NCBI GenBank assembly: GCA_949752745.1
Contig: OX457033.1
Span: forward strand, 18,391,907 to 18,455,906
DNA from: Protula sp. h YS-2021
Lineage: Eukaryota; Annelida; Polychaeta; Sabellida; Serpulidae
DNA: 64,000 bases
Direction of reading: 5' to 3'
Numbering within the stretch: the first letter of the stretch is position 1; each line of letters starts with the position of its first letter. The translations under genes and the position numbers were made by a program. The notes under the pieces are model-generated. The model had not been told where the DNA came from, searched no databases, and saw only the letters and a list, made by a program, of their open reading frames with translations. Below are positions 1 to 64,000 of the stretch, one piece after another.

Positions 1-3000
1 TTGTAAAACATCTATTTCAGTACTGGATCCGTAGTCCAACAGACCGTCCATTACATTCTCTGCAGCAACAGTTTATGCAGTTGTTTTTGTTCAATTCCGT
101 GGAATCTCTTACTCTCCACCGTTGTCCGACAGATGCCTCAAAATTATGTGTTGCTACCATTGACCTTTTTATAAACGCTTTCATGGCATTATATAAAAGA
201 TTTCCGATGACAAATCGTAGTCGCTACCGCAAATGTGCTCATTTTTTTTAAGGATAAAGTCTCTGACATTTTCTGATTTATTGCCTTCAAAGATTGACTT
301 CTTGTCATTGAATTCATGTGATATTCACCTATGCCCCTTTTCAGTTTGCTTAATTTTGACTTTACAGCGACACCCAGTTTAGTTAGTCTACACTACACTA
401 CCGCTTTATTGCTTCATAGCTTAATTCATAACGAGGTTAACTGATCTCTTTTGCTGACAAAATCACTCAGATTTCGGACTCCAAGCATCCCTCAATCTGA
501 ACTAACTATAAACAATCTAAACTTTACCATTCATTGATGTGTTCGTCCTTGGTCCTTGCAACTCTGTCATTATTTCATGACCTGTTTCTTGCCGATATTT
601 TTCTTAGTGTCTCGGAGCAATTTTACTAGTGTTAAAATGTATATTATTTTAGTAATGAAATTTTTTCTTCTCAAAAACTAATAGCTGTCCAAATTTTAGT
701 GTTATTTTCCAGCTGTCATACCAATAGACTCTGTATAAAAGAATGATTGCGGTGATATAAAGCTCGATATACTGGACTGGGTGAGTTTCTGCAATTGCTT
801 CTCAGTACCACTTGGTTTAATATCTTAAAACTGAAAGTATGCAAATGATGCAAGGCTTTGATTTGATGCAGCACCGGAAAGTGACTCGTACCTGTCGTTC
901 TGGGCTATGTGGTGACAAATCTTCTGTATGTCTTATGGTTCGGTAGATACTCTCTTAACAGTCTGTTCATTAACCCCTTACTGGACACGAGCAGAGATGC
1001 TACACAGCGGGCGCGCTTTGCCTTCTGGTCTTTAGCTGCTTCGTCACTGTTACTATGTTACTGTTACTGATAGTATGTAAATATCAAATCTTTCCAAAAG
1101 GGCCTTATTTTACCCCAACATAATTCTAGTATCTGTAGTGTTTCTTGTGCAATATCTGTTTATTTATTTTATTGGTTCTAAGCTAGTTTACTGGCTGCTA
1201 AATTATTGCAGATATCTAATACTAAAGGGTTTATGCAAAAAAAAAAAAACCTGGTTAGCAACAATTCAGACATGTGTTGGAATGCCTTTGAACAAACCTC
1301 GAAGTGTTGAATTCATTTGTCTTCCACAAGTATCTGAATTCTTACAAAGTCAAAATATCCTTTTTCGCTATCGCAACACAAAAAGGGTTTCATTAAAGAA
1401 TGTGCCTTTCAAGTGAATATGTCAAACGAAGTTTCGTACCCGGTTAGATTAGGCAAAACTTACTTAACATTTCTTTTTAAAAAGGGGTGCATATTTAAGT
1501 TGTTTTGTATAAAAATGTATATTAGAATTAAAATGTTAATGTCCCTTTATTCTGCTGTTTTGCGATATTCAAGTTTATATTTATATAAATAGTACCGTAT
1601 TATTTCTGCAAATGAGAAATTAATTCAGATGTATAAATTCAGTGATTGAAGGTATTTTATTTCATGATTGTCATTGTGGGTACTATGGAAACAGTAGCAT
1701 TTTGACTGCTAAAAACATTATGTTAACAAGTAGAGAGCTCTTCCAGTATCGAAAGAGCCACAGAGGAGTGCCAAATTATCATATTTATAAGAAAATATAT
1801 TTGTACAAAAAACCATGAAATAAAAATAACACCACACTAGCGTTTGGATTTATCTGAATTCTCCCCTCCCTAAGCCTTGCTTACTGTTCGTCCTCACCTT
1901 GCAGCTTCGTGCTACCAGTGCACGAACCTGTGAGACGGATTTTTGGGTCAACCCACCACCCCACCCACCGCTCGTATACTTTTATCCCATTAGCAGAGAT
2001 TCATGTACCAAATTGTTATCATGCTTGTTCAGGATTTTTAAAGCGACCCCTAAACGTGGAGGGCTAAGTTTGAAACAATACTTTCTTTTTAACCAAACGC
2101 GAAATGCAGTTCCGGGAGAACCCCCTCCCCCATCCCCCATTTTGGAAAATAGAGCAGTGATTAAAAATTACCCCATTTTCGAACGAAATTGTCAATCTGC
2201 AGAGACAGTATCTAGCCTCAAAATTGCCATCACCTCTTTCTTCTTTTTTTGTACAAACACATGGTAAGATATATACCAGCAAGTGCCCGTCCGCCGGTGG
2301 TTTTATCATATTACCGTTACTAAGGACATATAACACTCGATTCACATGCCGTTTGTTTTATTCAAAATATAACGGGCTACGAGGTAGACCGTTAGAAAGC
2401 GAAATGCAAAGAATTGTTCTCGACTGATGTTCCTTTATTTCGAAACGTCCAGACAGACCTCATGACACCGTGAAAAACTGCAAATAACAGACAAACGTAA
2501 ATTAATACGTACTGCTCAAATGTTGTTTAACTTACGCGAAAAATGCAGTTTTCACTACGAATATAACAAAATTATACACGATCTTGGGAACGAGCAAGGT
2601 GTGAATCGGTACTCGACTTAAAAACCTTTATTGTGACAAATCCTGAAATATTTTATAACAATATGATCTATAAATAATTTTGGGCTATAGTTAACCTTTT
2701 CGCCTTTTAAGTATCCGTTAATTACATAATATATCTGAATTTTCGTACATTGTGTCCAAAAAATTTAATATGGCTGCCGAATGGTCAGAATCGCAGTTTG
2801 ATTCGATTATGCTAATCACTTCATGCATATTCAAGAGCTCATCAGTTACGTGGCTCCCCAAAAATCATAGGTGATTTTTAAAACCTTGTGCCTATTATAG
2901 TCGCTCTTTGTTATCGTTACGGTTATAAACTAAGTTTAAATACGTCTACTCGACGTATAACAACTAACGCGTTGTGTTTATAATAACATATACGTGGCAG

Positions 3001-3310
3001 TGAATGTCTTTCACCAGATATTGAATACAGTGCATGCGCGAATACATAATATCGAATACATTACGCACATACACATAAACGAACATATAAGAGAACGAAC
3101 TACACTGTTTACATACTTTGCATACCATTATGTAACGTCAATGCAAATACATAGATTACGTTATGCCCAAAGGCGAACTTATCACAACGACAACACTGTT
3201 TACATAGCACAGTCAATATTCGAATTTAATATTACATGTACACGATAAGCGGAAGTTTTTTGTCGAAATTGAAAAAAAAACGGCACTTATGACTGGCACT
3301 AAGCAATAAA
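1..3310. repeat. Segmental duplicate of a TLR 3' flank (copy A)
   Basis: This stretch matches, in order and on the same strand, the DNA downstream of the TLR gene at about 58325-62150, with many shared landmarks such as the run around 1100-1250 versus 59010-59160. The match breaks near 3310. Compared with the 58-62 kb copy it lacks a roughly 50-bp piece near 1374 and the 0.95-kb hairpin insertion, and it carries about 150 bp near 2200-2340 that the other copy lacks. The TLR body belonging to this copy would lie left of the window. No credible coding region was seen. Confidence 0.8.
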
Positions 3311-3428
3311 ATCGGTACATAAAATGCCTTACGAAGAAACTGACGAAAGTGAGCAAAAATAACCAAAACGCGCTCATATAACACAGATACTGAGTCTACC
3401 AAGTGCTTAATATACTCTGAAGTCGGTA

Positions 3429-3611
3429 TTAAGTCGCACATTGTTGAGGCTCCTCGTTGGGGATTCCTTGGTCTCCTTCTAAAAGAAGCAATAACTTATA
3501 TATTGGGCGTTCCAGTCCAGTTCGTGTTTTCGTTCTTTTTCCGTTATGATCTAATGTAGAATAGCCAACTTTCACCCATACTTCTCGCACACGGCCATCC
3601 TTGGAGGGCAT
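3429..3611 (-). pseudogene. BEL/Pao integrase C-terminal tail
   Basis: GKDGxVR-like start followed by a charged stretch and RPIYKLLLLLE is the typical end of Pao polyproteins. It sits at the left limit of the element in the expected order. Only about 60 codons remain. Confidence 0.6.
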
Positions 3612-4142
3612 TAACTCATCAATACTGCCTAATGACCATTAGTTTCGCGGTATATTTTCGTCCCAGATAGCTACTTTGTCTCCTTCTTCCAGATTCCTCT
3701 TTTGCGAGATCCACGTTTGTCTCGCCTGCAAGGTCTGAAGAAATTCCCCTTTCCACCTCAGCCAAAGCATGTTTAGCAGATGCTGTACCCATCTCCATTT
3801 TTAAGGCAGGTATATGTCTTCTTTAACGAAGACGCTGGGTGGTGGTAAAACTACATTGCTCTTTATGGTTAGGATATGGTTGGGCGTCAGTGGTCTCAAA
3901 CTCAATGGGTCGTTTGTCTTATCCACTGTGAGGGGTCTTGAGTTTATGATGTTCGCCGTTTCATAAAGGCACGTCCTGAGTGATTAATCATCCAGCTGCA
4001 TTCCAGACTGAGAACTAACCATAAGAACTACAAGTATGGACCGAACTGATCTCTTCTGGTGTTCCCATACACCTACCACATGAGAAGCTGATGCCACATT
4101 CATTTTAAACTCAATAAAATAACAACCATTGCTATGCAGGAA

Positions 4143-4624
4143 CTAGGCGACTTTGCCTTGATCCATCTTCTCGTGTTCACGTTGAAACTCCAATTTTGCA
4201 CCGACAAAGTTAGTCCCCTGGTCGCTTCGTAACTGCCGAATGTGTACTCGGATAGCCATCATATGTCGTAAGCAGTTAATGAACGAGTCGGTACTTAATG
4301 AGTTGGCCTTCTCAATGTGCACTGCTCTACTGGCAAGGCAGGTGAAGAGCACACCGCACCCTTAAGGTCTTTTCTTCCTTCCTTTATTAGAAACTGCTCG
4401 AACAGGTCAACTGCGCAGTAATAAAAGGGCGCCGCCGGTTCAACGCGATCTTTAAGTACTGCAACCATTTTCTGTGTCTGTGCACTCCTGGGCCATCTGC
4501 GGTATACCACGCAACTTGAGATATTGATCTCACTACTCGGTTGCAGCTCATTATCCAAAATCCAATCGATCGAATTTGGTTCACTGTCATTCCTCTTCTT
4601 TGATGGTTTATTTACTGATGACAA
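4143..4624 (-). pseudogene. BEL/Pao integrase fragment
   Basis: LFTCLASRAVHIE, TDSFINCLRHMMAIR and RSDQGTNFVGAKLE are the Pao integrase core around the first two catalytic Asp residues; the usual SDNG reads SDQG here. It is split from the upstream ORF (4624-4295) by a frame change, and the region after the second Asp is lost. Confidence 0.75.
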
Positions 4625-5058
4625 AACCTGACGATGAGCTGCGTAACGTGCTGCGCTTTGGGAGGATGATTGGGTGCTTCTCTCGATCTGCTAGTGACGG
4701 TCGCTTGAATCTTCAGTCAAATCTCAGCAGGCCATTGTTATCTAACGGAGGGTCGAAGTTATAAAGAGAATCTCTCATTTTTAGCTGTTTTGGTTGAACT
4801 CTTCCATTACTTGTGTTGATCTCAATGAGTCCTATCTGCTCACCGAAAGACCGAAAGAAGCCGCTTGCAGAACACAAATCTCACTGACTCTGTCTCGCAG
4901 AATTGCCATATACCAAAGACAATTTGCAAATGCAGCTCTTTTAGATTATTCCAGTCTGAGAATCTCCCCAGTCGAGCAAACTATATATGCTTTGACCTGA
5001 CGAGTTCATGATGCCAGACCTCTTTTTACTTCTGGATCCTCGTCGTTGATAGCAGGTA

Positions 5059-5956
5059 TTATTTTAATTTCGGGAAGGTCTTGTCTCCAATGGAACTCAG
5101 GGCCGGCAAACTTCTAGTGCCTCGCGATGCCGGATTCATCGCCGTATCAACATGTCGCCACTGAGATGGATCGCTGTGTTCCCGGATTTGTGCTACGCGA
5201 TTTGCCACGAACACGTTTGAGAGATATCCGAGCATTACGTCGCTATCTGTCCAGTAAACCTCGGAAACGTTCTGATAGTCGAGTTGTCTTCTGAGGTATT
5301 TGCCGATGCGAATGGATAACACATCTGCCCTCAATTCCATTCTGGGAATTGTCACCGGTCGAACAGGAACAACTCTAGCTTTCGCCATTACTAAAGAAGA
5401 ATGCACTCGGCTTTTATCGTCGACCATGCGTACGTATGAACACTGTCCACGGCCCAGTTGGCTAGCATCGCGAAAGTGATGAAGCTGAATCTTCTTCACT
5501 GCTCCAAAATTGGTAGGCTTGTAGCATCTCGGCACCTTCACGGTTTCTAACTGATGAAGATACTCCCGCATGCTTCCCAACGTGTCACGATATTCGTTGT
5601 TAACGCTGCATCCCAATCAAGCTGGAGTTTGCATGTATCTTGTAAGATCTTTTTTCTACTAGAATGACTGTAGACAGCAGTCCTAAGGGGTCAAACAGAG
5701 ATGTGACTGCAGAAAACAATCCGCGGCGCCTGTTCTTCGTGATTATGGAAAACTGGAAGCAGTCGAGCTTAAAATTCCATTCTAGACCTAGAGCACGCTC
5801 TATCGAAGTGTCTCTACGAAAGATGTCTAAATTCTGCATTCTATCTGCTCTTTCTTCTTCAGGAATGGACTCTAGAACCCCTGCAGAATTGGTCCCAAAC
5901 TTGTGAAGTGTTAGCCCTGCCTTAGCAAATTGCTTTTGTACTAGCAAATAGATCAA
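5059..5956 (-). pseudogene. BEL/Pao RT connection and RNase H fragment
   Basis: The right part (5956-5600) has the Pao motif around ALGLEWNFKLD and the SLFDPLGLLS segment after the RT palm. The left part (5616-5059) has HHFRDASQLGRGQCSYVR, VTIPRMELRAD and YWTDSDVMLGYL, matching the Pao RNase H core. A frameshift near 5600-5616 separates them. Confidence 0.8.
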
Positions 5957-6300
5957 TAGCCTCTGCTACCAATGCTGTACTGGCTAGACCGTCATCTACG
6001 TAGAAATTTGACCTGACGAAATTTGCCGCTGGAGATCCACATTCTGCTTGACCATCCTCTGCCGCTTGCTTCAATCCGTAATTAGAACACCCCGGTGAAC
6101 AGTCATACTGAAGATCTTGCGTTTAAGCAAAGTGTCTGTTCCAGACCACCACACAAACCGTAGATAATGTCTTCCTTGTGTACTTCAAAGTAATAGAACA
6201 TTTTTTATATCACACGTGATGGCAGTCTGTTCTTTTCGGAAGCGCAACAGACCTCCTAACAGGCCATTGGTCAAGTCCGGTCAAGGCACCAACAGGTCGT

Positions 6301-7142
6301 TCAAGCTGATAGACTCAAGCGGGTGCTACAGTTGATAACCACTCCAACTTTCTTTTTCATAGGGTGGAAAACGCTGAGGCGTAGGATGTACCATAAATTG
6401 TGTCCATCAGCTGAAGAATCGAGTTCCTCAACTATCTCCTCAAAGCCCTTCGCGATTATTTCTTCCATAAAGGCGGTGTAATATTCGCGAAACTTAGGAT
6501 TGCGTTCAAACTTCTTCTGAGAAGGTGAGAGCCAAGACAGAGCTTGAAATTGGTTATTTGGAAGCTTCGGTACCGGTTGCTTCAGTGGCAGGGGCATTGA
6601 GTAATGTCCATTCTCTATTTGCTTGATACCAAACGTCATTATTTTCAAGAACAGGGTGTCATTATAGGAGTACTTAAAATTTGGGTCCGAACTGCACCCG
6701 ACATCGTCTGCTTGAATTAAGTCGATCGGAGAAAACAATTCTTTGGCTTCCATGCAAGGTTCTATCTTAGCCTTTCCAGTAAAACCGCACCCTTCCACAT
6801 TCGTAGAAATGCGGAAACACGTGCTACTGGAATAGCTTTTTTCAGAAGTCTTTCCGATGACGCCCCACCCTAGGCCCGTTCTCTGTGTGAATGGGCTAAC
6901 TTTTTCCGGGGCGATGACTCTATAGATATGAACAGACGTTTGCAGTTGCAACCAATCAACAATCCAATTTCTATATCTTGTAAAGGCACCATCTTATCGA
7001 CAATGCCCTCCAAATACGGCCACATTTTCGCTGTGTCAGGTGTAAGTATGTGCGCACTATTTACTGGAATGTCGTGCCTTGTAAACGTTGGTGGCAGTTT
7101 TGATCTGTGTACGAAATTGTAACCACGAACGTAGATATCCAA
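6301..7142 (-). pseudogene. BEL/Pao protease to RT fragment
   Basis: Two overlapping frames (7142-6870 and 6951-6301) carry the Pao signature in which a protease-like segment ends with an LIG motif and is followed by the TGLGWGVIGK-type linker, then the N-terminal RT region with FERNPKFREYYTAFMEE. The frame switch near 6900 and the loss of the RT catalytic region further left show decay. Confidence 0.7.
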
Positions 7143-7420
7143 TATCTTTTCCGTGCATATGACCTCCTCCTTTGTGATAATATTGAAAGCCGTAATTTTC
7201 GGTCCGGATACATTCAGGGCTGAACAGTTACGTTGTGAGATAGAGCACGAGCCAGAGTGAGTGTCCAGTACAGCATAGACTAGACGCTCATCCCCTGAAC
7301 CTTCCTCAATGGATACGATACATACACGGGCAATATCATCGAAGAAAAACTACCGGAAGATATACCATAACTGTTCGCTGCATGAACGACTGATTTAGGC
7401 ACAGTTATGCTATGTAGATA

Positions 7421-7747
7421 TCAGATGTTGTGTCTTCTGCTGCCTGCTCTTTCACGAGCTTGTCGAGATACAACGCCATAGGACGCGTCCCAGAACATGT
7501 TCTGCATGTTGCCCTGGCTCGACATTTCTTTTATATGTGGCTCGACTTTGACTTTAACTGACTTCTCCAGGAACCTGTCACACGAATCTAATCCATGTTC
7601 CTGTTTACAGAATATGCATTCTTTCTTCACTGTGATTGCTTTGACTTCGGCATCCTTTTGCGGTTTAATTTGACCTTTGCCATTGTATTTGTCTTTCTTT
7701 CCTGGAGGGTTTTCATTCTTCTTCTGTATTTTTTTCTTCATTAGCAC
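7421..7747 (-). pseudogene. BEL/Pao gag C-terminal zinc-knuckle fragment
   Basis: A lysine-rich segment is followed by CIFCKQEHGLDSC, a C-x2-C-x4-H-x4-C-like knuckle of the type found at the gag-pol junction of Pao elements. It lies directly upstream (on the minus strand) of the protease/RT fragments. No reliable start codon; a remnant. Confidence 0.6.
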
Positions 7748-7959
7748 TGGAAGACAGTGCGTGGCGACTACTTTGTGATTTATTCCCTTTAACTATCTTG
7801 TCGCCTTGAACTGACCGTGATAAAATGCATGGGTCACAAGCTATATCTGACTCCGAACTTTGAATGATAGAAAGGACCTGGGCTTTTGTGGTCTGCGAAA
7901 ATATTTATATTTAGTCAAAATGGTCTGCGAAAATCCGAACCAACCTTCTCACAATCTTC

Positions 7960-9345
7960 CAGCAATTTTTTCTGCATCCGTTTGTTTCCTCTTATATTTA
8001 TTCTCTCCAATGAAACTATGAACAAAACCTGGCCCACGTACGAAAGGAATGTAGCTCAGAGAGTAGAGATAACATCTTCAAAGAAAGTAATCCATACCTT
8101 GCTTGAAAATCTAGACCGGGACATTCCCTCAGACATACGACGCATATCACAAGGTTAGATTTATTTGCGATGGCTTGACGACAGTGAAAACCAAACTTAT
8201 TTGGCAAAGAAAAAGAGTTGCTTTGATAAGCTGATATGCTCAATATACAAAGTAGCTGGGAAAACTCCTTGGCAGTACACTTTCCCGCTCAACAACTTTA
8301 GCCCTAAGGAACTCACATCAGTTTAATAATGCGTACCTCCGTTCGTGTGATACACTTCGTGTCTTCCCTCATTTTATATCTCATATTATAAGCATGTATT
8401 TCGATAATAGATCCATAATCCAACAGATCACTATGGTGATGTGGCATGTTTTTGCATGTTTTTGCAGATAATCGGTAATTATACACCCTTTTGGTATCTG
8501 TAAATATAATGCTTTGTAACCTTTGAACGAACCACAAAGTGTTGACTTCATTGGCTCTCCACAAGTGACTGAATCCAATGTCAAGCTCCATGTTCCATCA
8601 CCATTATAGCACAGACGAATTTCGCCTTAGATAGATAATTAACTCTCAGATCTTTTATCAGATACTGTGACTCCTGTGTGTTACAACGCAACTTCCGTTT
8701 GACAAAAAAGGATTTCGTCAAAGAATTTATAACGCTGGCTTATAAAAAATGACGTTCGAGTGAATATATCGAGCAAAATTTCGTTAGGGCAGAATTAGCG
8801 CAAAATTTACTCATCATTTCGTTTAAAACGGGAGAACATTTTGACCTGTTTGTATGTCATTATAGATATTAGAATGTAAATGTCTCTTTATTCGCTGTCA
8901 CATGATATTCATGTTTATATCACTGTAGATGTTTCTTATTTCTTAAAATGAGCAATTAATGCAAATGTTTAAATTTAGTGACCACTTTGAGATAACTGTT
9001 GATGATGAATCATGACTGTCGTTATCAGTACAAAAAACACTAATATTTTGACTGATAAACGGTAGTATGTAGACTGATACACAAGGGCAGTTATGATTTA
9101 TCATCAAGAGTCACCTCAAAGATGTCACTAAATCTATACATACAAACATATATATACATACATACAATCATTCTCGTCCTGTATCGAAAATGCGCAGATG
9201 AATTCAAAATATAATATTTATAACCAAATTTACCTAAAATTATGAAATAAAAAGTAAACGCACACTCGCGTTGGAACTGGTCCTGAAGCAGTCGCTGAGT
9301 CTTCTGCATTGTTCGCAATCGCCTTTCAGGATCGTGTCATCAGTG
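7960..9345 (+). pseudogene. TLR TIR-domain fragment with 3' flank (copy A')
   Basis: Positions about 7990-8158 encode the second half of a TIR domain (ILSNET, PTYERNVA, EITSSKKVI, LDRDIPSDIRRI). This is nearly the same peptide as the 3' end of the TLR at 57.93-58.12 kb. The following DNA to about 9345 matches the TLR 3' flank near 58.12-59.85 kb with an internal deletion. Nothing of the ectodomain or membrane segment precedes it, so it is a truncated paralogue abutting the BEL/Pao element. Confidence 0.75.
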
Positions 9346-9516
9346 CAACAGGCTGTCGGAGATGTTTTTCGTTCCAGTCATTTCATCATTATGCGTAGAA
9401 AATGTGACAAATGTATAGATATGATATGTATTTGTTAGAGTTTTTCTTGTTTAATTGTTTACAAATAACGACCGATTTTTCCTCTTTTATGGAAATATGT
9501 AGATTACAATATACAC

Positions 9517-10548
9517 TTGCTCATGCTAGACATGAGCAAAGCTCTTGACACTATTAAACGCGATATACTGATAGATGATCTCAAAATAGTATTAGAATTA
9601 GATGAACTTTACCTGCTCAGTATTCTGCTAAGCAATATAAAACTTAGCATAAAAATAGGAAAAGTATATGGAAAATTCTTTTCAAGCACAATTGGCTCAC
9701 CACAAGGAGATGGAGCTTCAGCTATACTCTTCTTAACATACCTAGCCAATTCCATGAAAAGACAACCTGGCTTTGTGTTTGACAATTACAGCAATCTTCA
9801 CTTCCTACTAGATCAACCATTTGCTGATGACATAAGTTACGGATCTACGCTTAAAAGTGAAACAAATAAAATTGAAAACGAAACTACAAAATCACTCAAA
9901 AAACAGAAATCTACAAATAAATGACTGTAAAACAGAAAAATACACTGTTTGCAAAGGGGTGGCATCGAGTGGAAACGCTGTAAACTAGTGGGTAGTTTAC
10001 TTGGAACAGAAGAAGACATCACAAGAAGAAAAACACTAGCGAATAATGCTTTTAATAAGCTGAAAACTGCACTAATCTCGAAACAACTAAATCTACATGT
10101 CAAGATCCGTGTCTTCAACGCATTAATCGAATCAATTTTCTTATACAACAGTGAAGTGTAGAGTCTCACTAAATGCCAAGAACAAGAAATAGATATCTTT
10201 CACCGCAAACTCCTAAGAACTATACTATCAATAAGATATAGTGCTGGAATCTGGATTAGTAACGAAGAACTGTATAAAAAGACAAACCAAACACCGTGGT
10301 CAATTCTAATCAGAAAACGTCGCTGGAATTTCTTTGGACACGTCTGTAGATTACCTGAAACAACACCAGCAAGTAGAGCTCTTAAAGAAGCAACTGAAAT
10401 AGTAAAAAGACCTCCAGGAAGACAAAAAAACAACATACCTGTCAACGATAAAACGCGATCTACAAAATAAAGGAATCTACTCAATCTCACAAGCCAAGAT
10501 TTTAGCACAAAACCGTACTAGGTGGAGAGACTCTGTATAGAAACGTAT
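9517..10548 (+). pseudogene. Non-LTR retrotransposon RT remnant (3' half)
   Basis: The first ORF (9517-9924) has DMSKALDTI, a GSPQGDGAS block and FADDISYGS, i.e. RT palm motifs A, B and C with FADD in place of YADD. Further right, in other frames, come the thumb-like LVGSLLGTEEDI region, RVFNALIESIFLYNSE, and a C-terminal RKRRWNFFGHVCRLPE segment typical of LINE ORF2 ends. Stops near 9924 and 10161 and a frame change near 9940 show it is dead. The 5' part and endonuclease are missing. Confidence 0.75.
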
Positions 10549-11399
10549 AGAGCTTTGCTCTGAAAGCGTATCCCGACGACGACGAACTATGGAAATCCCT
10601 TGATTTGTGTTTTGGTTTAAATGATTGTTTCTGTTGAGAATATATAACTTAATATCTTAATTCATCTTTTTTTTATTTTTATGTGATATATTGTTCTGAA
10701 ATCACTTCGAGTATAAATAAAATCAAGTATTGATTCTATCATTGATCTATTATTTTTTTGCAAATACAAACATTTATTGCTTACGTGTGTTGTCACGTAT
10801 AAATCACTAAGCGATATTAGCTCCTTAAGCGTTAATACATTGTTCAGAAACTGTCGTCACCAATTGCTTATAAACAGTTCTGCACAATTTATCGGTTATT
10901 TCAAACACAAATATATATGTATATATACATGACAAACCGACAAACTCAAATCCCCACCAAAAACGCTTTCGTCTCTGTCCTGTGTAAATCATTCTGTAAC
11001 TGTCAAAAAAGCTACAGATGGTGAATACTAACTCTTCTTTCAAATATCATTTTCAAAATTTTTTAATTGGTCTATTGGTCAATTTTACAAATGTGTAATA
11101 ATTAGTACTGCTTATTTGCAAATCCACCGTCTCTCTTTTTTAATCAACCATAAGAAAAAAGCTTCCACAAAATTGCGACAGAAAAGAGACTTGAGACAAC
11201 AGATAACAGTTTTGAGACAAACAGTAGAATACATACGGACAGACGGACAAATGTGAATGGTCGAAAAATGCGAAATCGGGAAACAAATTCTGTGTGTCCT
11301 TGACCTTAATATAAAACAAGACGCTGTCAGAGAACAGCAAGATTCCCCGTGAAACTCATAAACTGGACGTTCCAAATCTCTATTCCATAATCATTGTAT
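10549..11399. other. AT-rich intergenic DNA
   Basis: I see no gene here. It contains a short TATATA-type dinucleotide run near 10910-10930 and nothing else I can name. Both strands are rich in stops. Confidence 0.5.
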
Positions 11400-11870
11400 A
11401 ATTGAAAAAGTAATTGCTCTTACATTATTCCTTTATAGTCGTGAGGACTCCACAAGGTATTCTCTGTGACACGAAAGCGTCAATTTATCCCATTTTGAGG
11501 GGGGTGTAATTTTTACAATTTTCGATCGATCAAACTGAAAGTTTTGCGTTCCTCATCTTCATTCCACATTTATTTGATATAAAAGAATAATAGCTCTTAC
11601 GTGATTCCTTAATAGTGAAATGGACTCCACGAGGTACCATTTTCAGAGGGCTGTAATTTCGACAATTTTTGATCAATCAAACTGAAACCTTGACATAGCA
11701 AATTCACATACAATAAAGATTGGATATATGAAAGAATAATAGCTTTTACACGAGTTCTTAATAGAGAAATGGATTCCACAAGGTACTCTCGAAAGCGTGA
11801 ATTTAGGCAATTTTCACAGGGCTGTAATTTTGACAATTTTTGACTCCACAAATTTCTTACTATCAAGCGG
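11400..11870. repeat. Roughly 150-bp tandem repeat, about three units
   Basis: Three diverged copies share the order: AATAATAGCTyTTAC, a TTAATAG line, GACTCCACrAGGTA, then GGGCTGTAATTTyGACAATTTTTGA and ATCAAACTGAAA. Units begin near 11410, 11585 and 11740. Noncoding minisatellite. Confidence 0.75.
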
Positions 11871-11982
11871 GACAGACGGACAAACTCAAAACTATAATTT
11901 ATTTTTATTATATTTTTATTATTTCTCAGTAATGCAAATAAAAAAGTGCTAATAATTATATCACTATTCTAACTCTTATCCG

Positions 11983-12135
11983 GTCAATCCGGCGCTGGAT
12001 GTCTGTTGAGTAGTATCGGACCTAAACACGGCCCCACCATTCCTGTCGGTGAGCCAAAAGCTGGGGCAGAGCCAAAGGCGGGCGATCCACCAAACGCGGG
12101 GCTCGCACCAAACGTGGCTTTGCCCCCGAACGCAC
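11983..12135 (-). pseudogene. FG-nucleoporin-like exon (Nup214-like)
   Basis: On the minus strand a splice-acceptor-like CTTACAG (12142-12136) is followed by an ORF with five phenylalanine-glycine repeats of the kind TFGASPAFGGSPAFGS. This is the style of Nup214/CAN C-terminal FG repeats, which bind transport receptors in the nuclear pore. The frame then switches near 12040, where a second frame gives a short AVF..SSAGLTG end and a stop. That makes it a damaged or terminal exon. Another FG-rich island lies on the same strand at 33.6-34.3 kb. The family assignment rests on repeat style only. Confidence 0.45.
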
Positions 12136-12404
12136 CTGTAAGCAAGACGTGAAGAATCTCCGACACACAAATGCCTTCCGGCAAGGGTATAGGGATCCAA
12201 AGAGATCAGGGCACCATCGAACATTGGCTAAGTAACCGACTCAACAAACCAGAGTAAAATACCGGGAAACAAGTTTTTTTTTAATTTATTTATTTTTTGT
12301 AGGGTTTGAAATTTGGCCGTAATTTTGTGTTGTGACTCGAATTTGTTTTTTGTTCTGTCGGGGCTTTTGGGAGCTAACATGACCCGCCCCCCCCCCTTTA
12401 ACCG

Positions 12405-12533
12405 GTGTAGCAGTCCATCCTGTATCCGCTATTGATATGTCCTAGGCGGATCCCCTATCCCGTGTAGCAGTCCATCCTGTATCCGCTATTGATATGTCCT
12501 AGGCGGATCCCCTATCCCGTGTAGCAGTCCATT
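12405..12533. repeat. 57-bp direct tandem repeat, 2.3 copies
   Basis: Two copies that look identical by eye, 12405-12461 and 12462-12518, start GTGTAGCAGTCCATCCTG. A third begins at 12519 and breaks off after about 15 bp. Identity implies recent duplication. Confidence 0.95.
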
Positions 12534-12780
12534 CTATCATCTCTGGTATTGTTCTTTTTTTATTCTTTATTTATTCATTTTTTTTATAGTCATTGATATT
12601 TATTTCATCCCAAACCATTTATGACCAGTGTTATATTGTTTCAAAAGACGACTTGCTCTCTATGTAGTAATCTTTAAAATGTCACATTTTTAGCTGCATG
12701 AAGGAGTTTTAAGTTGATTACAAAGCTCTTCACAAGTACTTTATTAGTAAGCGCACTGCACACCTAACCAACAGGGGGAT

Positions 12781-12969
12781 GTGCTTGTAGCAGCGGAAAA
12801 CCCAGATGACCTCACACCAAAACCGGAAGCACTCGAGGATGAAACAGCCGCTTCTCTAGCAGCTGGAATTGTGGTAGCTGAAATCAAAGGGAAGGTTGAA
12901 AATGTTGGAAATAAACGAACTATATTTAGTCAAAATGAGGAGAACATAGTTACTCCAGTAACCGAATAG
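12781..12969 (+). other. Possible 3'-terminal coding exon, unknown
   Basis: A 62-codon open stretch with protein-like composition (VAAENPDDLTPKPEALEDE, then a lysine/glutamate-rich end) follows an acceptor-like CCAACAG ending at 12774 and finishes with TAG. It has no ATG at its start. I do not recognise it; it could equally be chance. Confidence 0.25.
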
Positions 12970-13029
12970 ATGATTCCCGCTTGCAACTGTCAGTACCTGG
13001 GAAGATCATTTAAACATGTTAAGATTTAT

Positions 13030-13112
13030 GGTGAATTTCTCAACCGAAGCTCATCCCTGGTTTTCCATAATTAAGCTTATGGAAAAGTTTAACCAAGGTT
13101 GAGAAATTTACC
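13030..13112. repeat. Foldback (MITE-like) hairpin
   Basis: The outer arms GGTGAATTTCTCAACC (13030-13045) and GGTTGAGAAATTTACC (13097-13112) are complementary with one mismatch. The inner arms TTTTCCATAA (13061-13070) and TTATGGAAAA (13077-13086) pair perfectly. The block ends about 235 bp left of the Polinton. Confidence 0.8.
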
Positions 13113-13345
13113 TTTAGAGTTTTAGTACATTTAAACTAGATAATGAGACACACTTTGCAACAATTGGCCAGCAGAATGCAACACGCAAATGGGTTTGTAA
13201 GATTACTTGCCTGAACGGCAGAAGTATCTCCAGCTGTATTCGCTTTACCGCCTCGGATACCTAAAAACCGAACGACTATGAAATGGAAACGCATTTTAAC
13301 CATGGGAGACAAAGAAACATACGGCGGAAGTGAGAACCCACAACA

Positions 13346-13351
13346 GTGAGA
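13346..13351. repeat. Polinton target-site duplication, left (GTGAGA)
   Basis: The six bases directly before the element start are GTGAGA, the same six as at 31070-31075 directly after its end. Six bp is the known Polinton duplication length. Confidence 0.95.
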
Positions 13352-13385
13352 AGTAGGGGAAAAGTGGGGGTTCAAAAACAGGAAG

Positions 13386-13450
13386 TGACGTCATAATGAC
13401 GTCACGAGGTGTTTTAGAAGCTCCATGGGGTTTCTAAAACAGTGACGTCA
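13386..13450. promoter_or_regulatory. Three TGACGTCA palindromes (CRE/ATF-type), left TIR
   Basis: Exact TGACGTCA occurs at 13386-13393, 13397-13404 and 13443-13450. The same three sites are mirrored in the right TIR. TGACGTCA is the consensus full site for CREB/ATF bZIP factors. Whether it works as a promoter element, a replication-origin site or a terminal-protein site is not shown. Confidence 0.7.
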
Positions 13451-13568
13451 TATGGACGTGGTATGGACGTGATATGGGTGTCATATGGTTGTCATATGGT
13501 TGTCATATGGTTGTCATATGGACGTCATATGGACGTCATATGAACGTCATATGAAAGTCATAATGACG
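13444..13568. repeat. 11-bp tandem array in left TIR
   Basis: About eleven consecutive 11-bp units of the form GTCATATGGAC/GTCATATGGTT lie directly inside the third CRE-like site. The period is exact and close to one DNA helical turn. The right TIR has the same array, inverted, with about one unit fewer. Confidence 0.9.
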
Positions 13569-14129
13569 TAATAGGGATAGTGGGCAGCCATTCAAACGGG
13601 CAGCCGGACAAATGGGCAGCCGGACAAATCAGCATCCGAACAAACGGACACCCGGACAAAAGGGTACCCGGAAACTCGAACACCCGAACACCCGGGCACT
13701 TTTTTTTTGCTTTCTCGCTCTCCAACCAAGCCATTGTGAAAGCAATTAAAAACCGAGCAAGCATTGAGATGAGAGCTCTCTCTCTCTCTTCATACATACA
13801 TAAGCAATTAAAACCGAGCAAGCACTGAGATGAGAGCTTTCTCTCTCCATACACATTACGGCATATACAGGCAACAACACTTTTTTACCTTTTTCACTCT
13901 CCAAACACACATAACACCTACGGCAACCGGACAAACAAACATCCGGACAAACGGACAGCCGGACAAACGGACAGTCGGACAAACGGGCAGTCGTACAAAC
14001 GGGTAGAGAGCTCTCCAACTGCTTTTTTTAAGCAGAGGGACTCATAGAGACATGGTTAGAGCTGGCCTGCCGGGTATTTCGACCCAACAATGACGTCGCA
14101 CAGATCGACTTAAGCCTGCATGCGACCAA

Positions 14130-14350
14130 CTGATCGACAGGCCCCCCGGGGCCAGTTGCACGACAGGCCCCCCGGGGCCAGCCGACTTCCAGGCCTCCCG
14201 TGGCCAGCCGACTCTCCGACTCCTCGGAGCCAGTCGCACGGCCAGCATACACTGCGAGAATAACCACTCTATCTATGCTATGAGAGAGCTGATCGACAGG
14301 CCCCCCGGGGCCAGACGACCTTCAGGCCCCCCCGGGGCCAGCCGTACAGC
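14130..14350. repeat. Repeated GGCCCCCCGGGGCC palindromic units
   Basis: Several units of the form GACAGGCCCCCCGGGGCCAG alternate with short GCCGAC..CTTCAGG linkers. Each is self-complementary. The motif GTCGACAGGCC also appears in the divergent promoter spacer at 17.1-17.3 kb, so TIR and promoter spacer share repeat modules. Confidence 0.8.
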
Positions 14351-14439
14351 AGGTCGACAGCCCCCCCCCCCCCACCGCCAATCGACCTTTAAGCATACAC
14401 TGTGAGGATAGCCACTGTATCTATGAGTTGGTCGACCGG

Positions 14440-15215
14440 CCCCCAACCGCCAGTCGGGAACAGGCCCAAACCCCCCCCTACCGAAATCTCCCCGGCCCTA
14501 ACCCCCCGTCAAAATCCCCCGACTAAACCCCCCCGGGGGCCTAAACCGCCCCCCGACCCAAAACCCCCCGGTTCTCAGCTCTATTTTATATTTTGTAATT
14601 GCGATACATCCACTTTGTTAATTACACTTCAAATGCCCACTAAAGAGAACAGACAGCGTTTAAATTTGCAATTTCCAAACCACTGAGGGATTGATCATCT
14701 GTATAAAAGAAACTTCATAATCTATTTATGATAGCACTCAGTTTTTGAAATCGCAAATGCTCTTACGATGGATGAGTGTGTACACATTAAAAATTGCAAT
14801 TCATATGCCGGTTGCGAGATCAGTCGAGTTTACAAATTACAATTTCTCTTGCGGTAGATGTGATTTATATACATTGTAATTCACTTGAATGGGTAATTTA
14901 GTGACCCAGATTGCTGTGAAATATCATGCTACCATCATGGAATACATCGCATCTGCTAAAGGTAATTCAAAGATATTGTACCAAGGGCATTTGTACATAA
15001 AGAATAAAAAAAATCCGGCAAATGACTATGTTTCGTACGAGTGCGAAAAAGGGCGCCAGAACAAGTTAACATTACACATTTTCTTTGAGAACGGGGGAGG
15101 GGGGTTTGGGTCGGGGGGTTTAGGCCACCGGGGGGTTTCATTCGGGGGGGGGGGGTTGACGGGGGATTAGGTCCGGGGGGGTTTCGGTCGGGGGAGTTTG
15201 GGCCTAGACTCCCGC
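14440..15215. repeat. Inverted repeat with C-tract and G-tract arms
   Basis: The left arm, 14440-14575, is a series of CCCCCC tracts separated by TAAA, GTCAAAAT and GACC spacers. The right arm, 15085-15215, is its approximate inverse with GGGGGG tracts. The 0.5-kb core between them carries an FLYWCH-like ORF. The arms have strong G-quadruplex/i-motif potential. The block is absent from the right TIR, so it looks like an insertion. Confidence 0.75.
14889..15082 (+). pseudogene. FLYWCH zinc-finger-like fragment
   Basis: From ATG at 14889 about 65 codons read as ordinary protein, with SAKGNSKILYQGHLYIKNKK followed by a YVSYECEKGR segment. This resembles an FLYWCH finger: KG..L.Y.GxxY, then an aromatic before the Cys. 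The last His-containing strand is replaced by glycine codons where the frame runs into the G-tract arm, so the domain is truncated. FLYWCH fingers occur in MULE transposases and modifier-of-mdg4-like proteins. The match is short; chance or another KG-rich domain is possible. Confidence 0.4.
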
Positions 15216-16184
15216 CAGTCGACCTTCAGCCCCCCCCCCCCCCGCCAGTCGACCTTCAGGCCCCCCCCCGGGGCCAGCCGACTTTCCGACTCTCCGAGGC
15301 CAGCCGCACCGCAGGCCACTCTTTGTATACAAGCAACAACTTTTTGCTTGCTCGCTCTCCAAGCACACACCATCACTAATGGCTTGCCGTAGAAGCAATT
15401 AAAAATGAGCAAACTAATCCTTCCTTAAGGCAAGCTATTTTTAACCCAGAGCTCTCTCTCTCCATACATATAACGGTATATACAGGCAACAACAACTCTT
15501 TCTTTTTACCTTTCTCGCTCTCCAAGCACACATAACACCTACGGCAACCGGACAAACGGACAGCCGGACAAACGTACTGCCGGACAAATGGGCAGTCTTT
15601 TTTATTTTTCCTCTCTCTCCAGACGCATACACAGGCAACAACTCTTTTTTTCGCTTTCTCGCTCTCCAAACACACACCATCACTAATGGCTCTCCGCATA
15701 AGCAATTAAAAGTGAGCAGCCAATGCCTCCTTTAGGCAAGCTATTTTTAACCCAGAGCTCTGTCTCTCCATACATAAGCAATTAAAACCGAGCAAGCATT
15801 GAGATGAGAGCTCTCTCTCCATACACTCTTTTCTTTTTTAGCTTTCTCACTCTCCAAACACACATAACACCTACGGCCACCGGACAAACGGACACCCGGA
15901 CAAACGGACAGCTGGACAAACGGACAGTCTTTTTAATTTTTTCCCTCTCTCTCCACATACACATATATCAATAGCCACAACAGATTTAGCGTTTATTTCA
16001 TAAGGCAAGGTATTTTTAAACCCAGATAGTGATTTATAGACCCCTTTCTTTTTACTTTTTTAAGCATTTCGCACACTCTCATGCATACACACACATACCA
16101 ACACCATAACACGATAGCGTTTCATTTCGTAATAATGGGGGGGATGCTAAAAAGCAGCCGTGGAGGGATTTTCTTTCCTGGTCT

Positions 16185-17072
16185 TCACTTCCTCCTGCCG
16201 CCGCTTCCCCTGCCGCTGCCACTTCCCCTGCCGCTGCCGCTATCCTCCCTGCAGCCGGTCCTCCTCCTATGCGCCGCTACCCCGGCCCTGTTTGAGAAGA
16301 AACCTCTGCCCATGACGTTATAGAAATGGTGCTCGGACTTCATAGCCTCTGGGCAGGTCTGTTCGTGCACTCTCTTAGTAACTCCTACTTCAATCGAGAA
16401 GTGGCAGAAGTCACAGTACTGAATATTATCCATCGAATGCAAGAGCTGCACAACATCCTGGAGTTCTGACTCTTTGCTAGAGCCGTCCTCCAGTTTCAAC
16501 TCAACCAGTTCCGTGGTGTGGCCATAGTCGGAAGGCGACTGCATGAGGCTGAGGTCGATCGTTGGGATCTCCGAAATTCTAGCGATAGCGGCTGCTAGCT
16601 CATCCTCAGGAGCTGGTGGCGGACTGTCCGGCCTTGTAACGGTGGCGCTGGGTACGCGCCGCTGCCTCACTGTAACTGGTACCGCCGGCACCTTTCGGAC
16701 AGTCACATCAGGTTGCCTCGGACTTGCTTTCAGCGGAGTCGTCATCGTCGACGCTGTTGCTTTGGCAGGAGTCGCTTTGACAGGAGTCGCCGTCGTCATC
16801 GTCGCTGCTGTGGCTTTGGCCGGCGTTGCTTCCTGGCAGGGCGACGGGTCCCGGAACCTCTCAGGTAACAGCTCCCTCAGTCGCTTGTGGCCTTCCTCCG
16901 CCGCCCTGCCAAACCGCCTATACTCCTTCTGCTGTCTGGCCCTCTGAAAATCCCTCCACTTCTTGAAAAGAAACGTCTGGTGCTCGATGAAAATTTCCTC
17001 GAACAGATTCGCATCTTTATCCGAGAGATTATATCTCCGGCGACGCTCTGCATTTTTTTTATAGATGTTCAC
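16185..17072 (-). CDS. C2HC zinc-finger protein of unknown function
   Basis: An intact 295-codon ORF at the left end of the Polinton, start ATG at 17072. The N-terminal 70 residues are basic and helical (KKNAERRRRYNL, FKKWRDFQRARQQKEYRRF). Residues about 78-155 are low-complexity Ala/Thr/Lys/Pro repeats (ATPAKATA). Residues 220-240 form C-x2-C-x12-H-x3-C, a C2HC zinc finger. The last 20 residues are Gly/Ser/Arg. The design suggests nucleic-acid binding, but I recognise no family. It is transcribed away from the gene at 17360 through a shared 0.29-kb spacer. Confidence 0.7.
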   Translation of the reverse strand: MNIYKKNAERRRRYNLSDKDANLFEEIFIEHQTFLFKKWRDFQRARQQKEYRRFGRAAEEGHKRLRELLPERFRDPSPCQEATPAKATAATMTTATPVKATPAKATASTMTTPLKASPRQPDVTVRKVPAVPVTVRQRRVPSATVTRPDSPPPAPEDELAAAIARISEIPTIDLSLMQSPSDYGHTTELVELKLEDGSSKESELQDVVQLLHSMDNIQYCDFCHFSIEVGVTKRVHEQTCPEAMKSEHHFYNVMGRGFFSNRAGVAAHRRRTGCREDSGSGRGSGSGRGSGGRRK

Positions 17073-17359
17073 TTCTCAACGGTCAAAAGCAGACTGACTG
17101 CATAGAGTGCGAGGCTGCTATTATAAAGGGAGGGACCCCCCCTCCCCGCCAAGCGACCTTTAGCCACTGTATCTATGTGCTGGTCGACAGGTCCCCCCCC
17201 CCGCCAACCGACCTAGTCGACGCCCCCCCCCCCCGCCAGCCGACCTGGTCGACAGCCCTCCCCCCCCCCCGCCGATCGACCTTTTAGCCACTGGCTCACC
17301 AACAGTAGTATAAAAAGGTCCGTTCGATACCCCTATGGCCATTGCATTGTTAAAACACC
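17073..17359. promoter_or_regulatory. Divergent promoter spacer with C-tracts, left end
   Basis: Serves the minus-strand gene starting at 17072 and the plus-strand gene starting at 17360. TATAAAAA (17309-17316) lies 44 bp before the rightward ATG. An AT-rich TTATAAAG (17121-17128) is the candidate box on the left side. Between them are three C10-class tracts in units GTCGAC..CCCCCC..CCGCCAxCCGACC, the same vocabulary as the TIR. Confidence 0.6.
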
Positions 17360-17575
17360 ATGGAGACGTCTCGAAAAGCAAGAACGGCTAGCAACATGGA
17401 AATTGATAGGCTGTTCAGCAATGAAACAGTGTCTTTTACAGATGCAGTTTTAACTGCAGAGGAGACTGCTGCCTTCCTAAGTACACTAGCAGAAGCTGAA
17501 AAAGCCTTGGAGGGAGCATTAGGGGCTCCATCGGACGTGTCTACAGTACAGCAAAGAAAGCTGAGGAAGCGTTAG
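17360..17575 (+). CDS. Small Polinton ORF, unknown
   Basis: 71 codons from ATG at 17360, 44 bp after a TATA box. Sequence is mildly acidic with an alanine-rich helix (TAEETAAFLSTLAEAEKALEG). The end, QQRKLRKR, is basic. It stops 24 bp before the ATG of the next ORF, which is in another frame, so the two may once have been one gene. No family recognised. Confidence 0.45.
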   Translation: METSRKARTASNMEIDRLFSNETVSFTDAVLTAEETAAFLSTLAEAEKALEGALGAPSDVSTVQQRKLRKR

Positions 17576-17598
17576 GTGTTCCGCCATTACGGCAAGCA

Positions 17599-18435
17599 AT
17601 GCCAGATCCTGAGGGATCTGACTACCCGTTCTGGGTTGCAAACGCGCTTGTAAATGGTAGCGCCAAGCCACTTAGTACAAAGTTACGGGCGCATCTAGAG
17701 TATCTTGAGGAAGAAGAAGTGGTCATGTCAAGCGATGACGACAACGACGGTGACAACAACGACGACAACGACGACAGCGACGACAATGATGACAGCAACG
17801 ATGACGACAGTGACGACGATGACAAGCAGCTCAAATCTAAATTTGAATTGAGCAAAACTATTCCTGTTACTGAGGAAGACGTTATGCTGTTGAAACGAAA
17901 CTTTCAAGCAGTGATTCCTCTGATCGATTGCAACATTTTAAGTCGTTAATGTGAAGAAGTCTTTTTCGATCAACACACATACATGTACCTAACGGAAGAA
18001 GTGAACACTGTCATTCAGCTTATCTACATGCTAGAAGGAAACATAGAGCATCTTCCCGCGTCAGAGCCACAGTTCTCCGAAGCCGTTCAACTTATTAGAA
18101 GTCTTCATGAGGAACTTTTTAAGACTTTATGTCTACCGGCGCCAAAGTGTGTTGATGAGGATCGCGATTCCAAATGTGCAAAGGTCATGCTACATGGCTT
18201 CAAGTACCTTGCAGAACGTATTAAGGCGTATGATGTGATAGCTTACCTCTATGAGAAAGGACATTTCACCTTGCCAATGCTCTTTCAATGGATAATTGGG
18301 AGTCGCAAACGAGGAGACTTTTTAGTGATCGTCATGAGACAATCTCTAACAGACGGTTTGCCAACAGCCTTTCTGGATGGTTTCAACGAGATCACTCCGC
18401 GATTTTGCAAACATCTCATGAAAACATACATGTAA
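17599..18435 (+). pseudogene. Acidic-tract protein, interrupted by one stop
   Basis: The frame is open from ATG at 17599 to the stop at 18433-18435 except for TAA at 17947-17949. Residues about 48-75 are a nearly pure Asp/Asn/Ser run encoded by a GACGAC-type microsatellite (17735-17822). After the internal stop the frame continues with protein-like sequence rich in Leu/Glu helices (EEVNTVIQLIYMLEG, RSLHEELFKTLCL). No family recognised. It lies upstream of the packaging ATPase. Two separate genes cannot be excluded, because an ATG follows the stop at 17983. Confidence 0.45.
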
Positions 18436-18441
18436 TATCCA

Positions 18442-18449
18442 TATAAAAG
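18442..18449 (+). promoter_or_regulatory. TATA box (TATAAAAG)
   Basis: TATAAAAG ends 40 bp before the ATG at 18490, with a CAGTCATCATTC initiator-like stretch about 20 bp downstream of the box. The same TATAAAAG word precedes the PC4-like gene and PolB. Confidence 0.65.
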
Positions 18450-18489
18450 GAGTGAGGTGTCAAGTGCAGTCATCATTCAACGCGCAGCC

Positions 18490-19102
18490 ATGGAGAAGAC
18501 AAGCAGCTTTAAAATTAGTGCAAACTTAACCATTACTGTGGAGCATGGACAATTTTGGTTATTTATTCGAATCAAACGTGGAGATTGCTTTATCACCATC
18601 CTTGTGGAAGATTGTGTGCCTGAACTTAACAAGATTAGGCGACATTGGCTTCAAACTGTACTTAACGCAAACGAAGTGGCTTGAAGTCATTTCATACTTG
18701 GATATGCGCTATGTGAGTTTTGTGCAAACATCACTGTTTGAAGGGAAAGAATACAAGTATTACATCAACATGAATGATGGTGAATGGGAGACATTGCTTC
18801 AGGTGATGGATAGCATCAACTCAACCTTATTGCCATGTACGGAATGTCATGGCAAGAAACCTCCTATCAAGCTGCAAAAGGACAATCGGATGAAAGTGTC
18901 AAAGTTATCCAAGAAAAGACTGGCTGAAGTTCAATTGGAGAATATGGATGTGCAAAATCAAGTTGGACTTACCTGAGAATATTGTGGTGCTTACGGATAT
19001 GCTGAGGATTATGATTGTCACTGCCACAAGTACAATTGCAAGTTGTGTGAACCAGACAACTTCTGCAACAAGTGCGGCTCACTAACTGTTTCTGTGGAGT
19101 AA
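18490..19102 (+). pseudogene. Zn-cluster protein with repeated PC4-like motifs, frameshifted
   Basis: The ORF opens at ATG 18490, but the conserved-looking sequence passes to another frame by about 18600. That frame runs to TGA 18974-18976, then continues open to TAA 19100-19102. It shows three copies of a strand-turn-Trp-helix pattern: EIALSPSLWKIV, FKLYLTQTKWLEVI, YYINMNDGEWETLL. These resemble the last strand and helix of PC4-type ssDNA-binding folds. A C-terminal cysteine cluster follows, LPCTECHGKK and, past the stop, CHCH...C-x2-C...C-x2-C. Single-stranded DNA binding is inference. Confidence 0.45.
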
Positions 19103-19166
19103 GACTGAGAGTCATTTGCTTACCAGCTATCATAGTGTGCAGACGTGTTATATGAACATGTGAAAG

Positions 19167-19478
19167 ATGGATGCAGAAACGTGTTTCAAGGAGAAGTATG
19201 CGGACTACATGATAAGTGAACTGGCACGTTTTGGATCTATTCAACAACAACTGCATCACTTTGACATTTATTGGGAACTTGCTCATTCCACGTTGAACGT
19301 ACCAAACTTACGCGAGGATTTCATCAAAGAGTGTGTGCTTTCAAACATTGACGGAGCTGAGGAGTTTGATGTGGAAGCAGCACATCACTTCGCTCGATTG
19401 TGCAAAAAAACAAATTGTGAAGAAATGTTATTAGCTGTAAATGTTATGGCTCTATGCAGCAGATCAGCCTTTGCATAA
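19167..19478 (+). other. ORF upstream of the ATPase remnant, unknown
   Basis: 103 codons from ATG 19167. Charged and helical with paired acidic residues (NIDGAEEFDVEAAHHFARL). It overlaps the ATPase remnant by 38 bp in another frame. It stands where the Walker A half of the packaging ATPase is expected but contains no GxxGxGK[ST]. It may be a separate small gene whose end has been fused to the ATPase by a deletion. Confidence 0.4.
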
Positions 19479-19941
19479 GGGAATGAAAGGTGTGGAATTT
19501 TACCAAGGCATTCCAGATAACATTGAAGAGTGTTTTAACCCAAGAAAACCAAACTTACTCATCATTGATGACTTAATGACCAAATGTCATAGTGATGAGC
19601 GTATGATACGTCTCTTTAGTGTTGGCAGCAGTCATCAAAATCTAAGTATTATTTTTATTGTGCATAATTTGTTTCATCATGGTCGATAAATTCGAAATAT
19701 TAGTTTGAATACACATTACATCATTCTGTTTAAAAATCCTAGAGACAGCCAACAAATAAGTACATTAGCGCGGCAAATGTATCCTGGAAAATCTCAATTT
19801 CTCATAGAAGCCTATCAAGATGCTATCAGCAAACCTCATGGCTATTTATTCATTGATTTGAAGCCGAAGACGAATGATCAACTACGTATTCGTACAGGTT
19901 TTTACCAAAAGATACACATTACGTATATGTTGATCAAGTAG
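19441..19941 (+). pseudogene. FtsK/A32-type packaging ATPase, C-terminal half
   Basis: The genome-packaging ATPase of Polintons uses ATP to load DNA into the capsid. Here only the second half remains. PNLLIIDDLM is the Walker B strand, followed by the sensor region IIFIVHNLFHHG and, after an in-frame TAA at 19687-19689, a NxHYIILFKNPRD segment and ARQMYPGKSQFL, all typical of the family. The N-terminal half with Walker A is absent in all frames just upstream. Truncation plus the stop make it non-functional. Confidence 0.85.
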
Positions 19942-19983
19942 CGTATGAACAAGAACCAAGTCACTTGACCATTCGCAGCCAAG

Positions 19984-20310
19984 ATGTCTAAACGTATTCA
20001 AGCGAATCAACCTTTTCTTCACTTGCTCGCACGCAGCGGGTCTAAACGACGTAAATCTTTGTTACAACAAGCTACTAATGAGGAATTAACTAGCTTGTTT
20101 GAAATTTGTTTGAATATATTGCGAGGACATTTACCCTTAAGCTCAAAAAGGTATAAGGAATTCAAGTGTGAACGTCATACCCTACGCACACTGGCAGATA
20201 AGAAGATATCACTTCGAAGAAAAAAGAAATTGGTTAATCAGAAAGGAGGATTCACTGGATCTATTGCTAAATGTGCATTACCTTTGTTGGCTCAGTTGTT
20301 GTTAAAATGA
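19984..20310 (+). CDS. Basic pX/pVII-like small protein
   Basis: An intact 108-codon ORF from ATG 19984. It has a basic head, a predicted helix EELTSLFEICLNILRGHLPL, a KKISLRRKKKLVNQKGGF basic stretch and a hydrophobic tail CALPLLAQLLL. Proteins of this plan (helical RG motif, then Arg/Lys, then GGF) recur in Polintons and relatives between ATPase and capsid genes and are thought to be core or minor virion proteins. Its TGA overlaps the next ATG (ATGA, 20307-20310). Confidence 0.65.
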   Translation: MSKRIQANQPFLHLLARSGSKRRKSLLQQATNEELTSLFEICLNILRGHLPLSSKRYKEFKCERHTLRTLADKKISLRRKKKLVNQKGGFTGSIAKCALPLLAQLLLK

Positions 20311-20895
20311 AACATACTTTGAAAATGGTCCTCATTCCTGAATATGAATATAAAATGTTAGAAAAGAAGGGAAAAGATGTTGAAATCAAAAACTAAAGTG
20401 AATAAACTTTTACGTGGGAAACGAAATCGTGAAAAAGCAATAGAAATGTCTCAAGTGCTTGGACGTCATTTACGAACAATTCAATCACAACAATAACGAC
20501 AAAAGTCTGTTACAGCATCTAATGCAGAAAAATCAGAAAAGTTCCAACAGTTTCTAAACCATTTTCAATCTATTTATCATGTAAAACTAACACAATTTCT
20601 GGCAGAACTTAAGAAATATGGTACGAGATGGACAGATAAAAATAAACTTGTTTTAAAAACGGGTACTGTCATTACAAATTCTAACATTATTGATTTGTTG
20701 AAAGAAGCATTGGTTGCTACAAAAAGAAAAGAACGACGAGAACCACCACGTGGCTGGAAGCAGTTTATTGAGGGAATTGTAGACGCTAATATTCCAAAAA
20801 CTGTTTTTGGCAAAAAGACAACTCGTGAAGATATTACAAAAGAGATACAACAACGTCAACAAAGGTTGTTTCCAGAAGGATGGGAAACTTTTTAA
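20307..20895 (+). pseudogene. Conserved Polinton capsid-block protein, broken
   Basis: Starts with ATG at 20307 inside the ATGA overlap. The first ~28 codons (MVLIPEYEYKML-type start) pass to another frame near 20380; that frame has TAA at 20494-20496 and then runs open to 20895. The C-terminal part has KKYGTRWTDKNKLVL, NIIDLLKEAL, PPRGWKQFIEGI and IPKTVFG, the recurrent pattern of a conserved Polinton protein in this position whose function is not established. One frameshift and one stop. Confidence 0.65.
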
Positions 20896-21089
20896 CATGG
20901 ATTAAAGAGTTATGGTGTTGTTGTTGTAAAGAAAATGGAAATAAAAATACTATTCCTGTAAAAATTAGATGTGTTAGTGCTTGTTGTCAGGGAGAAGTAG
21001 TAGATACCAATGTAGATCATGTAGATAGCAATTTAGACAACAATGTAGACAGCAATGTAGAAAGTGAGGATGATGAGTGTCAAACATGA
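20880..21089 (+). CDS. Small MG...CCCC acidic-tailed protein
   Basis: 69 codons from ATG 20880, overlapping the previous frame by 16 bp. It starts MGNFLTWIKELWCCCC, i.e. a Gly-2 suited to N-myristoylation and four adjacent cysteines suited to palmitoylation. Another CC follows at residues about 35-36. The tail is acidic with a D-N-V/L-D repeat and no basic cluster. Membrane anchoring is inference from lipidation-type motifs. I do not know a named family. Confidence 0.55.
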   Translation: MGNFLTWIKELWCCCCKENGNKNTIPVKIRCVSACCQGEVVDTNVDHVDSNLDNNVDSNVESEDDECQT

Positions 21090-21143
21090 AGTAATGTATA
21101 TGCACATCTAGTCTATCTACATCGCATAAACGATTTAGCTGTC

Positions 21144-21906
21144 ATGGAGTCCACAAGGTTTTACATTACTTTACCCAGCAATACTAGTATGAACTATTAT
21201 CCCAACAACAAAACTTCAAATTATCAAATTCGTATGCCTCGAACCATCTATCTAAACGTAAAATATGAAGTGGCTTTAGCTGAAATTCAATATCCACATA
21301 CATGGACAACCATGAGACATGGAATGGACTTTTATTCAGTATCGACAACAACCACTTATAGATTCTGCTCTTGACACAATCAATATTCCTTATGGTTACT
21401 ACAGATCCATACAAGAGATATGTCATGCAGTCAATGAAGAAGTGACTAATTCTATGAAAGATGACCTTAAAGAAGCTATTCGGATAAAGCATGATAAAAT
21501 TAGACGATGCGTTTTTCTATTTCTAAGTTATAACTTTGAAGTGTCATTCTCCGCTGGATTAGCCGAGATTTTAGGATTTATCCCAGATCAATGGTATACT
21601 GAAACGTGTACAACTGAATATAAAGCCGATGTGAAACAGGGATTTTATACACTTTATGTGTACTGTAGTATTTGTGAGCCACAAGTTGTTGGTGATTATT
21701 ATGTTCCTTGGCTACGTTCTGTTGGAATACAAGGACATGATGGAGACATTATCATGAAAAGTTATGGAGAACTTCATTATGTTCCTGTAAGCACATCCAA
21801 ATTTGACGTGATAGAAATGAATATTAAGGACGACACAGGTCATAATGTTCCATTTCAAACTGGAAAGGTGATCTGTAAATTTCATTTTCGACCAAAAGCA
21901 TTATGA
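21144..21906 (+). pseudogene. Minor capsid (penton-like) protein, frameshifted
   Basis: Polinton minor capsid, a single jelly-roll protein thought to form the vertices. From ATG 21144 the first frame gives FYITLPSNTSMNYYPNNKTS, IRMPRTIYLNVKYEVALAEI and QYPHTW, the family's N-terminal block. It ends at 21374, while the second frame (21319-21906) carries the rest, including the aromatic FYTLYVYCSICEPQVVGD region and the C-terminal strands. The frame switch is near 21320-21345. The stop overlaps the next ATG (ATGA, 21903-21906). Confidence 0.8.
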
Positions 21907-22214
21907 AAGCATACACACACAATCCATCTAGGTATCACAACCATTTTCTTCGTCAAGTGGGTGGAGAATTACCAGAATTTAAAGGAGCGCGAATACAATA
22001 CGGAGATGGTATTGGTTCAATACTGGGATCATTGGCTCGCAAAGCTATTCCACTGTTTAAGACAGGGGCGAAAGATGTTACAGGTCGAGTAGCACAACGT
22101 ATGTTTGGTGGTGGGTTACGAGGACAAAAGAGAGCGAAACGAGCAAAACGTGTCAGAAGGCGAAAGGCAGCTAAACAGATAACATCAACAAAACATAAGA
22201 AAGATATTTTTTGA
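21903..22214 (+). CDS. pVI/pX-like small virion protein
   Basis: Intact 103-codon ORF from ATG 21903, overlapping the penton stop by 4 bp. The middle, YGDGIGSILGSLARKAIPLF, is a glycine-broken amphipathic stretch, and the C-terminal third is Arg/Lys-rich (GQKRAKRAKRVRRRKAAK). Adenovirus pVI/pX-type proteins combine a membrane-active amphipathic part with a basic DNA-binding part. Polintons carry an equivalent between penton and major capsid. Assignment is by position and composition. Confidence 0.65.
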   Translation: MKAYTHNPSRYHNHFLRQVGGELPEFKGARIQYGDGIGSILGSLARKAIPLFKTGAKDVTGRVAQRMFGGGLRGQKRAKRAKRVRRRKAAKQITSTKHKKDIF

Positions 22215-22216
22215 TC

Positions 22217-23410
22217 ATGTCTTTAATTCATAATCATTCTTGTGAATGTAGCCTTTCTCCATTAGAATGGTTTCACATACCACCAACGCAAACTGCTGTA
22301 GAAAAAAGTTATAATGTAGAATATCAACCAATGACTACCATTAGAGAGGGTACTCCAATAGAATTCTACATTCCTGCGAGTAAAAGAAGAATATCTAGAT
22401 TTAAAGAACAGTAAACTCCATATTGTATGTCGCATTGTAAATGCTGATGGAACACTGTGTGGTGTAGATGATAATGTGTCATGTATCAATGATTTGTTTA
22501 ATGGGTTGTGGTCCAATATTGAACTATTTCTAAATGATCGTTTGATATCACATAGTAACAATACCCATGGTTATACCAGCATCATATCTCATCTCATTCA
22601 TGACTCGGAAGAAAGTCTCCATTCTGAGCGCTCTATGCGTCTCATCTTTAAAGATACTGCCGGGTCAATGAATACTCATGAGTTGAAAAGACCTAATCAT
22701 GAAAGATATGTATCAGGTTTTCATGTAAATGCTGATGGCGGCGATCTAGCTGAAACAGGAAATAGTGGTGTACATAATCGCTATTTGTATACATGTCTAA
22801 GCCGTGAGTTTATGCTTACAGTTGGTTTAAGGGTAGATTTGTTTAAGCGGCATCGTTATCTTCCCAATGGTGTTAGTATGAAATTACGTTTACATAGACA
22901 AAAAGATGAATATATATTAATGGCTGCAAATAATGGTTTTAAAGTAGAAGTGAGAGAAGCGTTTTTAACCATTCGCAAAGTGAGGGTTAGTCCAGGTATT
23001 CCATAATGAGAAATCCATACAATTTTGAACATTTTAATCTTAACTTTATGCAGCTTTACTCTGATGGCGAACCAGTCCTATCCAAACCTCTCAAGCTTGA
23101 TATAAATCGAGGCAAATATCTTGATGCTTTTGAAACTCTTTACAAATCTTTTGATAGATTGGATGGTGAGAAAAGTTCCATTATAAAACGGGAAGATTGG
23201 CCTAGAGGTTATTCTTTATTTTCTTTTGACTTAACACCTGATTATGATGGTGCTGATCATTATGCCCTTATCAAACATGGGAATTTGAGACTAGAAATGA
23301 ATTTTGCTGGTGCCTTGCAAAATACAGTCAATGCTATAGTGTATGCTGAATTTGATAACATTGTTGAAATAAGTGCAAATCGTAGCATTCAATTCGACTA
23401 CCAGTCATGA
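22217..23410 (+). pseudogene. Major capsid protein (hexon-like), broken in three frames
   Basis: Double jelly-roll capsid protein. Segment 1 (ATG 22217 to ~22380) has the N-terminal PIEFYIPAS block. Segment 2 (to TAA 23004-23006) has FLNDRLISHSNNTHGY and RLIFKDTAGSMN, both characteristic. Segment 3 (23006-23410) has NPYNFEHFNLNFMQLYSDGE and the final strands. The frame changes near 22380 and at 23004-23008. The connecting region normally present between segments 2 and 3 seems to be missing, so an internal deletion probably created the TAATG junction. Confidence 0.85.
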
Positions 23411-23844
23411 ACACGAAGCAGATAGAAGCCATACTATCCCGTGATGCCGCGACAAAAGACTTGTTTCAAGGTGTGTTTGCCATGGACCAGTTACCATCTT
23501 TACAACGCGGTGCCTATGTCATCAACACAGACGATCATGATGAGCCAGGAGAGCATTGGGTGGCAGTATATTATGACGAGGACCCTGCAGAATATTTTGA
23601 CTCTTATAGACTTTTACCTATAGACAGTCGTTTGAATAAGTTTTTAAAGTTTAATTTCATTTATAATTCAGTTCCATTACAAACACCGATACCATCTACA
23701 TGTGGATTTTATTGTGTGTATTATATAATTCAAAGAGCTCGAGGACATAGTCCGTTTGAAATCATTGATGTATTAAGAAGAAGTGATGGTGACTTTGTTG
23801 TAAAGGATTTTGTATATAGACATTATAAGCCATTATTTAATTGA
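23407..23844 (+). CDS. Adenain-like cysteine protease (C5/Ulp1 fold)
   Basis: Virion maturation protease. An intact 145-codon ORF from ATG 23407, overlapping the major-capsid stop by ATGA. GEHWVAVYYD holds the catalytic His50, EYFDSY the acidic Asp65, and PSTCGFYCVYYI the nucleophile Cys99 with the usual aromatic following. A Gln (residue 92) precedes the Cys as expected for the oxyanion hole. Length is short compared with adenovirus proteases but usual for Polintons. It is the last rightward gene; AATAAA lies 67 bp beyond its stop. Confidence 0.9.
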   Translation: MNTKQIEAILSRDAATKDLFQGVFAMDQLPSLQRGAYVINTDDHDEPGEHWVAVYYDEDPAEYFDSYRLLPIDSRLNKFLKFNFIYNSVPLQTPIPSTCGFYCVYYIIQRARGHSPFEIIDVLRRSDGDFVVKDFVYRHYKPLFN

Positions 23845-23910
23845 TGCTGTATTAGTTAAGTTGTATTAGTTAAGTTATTGGTAATTGCTAATTTTATTAT
23901 GGATATTCTA

Positions 23911-23916
23911 AATAAA
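23911..23916 (+). terminator. Poly(A) signal of the rightward virion block
   Basis: AATAAA 67 bp after the protease stop codon, followed by a T-rich stretch at 23939-23948. Confidence 0.65.
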
Positions 23917-23993
23917 CAAGACAGTTTTATACAACATTCTTTTTTTATTGTGTTATACATTATTTACATTTTAACAATTGTTTTACATTAAAC

Positions 23994-23999
23994 TTTTAT
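23994..23999 (-). terminator. Poly(A) signal of the leftward block
   Basis: AATAAA on the minus strand, about 35 bp beyond the stop of the ORF ending at 24035. It faces the rightward signal at 23911 across about 80 bp, giving a tail-to-tail junction. Confidence 0.6.
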
Positions 24000-24034
24000 T
24001 TCACAAATACATTCAATATATCGATAAACAAGTG

Positions 24035-24619
24035 CTATTCATTCCAATCTAAATTAATATATGTATCAAAGACATTACACCAACGTTTGTAAATGCTATG
24101 AAAACTAGCATAACACTGTCCATTACCAAACTTTATTATTTTAACATCTTCGTGTTCAGACAGTTTCAGTTCATATCCATGATCATTCATGTCAATGTCC
24201 ATCACCATAACACACATGGAATGTGTTAGCTCAATGGACTTGGTGCCCCGCATGAATTGCACTCCTTCCTCTTTGAATTCAAGCGTCAGGTTCTTTCCAA
24301 TCCAATGCTTGCAACAGAGCGTACCATTCCACTGTGTTGAGGGTGAGTAGTCGTAGCGTTCTGTAAGCTCGTCATATTGGCGAAATCGTACAAACACGTC
24401 GAGACAGTTTTCAGTCACACGCACTTCTAAATCCTCTGAGAGTATTAGGAGAAAGCCAGGTATCCTCAACTTCTCTAGATGGTCTTTCAACACAGATTGT
24501 TCGTCAGTTGATAGAATGATATACTTTCCAAAATGTCGTAGCACAATGTCATCACATAAGTTTCTCAGATATGAGAATCCATTTGTAATTGGTTCATATT
24601 CCGATAAAAAGTCTTCCAT
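24035..24619 (-). CDS. Unknown Polinton protein, about 194 residues
   Basis: Open from ATG at 24619 (MEDFLSEYEPI...). Acidic, with alternating hydrophobic and charged residues suggestive of beta structure (LEVRVTENCLDVFVRFRQY, IIKFGNGQCYASFHSIYKRW). No known motif, signal or membrane segment. It sits between the PC4-like gene and the poly(A) junction, where Polintons often carry variable genes. Confidence 0.6.
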   Translation of the reverse strand: MEDFLSEYEPITNGFSYLRNLCDDIVLRHFGKYIILSTDEQSVLKDHLEKLRIPGFLLILSEDLEVRVTENCLDVFVRFRQYDELTERYDYSPSTQWNGTLCCKHWIGKNLTLEFKEEGVQFMRGTKSIELTHSMCVMVMDIDMNDHGYELKLSEHEDVKIIKFGNGQCYASFHSIYKRWCNVFDTYINLDWNE

Positions 24620-24673
24620 CTCGTTCAACAGTCAGATCAACTGTGAGCTGTCTCCTTGTCAGCAAAGACGTTT

Positions 24674-24925
24674 TTATGCTCGCAAGATGGTGAAGAGTGG
24701 ATGTTGTATAGCTTCTAGGAATCGTAAGACTGCGCGCCAGTTCTTCATATCAAAGTGAATCATATCTGCATATGGATTATCTGGCACAACTCTATGATAA
24801 TCCAGTGGATAATCCTGTAAAAGATTTTGTATGTTAGAATTATGTTCAATCACATACACTTCAACTTTATTTTCAAGTCTGCGTTTAAACCCAGGTTTAA
24901 GCGATATGTTTTTAAAGTCTTTCTA
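24674..24925 (-). pseudogene. Open stretch without start codon, unknown
   Basis: About 80 codons open, ending in YADMIHFDMKNWRAVLRFLEA and a stop at 24674. No ATG in frame; a stop lies just upstream near 24926. MKNWRAVLRFLE resembles a strand-helix end but is not diagnostic. Either the decayed end of a gene or an exon. Confidence 0.35.
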
Positions 24926-25022
24926 CACTTCAGGTTTAAACCGGTAATCAGAAATTATCCTATTATTACTTCATTCCTCCCATTTACAGTAAGGTAAGCA
25001 CCACCGTTAAACATGAGTGCAT

Positions 25023-25361
25023 TCATGATGAGAATACCTTGTTATGAGCCGTCTTCTTGTCTTCGAAGCCTTTTATCCACTTCTTCACTTGCTTCTTCAA
25101 CATTTTCCATTCAGGTATTGTTAACAAAATACCCTTTTTCATAGGACGGTTTCTTCCAGTCCCCTCATCTCTCAGGTACTTGCGAATGTTTACCACTCCT
25201 CCATTGCTTTGTTTCATAATCTTGATATACTTTCCATTTCTTAGAGAAAGCATTCCATCCCACGACTGTGGTGTTGGTGCCGTCTCCACTTTTAAGTCTT
25301 TAACTATATCTGCAAGAGTATCCATATCAGTTGCAGATCTCTTACGACTTCCATGTTCCAT
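25023..25361 (-). CDS. PC4-like ssDNA-binding protein
   Basis: 112 codons from ATG 25361. Residues about 40-92 fit the PC4/Sub1 fold: a strand with GKYIKIMKQSNGGVVNIRKY, a charged loop, then MKKGILLTIPEWKMLKKQV, where the KKGI-L-T-xxxW-xxL pattern is the family's hallmark. PC4-type proteins bind single-stranded DNA and melted promoters, which would suit protein-primed replication. A TATAAAAG (25416-25423, minus strand) ends 54 bp upstream and overlaps the PolB stop. Function in the element is inference. Confidence 0.7.
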   Translation of the reverse strand: MEHGSRKRSATDMDTLADIVKDLKVETAPTPQSWDGMLSLRNGKYIKIMKQSNGGVVNIRKYLRDEGTGRNRPMKKGILLTIPEWKMLKKQVKKWIKGFEDKKTAHNKVFSS

Positions 25362-25415
25362 GTTAACCCTTCAATGTTCACACCTCAAATAACTCTTACG
25401 TTGGAGGACCTCCCC

Positions 25416-25423
25416 TCTTTTAT
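25416..25423 (-). promoter_or_regulatory. TATA box of the PC4-like gene
   Basis: TATAAAAG on the minus strand, 54 bp before ATG 25361. It overlaps the stop codon of the upstream PolB gene (25420-25422), so the promoter is embedded in the neighbour's end. Confidence 0.6.
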
Positions 25424-28400
25424 ACCACAGCCTTATAATGTCCATGAGCTAAGGTGGAAAAGGCATCATCCAATACATATCGTTTGTCATCATATGGGGA
25501 GAGGGCTACCTTTCTCAATTTCTCCGAGAAAAGCTGGTGACTATGACTTCGAATAATGTGTCCTGTAGCCATTGTTTGAGTTTTCTTGAACAAACTGTCT
25601 CTATACTGCACATGTTTAATACGTCTTTGACAAGCTTGCGTGATGCCTTTAGCTATATGTTTGTCTTTCCCGCCACACAATAAACTGTACATTTTCGGTC
25701 TGAGTTCAACAAACTCTTCAATAGGGATGCCTGCCGTCTCATCTTTCATTTTCCCAAGCACTTTTTTGTTCACGTTGGAATGTAGGAAGTGATCCCGCCG
25801 ATAGTCACTTGTATCGAACAGGTCAGCATCTTGCTGCATATCCTTGTAGATATCTTCCGTTTCTATGTCGTAACATAGACTGTCGGTGTCGCTGAACAAC
25901 AACTTGGCATTGGGATACTTGACCATGATGTAGTTGTAATGAAAGTTGAACATAAGCACTTTGCTGAGGTCGAGAATGGTGAAGCCAACTTGAATGGGTT
26001 TATCCAAAAGCAAATCCACTTTGCGCAAATGTACAGCGGTCAAATCTTCGTTGAAAATTTTGAATTTGTGGAAAGAAGGTTTGGCTACAAGTTTCTTGAA
26101 CCGCTTTTCCTTGTGAACCAGTTCAACATTGATTCGCTTTCTCACATTGTCCATGGTTTTAACAAACACAGAGTTGTTCATCAGTTTGAAGAAGTCTTTC
26201 TCAAACGGGTTCTTGGCCAATTTTCTCTTTTCCGTGTTCAAGGTAATGTATTTTGCCAACCATTTGCTCTGTTTAAACATGATGGCGCGATGTACTTTGG
26301 TGACTTTCAACCCGAGTGAGACGTACTGTTGTAAATTCCTGTAATGAAGTACATATTTCTTCTTGTCAGACAAGTTAGGAATGAGGTTTTCACTGGGTTT
26401 GTCTTTCATGTTCAGATCTTTCCGCAGCTTCTGACTGTACTCTGACAATTCTCCAACTTTGACACATTTCCGTTCTGGAGCCACTGGGTAGTGATTATGA
26501 TGATCATGGATTCAATTTGGATATTCTAAATCCACTTCCAAAATGAATCCAATGTCATCATCTTCAGCTACATCCATGAAGTCGAGGGATTCTGGCTCGC
26601 TCACCGACATAAATCCTCTTTCCGCAATGCTTTGTGACATGGCCCGGCCATACAAGTCGTTTGCGTCGAGGTACATCAGAGAGTTGTTTGGTATCTCAGA
26701 ATTGCAATCTGCTACGTAGGGATTATTTGATTTCGCATACTTGTGTGTGATCACAGATATTCCTCCACGTATGCCTTGCTCAACCATTTGGTACATTTCA
26801 ATGTCATTAATCAATTCCAACTTCACCTTTGTCGCTTTTAACATTGCATCCCACGACAGTACAGGATCCAATTCATACGTATTGAGGCACACTTGACGAA
26901 AATTTTCAAACACGTTAGCTAGTAATAACACAACTGATTTCAGGTATAGGTCGTGGTATTCACCAAATATGGTACAGTTGAATGTATCCCACACCTTCTG
27001 CGCATGCGCATAATCCTCATCGCTAATGTCCTCTTCGCTAAGCTGACTATAAAACTTGTCATTTTTTATGCAACAAATCTTGTTGATCACTATCGTGAAT
27101 GTGAGAGGTCATGTTGTAGAAGTTATCTGTCCCTTCTGCTGCAAGGTTGGATACCAACTTCTGTAGAGAGGTACTTATGAACTGGAAGCTGTCTCTAAAT
27201 TTCAGATTGCTCATGGTGAATGCAATATATTTCTCAATGGTGTTGGGAATGACTGTAATCGTTTCACCTTTGAATTTCCCGATTTCCTCCATGATTAGGT
27301 GACTGTCATTGCCTCGCAAATTGTGGAAAAACACGGGAATGATAAAAGAGTGTTTATCCTCTTGCTTATCCTTTCTAAGTCGAAATTGCAAGTTGCATTC
27401 ATTATGTGCAACCCAAAGTTATTTGCCATTGATGTGGTCATGATCTCTCACACAATCTGCTCCTAGAGGTTCATGACAAATGTAGCAATCAACAGCGTTC
27501 TTGAAATTCTCTTTGTCTTCACAAGTCATCACCATTTCCTTTAGCCGCTCTAAACCACGTACAATACGATCACGTTCATTCACCATATGGTCTAAAAAGA
27601 CTTTTACAGCATTGTCTCCTCGATACACGACTGGTGCACGTGTGTCGTACTGGCTCACAACCACATAGGCAAAGCTGTTTGGACGATGATGTTGATACTT
27701 GTCCCCTTCTTCATGCTTTTGCGTGAAACATTCAAAGTCGGCATAAATCACAAAAGGCGTTCGCTGTTGTTTAGCTACATTCCTGAACTTGATGAAGGGT
27801 TCCTTGGGAAATGATAAACGTTGTGCTCCATTCTTGTCACACACTTCACGATGTTTATCTAAAAGATCTTGTCGTACAAACCCGTGAAGACAGTTGAAAC
27901 AATAAAAATATGCACACTTATGCTTTGATCGATAGCACATAAGTGTGCTAAAATTCTTGATGAGGCAGTAATGCCTCGTCTTATCATTGCTAATCTGAAG
28001 TAAGTGGATTTCTCTCGCACTGACGTTTCGACTAAGTTGTATTGGAACAACTACATCTTGTTCATATCCAAACACTTTAATGGCTACATCGTTCTCCTTT
28101 TCTTTGGAATGCCAGTAATTGGTGTCGGAAATGTCATACCCTCTACCTTTAATTCCGTCTCAAATGGCTTGTAATGATTCACGTGATTTGGGTTGCCGTC
28201 ATGAGGGTGAAGGTAAGCCAATACTGACCATAAGAAACACTTGTTGTCATCATTCTTAATGTTTATCACACAATTTGTTTTCTTCACTTTCTTCGGTAGT
28301 GGAATAAAACTACTCGCTTCCAGAGGCACCAACATAGCTGTGTGTACTTAAATGTACAGTATGTTATCCAATACCCAGCAAGAGTCTTGTCGCGCATGTT

Positions 28401-29031
28401 CGTCAAACTTAGTAAACAATTCTTTATAGGCTTCTGGCAAGTCCTGTTCAATATCTGCTGGATTGTATGCTGTATATGTTGGACTGCTGATGAAGGCATT
28501 ATCCACTTGTTCTACCATAACACCTTCAGCATTTGCTGTCAGTTTCTTGTAACGTGCATGCACTACAATATACCATTTCATTCCATGGTTTAAGGTCTAA
28601 ACAAATGTGCGTTGATACGGTTCTCTTGCTGTCGCATTTCAAGCAGTAAATCCGATCAATCCTCAGACTGAAACCGTTTTTCCTGCGCGTTTTCACCAAG
28701 ACTAACCCTTCTACCTCTACTTGTCCTGTCTTTTGTTTCTTTGAAACATGTTCTTCATGAGTCACATTTTCCATCTTAGCTGGTATGCATGCGTGTGCTT
28801 CATAAGTATCCATAGATGGAAATTCCACATTGCATTCAGTACACGGAACTGGACCGTATGGCCAAATGTCATCTTCTTCCATCTTTTGTCTCTTTGCTCC
28901 TTTCCCATGCTCTTCAACAGCATGTTTCACTAAAGTTTTCATCTCAGCTTTACTACATGTATGTGTCTCATAAGTATCCATAGATGGAAATTCTACATTG
29001 CATTCCGTACACTGAACTCTTCACGTTTCAT
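25420..29031 (-). pseudogene. Protein-primed DNA polymerase B with N-terminal zinc fingers, broken
   Basis: The Polinton replicase. From ATG about 29031 come tandem fingers of the form C-x2-C...EFPSMDTYExHxC (28.8-29.0 kb), then the N-terminal block with NDDNKCFLWSVLA (28.3 kb), Exo I YADFEC (27.73 kb), a Cys/His insert near 27.45 kb, Exo II FFHNLRGNDSH (27.30 kb), Exo III region (26.94 kb), motif A LDANDLYG (26.66 kb), motif B FKLMNNSVFVKT (26.17 kb) and motif C SDTDS (25.89 kb). At least three frame changes and three in-frame stops (near 28348, 27419 and 26512) break it. The Exo III Asp reads Val and the motif B Gly reads Val. Confidence 0.9.
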
Positions 29032-29100
29032 CTTAGCTGGTTGTTGTTGTTCCGTCAACTGCTGAAACTGAAGTGCTGAAATGTAATCTCAGACATCCCC

Positions 29101-29108
29101 CTTTTATA
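29101..29108 (-). promoter_or_regulatory. TATA box of the polymerase gene
   Basis: TATAAAAG on the minus strand, 70 bp before the first PolB-frame ATG at 29031. Same octamer as at 18442 and 25416. Confidence 0.6.
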
Positions 29109-29181
29109 CACACTCATGCATAGACAGAATTTGCGTTTTCATTTCACAACAGAGGATGGTCCTTAGAAGGACCGAAAAATG

Positions 29182-29551
29182 TTAGTAGGTTGGCTCTTCA
29201 CCAACAAGTCGGGTTTCCGCAACTACACTGGTATCTGTAAAAACTGCTCCATCGTGAAAGGTCTTCTTGAGCACTTGAAAGGATGAAAATTGTAATATTT
29301 GATGCTTCTCAGCGTTGCACCGCACCACCAGCAGTCTGTGCTTGGCTCTGGTCCAGGTAATGATGCCGTAAACTTGTACCATAGCAAACCACCATAGGTT
29401 TGCAACAGTACCGACGAGGTGCATTGTGGTGTACCGGGCAGTTGTGTGGTTCTCCTGGATATTCTAACCACACCCAACACTTGTGGCATTCTGTTGTCAG
29501 CGTCACTGCCTTGCCGTTTCGCATCACTGTGATTGTACGAGTTGTGGACAT
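29182..29551 (-). pseudogene. Small Cys/His protein, probably frameshifted
   Basis: From ATG 29551 the first frame runs 80 codons with ECHKCWVWLEYPGEPHNC and PVHHNAPRRYCC, a compact Cys/His cluster (C-x2-C-x12-C-x2-HH) likely to bind zinc. A second frame (29424-29182) continues with more natural-looking sequence (IITWTRAKHRLLVVRC, AVFTDTSVVAE) to its own stop, so a frameshift near 29390 is likely. No family recognised. Confidence 0.45.
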
Positions 29552-29817
29552 CGTGCTGCTTGTTTTGGGAAATGTGGCCTTTAACCCCCATTTATATACT
29601 ACTACATACTAGCGGCCATCCTCGCAGTATATGCTGGCCACGGGGGGGGGGGTCCTGACAGAGCACATCTATGAGCACCGGGGGGAGGGGGGTCCTGACA
29701 GAGCACATCTATGAGTACCCGGGGTGAGGGGGGAGGGGGGTCCTCACTTGAGGTGGTATATAACTGCTAGTCATTTCAGTTCAGGCTCACAACCGCTTTG
29801 CAACTGCTTCCGTAAAC
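29552..29817. promoter_or_regulatory. Divergent promoter spacer with G-tracts, right end
   Basis: TATATAAA on the minus strand (29591-29598) lies 39 bp before the leftward ATG 29551. TATATAA (29757-29763) lies 54 bp before the rightward ATG 29818. Between them is a 40-45 bp unit repeated about 2.5 times, G-tracts followed by TCCTGACAGAGCACATCTAT. The layout mirrors the left-end spacer at 17.07-17.36 kb. Confidence 0.65.
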
Positions 29818-30369
29818 ATGGAGTGCTACTTTGCCTTGAATGATGCGCTGACATTGAGAGAAGTGAGGGAAGTTCACGTGCCAGTGACTCCGCCAGCAAC
29901 ACCGCCACACCGCTTCTTCTTCTATCAGCTGCTGCCGGACCCAGCTAACAGCTCAGTACTATGCCTGCCTGTGTTTTTTGATAGGATGGTGACTCTCGGA
30001 AAGCGACTGCGTGATATTGAGGCTAGACATTATGACCAGGCATTTTTCAGATCCATGATGCTGGGGAAGGCAATTCCCTCCCGCCTGGAGGAAGAAGAGT
30101 ACCCGGCCTGGGGAAGATTCTACTTGCAGCAGGAACTTGAATTCTGTATTGGATGCGGGTGTATGCTCTCCCCAGACCGGGTATTGGCAGAATGCGGGCA
30201 CCAACTATGCATATACTGTGCATCTCTCTGGACGCAGCTAACAGCCTTGCACGACGGCTACACGATCCGGTGCTTCTATTGCGGTGTATCAAGCGATCAC
30301 TTCCTCTTCAATGGTCAACAGTTAACCCAGTGCAGCAGACCAGTCCAAGATGTGGTGGAGCTTTACTGA
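29818..30369 (+). CDS. RING-finger protein (candidate E3 ubiquitin ligase)
   Basis: Intact 183-codon ORF from ATG 29818, 54 bp after a TATA box. Residues 110-155 give C-x2-C-x12-C-x-H-x2-C-x2-C-x17-C-x2-C, a complete C3HC4 RING-HC arrangement with CGH at its centre. The N-terminal 100 residues (proline-rich start, hydrophobic FFFYQLLP, charged helix) match nothing I know. RING proteins usually pass ubiquitin from E2 enzymes to substrates. It is the last gene before the right TIR, the usual place for accessory host-interaction genes. RING status is strong; ligase activity is inference. Confidence 0.7.
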   Translation: MECYFALNDALTLREVREVHVPVTPPATPPHRFFFYQLLPDPANSSVLCLPVFFDRMVTLGKRLRDIEARHYDQAFFRSMMLGKAIPSRLEEEEYPAWGRFYLQQELEFCIGCGCMLSPDRVLAECGHQLCIYCASLWTQLTALHDGYTIRCFYCGVSSDHFLFNGQQLTQCSRPVQDVVELY

Positions 30370-30867
30370 GTCCGGCAGCAGAAACAGACCTTCGGCCCTT
30401 CTAAGGGCCACCCACTAATACGAAATAAGCGCTAATCGTGTCATGGCGTTAGTATGTATGTGTATGCATGAGAGTGTGGGAAATGCTAAAAAAAAGATAT
30501 ATAAAAAAAATTTAGAAAAGGGGGGCTATTTGTATACCCCTATTTATACCCCTTTTGACTTTAAGGGGGCCTTATAGGTGAGCTCTAACCATGTAGCTAT
30601 GAGTTCTCTATTTATAAAATGGAGAACTTATATTTGGGGAGGTGTCCCATCTGTCCGTCTGCCCACGTTTGCCGTAGGTGTGATGGAGAGAGAGAGCTCT
30701 CTGCGGTTAAAAATAGCGTGGCTTAAGGAAACATTGCTTGCTCACTTTTAATTGCTTTTGCGATGGCCCGGTTGATCCTTTTCTTTTTACGAAGGCCCGT
30801 TTGCCCCGGCTGCCCGTTTAACCCGCTGCCCGTTTGAATGGCTGCCCGTTTGAATGGCTGCCCACAC

Positions 30868-30978
30868 ATTATGACGTTCATGTGACGTTCATATGACGTC
30901 CATATGACGTCAATATGACAACCATATGACAACCATATTACACCCATATCACGTCCATATCACGTCCATATGACGTCA
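30868..30978. repeat. 11-bp tandem array in right TIR
   Basis: About ten 11-bp units (inverse of GTCATATGGAC/GTCATATGGTT) ending at the CRE-like site 30971-30978. One unit fewer than the left array. Confidence 0.9.
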
Positions 30979-31035
30979 CTGTTTTAGAAACCCAATGGGG
31001 CTTCTAAAACACCTCGTGACGTCATAATGACGTCA
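30971..31035. promoter_or_regulatory. Three TGACGTCA palindromes, right TIR
   Basis: Exact TGACGTCA at 30971-30978, 31017-31024 and 31028-31035, mirroring the left TIR in number and spacing. Confidence 0.7.
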
Positions 31036-31069
31036 CTTCCTGTTTTTGAACCCCCCCTTTCCCCCTACT

Positions 31070-31075
31070 GTGAGA
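31070..31075. repeat. Polinton target-site duplication, right (GTGAGA)
   Basis: Identical to 13346-13351 at the other end. Confidence 0.95.
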
Positions 31076-31235
31076 TAATCGGATACACCACGATATGCTT
31101 GCTGACGCAGTATGCAGTCACGCCCGCTCAAGACTTCAATGCACGTTATCAATCTTATCGGCCATTATGTATTAGATGAAACTGAAAGTTCACTAAAAAT
31201 GCTGTAAATATCGGCTGAAAGACAGTGACACTTAA

Positions 31236-32480
31236 ATTTGGTTATTAGACCCCAACCGGGGCTTAAGCCCCGGAGTGAGGCTTATGGATTGGGCTCTGTC
31301 CGTCTGTCTGTCGGTGTGTTCGTCTTGCTGTCTGTCCATCTGTCCGTTCGTACGTCCGTTACCACTCATTCCTCTTATATATGTAAGCCATTTAGATTGA
31401 GACTTTAGAGGACTTACTCTCATGGTCGTGGCTTGATGCACGCCAATTTTTTGGCCGTCCGATAAAAAATTAAATTTTTTGCGAATTTCTTAAGTGCTGT
31501 TGGTGCCTTCAGTGCTGTTTTAAGACATTGTTTATGCGATATCTCCAAAACAGCTTAGCAGCTTTTCACCATACCTTGCAGAGAAAAGACCATATAATGC
31601 ATATTTGCACTGAGGAGCTATTTTAATTTTGCTAAAAATCGAATTTTTGACGAATTTTTGAAATTTTTACTTACTTGTTTTGTAACTGTTTTGGACTTGA
31701 TTCACGCGATATCTTTAAAAAATGCCATCACATCTTCATCAAACCTTTCAGAAAGAAAGATCGTACAGTTATAACCATCAGTAAAGGGTTATTTTTTATT
31801 TTTGTCAAAATTGAACTTTTGGTGCTTTTTTTGGTTTGTTTTCAGCTGTTTTGAACTTTGTTTACGCCATATCTCTAAAATAGTTCATCGGTTCTTCACC
31901 AAACCGTGGAATTAGAAAGTCGAGATAGTGCATATCATCACGAAGGTTGATTCTGATCAGAAACTGTATTTTGAATGATTTTTTAAAATTTCTTTTTGGT
32001 GTGTTTTTAACTTTTGGACTCTGTCCACACGGTATCTCTGAGAAGGTTAGTTCGATTTTGATCAAATTTAGCAGGAAGAAAGATCCTATAGTGTAGATGG
32101 TCAATAGAGTAGTGGATCTATCTGAGGTGACTGGTTGGGGCGGGGAGAACATGCACGTTTTTATGGTGTGTTTTTAACTTTTCGACTGTGTGTAAACGGT
32201 ATCTCAGAGACGGCTAATTCGATTTTGATCAAATCTAGCAGAAGAAAGACCCTAGAGTGTAGATGGTCACTGACGTAATGGGTCTGTCTGAGGTGACTGA
32301 TTGGGGCGGGAGTTCGGAACATACCCATTTTTGTGTCAGCAAAATCATTGGCTCCCGATCGGGGTTTTATGGGGTTTTTATACTGGGCTCTGTCCGTCTA
32401 TCTCCTTGCACTGTATCGCATAGTTTTTTAATTCTACTGATCGCCGTTTCCAGTTTGGCGCTGTGCTGTCGATGATAGCT
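31236..32480. repeat. Hairpin-headed dispersed repeat, copy 1
   Basis: It starts with GTTATTAG and a perfect 18-bp palindrome CCGGGGCTTAAGCCCCGG (31256-31273). Then come GGGCTCTGTCCGTCTGTC and about 1.1 kb of AT-rich text with internally repeated CGGTATCTCwGAGA..GGTTAATTCGATTTTGATCAAA units near 32030 and 32195. The same order occurs at 51758-52660. No protein coding seen. Confidence 0.75.
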
Positions 32481-33100
32481 TGTTATAATTGAGTTAAGTT
32501 GGTTGTTCTGTTTTCACCTCAGTATTCTGAATGGCTGATACTGGTGCGCTAGTCAAGTACTCGGTGCTGATGGACTGGAGTTATTCTGAGTATTTATTAT
32601 ATCACCCGTGTTATTTGTACTAGTAACAGCTTCAGAACTAGTACTTTATGGGTACTTTGTGTATTTTGATCATCTGGTTGAGTACTTGTAACACACTGCT
32701 GGGCCTCGGCTACTTATTGTCGGCAGTGTCGGCTTTGTGCCTGTTTTCGGAGTATCTCCGAGCAAACCTGTCAGTCAAAACTCCCTGATGCTTTACTCAA
32801 AGAAGATAAAACGTACGACTGCGCCCCTGTTCAGTTAAAGTAAGTGCAAAATCATGAATTTCTTCCGTTCGTGACAAACCAGAATCTCACGGGTTACGTT
32901 GCCCATTGACTACCGTGATGCATCAAATACGTCCCTGGAAGGACAACTCTCACCCTGCAAAACACGATTCCCAGGAACATTGTGACCAGCCAAGAGCTAG
33001 TGGATCAAGTATCAATAGGCTTTGGTCGCTAGAAAGTGGTAGCGGAAGAAACCCTACTCACCCTGCAAAACAAGTGCAAAAATATCAATAATTAAACCTT
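32481..33100. other. Intergenic DNA
   Basis: I see no gene or clear repeat apart from a short duplicated CTCACCCTGCAAAACA (around 32950 and 33058). Confidence 0.45.
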
Positions 33101-33116
33101 TCAAAAAGCTGCCAGC

Positions 33117-34330
33117 TTAAAGTGCTTGACTTTCGCTAGGTGCGGCCATCTGAGGGATACAGGACGCAGCTGTTGTAGGTGCTGCTGCTGACGCACATCC
33201 GCCGGAAGTCGAACTTACCGAGGTATCATCAACGGGTTTTGCTGGATGAATAAAATAGTCTACATTTATTGCTTGCATATAAAGGTCTGGATAGTGACAG
33301 ATACATAATATGCAATGTGCTATTTCGCACAATGTTTTTTTAAATGACAATTTAATATTACTTTTTTGAGCGACATCACAGGTCTGCCTGTTGGCCAGTA
33401 ACGATGCTACTATTTATAACTATTTTTATATCCTCTGGTTCATCGAAAATTCAGTACTAAAATACAAGAACCGGTTGTCTCTGCAGTTGACTGCTCTGAA
33501 TGTGTGTGTTGGGACTTTAGTACTTTAGATTGCATATGTCGTAAAACAAGCAAAATATCTCTCAAACTGTGTCAACAACTGAGGTTATGTTAGAAGATGG
33601 AAACCATACAGATATTCCGGGTATTATTTTCTAAAAAGCATATAACTACCTGGAGTGAGAGCAGGGCTCTCCGCAGGTATAACTGCTGCCGCCACCTGGA
33701 TTGTCACTTTCGAATTCACCACGCCAAATACAGATGGCACTCTTATGGTTGTTGGTGGCTCCACAACAACACCACTGGAGGTTACGGTCTCCTTGGAGCT
33801 TACGCGCGCATCCGGCGCCGATGTGCTTTCCGTTGAAGTCCTCCCTGAACTACTGAGTGAAGACTTTGAAGATCCAAAACTGAAGGCAAATGCCGCTGAA
33901 GACCGGCCTGTGGAGTTGAAACCGAAGGTGTTGTTGACGTACTTGTCGTCACCATGCCCCCGGTACTTGCTGATGATGTACTTGTTGTCGCCGTTCCCCC
34001 TCCGAAGCCGAAAACGCCACTTTATGATGACATACTTGTCGTTGCCCTTCCTCCGTCGAAACCAAGAACTTGTCGTTGCTGCCCGCCCCGTCTCCGCAGC
34101 CGAACCCGCCACTTGTTGATCACGCTCCCGCCGTCCTCTCATTAAAACTGAAGCCCATGCTAGGTCCCCGCCTCCACCTAAGCTTAACTACTTGATCCAA
34201 AACTCCTGAGCTACTCAGGCCTGAGTCGAAGGCAAAGCTTGCTGTGGTACAAGCCGAAGCCTTTGCATTTTGGTAGGAGCCTAAAGCCTTCATGTCGCCG
34301 TCTTTGTCCAAGCCGAAGGCGGAAACAGAT
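33117..34330 (-). pseudogene. FG-nucleoporin-like gene remnant
   Basis: Read on the minus strand, short stretches in shifting frames are Ser/Thr/Gly-rich with FG-type repeats: SAFGLDKDGD and SFAFDSGLSSSG near 34.2 kb, VFGFGGGTATTSTSSAS and TFGFNSTG near 33.95 kb, SAAFAFSFGSSKSSLSSS near 33.88 kb, and a Ser/Ala/Thr block near 33.15-33.24 kb. This is the composition of phenylalanine-glycine nucleoporins. Frames are broken repeatedly, so I call a decayed gene or poorly resolved exons. Together with the FG exon at 12.1 kb it may be one Nup214-like locus split by insertions. Confidence 0.4.
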
Positions 34331-34439
34331 GATAACTTAGTGGACTGGCTGGAGGTGGATGTGAATTAAGCTGAAGCCTGGCCGGAAGTCACGAGCCTTT
34401 CCCTTGAAATGGTGTCTTGTCTATTCCACTTTCCGCGCA

Positions 34440-36121
34440 TTCGTCGTCGGATGGTACTGTGCGCGGGCCTGAATCCCAGTAACTTAAGACTTAGAATACA
34501 TCGCCTTGAATGCGGTATTCTTCTTCTACCACCATTTGTAGATATACCGTTTTGTAGATCAATTTTGAAAACTTCTGTCTTTCTGCCAAATTGGATAGCA
34601 TATTTTCTATTGTGGGAAGGGGATAGGAGTCAATGTGTAGTTGTGGATTCACTGTAACCTTGAAATCGCCGCAAATTCGAACTGATCCATCTTGCTTCGG
34701 GATAGGGACAATTAGAGCTGTCCAATCACTCCATTCAATCGGTGTTGGGATGCCGTTCTTCACCATATTGTTCAGTTCTGTATTCACTCATTCTCTTTAA
34801 GCAAACGGAACTTGTCGCGGCTTGCAGAAGACGGGGACTGCGTCCGACTTGAGATAGAGTTTCGCCGTTATTCCCTTGAGTGTACCAAGATCGCCTTCGA
34901 AACACTCGGAATAATTTTTCAAAATCTGGTCCAACTTCTTTTTTTTTTGACTGACCTTTTTCATGGACTTGACATCTTGCCAATCTAGCTTAATATGACG
35001 TAGCCAATCTCTTCCAAACAAGGGTGGATCTCTCCTCTGCAGAATATACAACCTTAGTCGCTGCTCCTGCCCTTTATACTGGACCCTAGCATTGACATAA
35101 CCTTCTGGTTTTACATACTCACGAGTGTAGGTTCGCAGCATCACGTTGGTCTTTCTTAGAAGAGCTTTACCAAGGTATTTCTTTCAATCACGTTTTGACA
35201 TGACCGAAAGCACCGAGCCCGTATCTAGCTCTATTTTAACAGCTGTTCCATTCAATTTCGGGCAAACAGTAATGGCGTCACGTCTACTTGTCCTTCTCCT
35301 GTTTATGCCTTAACTAACTTCTGTAAAATTCTTCGCCTTAAGTATTGCTGTATTCGCTTTCTTCTTCATCTTCCGTGGTCAATTCATTTTCTTTAGCATT
35401 GAAAACTTTCTTCTTACCCTTGTGCGTAGGCTTCTTTGGACGTTTATTATCTGCAGACTGCTTGCTTTGTTTCTTCACGTTGCATCTGCATTTGATGTGA
35501 CCTTTTCTTCCGCACTCTGGCATTTTTCTTCTTTGAACCTACATTCACAGCAAAACACTGACCTCCTGTCTTCAGCTGAATGACAGACGCATTCACACTG
35601 GTTGTCGTTCCTTGGTTCTTCGAAACATCTCTTACCGCCATCTCCATTGCAATCGCTAGTTTCTTAGATTTCTTGAAGTTCACATTCTTCTCTGACAGTA
35701 ACCTCTTCAGAGTTTTTTCACTTCTTGTAACAAACACTATCTGGTTGTGTAGATGTTCTGCCAAACGATCGTTAAATCCGCAATGTTCTGATAACTTCTG
35801 CAGTATCCCAATATACTCGGTAACCGACTCACCAGTATATTGCTGTCTCTTGTAAGATCTATATCTCTCAGGAAGGACATTAAGCTTTGGACTAAGTTGC
35901 TACTACTGCAGCAAGGATCCGAGTTGGTCAAACGTCCGGGTAGACGGCTTGACTGGGGAACAAGGCTGTGAAAAAGCGCGTAGGTCTTACCACCAATCAA
36001 ACTTAGTGTAACCGCAACCTTTTTCGTTGGCGATGAAATACTGCTCCAGACGCTCTTTGTACAACTTCCAACTACCCTCGGGCTCATCAAAAGGTCCCAG
36101 CCTCCCAATCAAAGTAGCCAT
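34440..36121 (-). pseudogene. Ty3/Gypsy gag-protease-RT fragment
   Basis: Minus strand. Gag starts at ATG 36121 (MATLIGRLGPFDEPEG), and later frames give a lysine-rich zinc-knuckle area (35.4-35.6 kb), a post-protease FGRDWLRHIKLDW segment (35.0 kb), CKPRQVPFA, then RT with ELNNMVKNGIPTPIEWSDW, RICGDFKVTVNP and YPLPTIENML. It ends in RT palm near 34.49 kb. Many frame changes. It is a different lineage from the element at 45.6-50.4 kb. No LTR seen. Confidence 0.8.
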
Positions 36122-36124
36122 GGT

Positions 36125-37050
36125 CAACACTCGCAGATCAGATTTTGACGTTAATAGAAACGACAACAGGTCATCACCATCACCATATCAACAGAGGAGA
36201 ATGAGGAACATAAAAACGCAATTTACTCGTCGCCAATTGTTGTGCACTACGGCATTTCAAGGAAAGAACTCCGAACTTTATTTACAAGCGGAAGTCAAAC
36301 TATACACCGAACAGATGTGACCATAACTTAACACCTGCCGCCTTTGCGCAAATTATTTATAAACAACAGTGAGGCTTATTCTAATGCGTCTGTAATTAAG
36401 CTGAAGCCGCAGGATATATTTGAAATTAACAGCATTGATATTCCACACTGATATCATATGTTCAGTTAATATCCATATCCTGTAAGTATTTTGTATAGTG
36501 ACATCACACCAGTTAGTGTAATGTTTACCTTGACACAACATTTATTCAACCAAACTTGTATTATCGCTAAAGCACAAATACAACAAGCCAATTCACACTT
36601 TCGGGCCTTTCCGGTGGAGGCGTTGTTTCGACTGCAATTATTTTTGGGTAAATTATAAAGAAATGATAATGGAAAACATCAAAGTTCTAATTTTCTTTCA
36701 ACATGCATAATTTCAAATAATTGCCAGTTTTTTTTCTATCATTTCTATATATCCTTATCCCACCTGAATTCAGCCGAAAAGCAAAAACTTTTCGGCATAA
36801 GTCGGATTGATTTTGGCTTATTAATTCCTGAACCACAATGACAATTCCTGGTAGAACATAAAAACGCAAAGAACGAAACAAAAGCAGTGCTGAGGTAAAT
36901 ATGTTGCTATGTAATACGTGCGTAACAAGTTTTTGAAAACTGAAAAAAAAACACAAGCAGAACTAGGCCAAAAATGGGGAATCCCGCTGTTGTTGTTTTT
37001 TTTTAGATCAGTATAGCAAAAAGTTCAGTAGAAAGATCCCACTTTTGTAT
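36125..37050. other. AT-rich intergenic DNA
   Basis: No gene recognised. Contains only short homopolymer runs. Confidence 0.5.
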
Positions 37051-37057
37051 TTTTGAG

Positions 37058-37084
37058 CCCAGCTTACGTTACACGTAAGCTGGG
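37058..37084. repeat. Perfect 11-bp-arm hairpin heading a repeat array
   Basis: CCCAGCTTACG and CGTAAGCTGGG pair around a TTACA loop. It is followed by a CCGTTAGTTAGTTAGTTAG tract and then the tandem array to 38.29 kb. Confidence 0.9.
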
Positions 37085-37139
37085 GGTATTCCTATCGGTC
37101 TGCGGGTGGCGTCCGTTAGTTAGTTAGTTAGTTTGCTTT

Positions 37140-38290
37140 CAATCTTTGTTTCAAAATGCATCCCCTCCTAAAATTTTGATCCGATGTCATTTATTTTTGG
37201 TGTGAGGCAATCCCTAAGGGGTCGCGCATACGGCTTGTGCTTTTCTAGTCGATCGGGTGATTTTTGAATTTTCGGGGAATTTTTGAAGAAAAAATTTTAA
37301 AATGTATCTCCTACATTTTTGATCCGATGTCATTTATTTTTAGTATGAGGCACCCTTAAAGGGTCATAGATACGGCTTTTGCTTTTTTAGTCGATCGGAC
37401 AATTTTTGTATTTTTGGGGAATTTTTAAAGTAAAAATTTTAAAAATAATTCAAAATGCATCTACTCCTACAATTTTAATTCGATGTCAGTCATTTTTGGT
37501 GTGAGGTATCCCTAAGCAATCGTACATACGGCTTGTGCTTTTATAGTCGATCGAGTGATTTTTTTATTTTTTGGGAATTTTTGAAGAAAATATTCTGAAA
37601 TGTGTCTCCTCCTACATTTTCTTTTCGGTATGAGGCACCTTAAGGGGTCGTGCATGCGGCTTGTGTGCTTTTTAGTCGATCGGACTTTTTTTTTGTATTT
37701 TTAGTTAGTGTTTGAAAGAAAACTTCAAAATGCATTTCTCCCTACAGTTTTAAACCGATTCTTTTGGGGTGGGGGCTCGAGGCATCCCTAAGGGGTTGAG
37801 CATACGACTTGCGCTTTTTTAGTCAATCCGACAAGTTCTGTATTTTTAGGAAATTTTTGAAGAAAAACTTTAAAATGCATTTCTTCCTACAGTTTTTATC
37901 CGATTTCATTTATTTTTGATATGAGGCATCCTTAGGTGAGTCGGGCATACGGCCTGTGCTATTTGACTCGACTTGGGAACTATTGATGTCGGGGGGAATT
38001 TTTGATGAAAATACCTCAAAATGCATCTTCTCCTGCAGTTTTGATCAGACATCATTTATTTTTGGGGCTGATGAATGCTTAGGGTGTCGTGAATACGGCC
38101 TGTGCTTGTCGAGTCGATCAGGGAATTTTTTAAGACAAAAATTCAAAATGCATTTTCTCTACAGTTTTTATCAGATTTCATTTATTTTTGATATGAGCCG
38201 TCTCTAGGGGGGTCATGCATGCGGTTTGTGCTTTTTGAGTGAATTGGAAAACTTGATTTTTTCGGAATTTTTGAAAAAAAATTAAATGAA
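37140..38290. repeat. Tandem array of roughly 150-bp units
   Basis: About seven or eight diverged units share the order CTCCTACAxTTTTGATCCGA, TGTCATTTATTTTTGG, GAGGCATCCCTAAGGGGTCG, CATACGGCTTGTGCTTTT and AGTCGATCGG, ending in GGAATTTTTGAAGAAAA. A related, shorter array lies at 53.1-53.5 kb. Confidence 0.8.
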
Positions 38291-39282
38291 TCTCTGCAAG
38301 TTAAGGTCCGAAATGTGAACCGCATCGACAGAAGATAAATATGCGAACTGGTCCACAATAAACACCGCGCATCAACGCAAGTTAAATAAACATGCGCACT
38401 GGTCCGAAAAAAGAACCATGCATCGAGGCAAGTTGAATAGGCAGTTGTCCGAAGAAAGAACCATGAATCGACGCAAGTTGACTAGACGTAAGAGTCGGAC
38501 TTCAACGCAACCTAAAGAAACAGGTACACTGGTCCGAAATGCGAACTGGATATCAACGCAAATTTAACAAAACATGCACACTGATTCGAATTGCGAACCG
38601 CACATCAGCGCAAGTTAAATAAACATTTGCACTGGTCCAGATAAGTACCAAGCATCAACACAAGTTAAATAAATATTTGCACTGGTCCAAAATGCGAACT
38701 ACGCATTAACGCAAGTTAAAGAAACATTGCGCACTGGTCCGAAATGCGAACCGCACATCAGCACAAGCTAAAAAAGTAAGCAATATGGACCAAAATAAGC
38801 ACCATGCATCAACGCAACTTAATAACATGCGCACTATTCAAAATAAGAACTGTGCATCAACGCAACTTAAATAAACATGCGCACTGGTCCAGAATAAGAA
38901 CCGCGTATCAACTCAAGTTAAAGAAATATGCGCATTGGCCTGAAATAAGAACCGCGCATCGACGCACGTTAATTAAACATACGCAGTGATTGAAAATACG
39001 AACCACTCGCCAACACAAGTTAAATAAACATTTGCACTGGTCCGAAAATAAGCACCGCGCATCAACGCAAGTTAAATAAACATGCGCATTGGTCCGAAAT
39101 TCGAACCGCGCATCAACGCAAGTTAAATAAACATGTGCAGTGGTTCGAAATGCGAACCACGCGCCAACGCAAGTTTAATAAACATTTACACTGGTCCGAA
39201 AATAAGCACTGCGCATCAACGCAAGTTAAATAAACATGCGCATTGGTCCGAAATTCGAACTGTTCATCAACTCAAGTTGAAC

Positions 39283-39790
39283 TAGAGCCTTATTTCGCTA
39301 GCGAAATGTTAAACACTGGACAAAAATTAAATGCAAAAATACTTCCTTCAATGGGTTATTTCTTGAATAATATATTGCAAACAACACAGCTTGAATACGT
39401 CTTATAAGCCGAGTAGTGTTTGGTTTTTGTTGGCTTAAGGTTTTATTGAGTGAGCAGGGATACGCCGTGTTATCAGTTTACGCAGTGAGAACTCGCACAA
39501 AACTGAGCAACTGTTGTGTGATGCACGTTAAATGCACTGCATTTACTTGCAAAAATACTCTTTTCACATGGCTTTTTAACAAAGAAAACGTAATCGAAGA
39601 CGGAAATAAAAAGTGACATGCACATGTTCAGATCAAGTTCTTCAGAAGTCCCAAGTTTCATGGTCCTAGGGCCCATAGTTTCAGAGAAGAAGACACAACA
39701 AATCGGAAAAGTGTCAAGAAGAAAAAAGGACGAACGGCTGCTCGCACAAATTCATATATAACTCTTGCAAGCCAAAGGCTTGTCAAGTGT
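39283..39790. repeat. Higher-order spacer 1 inside the satellite
   Basis: Begins ACTAGAGCCTTATTTCGC with the perfect palindrome ATTTCGCTAGCGAAAT (39292-39307) and ends near CAAGTGTTAAACATATGCAC. The same text recurs at 40942-41470, about 1.66 kb away. Confidence 0.8.
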
Positions 39791-40941
39791 TAAACATATG
39801 CACAGTTCCAATAAACACCATGCATTAAAGCAAGTTAATAAACATGCAAACTGGTCAGAAATGCGAACCGTGCATCAAAGCAGCCTGAGGAAACTTGTGC
39901 ACTTGTCCAAGATAAGTACCGCTCATCAACGGAAGTAAAATAAACCTGCGCACTGTTCCGAAATGCGAACCGGATATCAATTGAAATTAAATAAACATGC
40001 ATACTAATCCGAATTGCGAACCGCACATCAGCGCAAGTTAAACATTTGCACTGGTCCAAAATAAGTACCGAGCATCAACACAAGTTAAATAAATATTTGC
40101 ACTGGTCAAAAATGCGAACTAGGCATCAACACAAGTTAACTAAACATGCGCACTGGTGGAAAATGCGAACCGCTCATCAACGCAAGATAAACAAACACAC
40201 TGGTCAGAAATGGAAACCGCGCATTAACGCAAGCTAAAAAACATGCGCACTGGACCGAAATGCGAACCGCACATCAACACAAGCTAAATAAGTAAGCACA
40301 CTGGACCAAAAGTAAGCACCATGCATCAACGCAACTTAAATAAACATGCGCGCTATTCAAAATAAGAACTGCGCATCAACGCAACTTAAATAAACATGCG
40401 CACTGGTCCAGAATAAGAACCTCGCATCAACTCTAGTTAAATAAACATGCGCATGGGCCTGAAATAAGAGCCGCGCATCGACGCACGTTAAGTAAACATT
40501 TGCACTGGTCCGTAAATAACCACCGCGCATCAACGCAAGGTAAAAAAACATGCGCAGTGGTTCGAAATGTGAACTACGCGCCAACGCAGGTTAAATAAAC
40601 ATTAGCACTAGTCTGAAAGTAAGCACCGCGCATCAACGCAAGTTAAATAAACATGCGCACTGGTCCGAAATGGGAACCACGCGCCAACGTAAGTTAAATA
40701 AACATTTGTACTGGTCCAAAATAAGCACCGCGCATCAAAGCAAATTAAATAAACATGCGCACTGATCCGACATTCGAACTGCTCATCAACGCAAGTCGAA
40801 TAAACATATGCAGTGGTCCAAAATGCAAACAGCGTAGCATCAGAAGTTAAATAAGCATATCACACGTCCAATAAACATTGTACAACGCAAGTTGAATAAA
40901 CATGCGCACTGGTCCAAAATGCAAACCGCGCACCAGCTCAA

Positions 40942-41470
40942 GTTAAACTAGAACCTTATTTCGCCAGCAAAATGTTAAACGCTTAACAAAAATTAAAACG
41001 CAAAAATACATCCTTCAATGGATTATTTCTTGAATAATATATTGCAAACAACACAGCTTGAATACGCCTAAAAGTCGAGTAGTGTTTGCTTTTTGTTGAC
41101 TTAAGGTTTGATTGGCTGATCAGGCATACGATGTGTTATCTGTTTACGCAGTGAGAGCTCGCACAGAGCTTAGCAACTGTGTCATGTTCTGTGCTCTACA
41201 GCAAATGCTTCGCATTTACTTGCAAAAATACAATCTTTCCACATGGCGTTTAAACAAAGAAAACGAAATCGAAGACGAAAATAACAAATGACATGCACAT
41301 GTTCAGATCAAGTTCTGCATAAGTCCCAAGTTTTTTAATGGTCCTAGGGCCCTTAGTGTCAGGGAAGACGACACAACAAATCGGAAAAGTGTCCAGAAGA
41401 AAAAGAGGACGAACGGCTGCTCGCACAAATTCATATAACTCTTGCAAGCCAAAGGCTTGTCAAGTGTTAA
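40942..41470. repeat. Higher-order spacer 2 inside the satellite
   Basis: Second copy of the spacer at 39283-39790, same order throughout. The head palindrome is decayed here (GCCAGCAAAA in place of GCTAGCGAAA). Confidence 0.8.
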
Positions 41471-42599
41471 TAAACATATGCACAGTTACAATAAACACCG
41501 TGCAATAACGCAAGTTAATTAAACATGCAAACTGGTCCGAAATGCGAACCGCGCATCAAGGCAACCTAAGGAAACTTGTGCACTTGTCCAAAATAAGTAC
41601 CGCTCATCAACGCAACCTAAAGAAACAGGTACACTGGTCCGAAATGCGAACCGGATATCAGCGCAAGTTAAATAAACATGCGCACTGGTCCGAAATAAGA
41701 AAAACACATCCACACAAGGTAAATAAACATGCGCACTGATCCGAAATAAGAACCACACATCAACACAAGATAAATAAACATGCGGCCTGATCCGAAATAA
41801 GAACTGCACATTAACACAAGGTAAATAAACATGCGCATTGATCCGAAATAAGAGTTGCAGATCAGCACAAGGTAAATAGACATGCGCACTGATCCGAACT
41901 AAGAACAGCACATCAACACAAGGTAAAAAGGAAAACATGGTCGCTGGTCCGAAATGAGAGCCGCGCATCAACGCAAATTAAATAAACACGCACACTGATT
42001 CGAATTGCAAACCGCACATCAGCGCAAGTTAAATAAACATGCGCACTGGTCCGAAATAAGAACCGCACATCAACAAAAGGTAAATAAACATGCGCACTGA
42101 TCCGAAATAAGAACTGCACATCAACACAAGGTAAATAAACATGCGCATTGATCCGAAATAAGAGTTGCAGATCAGCACAAGGTAAATAGACATGCGCACT
42201 AATCTGAAATAAGAACCGCACAGCAACACAAGGTGAAAAGGAAAATATGGTCGCTGGTCCGAAATGAGAGCAGCGCATCAACGCAAATTACATAAACACG
42301 CGCTCTTGTCTGAATAAGAACCACGCATCGAGGCAAGTTACAAAATATGCGCACTGGTCTGAAATGAGAGCGTTTTTTGAAGGTATCTATGGCAGAATAT
42401 CCAGTTTACCAGAGATAGTTTCCCATTTTTCTTGGAAAGAAATCTTTGTATGCATTTATTGATCTATGTTGTGCTCCGGTGCTAAATTAATTATTGAGCT
42501 AGCTGTTTGCCATCTCATCTTTTGAAGCCCATTTTCTTAGGAAATTCCCTGGCTCATGCACGCTGGAATTGGTCTTATTTCTTTTCGTAAGCTGAGACT

Positions 42600-43255
42600 T
42601 TGTCCTTGAACAAACTGTTGACCTCGACCGAGGAGGTGAAGGTCACCGAGGTACCTCTTCTGCAACGCTGTTTTACTTCCAAAGGGTCCAAATGAGCTCA
42701 AAATCGTTCTACCTCTAACCGTCTTAGAGATAATGGTCCACTTCCAGTTTTTCAGCAAGACCATGACCGAGGTGGCCAAGGACACCATTGTTTAGGGGCA
42801 AAGGGTCGAAAATGAGTTCAGAATCGCGCTGTCTCTGACCTTTTTCGAGATAAGAATCAACTTCCGGTTTTTGACCGTGATCGTGACTCAAAACGGTCAA
42901 GGTCACTGTGGTGCATCTATTGTGACGTTGTATGGGCCCAAAGGGTCCAAATGGTCTCAAAACCGCTCTTTCTGTAACCGCTTTCGAGATAATGGTCCAC
43001 TTTCGGTTTTTGACCTGAACCTGAATTTCGAAAATGAGTTCAAAATCGCTCTGTCTTTAACCTAAAGAAGGTCAATGTCACCAAGATGCTTCTTGTGTGA
43101 CGTTGTTCAGGCGCAAAGGGTGAAAAAATAAGCTCAAAATCGCTCTGTCGGTAACTTTGATGGTCCACTTCCGGTTTTTGACTTTAGCCAGTGACCGATG
43201 TGGTCAAAGTCACCGTAGTACTCCTTACACAACGTTGCTATGGCCCAAAGGGTCG
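42600..43255. repeat. Tandem array of about 120-175-bp units
   Basis: Four to five units marked by CAAAGGGTC (42680, 42799, 42939, 43114, 43245), ATGAGCTCAAAATCGCTCT, GAGATAATGGTCCACTTCCG and GTTTTTGACC. Noncoding. Confidence 0.8.
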
Positions 43256-43499
43256 AATATACAGTAAATTACCACACATAGAATGCCGTTGATTTACAAA
43301 TGACACACACAAAGCATAGAACATTATTGACACTGAAATGACGCCTGTTGGGAACCACACAAAGGCACGGGCAAATATAACCCACCACGTGAGTATTTTT
43401 ATTCTTAAATAATCTTGTCCGTGACCCACCACTTAAACTCCTTTCAGGCATATTAAATGCTACCATATAATGCAGCCACCACATAAGATACCTCTCGTT

Positions 43500-43845
43500 C
43501 GTACATCCGTCTGTCCGTCCGTTAACATTTCACTTGTGAACACGCTCTAGCCCACAATTCGTTACCAGTTACTAAAATATTTTAGATATCGCTAGTATAT
43601 GGACTAATAAAGATCCCTATTGTTTATGAGCCATATCCGAAGAAGGACAACGCCACAGCTGGACTTTTCTTTTTGTACCATTATCAAGTTTGCTTAACAT
43701 GTGGCTTGTGAACACTGTCTAGTCTACAATTCTTTAACAATTACTAAGATATTTCGGATATAGCTACTATATGAAGTAGTGAAGATCCTATTGCATATGA
43801 ACTATATCTGCACAAGGAGAGTGTCTCAGCTGGACGTTCTCATGG
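43500..43845. repeat. Two-copy 170-bp direct repeat
   Basis: The block TGTGAACACGCTCTAG..ACAATTC..TTACTAA..ATTT..GATATxGCTA..GATCC..CAGCTGGAC occurs at about 43535-43665 and 43707-43837. It is preceded by CCGTCTGTCCGTCCG (43507-43521). Confidence 0.7.
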
Positions 43846-44244
43846 TAAATGCTTTTGTTTTTGTTCACCTTAAAGCACTGCTATCCTTTTGTTTCTTTTC
43901 AGTGTTATGGATTGAAATGAGCCTGTGGCTGGCCTCAAACCTACTATTTTCCTTATTCCGGCTGGCTGAGGTCTTTGCATCTCTGATGCCTATGTTTAAA
44001 CATTTGCAAAGTGTGTTTTTAGAGTTAGCATATACTGGAGTCAGTCTCACGCGCCTAGAGAATTTATTAGTGGATTGATTCGTTTCAAACCCTTGTGCAG
44101 CGCAGTGACCAGGAATTTTGGAAGTACAACAGAAATTAACAAAATGGTAAATTGCTAAAATATTACTTTTAAATTTTTCCCAAACCCCGGCAGATTCATG
44201 CTTCGCGTTCCTTTTAGAATGGAGTCTCTCAAAAAAGTAGTTGG

Positions 44245-45030
44245 TTGCGATGGGAATACCTCTTGCCATTTGCAAGAGACCGGGCGGGTCAACGAATTAT
44301 ACCGATGAACAAGCTTCCCGAACCTTCTTCAGGCACGTCGAACGAGCACAAGCCAGACAAGCAGATGGCGTTAAATACAATTATTCAAGAACTGTTAGAC
44401 AGAGAAAACCATAGGAAAGAAGCCTACGAGCACTCATGGTTTTTTTCAGTGGGGTCTTTCTTTCACAAAAAATGGACGGTTGGCGCCTAGTTGTCGACTT
44501 GTCGCCACTGAGGCAGTTCCTACATCTTGAGTCTTTTAAAATGGATACTACACATTTCATCCAATACGCTCTAAGTCAGTTCATTTGGACCATTCCGGTG
44601 GGTCTTTCGGATGCATACCTACATATTCCCACCGACAATTCGTCGTTATCTGTGTAGGGGGTTTATTGTATTGGTTCCTGGCCCTCACATTCGGATTGTC
44701 GACGCCACACACCATTCGTATTCTCTCAGGTTATGAAGTTCATCAAACGCTGCGGTCAACAGGTCGGATTGCTCATTTTTCAATATCTCAACGAGTGGCT
44801 CCTGGTAAATCAGGGCAAGGATGTTCTGCTCTCTCGGTTGGTCATATAGCGCTTTGGTTCAGCGAATGGAGTTTCTCGGACTTCTGGACTTTGTGAAAGC
44901 CAGGATTTTTCCAAGGAAAGCACACATTCAAAAGTTGTCGACTTTGATTGTTCGCATCGTGTCTACTCCCAGGCCATGGTTGTCCCTGCTGGAACTAGTT
45001 CTGAGTTTTAGTCGCCAAGAAGAAAATGAC
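44245..45030 (+). pseudogene. DIRS-like reverse transcriptase remnant
   Basis: GWRLVVDLSPLRQFLHLESF, KMDTTHFIQYAL, LSDAYLHIP and LTFGLSTPH correspond to the RT fingers and palm of DIRS/Ngaro tyrosine-recombinase retrotransposons (W-P-V-x-D-LS-xLN, FKMxT, DxxDAYLxxP, PFGLSTAP). The frame changes several times and the catalytic YLDD region is not recognisable. No recombinase or split repeats seen nearby. Confidence 0.65.
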
Positions 45031-45588
45031 AATTAGGTGGGTACCATTTTTGGCGAGTTCCAAAGTTTGGTGCTGAGAGCGTTGCTTCATGGCAGGTCTT
45101 CACATCATCGAATACGGCTCTCCTCGTTACCACTCAGGGATCTCGACAGGTAGTCACGTCAAGTCAGTCTCATGAAGTGTGTGCCTGTTTTCTTGCACCC
45201 GTTGGGGTTTCTTGGAAAGATCAATGGTCTTGTTACGAGCGGGTGTTTCATATCTTTATTTTGTAAATGAAGACTGCTTTAATGGCGTGTCAATTTCTTT
45301 CCGCCTTTCTCAACGGCCATATCGTTCAGTTTCTGGTGGACAATAAGACGCTGTTCTCGTTTTTGTTCAAGCAGAGTCTCACTCACCAAACATGCTCTAT
45401 TATGTTCTCTTAGGAATTCATCCATACAGCGTGCACTGATTTTACTGCATTGCTTGGCTCCCTGAAGTCGAAAGCCTTTGTTAACCGTTTCAATCATCAT
45501 CTTCCGGTGTACATTTCTCGTCAGGAGCGTTAGCGATCGATGTGTTAGTTTGTGATTCCACATACCGAAACGTCTCTTGCTCGTAATT

Positions 45589-45593
45589 CCGGC
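45589..45593. repeat. LTR-element target duplication, left (CCGGC)
   Basis: CCGGC directly before the 5' LTR, identical to 50445-50449 directly after the 3' LTR. Confidence 0.95.
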
Positions 45594-45765
45594 TGTCATA
45601 AGGTTGTGTAGATGTTTGCTAACACATTTTGCGGTGTGTATAATCACTTGTGTACATTAGGACACTATTTGATATATGTTCATTTTATACACCATAATCT
45701 GTTTATACTTACTATGTATATATTGTTATGAGCTTAAATGTTACATCACAATAAAATTCCTGACA
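45594..45765 (+). repeat. 5' LTR (172 bp)
   Basis: Starts TGTCATAAGG, ends ATTCCTGACA. Contains AATAAA near its end (45750-45755), placing the poly(A) signal 10 bp before the LTR end. Confidence 0.95.
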
Positions 45766-45782
45766 TGGTGTCAGATGTCAGG
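45766..45782 (+). promoter_or_regulatory. Primer-binding site (TGGTGTCAGATGTCAGG)
   Basis: Abuts the 5' LTR directly and starts with TGG, complementary to the CCA end of a tRNA. The priming tRNA was not identified. Confidence 0.7.
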
Positions 45783-45790
45783 TGCGAGTT

Positions 45791-45984
45791 TCACTCGTGT
45801 GGGGTTACATGCAACCACCACGGCGAAGCGCTCACACGCAGTGATTCTCGAACGTAAATTTTCACTCGTGTGGGGTTACATGCAACCACCACGGCGAAGC
45901 GCTCACACGCTGTGAATATTTTACTGCTTTCCACTCGTGTGGGGTTACATGCAACCACCACGGCGAAGCGCTCACACGCAGTGA
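45791..45984 (+). repeat. Three leader repeats of about 54 bp
   Basis: Near-identical copies at 45791-45844, 45862-45914 and 45931-45984, each beginning CACTCGTGTGGGGTTACATG and ending CGCTCACACGCAGTGA. The ends TCACT/GTGTG and CACAC/AGTGA are inverted, so each copy can fold. They lie in the untranslated leader between the primer-binding site and ATG 46056. Confidence 0.9.
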
Positions 45985-46055
45985 AAGCAGAAGAAAGAAG
46001 AAAGACGAGGGAACAGTCAGGCCAGACGAGAAAACATCCACGTTGAGACTCGAAG

Positions 46056-49000
46056 ATGGCGGACAAATTTAAGCACCCATCTATGGACTGGACAAGTGCT
46101 GGTGATCTGCATCGACGTCTACAGAACTTCAAGCAAAAGTGCGAACTTATCTTCGATGGGCCCCTCGCAGACAAGGACGAAGCATACAAAGTGCGCATGC
46201 TCCTTCTCTGGTGTGACGACAAAGGACTGGAAATTTACAACACGGCGACTTGGACAAACGCAGCTGATCGCTTACGTTTAACTCCAGTATGGGAAAAACT
46301 CGAAGCTTACGTTACGCCACGCAGCAATCAGATTCTTGCTCGTTATCAGCTACGATGTCTCAAGCAAGGCGACATGACTTTTGAAGAATTTGTGGTACAA
46401 GCGCGCTCACTCATTGACGACAGTGGCTACCACGCAGATGTACGTGACGAAATGCTACGCGACACTGCAGTCTTTGGTCTGAAGTCTGACAAAGTGCGAC
46501 GTGACGCAATTGAAATCGGCAATGATCTCACGTACCAACAAGTATATGACCTCGCAAAAACCTATGAAAGCACCAACGCACAGATGAATGCTATCACCAT
46601 AAACAGCAACGCAACTGACGTATACACCATTAGAAGTCGCCCACAACGACGCAGGCAGCCACGCGTATCGCAAACACTAAAATCGCAGTCAGAACAGAAG
46701 CAAGCACTTCAACAACAGCGACAGAAATTCCAACAGACATGGAAACAGTGCAACAGATGCGGCGGTCAACATGCAAAGAATCAACAGTGTCCAGCAAAAG
46801 AAGCAAAATGTTACTTCTGTGCAAAGAAAGGCCACTTCGAAAAAGTGTGTCGTACGAAACAACGCGCTGTACATGACGTTTCATACTGCAAACCCGAAGA
46901 CCAAGGCTCATGTTTTCTCGGTGCAATACAGACAATCGGAAACGTTTCAACTCCACAATCCAGAGACAAAGGCATCAACAGGATATATGCAAGCGTTCTT
47001 CTCAACGACAAGCACAACCTGAGCATGAAAGTTGACACTGGTTCGGACACATGCACACTGACTAAACAAGACGCCAAAAAGTTGGGTGATTCCATCAAAA
47101 TCGCGCCATCAGGTTGCATATTGAGGAAATACGGCGGTGGCAACATACGGCTCTATGGCAGCGCAACATTACAAATTACGTATCACGACAAATCTACAGT
47201 CGCAGATTTCAAGATTGTTGACGCCCCTAACAGTCCATCAATAATCGGATGTAAACAAGCACTCGAACTAGGACTTGTCTCACTGAATGTCAATTACGTC
47301 AACAATATCACATCAGCAGCTCACGGTAAGCCTCACGCAGCAACTGAGCAAAGTACAGCAACAGCTTACAGTAAGCCTCACGCAGCAACCGAGCAAAGTA
47401 CGCTATCACGAACACAAGTACTTCGTGACTATGGCGATTGTTTTGACAAAATCGGCAAGTTCCCTGGTGAAAAGTACAGGATCAAGTTGATTGACAACCC
47501 ACAACCAGTGATTCATCCACCAAGAACAGTTCCTGTGCATATTATGCCGCTCTACAAGGAAGAACTTGACAAGATGATCGCTGACAACATAATCAGTCCC
47601 ATAACTCAACCAACAGAATGGGTCAACTCCATCGTGGTAAATGTCAAGGACACACCCAACGGCAAGAAAGTTCGTCTATGTCTCGATCCCAAGGATCTCA
47701 ACAAGAACGTTCGACGGGAACACTACTACACCAAGACATTTGATGAGATTCTACCACAGCTCTACGGCAAGAAGTACTTCTCAGTCGTCGACACGAAGAA
47801 AGGATACTGGCACGTTCAGCTGGATGAGGAATCAAGTTTGCTTACAACCTTCAATACACCATTTGGCAGATTTAAATTCAACCGACTTCCCTTTGGTATC
47901 AATGTCTCACAAGACGCATTTCAACGCAAACACGACAGTGCATTTGCCGGAATCGATAACGTTTGTGGAATTGCCGACGACATTATCGTTACAGGAAGAA
48001 CGGAGCAAGAACACGACAAAGCAATGGTGCAGATGCTAGAAGCATGCAGAAGGAACAACATTGGTCTGAACTCTGAAAAACTACAGTTCAAACAACACAA
48101 AGTGAACTTTTACGGACATACAGTCACAGATCAAGGTGTACAGCCGTCAGAAGACAAGATGAAGGCGATAAAGGACATCAAACCTCCGCAAAACTTGAAA
48201 GAACTCTTGTCTATACTCGGGATGTTGAATTACCTCAACCGATTTTCAACAAAACTCGCAATGCTAACTGCACCACTTCGTGAGCTGAACAAGAAAGATG
48301 TGTCCTTCAGCTGGGAAGATCGACACCAGCAAGCCCTAGACGACATAAAGGCAGAGTTGAGCAATGCAACACGTCTGTCCTACTACGACACTAATCCAAA
48401 CACCAGAACCATATTGCAATCCGATGCAAGTCAAATGGGTCTCGGCGCATGGATACGCCAAGTCGATAATAACGGTGTAGAACACATCGTCGCTATGTGC
48501 TCAAGATCCTTGACGGACGCAGAAAAACGCTACTCAAACATCGAGCGAGAGTGTTTAGCAATCAAATTTGGTCTCCAAAGGTTTGAATACTACCTGCTCG
48601 GACGCCACACAGTGGTAGAGACGGACCACTCACCGTTAGAGCAAATATTCAAAAAGAATATTGCCGACGTACCAACACGCCTCCAGAAAATGATACTTTG
48701 GTGTCTACGATTTGACATTACAGTCATCTATAAACCAGGAATCAAGATCCCGGTTGCAGACGCACTGTCACGAGTATGTGTTCCAGCCACAAAGCAAACG
48801 GAGAGCAAAGAAATCAACTTCATTTCTGAGATCAAAACGCCAATTGATCTGCGGAGAATCAGAAACGAAAGTATCCAGGACTCCACTCTTAACATGTTGA
48901 AAGACACAGTATTTAAGGGTTGGCCAGCTCTCAGAAAGCAATGTCCCCAGGAAATCTGGGATTACTGGAACTTTCGATGTGATCTCGTAATTAAAGATGG

Positions 49001-49805
49001 CCTTGTAATCAAAGGTAACAGAATAGTCATTCCAACGTCACTACGCAAAGAAATCCTGCAAGTAATCTTTGAAGGCCATCAAGGAGAAACAAAGTGCACT
49101 TTACTTGCACGTGAATCAGTCTTCTGGCCAGGAATCAACAAAGACATTAAAGAAATGGTGCAATCGTGTGCGATGTGTGCGAAACATCTAGCAGCACCCG
49201 AAAGACTACCACTCATGCAGCCGGATTTGCCAACACGACCCTGGGAAAAACTGGGAACTGATTTGTTCGAGTTCGACGGCAAGCGATACATCATGGTCGT
49301 CGATTACTATTCACGATACCCAGTTATTCGCCAGCTACCGGATATAACTGCCGAAACTGTATGCCAAGCTTTTTCAAGTGTGATTGCTGAATACTGTCTA
49401 CCATCAACGGTAGTTGCTGATTCTGGGACGCAGTTTACGAGCGAATTGTTCCGACGCAGATGCAAAGAGGCAGGCATCAAAATACTGTACAGCTCACCAT
49501 ACCATCACCAAACAAACAGTGTGGAAGAACGCAGTATTGGTACCATAAAACATCTATGGAAGAAATCTAGCAACAACAGAACGACAGCACTATGGATGTA
49601 CCGTGTCACGCCAGTCGACAACGGCATGCCTTCACCATATGAACTCTTGTTTGGTCGAAAACCCAAGACACTCCTGCCCTGCAGTAATACTTTGCTTCTG
49701 TCACGTCATCCCGAAAGTGACAAACACATCGTTGCCAACGATAAACGACAGATGCTCCAGAAGAGGCATTATAACGCTGGTACCGACGTAAGGGTGTTGA
49801 GGTGA
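46056..49805 (+). CDS. Gag-pol polyprotein of the Ty3/Gypsy element
   Basis: 1249 codons in one frame from ATG 46056. Gag about 1-230; two CCHC-type knuckles at 232-245 and 252-265; aspartic protease VDTGSD with Asp327; RT 470-690 with VVDTKKG (Asp579) and GIADD (Asp641-642), an IADD variant of YADD; RNase H with Asp790 and Asp857; integrase zinc region with His1008 and Cys1038/Cys1041; D,D35E core Asp1069, Asp1122, Glu1158. A duplicated KPHAATEQST motif (residues 425-449) separates protease from RT. It ends at TGA shortly after the core. The natural C-terminal tail lies in the next frame. Confidence 0.95.
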   Translation: MADKFKHPSMDWTSAGDLHRRLQNFKQKCELIFDGPLADKDEAYKVRMLLLWCDDKGLEIYNTATWTNAADRLRLTPVWEKLEAYVTPRSNQILARYQLRCLKQGDMTFEEFVVQARSLIDDSGYHADVRDEMLRDTAVFGLKSDKVRRDAIEIGNDLTYQQVYDLAKTYESTNAQMNAITINSNATDVYTIRSRPQRRRQPRVSQTLKSQSEQKQALQQQRQKFQQTWKQCNRCGGQHAKNQQCPAKEAKCYFCAKKGHFEKVCRTKQRAVHDVSYCKPEDQGSCFLGAIQTIGNVSTPQSRDKGINRIYASVLLNDKHNLSMKVDTGSDTCTLTKQDAKKLGDSIKIAPSGCILRKYGGGNIRLYGSATLQITYHDKSTVADFKIVDAPNSPSIIGCKQALELGLVSLNVNYVNNITSAAHGKPHAATEQSTATAYSKPHAATEQSTLSRTQVLRDYGDCFDKIGKFPGEKYRIKLIDNPQPVIHPPRTVPVHIMPLYKEELDKMIADNIISPITQPTEWVNSIVVNVKDTPNGKKVRLCLDPKDLNKNVRREHYYTKTFDEILPQLYGKKYFSVVDTKKGYWHVQLDEESSLLTTFNTPFGRFKFNRLPFGINVSQDAFQRKHDSAFAGIDNVCGIADDIIVTGRTEQEHDKAMVQMLEACRRNNIGLNSEKLQFKQHKVNFYGHTVTDQGVQPSEDKMKAIKDIKPPQNLKELLSILGMLNYLNRFSTKLAMLTAPLRELNKKDVSFSWEDRHQQALDDIKAELSNATRLSYYDTNPNTRTILQSDASQMGLGAWIRQVDNNGVEHIVAMCSRSLTDAEKRYSNIERECLAIKFGLQRFEYYLLGRHTVVETDHSPLEQIFKKNIADVPTRLQKMILWCLRFDITVIYKPGIKIPVADALSRVCVPATKQTESKEINFISEIKTPIDLRRIRNESIQDSTLNMLKDTVFKGWPALRKQCPQEIWDYWNFRCDLVIKDGLVIKGNRIVIPTSLRKEILQVIFEGHQGETKCTLLARESVFWPGINKDIKEMVQSCAMCAKHLAAPERLPLMQPDLPTRPWEKLGTDLFEFDGKRYIMVVDYYSRYPVIRQLPDITAETVCQAFSSVIAEYCLPSTVVADSGTQFTSELFRRRCKEAGIKILYSSPYHHQTNSVEERSIGTIKHLWKKSSNNRTTALWMYRVTPVDNGMPSPYELLFGRKPKTLLPCSNTLLLSRHPESDKHIVANDKRQMLQKRHYNAGTDVRVLR

Positions 49806-50226
49806 ATTTGTCGACGTCTATAACACCTTACACAAAGTGTTGAAGCCAGCTACCGTAGTCAACCAACCAAACCCGGATGCAGAACCAAGGACTTATATCG
49901 TCAAAAAGGGCGAGAAGCAGTACCAACGGACCCGAGGACACATTCGCCCAAGAAAAGCCCCAATGCCCCAATTATCGCCAGTGAGGGCTAGCAGAATTCA
50001 GACGGCCGCACCGTACCCGCCTGTACCTGCACCGTACCCGCCTGTACCCGCACCGTATCCGCCTGCAACGCCTCAGACACCACCACTCGAACAAGCCAGC
50101 CAGCCCGCGCCCCTCATGACAATCCCTCCAACTAGGAACATTGATGTCACAAACAATAATGCATCAAATCCTTATGTGACACGTTCTGGTCGAGTTACGA
50201 CGGCGCCGTTCAAATATAGTGCATAG
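49801..50226 (+). CDS. Integrase C-terminal tail in shifted frame
   Basis: Open in the +1 frame from just after TGA 49798-49800 to TAG 50224-50226. It starts with a GEFVDVYNTLHKVLKPATVV segment like the post-core GPY/F-type region, followed by PYPPVPAPYPP proline repeats and ends TRSGRVTTAPFKYSA, the usual closing motif of such polyproteins. There is no ATG at the start, so it depends on the upstream frame. One small indel near 49795 explains it. Confidence 0.75.
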   Translation, partial: GEFVDVYNTLHKVLKPATVVNQPNPDAEPRTYIVKKGEKQYQRTRGHIRPRKAPMPQLSPVRASRIQTAAPYPPVPAPYPPVPAPYPPATPQTPPLEQASQPAPLMTIPPTRNIDVTNNNASNPYVTRSGRVTTAPFKYSA

Positions 50227-50261
50227 ACTGTTGTATATAGACTATTTAATTGCCTATTTGT

Positions 50262-50272
50262 AAAGAGAGGGA
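50262..50272 (+). promoter_or_regulatory. Polypurine tract
   Basis: AAAGAGAGGGA ends exactly at the 3' LTR start and would prime plus-strand synthesis. Confidence 0.8.
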
Positions 50273-50444
50273 TGTCATAAGTTTGTGTAGATGTTTGCTA
50301 ACACATTTTGCGGTGTGTATAATCACTTGTGTACATTAGGACACTATTTGATATATGTTCATTTTACACACCATAATCTGTTTATACTTACTATGTATAT
50401 ATTGTTATGAGCTTAAATGTTACATCACAATAAAATTCCTGACA
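50273..50444 (+). repeat. 3' LTR (172 bp)
   Basis: Same length and ends as the 5' LTR; two differences by eye (AAGTTTGT for AAGGTTGT and TTTACACACC for TTTATACACC). Confidence 0.95.
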
Positions 50445-50449
50445 CCGGC
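50445..50449. repeat. LTR-element target duplication, right (CCGGC)
   Basis: Identical to 45589-45593. Confidence 0.95.
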
Positions 50450-51059
50450 CTACGAGAACTGCCTTAGTTTCATTTGCTGCTGTGGTTACCGTGCGTTAGG
50501 AGTCTGTCCTCTGGAGTATGGCGGTCTGCAACGGAGTATTGCCAATCAAAACCTTGGGTGCTTCAGCTGAGTCTTTGCTGCATAATGTGTCCTTCATGGG
50601 GAACAAAGGATTTCTTAGCGGGTACTTCAGAGGATGTAAAGGGTTCGTCTGGTTATGATTCATACGTATGTGATGTGTTGTGTTTTTTAATTTGAGTTGG
50701 AGCGCCTCTAAGCTGACATTACAGTTGTTTCTCGCGATTTGTCTCTGGTTTTGAAATATCTCACTTCTGCACTTTTCCATTAGTCTGTTATTACTGACAA
50801 ACTACTACTACCGACTACAATGTAACTATTTCAGTCGTGTCGTGTTGGTGTTGTGTCGACTCGGCGCAGTCACATACCCTGGTCGTTTTGATAGTGCCAT
50901 TTTGCACAGGATACAATATGGTACTGTTATGAGTTGGAAAGTATTGCTAAGTTGTGCATGATTTGTTTTGAGACATGGCGTTCCTTTTGTGCAACAAGGT
51001 GGAGGAGGGGCTATGAGCTTTCTCTAGTCTATCTGCTACTTGTGTTTGAACGTTCAATG

Positions 51060-51400
51060 ATGTTATTAATTGGCAGTTCGTGGTGAAAGCCCCATGCAAC
51101 GGAGGGATATAGTTTTCGGTCTGTCACGCTTAAATCTCAAGGGCCTACAGGCCACATTAAAGGATGGATTCGTTTCAAATTTTGTACACGGATTTTCTAG
51201 ACCTTTCGCAGTGCAGTGACCAAGAATTTTTCGGATCGGAAAAAAATTGACAAAATGGCAGATTTTCAAACTCGGCGCTGTACTTAAGAGAACCTACGAC
51301 AGTCTCACGCGCCTTGTGGTTCATGGATTGATTCGTTTAAATATTAGACACTACGTCTACCTATCGTTCCACTTTTAAATTTTGTGTAGTCAACACGTAA
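51060..51400. repeat. Dispersed repeat shared with 44.03-44.16 kb
   Basis: GGATTCGTTTCAAA, GCAGTGCAGTGACCAxGAATTTT, TTGACAAAATGGCA and CAGTCTCACGCGCC occur here and at 44035-44160 in rearranged order. No coding seen. Confidence 0.6.
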
Positions 51401-51757
51401 CAGCCTCACATTCATCATATCGCCCACGTGGTATAAACGTACTCCTTGAGACGTAGTCAAGTTACGCGATTCGGTATGGAATGGCAGTTCGCGGTGAAAA
51501 CCCGGTAAATGAAAAGATTTTGTTACATTTTTATTTCTTCCTTTCTGACACATTTCTTGTATACGGCTAGTCAACCAGTCCATGTACGTTTGGTGTATAA
51601 TTCCCGGTCTTCCATGGTAATGGTTTAGTAGTCTACAAGCCGGGATTTTCGAAATAAAAACTGAAGTGTTTAATTTCTTAGCACTCATTTTATGAGTAGA
51701 ATATCTTGTAGAGGTAGAAGGCATCACTCGAATTATAGCTCTCCATCAACTGTGATC

Positions 51758-52660
51758 GTGTTATTAGCCTCCAATCGGGGCTGTAATCCCCGGAGAAGGG
51801 GGGCTTATGAATTGGGCTCTTTCTGTCCGTCCGTCCACTCATTCCTCTTAGATGTGTAGGTCATTTAATCTGATAGCTTACAGAACTCACGCCCATGATT
51901 GTATCTTGATGCACGCCAATTTTTTTGGCGAAATGGATTTTTGGCGAATTTTTTTAAATTTTGGTGTTTCTAGTGCTGTTTTAGATTTTGTTTGTGCCAC
52001 ATCTCAAACACAGCTCTTCACCATACCTTGCAGAAAAAGACAATATAGTGCAAATTTGCCCTGGGGAATTATTTTGATTTTTGTCAAAAATTAATTTTTT
52101 TGAGTTTTCTCTTAGGTGTTTTTTAAAACTGTTTTTGGACTTTATCTCTACATTTATCAGATCTTCATCAAACCGTTAAGAAAGAAAGATAACACAGTGA
52201 CAATCATTACTAAAGGATTATTTTTTATTTTTATTAAAAATTGAATTTTTGGTACTTTCACTTTGGTTTGTGTTTAGCTGTTTTGGACTCTAATCAAAAC
52301 TTGTATTTTGAATGATGTTTTTGTTTTTTAATTTCACTTTGGTGTGTTTTTAGCTTTGTAACTACGTGCACACGCTATCTAAGTGACGGCTAATTCAATT
52401 TTTATCAAATCTAGCAGAGAAAAGACCCTATAGTGTAGATGGTGACTGACGTAGTGAGTCTGTCTGAGGTGATTGATTGGAGCGCGGGGGGCATACCCGT
52501 TTTGTGTTAGCAAAGACATTGGCTCCCGACCGGTGTTTTATTGGGCTTATAGATTAGGCCCTGTTGGTCCGTCTCCTTGTATTGTACCGAATTATTTTAA
52601 AATCTACTGATCACCGTCTCGTTTTGAGGGGCCGTGCTGTCGACGATAGCTTGTTTAATA
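51758..52660. repeat. Hairpin-headed dispersed repeat, copy 2
   Basis: Second copy of the repeat at 31236-32480: TTATTAGCCTCCAATCGGGG, CCCCGGAG, GGGCTCTTTCTGTCCGTCCG, CATGATTGTATCTTGATGCA, then the same AT-rich body and the ending CCGTGCTGTCGACGATAGCT. The head palindrome is diverged. Confidence 0.75.
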
Positions 52661-53129
52661 AGGTCGTCAGTTGACTGACACTGCACTTATATTAATTTGT
52701 CGATTGGTTGACAACTTAGGCAATCCGTTCAGTGATGGCTTCCTTCTACATATATAAGATATTTTACCCACAAAAAATGAACATTAAGAAAATAAATACT
52801 TCAGAGTCAGGTAAGGCTACATAACAGTCACGTCAATAAGCACAGTGGCAAAACATGTGACGTTCTTCTGTGTTATGCGATGTTACAAGCAAGAAGACCA
52901 ACGAACAATCCTAATGGTGAGGTTTCAGTGCAGCATTGTGCCAAAGTCTAAAAGCTAAGTAGACCCCCTACCGGGTGAGTGGGTGATTCAAGCGTGGATC
53001 CAGGATTTTCGCTGGAGGGAGGTCATCAGGGCGAGAAAAGCTGCAATTAGCTCACAAATTTTTTTTCTAGAAATTCAATGTTAAGCAGTCTGTTTAAGCC
53101 ACTTTGTCGGACTGGGTTAGTCGTATCAC

Positions 53130-53480
53130 TATAAGCGGCTTAAATGTATGTGTATGCTAAACGTTTTCTTTAAAATGCCACTACTCCTACAGTTTTGCTC
53201 CAGTTGTTTTGATATTACACAGGAATGTTCCCTGGATGATCCCCCATCTGGCTGTTACCTTTTTTGACTATTGACGAAAAACTGACAAAATGGCGGCACT
53301 TTTGATCCATTTTAAAAATTCTACTTCTCCTACAGTTTTACACCAATCGTTCACATGTTAGACAGGGATGTTCCCGAGGGGTTCGCGAACTAGGCTATTA
53401 TTATTTTTGTTTTGCGGTTCGGCAAAAACTGCCGAAATGGGGGAACTTTGAAGTTTGGCTAAAAATGGTAGAAAATAACT
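53130..53480. repeat. Short tandem array related to the 37-38 kb array
   Basis: Two to three units with CTCCTACAGTTTTxCxCCA, AGGGATGTTCCCxxGG and GACAAAATGGCGG-type blocks. The CTCCTACAGTTTT start word is shared with the 37.1-38.3 kb array. Confidence 0.6.
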
Positions 53481-54640
53481 GAAATGTTAAACCATTCATT
53501 TCTGTCAGTCTTTTTCAAATAGTTATAAAATTTTAATCGAAAGCTTCTTAGGTACTTCTCCACCTGGACTTTGCTTTTTTCGAAAATGCCAAAAAATGCC
53601 GAAATGCCAAAATTTTAAAATTTTTCGTGAATCGTCCAAACCCAACCTCTCCAACATCCCTTTTCGAGTAGCTTCCGAATTCGAATTAAATGCATTTTAC
53701 ATACTTCATTTTTTTGCTTAACAGTATTCGTTTCAGAGTTTTTCTCTCTTTACATGTTTAGTAACTCGGTTGGGTCATGTCCTAGGACATGCTTGTTTAG
53801 GATTCTTGTTTTTTTCTGCTTTTATATGTAGAGTCCCGGATGAAGTGGAGTATGAGTCATGAATCTGAAATCAACTTTAAATGTATCAAAAAGCATGTGC
53901 ACCGATAGTTAGCGGCAGAAAATAAATTAGTAACAACGTGATTTTTATTTAACTAGTATTAAAGTAATCTTATAGATTTAAAATAGATGCAATTTAAGTT
54001 GTTTATAGGTAGGAATATTTTGGAAAAACTGAATTATAACTATAATAATAATAGTAACAAAATAATAATAATAATTATTGTTATTATTGTCTTTCGTCCC
54101 AGTCATGCCCCCTTCTCCACCTGTAAAAAACTCACCTGCCTCGACATCGTGCAACATAAAAATTCGTAATGCCGGTAGGGTGACCGAGGGCAAAATGTCC
54201 CGGAATTATTGCCCTGGCGTTTTGCTTCGTATATTGCTGGAAAGCTAAGCAGACAGCATATGAAACGTGACGTGCATGAAGACATTTAAAAAACTGTAAC
54301 TTCCTTACTTCTTTGATTTAGCATCACAGCTAAGCAATTATATGGGGAATTGACAATAAAAGTGTTTCCTTGTTGTTTTTGTTTCTTGTTCTTTCTGTCA
54401 GCATCACAGTTTTCTATCGTCATAAAAGTGTAGTATACAAAATCACAAAAGCGTAAAATTATAATATAATACAATGCAATACTTGTATAGGTTTAAGTTG
54501 TTTTCATCAACATAAAGAACAGGAGGAAGTGTATGTTTAGTGATACATGTCAAAAGGAACCTGTCAGTGTGCCATTTATCATATGCATATAATAAACATT
54601 ATTATGAAACAAAATTAGCAAAGTAGCAGGACATTTTCAC
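53481..54640. other. Intergenic DNA upstream of the TLR gene
   Basis: AT-rich. Contains an (ATA)n/(ATT)n self-complementary microsatellite at about 54040-54092. No gene recognised. Confidence 0.5.
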
Positions 54641-54645
54641 TTCAG

Positions 54646-54653
54646 TATAAATA
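54646..54653 (+). promoter_or_regulatory. Candidate TATA box of the TLR gene
   Basis: TATAAATA, 60 bp upstream of ATG 54714. Confidence 0.45.
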
Positions 54654-54713
54654 CTTCTGGAAGGGGAAAATATAACAGTTTTTTTAAAGCTACATAATCA
54701 TTTAAATTACACA

Positions 54714-57700
54714 ATGAAAGCTCGTCTATTTGTCTTACAACAAATATTACATCTATGGCTTATTTGCCTACAAGTGGCACTGTCGTCGGCATCTAAAGAT
54801 CAAATTAACACATACTATGGAAGTAAAGCTATCTTAAACAGCGCCCTGCCTGAGGCCAAGAGATACTTGGATATATTTACTCCTCCGCAAAATGCCACTA
54901 TTGTAGAAGGACAACCTGAAGATGTTTCAACACAATTGATACAGATGAACGCATCAGGTGACTGCATATTTAACTTCTAGCTTTAACATTTTCAACTTTG
55001 ACATTAATTCATGCTACAAAAACTTTAATATACAACATTGAATTGATTACATCGACATCTTAAAGAATTGGTATTATTCATTCAATTATTGGTATCACTT
55101 ATATTACCGATGAAGCAAAGTATATTGTTCTTCGAAATGAAGATGGAAAACTTCTAATATCTGAATCGCTTGTAACGTAGTAGGATATTTTTGTGGAGTT
55201 ATAGACTTAAAGAGTCGTATAATCTTACAGATTTCTTTAGCCCTTACAGAGTTGTAGATTTATTAGAAAAAAACTAATTTTTTAAAATCTTAAAGCAGTC
55301 TTTTCTGAAAATACCAACATGGAAATCAGCCTTGTAAGGACTGGGACGTAAATCACCATTAGTCGTCAAAAAGGGAATAACATTTATAAATACACTTAAT
55401 TTATCGCCCATGTTTGGCTAATATTATCATTCATTTCATTTGTTTTTAATTTATTTCCGTTTGTAGATATAAGATTTTCAAAACCATCACCATCATTTTC
55501 CCTGACCCTCAATTAATTATATTTAATTTAATTGGCTTGTGTCCTGAAGTACCATAAGAACCCGAGAAATATGAGATATCAGGCTTATTTTCATTCTAAC
55601 AAACTCTTTTGTAGAATATACATGACTTAAAGTCAGATATGATTGCTTGGATTTTCAAAACGTCGCAACAGTGCTTGAGTTTATCTTTACTCTCCCTATC
55701 AGGGCCATTAGATATACTCTATACTGCGGAGTTATCACTTTCGATACCATCTGCATGTTGATATCTACTGGAGTTTATGTAATGGAGACACAAATTTAAA
55801 TCACTACCTTCAAGCGGGAAATTGGTTTTGGCGTCAAACTCTGACGAAGTAGCTTTGACTCTAGACACTGCCAGGTAGGCAATAATAAAAAATCATTCGA
55901 AAAAAAAATACGAAAGAATTAAAATGTTATATGTACTACTTATTTTTTAATATTGCAGGCGTTATTAACCTGATATTGATTCTTCAAAAGACTGAGCTTT
56001 TGGAGTCGAACGCGTATCTAGACGTGTCATTTTTAAAAGACTTTCACAGTCTTCAGACATTGTGGATATTTGGAGCTCAGTTACAGTATTACGGGATAAA
56101 ATATGGCCAATGGCAACAACCGATACGGCTACGTGAAATGCATTTAGTTTTACGACTCCATGATTTTACACAGCAAGAGTTGTTTTCTAATTTGTTTTTA
56201 AATTTACCAGAAATAGAAGTTATTAATTTTCAAAATTCTCCTGAAATACAACAACGTAGGAATTTATTTCAAAACATTTTTTTCTGTCTTAGAAAAAGCC
56301 CATTACACTCCATTTCGATGGTACATGTACAAGAAATAAGAAGCAAGTGGTATCGTCCACAATGGTCAATAAACGAAATATTTCAAACAAATCGTCTACA
56401 TGTTAAATATCTGGATCTTTCCAAAAATGATATTCAGTCCATAACCTACGGATTCAGAAATGTATTTCCTAATCTGGAAATACTAGATTTATCCTATAAT
56501 ATGCTTGACGTTTCAAAAGCTTCGGGTCTTTCTTACGGGATTTATTACGAAATTCTATCATTGCATCCATCATTAAAGTTGTTCAATGGTGGTTACCAAA
56601 CCGGATATTGTGAATCAAGATCTTCAAAGGAGTTGATAGTTGATGCGATAAATGATGTCAAACCTCGCACCACGCATGATAGCAACGTTTCGAAAAGATC
56701 CGAAAAATTTCCGTCATGGTTAAATGGTGCGCAAAAAGCAATTGCATGCTTGAAATATGATATATCTTATTACTTTTTAAATCATACTGCTTGTTGTGAA
56801 TTCGTAGCTTGTCTAGGTATTCCTTTGCCTTGCACTATGATTCCGAGGTTGCAGGATATTTTAGATCCGAATTGCTATCATAATATTAGATTTCCCCTTT
56901 CTCCACAGCTCAGAGAGGCATTTCTCAACAATGGTGGAAAAGAAAGAGACTTTCCATTAGCCACACAAAAACCTATATGTTTTTCTGACAACAGATTGAG
57001 GACGCTTGATCTTTCATCTTCCCAATTAGCTTACAGGTTGAATGCTAAAGTGTCAGTTGTGGGCTTTAGCAATCTTAAAGTATTGAAATTGCGCAATCTA
57101 CATCTTTCAGACGCTCTAAGTTTTGTTGGAAAATTGGCTCCACCTACTTTGGAAAATTTGGATATGGGTGGAAATTTCCTTAATCAAAACAATAGTCAAA
57201 TTTGCTCGATTTTGCCCCATATTAAAAGACTTGATATGTCTTTTATGAGCATTGGTTACCTCCCCATAAATCTGATTACAAAGTGCAAGGAGATGACCAA
57301 TTTAGATCTTTCAAATAACAAATTTGCTTTCATACCAGCTGAAATGCAAACAGTTCTAAATAATATGCAATTAAGTCATGATGTAAATGTAAATATCGCC
57401 GGAAATCCACTAAGTTGTGACTGTCATTCAAAATACATTAACACAATAGAGTGGATACAACGTTCTCCAATAACATTTACACAACATGAAATGTACAGTT
57501 GTTATAGAGATTCTGGTGGTATGGAATATATTCATAGAAAAGATATAGAAAAATTTAAAGATAAATGTGAAACGACAGATGACGACATACATACTGTTAT
57601 TGTCAGCATTTCGTCTTGTAGCATTGCACTGTCAATATTTCTCACAAGTACCTTAGCATATAGATACAGATATCGCATGAAAACATGGTACTACCGCTTT

Positions 57701-58119
57701 CTAGGTTTTCTATCCCAAATGAACCGCAGAAATGGTGCTTATGGATATGTGACTCGTGAATTAAAGTTTGATATTTTTTCTCGTATTGCAACCAAGACAG
57801 ACATTGGGTACACGGCGTATTACAAAAGGTATTGGAGGAAACACATGGCTTTAAGTGTTGCGTTCACTTCAGGGATTTTCCCTTGGGACCTTCTATCAAC
57901 GATATTATAGACACATACATGGCTGATAGTAAAGTCATTCTTATTATTCTCTCCAATGAAAGTATAAACAAACCTTGGCCTACGTACGAAAGGAATGTAG
58001 CACGGAGCTTAGAGATAACATCTTCAAAGAAAGTAATCTATATCTTGCTTGAAGATCTAGACCGGGACATTCCCCGAGATATACGACGCATATTACAAAG
58101 TAAGATTTATTTGCGATAA
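54714..58119 (+). pseudogene. Toll-like receptor, two exons, TIR domain frameshifted
   Basis: Innate immune receptor. Exon 1 54714-54957 encodes a signal peptide (LQQILHLWLICLQVALSSAS) and the start of the ectodomain. CAG|GTGACT donor at 54957/54958 and TTGCAG acceptor ending 55958 are in matching phase 1, so exon 2 starts at 55959. Exon 2 has LRRs (YLDLSKNDI, ILDLSYNML, TLDLSSSQL, NLDMGGNFL, NLDLSNNKF), an LRRCT (NPLSCDCHSKYINTIEWI) and one membrane span about 250 nt before the TIR. The first TIR frame ends at TAG 57908-57910; box 2 RDFPLGPSI and the rest lie in the overlapping frame 57832-58119. One indel near 57.83 kb disables signalling unless it is a sequence error. Confidence 0.85.
54958..55958 (+). 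other. TLR intron
   Basis: GTGACT...TATTGCAG with a pyrimidine-rich stretch before the acceptor and flanking frames that join in phase. A short open stretch inside (about 55085-55180, GITYITDEAKYIVLRNEDG) looks protein-like but is soon closed by stops. Confidence 0.65.
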
Positions 58120-60416
58120 CCTGACGACAGTGAAAACCAAACTTATTTGCGAAAACAAAAGAGATGCTTTGATAAACTGATATGCTCAATACACAAAGCA
58201 ATTAGAAAAATTCCCAGGCAGTACACTTTCCCGCTTGACAATTGTAGCTCTGTAGAACTCACTTCAGTTTGATAAAAATGCCTGCATTTGGTTATTCATG
58301 CTGCATCCTGTCTCCTATTTATAGTCAAGTATTTCAGTACTAGATCAGTAGTCCAACAGACCACTGTGGTGATGTTTGTTTTACCGTTTATCGGTGTTTA
58401 TATATTGCAGTCCCTTACATTATCTGCTGCAACACTTTACGCAGGTTTTTTGTTCAATTCCGTGTAATCTCTTACTGTCCACTGTTGTCCTACAGATGCC
58501 TCAAAATTATGTATTTCTACCACTTTTGGTGTTTTTAAACGCTTTCATAGCATTATATAAAAGAAGTTCTATGACAAATCGTAGTCACTACCGCAAATGT
58601 GCTCATTTGTTCAGGATAACTTGCCATTTTCTAAATCATTGCCTTGTGAGATTGACTTCTTGTCCCTGAATTCATGTTTTATTCAACTATGCCCCTTTTC
58701 AGTTTACTAAATTTTGACTTCTAAAGCGACACCCAGTTTAGTTAGTTTACACTACACTAACATTTTATTGCTCCATAGCTCAATTCATAACGGAAAGTGA
58801 CGCTTACTTGTTGTTCGGGGCTATGTGATGACAAATCTTCTGTATGGCTTATGGTTCGGTAGTTACTCACTTAACAGTCTGTTCATTAATCTCTCACTGG
58901 ACACGAGATGCTACACAGCGGGTGTGCTTTGCCTTCTGGTCTTTAGGTGCTTCGTCACTGTTACTATGTTACTGTTACTGTTACTATGTAAATATCAAAT
59001 CTTTCTAAAAGGGCCTTATTTCACCCCAACATATTTCTAGTATCTGTAGTGTTTCTGATAGAATATCTGTTTATTTATTTTATTGGTTCTAAGCTAGTTT
59101 ACTGACTGCAAAATTATTGCAGATATCTAATACTAAAGGGTTTATGAAAAAACAAAACCTGGTTAGCAACAATTCAGACATGTGTTGGAAAGGCCTTTGA
59201 ACAAACTTTAAAGTGTTGAATTCATTGGTCTTTCACAAGTATCTGAATTCTTACAAAGTCAAAATATGCTTTTTCGCTATCAGATCTTTCATCAGATAGG
59301 ACGTCCTTTGTGTGTTACAAACAGCCTTACGCAACACAAAATGGGTTTCATTAAAGAAACCTTCATAACGCTGAAATACACCATGTGAATATGTCACACG
59401 AAGTTTTGTACCCGGTTAGATGAGGCAAAACTTACTTATCATTTCTTTTTAAAAAGGGGTGCATGTTCAAGTGGTTTTGTGTTAAAATGTATATTAGAAT
59501 TAAAATGTTAAAATGTTAATGTCCCTTTATCTGCTGCCTTGCGATATTCAAGTTTATGTTCATATAAATAATACTGTATTATTTCTGCAAATGAGAAATT
59601 AATTCAGATGTATAAATTCAGTGATATCTTTGAGATAACTCTTGATGAAGGTATTTTATTTCATGATTGTCATTGTAGGTATTAGGGAAACAGTAGTATT
59701 TTGACTGCTAAAACATTCTGTTAATAAGCAGAGAGTTCTTCCAGTATCGAAAGATCCACAGAGGAGTTCAAAATTATCATATTTATAAGAAAATATATTT
59801 GTACGAAAAGTCATGAAATAAAAATAACATCACACTCGCGCTTGGATTTATTCGAATTCTCCCCCTCCCTAAGCCTTGTTTACTGTTCGTCCTCACGTTG
59901 CAGCTTCGTGCTACCAGTGCACGAACCTGTGAAACGGATTTTTGGGTCAACCCACCACCCCAATCACCGCTCGTGTACTTTTATCCCAGGAGAGATTCAT
60001 GTACCGACTTGCTACCATGCTTGTTCAAGATTTTTAAAGCGACCCCTAAACGTGGACGGCTAAGTTTGGAATAACACTTCCTTTTTAGCCAAATGCGAAA
60101 TGCAGTTCCGGGATAACCAGCCCCCTCCCCACCCCCATTATGGAAAATAGAGCAGTGATTGAAAAGTACCCCATTTTCGAACGAAATTGTGACTGTGCAT
60201 GCCGTTTGTTTCATTCAAAATATAACGGGCTACGAGATAGACCGTTAAAAAGCGAAATGCTAAGAATTGTTCTCAACTGATGTTCCTTTATTTCGAAACA
60301 AAAGAAAGACCGCACCGTAAAAAACTGCAAATAACAGACAGGCAAACGAAAATAATACGTACTGCTCAAATGTTGTTTAACGTACGCGAAAAATGCAGTT
60401 TTCACTACGAATATAA

Positions 60417-61368
60417 TAGTAATACTTCATTCTGAGTGCGTACGACATTGTTTTTTGCCTGAAGCCGTAGGGCCGTACGGACCGACCCCGAAGGGGGAGG
60501 TCCGTACACGCCCGTAGGCTGAAGGCAAAAAAACAATATCGTATGCACTCAGAATGATGTATTACTTTTATTATATGCCTACTTTTGTTATTTTTATGTC
60601 GTTCTTCGAAATTTTACCACGCACTATTTTTGCACGCAGTATGCTCAGATGGGGTGACGCGTAATCGCTACTGCGGTCAGCGAGCATTGAAATTTTACTC
60701 GATTTTTGCACTTAAGAAAATAAATATTAAGTATTTATTTGCTACGTGTAATGACTATTTCTTACGTAAACCTCTCTCGCCCTAGCCGCGGCATTATATC
60801 AGTTATATCTTTATTAATTTCAAATCAATGCACACAAAATCACCCGAAGTACGTGTATAAAATTACCAACAATTTACCCTTTAAAACAAATATTTACCTT
60901 CAAAAATGCCTTTCTTTCTGTCATCAGTGATAGTACACTTTAATTTATGTGCCTTAAGCTCATGTGGTTTAAGAAGTAACCCCACAAGCTCGCCTGATAA
61001 ACAAGTATTTTTTCCCTTTCGAACGTTCCTTCTTATTTTTGTCAGTTCAACGGAAGTAACTTATTTCAACTCAAATCGCGAAATAACAACGCAACGAATA
61101 CACAAATGGCGTAATTGTATAGCATTTGTAGTTAGATGACGTTTCGTCTTCAGGCTGCGCTGTAATTATCATCACAATGCAGTTCGTTGTGACCCACTTT
61201 CTCTTCACTTTCAAGTCCGAAAACACGTGTTTGTTTTTGTTTACTATTTACATCTGATCACATTATGAATATGCGTATAGGGGGAACCGTGCAATCTGAC
61301 CTATGAAAACTGCATGCTCGTTTTTTCTATCATTTCTTTGTACGCGGACATCTAGGCATATAATAAAA
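60417..61368. mobile_element. Non-autonomous insertion with hairpin end
   Basis: Present in copy B, absent from copy A, where the site reads GAATATAACAAAATTATAC. ATATAATA lies at both edges (60411-60418 and 61358-61365). The first 147 nt form the hairpin. The remainder is bounded by 16-bp inverted repeats TTTTATTATATGCCTA (60566-60581, and inverse at 61353-61368). No ORF of note. Class not recognised. Confidence 0.65.
60419..60565. repeat. 147-nt hairpin
   Basis: Long inverted repeat with arms of about 63 nt: GTAATACTTCATTCTGAGTG outward to the left, CACTCAGAATGATGTATTAC outward to the right, GC-rich inside (GCCGTAGGGCCGTACGGACC) with a CCCCGAAGGGGG top. Only scattered mismatches. Confidence 0.9.
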
Positions 61369-62149
61369 TCAAATTATACACGATCTTGGGAACGAGCAAG
61401 GTGTGAATCGGTACTCTACTTAAAAACCTTTATTGTGACAAATCCTCGATTCGAACCCTGAAATATTTTATAACAATATGATCTATTAAAAATTTTGGGC
61501 TATAACTAACTTTTTCGCCTTTTAAGTATCCGTTAATTACATAATATATCCAAATTTTCGTACATTGTGTCCATAAAATTCAATATGGCTGCCGAAACTA
61601 TGTCCCCGAATGGTCCGGATCGCAGTTTGATTCGATAATGCTAATCACTTCATACATATTCAAGAACTCATCAGTTACATGGCTCCCAAAATTTTTATGT
61701 GATTTTTAAGACCTTGTGCCAATTATAGTCGCTACTTGAATTGCAGTTATAAACTAAGCGTAAATACGTCTACTCGACGCATAACGACTAACGCGTTGTG
61801 TTTATAATAACATATACTTGGTACTGAATGTCTTTCACCAGATATAGAACACAGTGCATGCGCGAATACATAATATCGAATACATTACCCACATACACAT
61901 AAACGAACATATAAGCGAACGAACTACAGTGTTTACACAGTTTGCATACCATTATGTAACGTCAATGCAAATACGTAGATTACGTTATACCCAAAGGCGA
62001 ACTTATCACAACGACAACACTGTTTACATAGCACATTCAATATTCGAGTTTAATATTACATGTACACAATAAGCAGAAGGACGGATCAGCGTGGTTTTTT
62101 GTCGAAATTGAAAAAAAAAATGGCACTTATGACTGGCACGAAGCAATAA

Positions 62150-64000
62150 ACGACTCTCGTCACCAAGGATCGTTCCGTAAATGTCTATGTCATCTACCGA
62201 TCCGAGCCCTTCCGCAAAAACAATGCTATATTTTTAGAAGAGTTTTCTAGTTTTATTTTCTCCCTTACAGCAAATAAGACTGATATTATTGTCGCCGGTG
62301 ATATTAACTTTCATTTAGATATTAAGAATGACCCTGATATTATCAAATTTCATTCAATTTTAGAGGCGTGCTCTTTAGTTCAGTTCATCGACGTACCTAC
62401 GCATTCTGGAAACCACCAGTTAGATGTCCTCATTGCTACTGAGAACAACATTATTTCGGATAATGTTTCAGTTAGAGATACACAGAAAGAACAAAAAGTT
62501 GTACGGTATCGGAAATTTACTGAAATCGATATGAATGAATTCAAAGCCGATATCTCAAACATTGATTTAGCACAGGCAGATACCGTTGAAAACAAAGTAC
62601 TCTTATATGAAAGTAGTATCAAAGCAATAGCTGATGAGCACGCTCCACTTTTGAAAAGAACATTATTATCAGGCTTAATACAAAATGGTTCAAAAGTCAT
62701 ATTCGGCCAAGTACTTGAATCACAGTCCGATCAAAAGAAGTTATTCAATGTTACAAAGGATCTTCTCGGATGGTCGGATTTACAGTCACTTCCATCCAAT
62801 TTGTCGCCAGAAATACTGCCAAACGTATTCTGCGAATTCTTCCTGGACAAAATAATAAAAATCAGCAATGATATTTGGTACGAAAGAGCGTGAAAAGATT
62901 TTCCAGTAATTTCGCGAGGAAAATGGTTTTAGTGGTAAAGTATTAAAGGAATTTGGCCCGGCTACACCAGAGGAGTTAAGGTCAATAATCGCGAAATCAT
63001 CTGTGGCTACCTGCTCACTGCTTCGGAATACTAACCGAATACTAACCGAAATAGTCAATCTCTCTCTATCGAATGCTGAAGTGCCACAAAACCTTAAATC
63101 TGCTCTTTTTATGCCTCTAATTAAGAAAATCAACTTGGACCCAGAATATATTGAAAAACTATAGACCGGTATCTAACCTTAGTTACCTATCCAAACTCCT
63201 GGAACGTGTTGTTGTATCTCGGTTGAATGAACACTTTTTATTTCATAAGCTTTTGAACAAATTTCAGGCGGCATACCGAAGGTTTAGTTCAACAGAGTCG
63301 GCTCTGTTACGTGTTCAAAGTGATATTCTACAGAGCTTGGAAAATCGATCATGGTTGCTTTGACACTTCTCGTCCTCAGTGCCGCGTTTGACACGCTAGA
63401 ACATTCTATACCTTTAAATGGGCTCCAGTGTCGTTTTGGGGTCACTGGTGCAGCAATTCAATGGATCCAGTCTTACCTATGTGGCAGAGTTCAACGCGTG
63501 CTCATCAATGGCATTTCTTCGAGTCCAGCACAGCTTGCCCAAGGTGTCCCACAGGGATCGGTCTTAGGTCCTATACTATTTTCAATCTATGTATCACCAT
63601 TAGCGGATATTGCACAGCAATTTGTCATGGATTACCACTTTTACGCTGATGACTCACATCTATATATATCTTTTGAACCAAAGAAAAACATAATGACCAA
63701 TCTAAACCGTCTTGAAAGGTTTATAGAAATGTTTCGAAAATGGATGTGTGCAAATTTTCTGAAGTTAAATGATGATAAAACTGAGTTAATCCTCTTTGGC
63801 TCAAAACATAATCTGCGATGCATCAGTTCTGTTAATATCAATGTTGGATCAAGTGTCATTAATTCTGTATCAGAGGCAAAAATTCTTGGTGCAATTTTTG
63901 ATCGTTCAATGGCAATGGATAGATTTGTTAATAGTAAAGTTTCATCGCGTCCGTACTACCTTAGAAATATTTCTAGAGCTAGAAGACATCTCACGCCTGA
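62150..64000 (+). pseudogene. CR1/Jockey-like LINE ORF2, frameshifted, runs off window
   Basis: Endonuclease C-terminal part (VAGDINFHLD, DVPTHSGNHQLDVLI, 62.28-62.43 kb), then the inter-domain region, then RT from about 62.94 kb: NYRPVSNLSYLSKLLERVV, FQAAYRRFSSTESALLRV, AQGVPQGSVLGPILFSIYV and YADDSHLYI (63.64 kb), followed by the thumb. Frames change near 62.88, 63.15 and 63.36 kb, and the motif A area reads LSAAFDTLEH, so this copy is dead. The N-terminal endonuclease is missing at the left; the 3' part continues beyond 64000. Confidence 0.85.

What the first reader, a model, noticed from the sequence alone, without database searches (positions are those of the whole stretch)
13346..31075. 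Complete-ended Polinton with perfect 6-bp target duplication
Both ends are exact: AGTAGGGG...CCCCTACT inside GTGAGA on each side. That fixes the element at 17,718 bp and allows every gene inside to be assigned to it. Most Polintons in invertebrate assemblies are fragmentary, so a bounded copy is useful for reconstructing the lineage.
Basis: seen in the sequence. Interest (0 to 1): 0.75.

Follow-up and report, generated by a model that had tools for sequence, protein, structure and literature searches.

The report
Bounded but broken Polinton, integrase lost
This is an old virus-like jumping element (a Polinton) whose insertion point can be fixed to the base, because a related stretch of the same chromosome still shows the site without it; this copy has lost its integrase gene and other genes in it are broken, so it is an ordinary fossil of a known kind.

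Summary
In the same genome 29 of 30 other inspected family ends begin at the same terminus, in unrelated flanks apart from one local duplicate. Five copies with both ends in hand have flanking 6-mers matching 6, 6, 6, 5 and 4 of 6. A paralogous empty site about 65 kb away has one GTGAGA. By gene content it is a Polinton/Maverick.

The copy is bounded but not complete. Nine of nine siblings covering the place hold, wholly or in large part, a segment that encodes an rve integrase and, in some, a chromodomain and the ATPase front. The window copy lacks it; its scar was found at full length nowhere else among 40 scored places. ATPase, capsid gene and PolB are broken too.

Side finding: close siblings' cores differ by K2P 0.02-0.09, but a right-end gene falls into three groups 0.33-0.49 apart, suggesting exchange of terminal genes.

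The parts
13346..13351 (.). left target-site duplication GTGAGA
31070..31075 (.). right target-site duplication GTGAGA
13352..31069 (.). Polinton element, 17,718 bp
13352..13623 (+). left terminal inverted repeat, with an 11-bp GACGTCATATG array
30806..31069 (-). right terminal inverted repeat, with the same array
14889..15167 (+). short open frame with FLYWCH zinc finger, left accessory region
   Evidence: PF04500 E 3.6e-6, 27.5 bits, above curated cut-off 23.6
16185..17072 (-). left-end accessory ORF, 295 aa, no family; divergent between copies
17500..19399 (+). block of short frames of unknown function; an acidic low-complexity stretch gives only sub-cut-off Pfam hits
19399..19441 (+). deletion scar: against sibling L021, 81 bp and 1,571 bp are missing on either side of about 41 retained bases; the missing part holds the rve integrase, chromodomain and ATPase Walker A region in L021
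19441..19938 (+). packaging ATPase, C-terminal remnant, in-frame stop at 19687-19689
   Evidence: Pox_A32 E 0.011, below cut-off; front part of three siblings hits Adeno_IVa2, E 7e-9 to 5e-8
19969..20307 (+). small ORF conserved in siblings, unknown
20497..20892 (+). small ORF conserved in siblings, unknown
21090..21903 (+). probable penton (minor capsid) gene in two frames; named by position upstream of the capsid gene, no accepted family match
   Evidence: position rule for virophages from PMC4028283 passages
21879..22211 (+). small basic ORF, unknown
22362..23407 (+). major capsid gene (double jelly-roll), in two frames; 126-183 bp missing at 23001/23004 against 9 of 9 siblings that span the place
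   Evidence: fold of natural relative P0002
23386..23844 (+). adenovirus-like protease, open frame
   Evidence: Peptidase_C5 E 0.0084, below cut-off; dN/dS 0.19-0.53 against siblings
24035..24628 (-). ORF of 197 aa, unknown, conserved in siblings
25023..25370 (-). PC4-like ORF
   Evidence: PF02229 E 1.8e-8, above cut-off
25420..28347 (-). protein-primed DNA polymerase B in pieces: in-frame stops at 26512-26514 and 27419-27421, frame changes near 27060-27108 and 28087-28159, 70-76 bp missing near 27059-27070 against 9 of 9 siblings that span the place
   Evidence: DNA_pol_B_2 E 3.5e-4 on one piece, below cut-off. That 28087-28347 belongs to it is by a recalled motif only
28529..29020 (-). C2H2 zinc-finger ORF
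   Evidence: PF13912 E 1.2e-5, just above cut-off
29764..30369 (+). right-end accessory ORF, RING-like; three divergent groups among copies
   Evidence: zf-C3HC4 E 0.087, below cut-off

Best explanation
The feature is a single integrated copy of a Polinton/Maverick. A linear double-stranded DNA made by protein-primed replication was inserted by an rve integrase through a cut staggered by 6 bases, which copied GTGAGA to both sides (mechanism inferred from the family; the TSD, the inverted ends and the empty paralogous site are shown). After insertion this copy most likely decayed at its own place (inferred): two deletions removed the integrase and the front of the ATPase, and further deletions, frame changes and stops broke the capsid gene and PolB. 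Without an integrase gene it cannot insert again by its own proteins. It belongs to a family with many copies in this genome, whose close members have cores about equally distant from one another and whose two terminal accessory regions seem to be of mixed ancestry.
For: Ends and TSD. Inverted repeat. Family ends coincide in 29 of 30 others. Empty site with one GTGAGA, aligned through the junction. Gene content: the modelled capsid relative hits double jelly-roll capsids; PolB, protease and ATPase pieces; PC4. The integrase segment is held wholly or in large part by 9 of 9 siblings covering the place and is absent from the window element: no protein hit there below E 0.9, with L030 as positive control. 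The scar matches at full length only in the window copy, 291 bits against 109 for the next. TIR arms differ at 12 of 200 bases and flank paralogues by about 13-20%, in keeping with an insertion after the flank duplication and time for decay.
Against: Several gene assignments are weak one by one (PolB, protease, ATPase and RING are below curated cut-offs). The capsid model has mean pLDDT 51 and its TM-scores are at most 0.38. One search scored 40 of 2,054 first-look candidates, so a second copy with the same scar is unlikely but not excluded. One copy (C10:41.40 Mb) aligns across the place of the smaller deletion at 85% and was not followed up. The empty site is a paralogue, not the allele. Not every short frame was scanned: one search lists 175 frames of 45 aa or more, and 104 were scanned.
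Confidence: 0.93

Rival explanations
1. The integrase-less form is a non-autonomous Polinton that moved with its deletion, using integrase supplied by siblings.
For: It has intact ends and a perfect TSD without an integrase gene of its own, and integrase-bearing siblings exist.
Against: The scar is found at full length at one place only among 40 scored. The copy also carries separate breaks in PolB and the capsid gene, and its TIR arms have diverged at 12 of 200 bases, as expected of decay in place.
Confidence: 0.06
2. The boundaries are a chance match or belong to a nested repeat, not to one element.
For: 25 pairs of 6+8 matching bases occur in the window.
Against: 275-column inverted repeat, coincident ends in other copies, TSD control, empty site.
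Confidence: 0.01
3. The missing integrase segment is an assembly error rather than a true deletion.
For: No reads were available, and repeats with many copies can be misassembled.
Against: The loss is in two steps with about 41 retained bases between them, and other deletions of different size lie elsewhere in the copy.
Confidence: 0.04
4. The strong divergence of the right-end gene between copies reflects homogenisation of the core by gene conversion, or fast local change, and not exchange of accessory modules.
For: Gene conversion could keep cores alike. Few copies were compared (ten sequences at the RING-like gene, two of them a local duplicate pair).
Against: Synonymous divergence is 1.4-1.6 in the RING-like gene between the window copy and four copies of the second group, against 0.05-0.18 in PolB pieces for the three of these four that cover PolB. 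The alleles fall into three groups.
Confidence: 0.35

Closest known systems
Polinton/Maverick elements (class Polintoviricetes), as described for vertebrates in PMC8097293 (passages seen)
   Same: 6-bp TSD, TIR within the reported 46-1,447 bp, length within the reported 12.7-24.6 kb, AGT-type end motif, capsid-morphogenesis genes, pPolB, two gene modules on opposite strands pointing to the centre, accessory regions at both ends, mostly degraded copies.
   Different: This copy lacks the integrase and the front of the ATPase. Termini read AGTAGG rather than (AGT)2. PC4-like and FLYWCH frames are present. In sibling L021 the integrase is directly followed by the ATPase on the same strand, whereas in the vertebrate elements the ATPase is in the module with PolB.
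Adintoviruses (as discussed in PMC11071296, passages seen)
   Same: rve integrase with C-terminal chromodomain, seen here in sibling L021.
   Different: No particle or free genome; only integrated, decayed copies were seen.
Virophages (mavirus)
   Same: Capsid fold match; an rve integrase in mavirus is recalled, from no call.
   Different: Lies in a eukaryotic chromosome with retroelements around it, with Polinton-type ends and gene order; no link to giant viruses was tested.

Membership tests
Polinton/Maverick | 6-bp target-site duplication | tested here: met
Polinton/Maverick | terminal inverted repeats beginning AG | tested here: met
[quoted passage not shown]
   DNA_pol_B_2 on one piece, E 3.5e-4, below cut-off; broken gene; protein priming itself not tested
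Polinton/Maverick | rve integrase | tested here: not met
   absent from this copy by deletion; the segment is present wholly or in large part in 9 of 9 siblings covering the place, rve confirmed by Pfam in three of them and by tblastn in L030, so the family meets it
Polinton/Maverick | packaging ATPase | tested here: met
   remnant only in this copy, Pox_A32 E 0.011 below cut-off; front part in three siblings Adeno_IVa2 E 7e-9 to 5e-8
Polinton/Maverick | adenovirus-like cysteine protease | tested here: met
   Peptidase_C5 E 0.0084, below cut-off
Polinton/Maverick | double jelly-roll major capsid protein | tested here: met
   fold of relative P0002, low-confidence model; 49 of the 50 listed matches are capsid or capsid-scaffold proteins of this fold (fold of the entries recalled)
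Polinton/Maverick | single jelly-roll penton | tested here: inconclusive
   named by position only; no accepted Pfam match
Adintovirus | virion or free viral genome | not testable with these tools
   only chromosomal copies seen

The most novel reading that the evidence does not exclude
The family is a recombining pool: one shallow, recently amplified core (replication, integration and capsid genes) circulates with several old, deeply diverged alleles of terminal accessory genes (a RING-like gene on the right, an unknown gene on the left). Distinct Polinton lineages would then have met in the same cells and exchanged end modules, as recombining viruses do, before copies were frozen in the chromosomes.
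Probability: 0.55. Interest if true: 0.5.

Novelty: new member of a known kind. Interest (0 to 1): 0.3.

Why it matters
Here the same chromosome supplies the empty site, siblings supply the family ends, and a control supplies the chance level, so the insertion is fixed to the base and does not rest on the ends alone. The case also warns that perfect ends and a perfect TSD do not mean a complete gene set. The contrast between a shallow core and deep terminal alleles, if it holds over more copies, would make recombination between Polintons testable from fossils in one genome.

Tried and rejected
Searches for relatives of the capsid protein in IMG/VR and in prokaryote genomes found none. PHROGs gave two weak hits to families of unknown function on PolB pieces, nothing more. 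PDB sequence searches with the capsid gave only chance-level hits. No relatives at E 0.001 were found for the RING-like ORF (62 candidates) or the 24.0 kb ORF (30 candidates). An intron reading of the missing segments was considered and rejected for the capsid gap, because natural relatives encode that stretch as protein. The row PolB_b was dropped because 17-20 codons are stops in each sibling there, which shows that its frame is shifted. One search returned empty tables (a bad BLAST setting) and was replaced. A count of family copies (pattern search) did not complete, so copy number is only a lower bound: 40 TIR places scored (two of them the window's own ends) and 39 other places (38 on contig C1, where the list ran full).
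Full report
What was claimed and what is there. Searches show exactly this: TSD at 13346-13351 and 31070-31075, element 13352-31069, 17,718 bp. The two ends align as an inverted repeat over 275 columns at 86%. Both arms carry an 11-bp GACGTCATATG array.

Is it more than chance? The end pattern alone would not be: 25 pairs of 6+8 matching bases lie 5-30 kb apart in the window (20 printed, many from repeat arrays). Three further results settle it. First, the window lies in a held genome of 863 Mb, where the left TIR gives 40 scored places (of 2,267 candidates; two are the window's own ends). I looked at 31 of these ends, one of them the window's own. Of the 30 others, 29 begin at the same terminus, some with one or two substitutions; L008 does not reach it. 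The outer flanks (up to 300 bases, with the window's right flank added) are unrelated to each other at E 1e-5, except L036/L037, which are 99.7% identical and 8.2 kb apart, so a local duplication. Second, five copies have both ends in hand: the window copy GTGAGA/GTGAGA, C5 GTATAG/GTATAG, C1 AAATAT/AAATAT, C10 at 35.79 Mb ACCAGT/TCCAGT, and C6 GGGCAA/ATGCAA. Partner scores are 6, 6, 6, 5 and 4. Of 373 non-partner pairs none scored 6, one scored 5 and eleven scored 4 (four ends left out), so the C6 case is weak by itself. Third, the joined flanks with one GTGAGA find C10:18488115-18488302, on the other strand about 65 kb beyond the element. There the sequence runs ...CCCACAACAGTGAGAT...ACACCACGATATGC... 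with one GTGAGA and no insert, at 84% identity across the join. Flank homology goes on at 80-87% over several further pieces, among them 626 columns at 87% on the left. This is a paralogous empty site.

What kind of element. Pfam supports PC4 (E 1.8e-8), C2H2 (1.2e-5) and FLYWCH (3.6e-6) above cut-off, and PolB (3.5e-4), protease (0.0084), ATPase (0.011) and RING (0.087) below cut-off. The capsid frame has 30 natural relatives among 153 candidates in the protein collection. A model of relative P0002 is of low confidence (pLDDT 51) and TM-scores are low (at most 0.38), but 49 of the 50 listed matches are capsid or capsid-scaffold proteins of Faustovirus, Sputnik, mavirus, vaccinia D13, PBCV-1 and others, the exception being a BcsB entry. 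Together with the ends this is a Polinton/Maverick. The gene set named in the introduction of PMC11071308 (that section read) is pPolB, rve integrase, cysteine protease, ATPase and two capsid proteins.

What is missing. No integrase was found in the 104 frames scanned inside the element (one search lists 175 frames of 45 aa or more). Comparison with siblings explains it. Between window 19399 and 19441 the siblings C6 and C5 carry 1,696 and 1,445 bp more, and C10 a similar stretch. That segment encodes an rve domain (E 4.2e-11) and a chromodomain (1.7e-7) in L021, partial rve frames in L024 and L026 (5e-5 and 7e-5, below cut-off), and in all three an ATPase front (Adeno_IVa2, E 7e-9 to 5e-8; Walker A motif read by eye). 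Nine siblings have fetched sequence over the place and all nine hold the segment wholly or in large part: C6, C10, C5, L029, L030, L031, L038, L040, L042 (the smallest share is 1,111 of 1,696 bp in L031). L030 has its own loss in the ATPase front. The integrase and ATPase-front pieces of L021 do not match the window element (no hit there below E 0.9); the best hit in the window, at 49290-49529 (E 2.9e-5), lies in the Gypsy-like element. L030 as a control matches the two integrase pieces at E 9e-120 and 2e-84. Against L021 the loss is in two steps, 81 bp and 1,571 bp, with about 41 bases kept between them and a few shared bases at the joints. A search with the scar finds full length only at the window copy (291 bits). 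The next place, C10:41.40 Mb, has 109 bits over 101 bases at 85% and may share the smaller deletion; it was not followed up. On C1, 37 places show the two parts apart, about 81 bp in those I checked (40 of 2,054 candidates scored). Loss after insertion is the simplest reading, not a proof.

Other breaks. Nine of nine siblings that span the place have 126-183 bp more in the capsid gene at 23001/23004, and nine of nine have 70-76 bp more in PolB near 27059-27070. PolB also has two in-frame stops and frame changes, and the ATPase remnant has an in-frame stop. Stops and indels occur in sibling frames as well; I did not rank copies.

Age and selection. The TIR arms of the window copy differ at 12 of 200 bases, those of C6 at 8 of 200, C10 at 11 of 189 (22 gaps) and C5 at 14 of 199. 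Cores of close siblings differ from the window copy by about 0.02-0.09. Against the two divergent copies (L033, L041) the protease has dN/dS 0.19-0.24 and the PolB pieces 0.10-0.20; against close siblings the same pieces give 0.17-0.74. Other pieces are less clear: the penton-like, small basic and 17.9 kb frames reach 1.3-1.8 against some close siblings, with few synonymous changes. This fits selection on genes while elements replicated and decay afterwards, but does not prove it.

Mosaic ends. In 750-bp bins the window copy is 0.02-0.09 from close siblings between 17.5 and 28.7 kb. Two copies (C1 inner and L033) are 0.10-0.24 away there and are not counted as close. At 16.0-17.5 kb six of seven copies covered are 0.12-0.23 away, and in the 29.5 kb bin eight of nine are 0.11-0.34 away; the exception on both sides is C10 at 35.79 Mb, 0.03-0.09 throughout. 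C6 is only 0.06-0.11 away on the right. At the RING-like gene ten sequences fall into three groups (window, C6, C10; L034-L037; L032, C1 outer, C5) that are 0.33-0.49 apart, while within groups distances reach 0.19; PolB of the eight of these copies that cover it is 0.03-0.08 apart. Synonymous divergence in the RING-like gene is 1.4-1.6 between the window copy and four copies of the second group, against 0.05-0.18 in the PolB pieces of the three of them that cover PolB. The most direct reading is exchange of accessory ends between lineages. Gene conversion of the core is a live alternative. PMC8097293 describes accessory regions flanking the core (passages); in the passages and listing that I saw I found no account of allele exchange, but this is not a claim that none is in print.

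Known or new. The architecture, ends, TSD, size and decay match the descriptions in PMC8097293 (passages), and an integrase with a C-terminal chromodomain is described for adintoviruses (PMC11071296, passages). It is a new member of a known kind. The host was not identified; chromosome sizes were seen but no names are given.

Noticed in passing
L039-L042 (G000:C1:1382434-1418433): A second, more divergent Polinton-like copy (about 81-86% identity in its pieces, opposite orientation) lies inside a bounded copy, interrupting it near window-equivalent 20.4-21.3 kb.
   Followed up: partly
L036 and L037 (G000:C1:30451082-30469283): Two copies 8.2 kb apart with 99.7% identical outer flanks: a local duplication of a Polinton end, not two insertions.
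   Followed up: partly
13444-13577 and 30870-30977: TIR arms carry arrays of GACGTCATATG, containing ATF/CRE-like TGACGTCA motifs (name recalled); could be a replication or promoter signal.
   Followed up: no
13593-16000: The left accessory region is full of 8/16-bp repeats such as CCGGACAAACGGACAG and of CCCCGGGG-rich units, variable in order between copies.
   Followed up: no
G000:C10:41398977-41399069: One other copy aligns across the place of the smaller (81 bp) deletion at 85%; shared or independent loss not resolved.
   Followed up: no
46047-50226: Ty3/Gypsy-like retroelement with a frame of 1,252 aa (features read by eye).
   Followed up: no
4295-7792: BEL/Pao-like retroelement remnants (by eye) on the minus strand.
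   Followed up: no
55889-57910: Frame of 673 aa with leucine-rich repeats and a membrane-like segment, resembling a Toll-like receptor (by eye).
   Followed up: no
38335-42369: Long arrays of a 51-bp tandem repeat.
   Followed up: no
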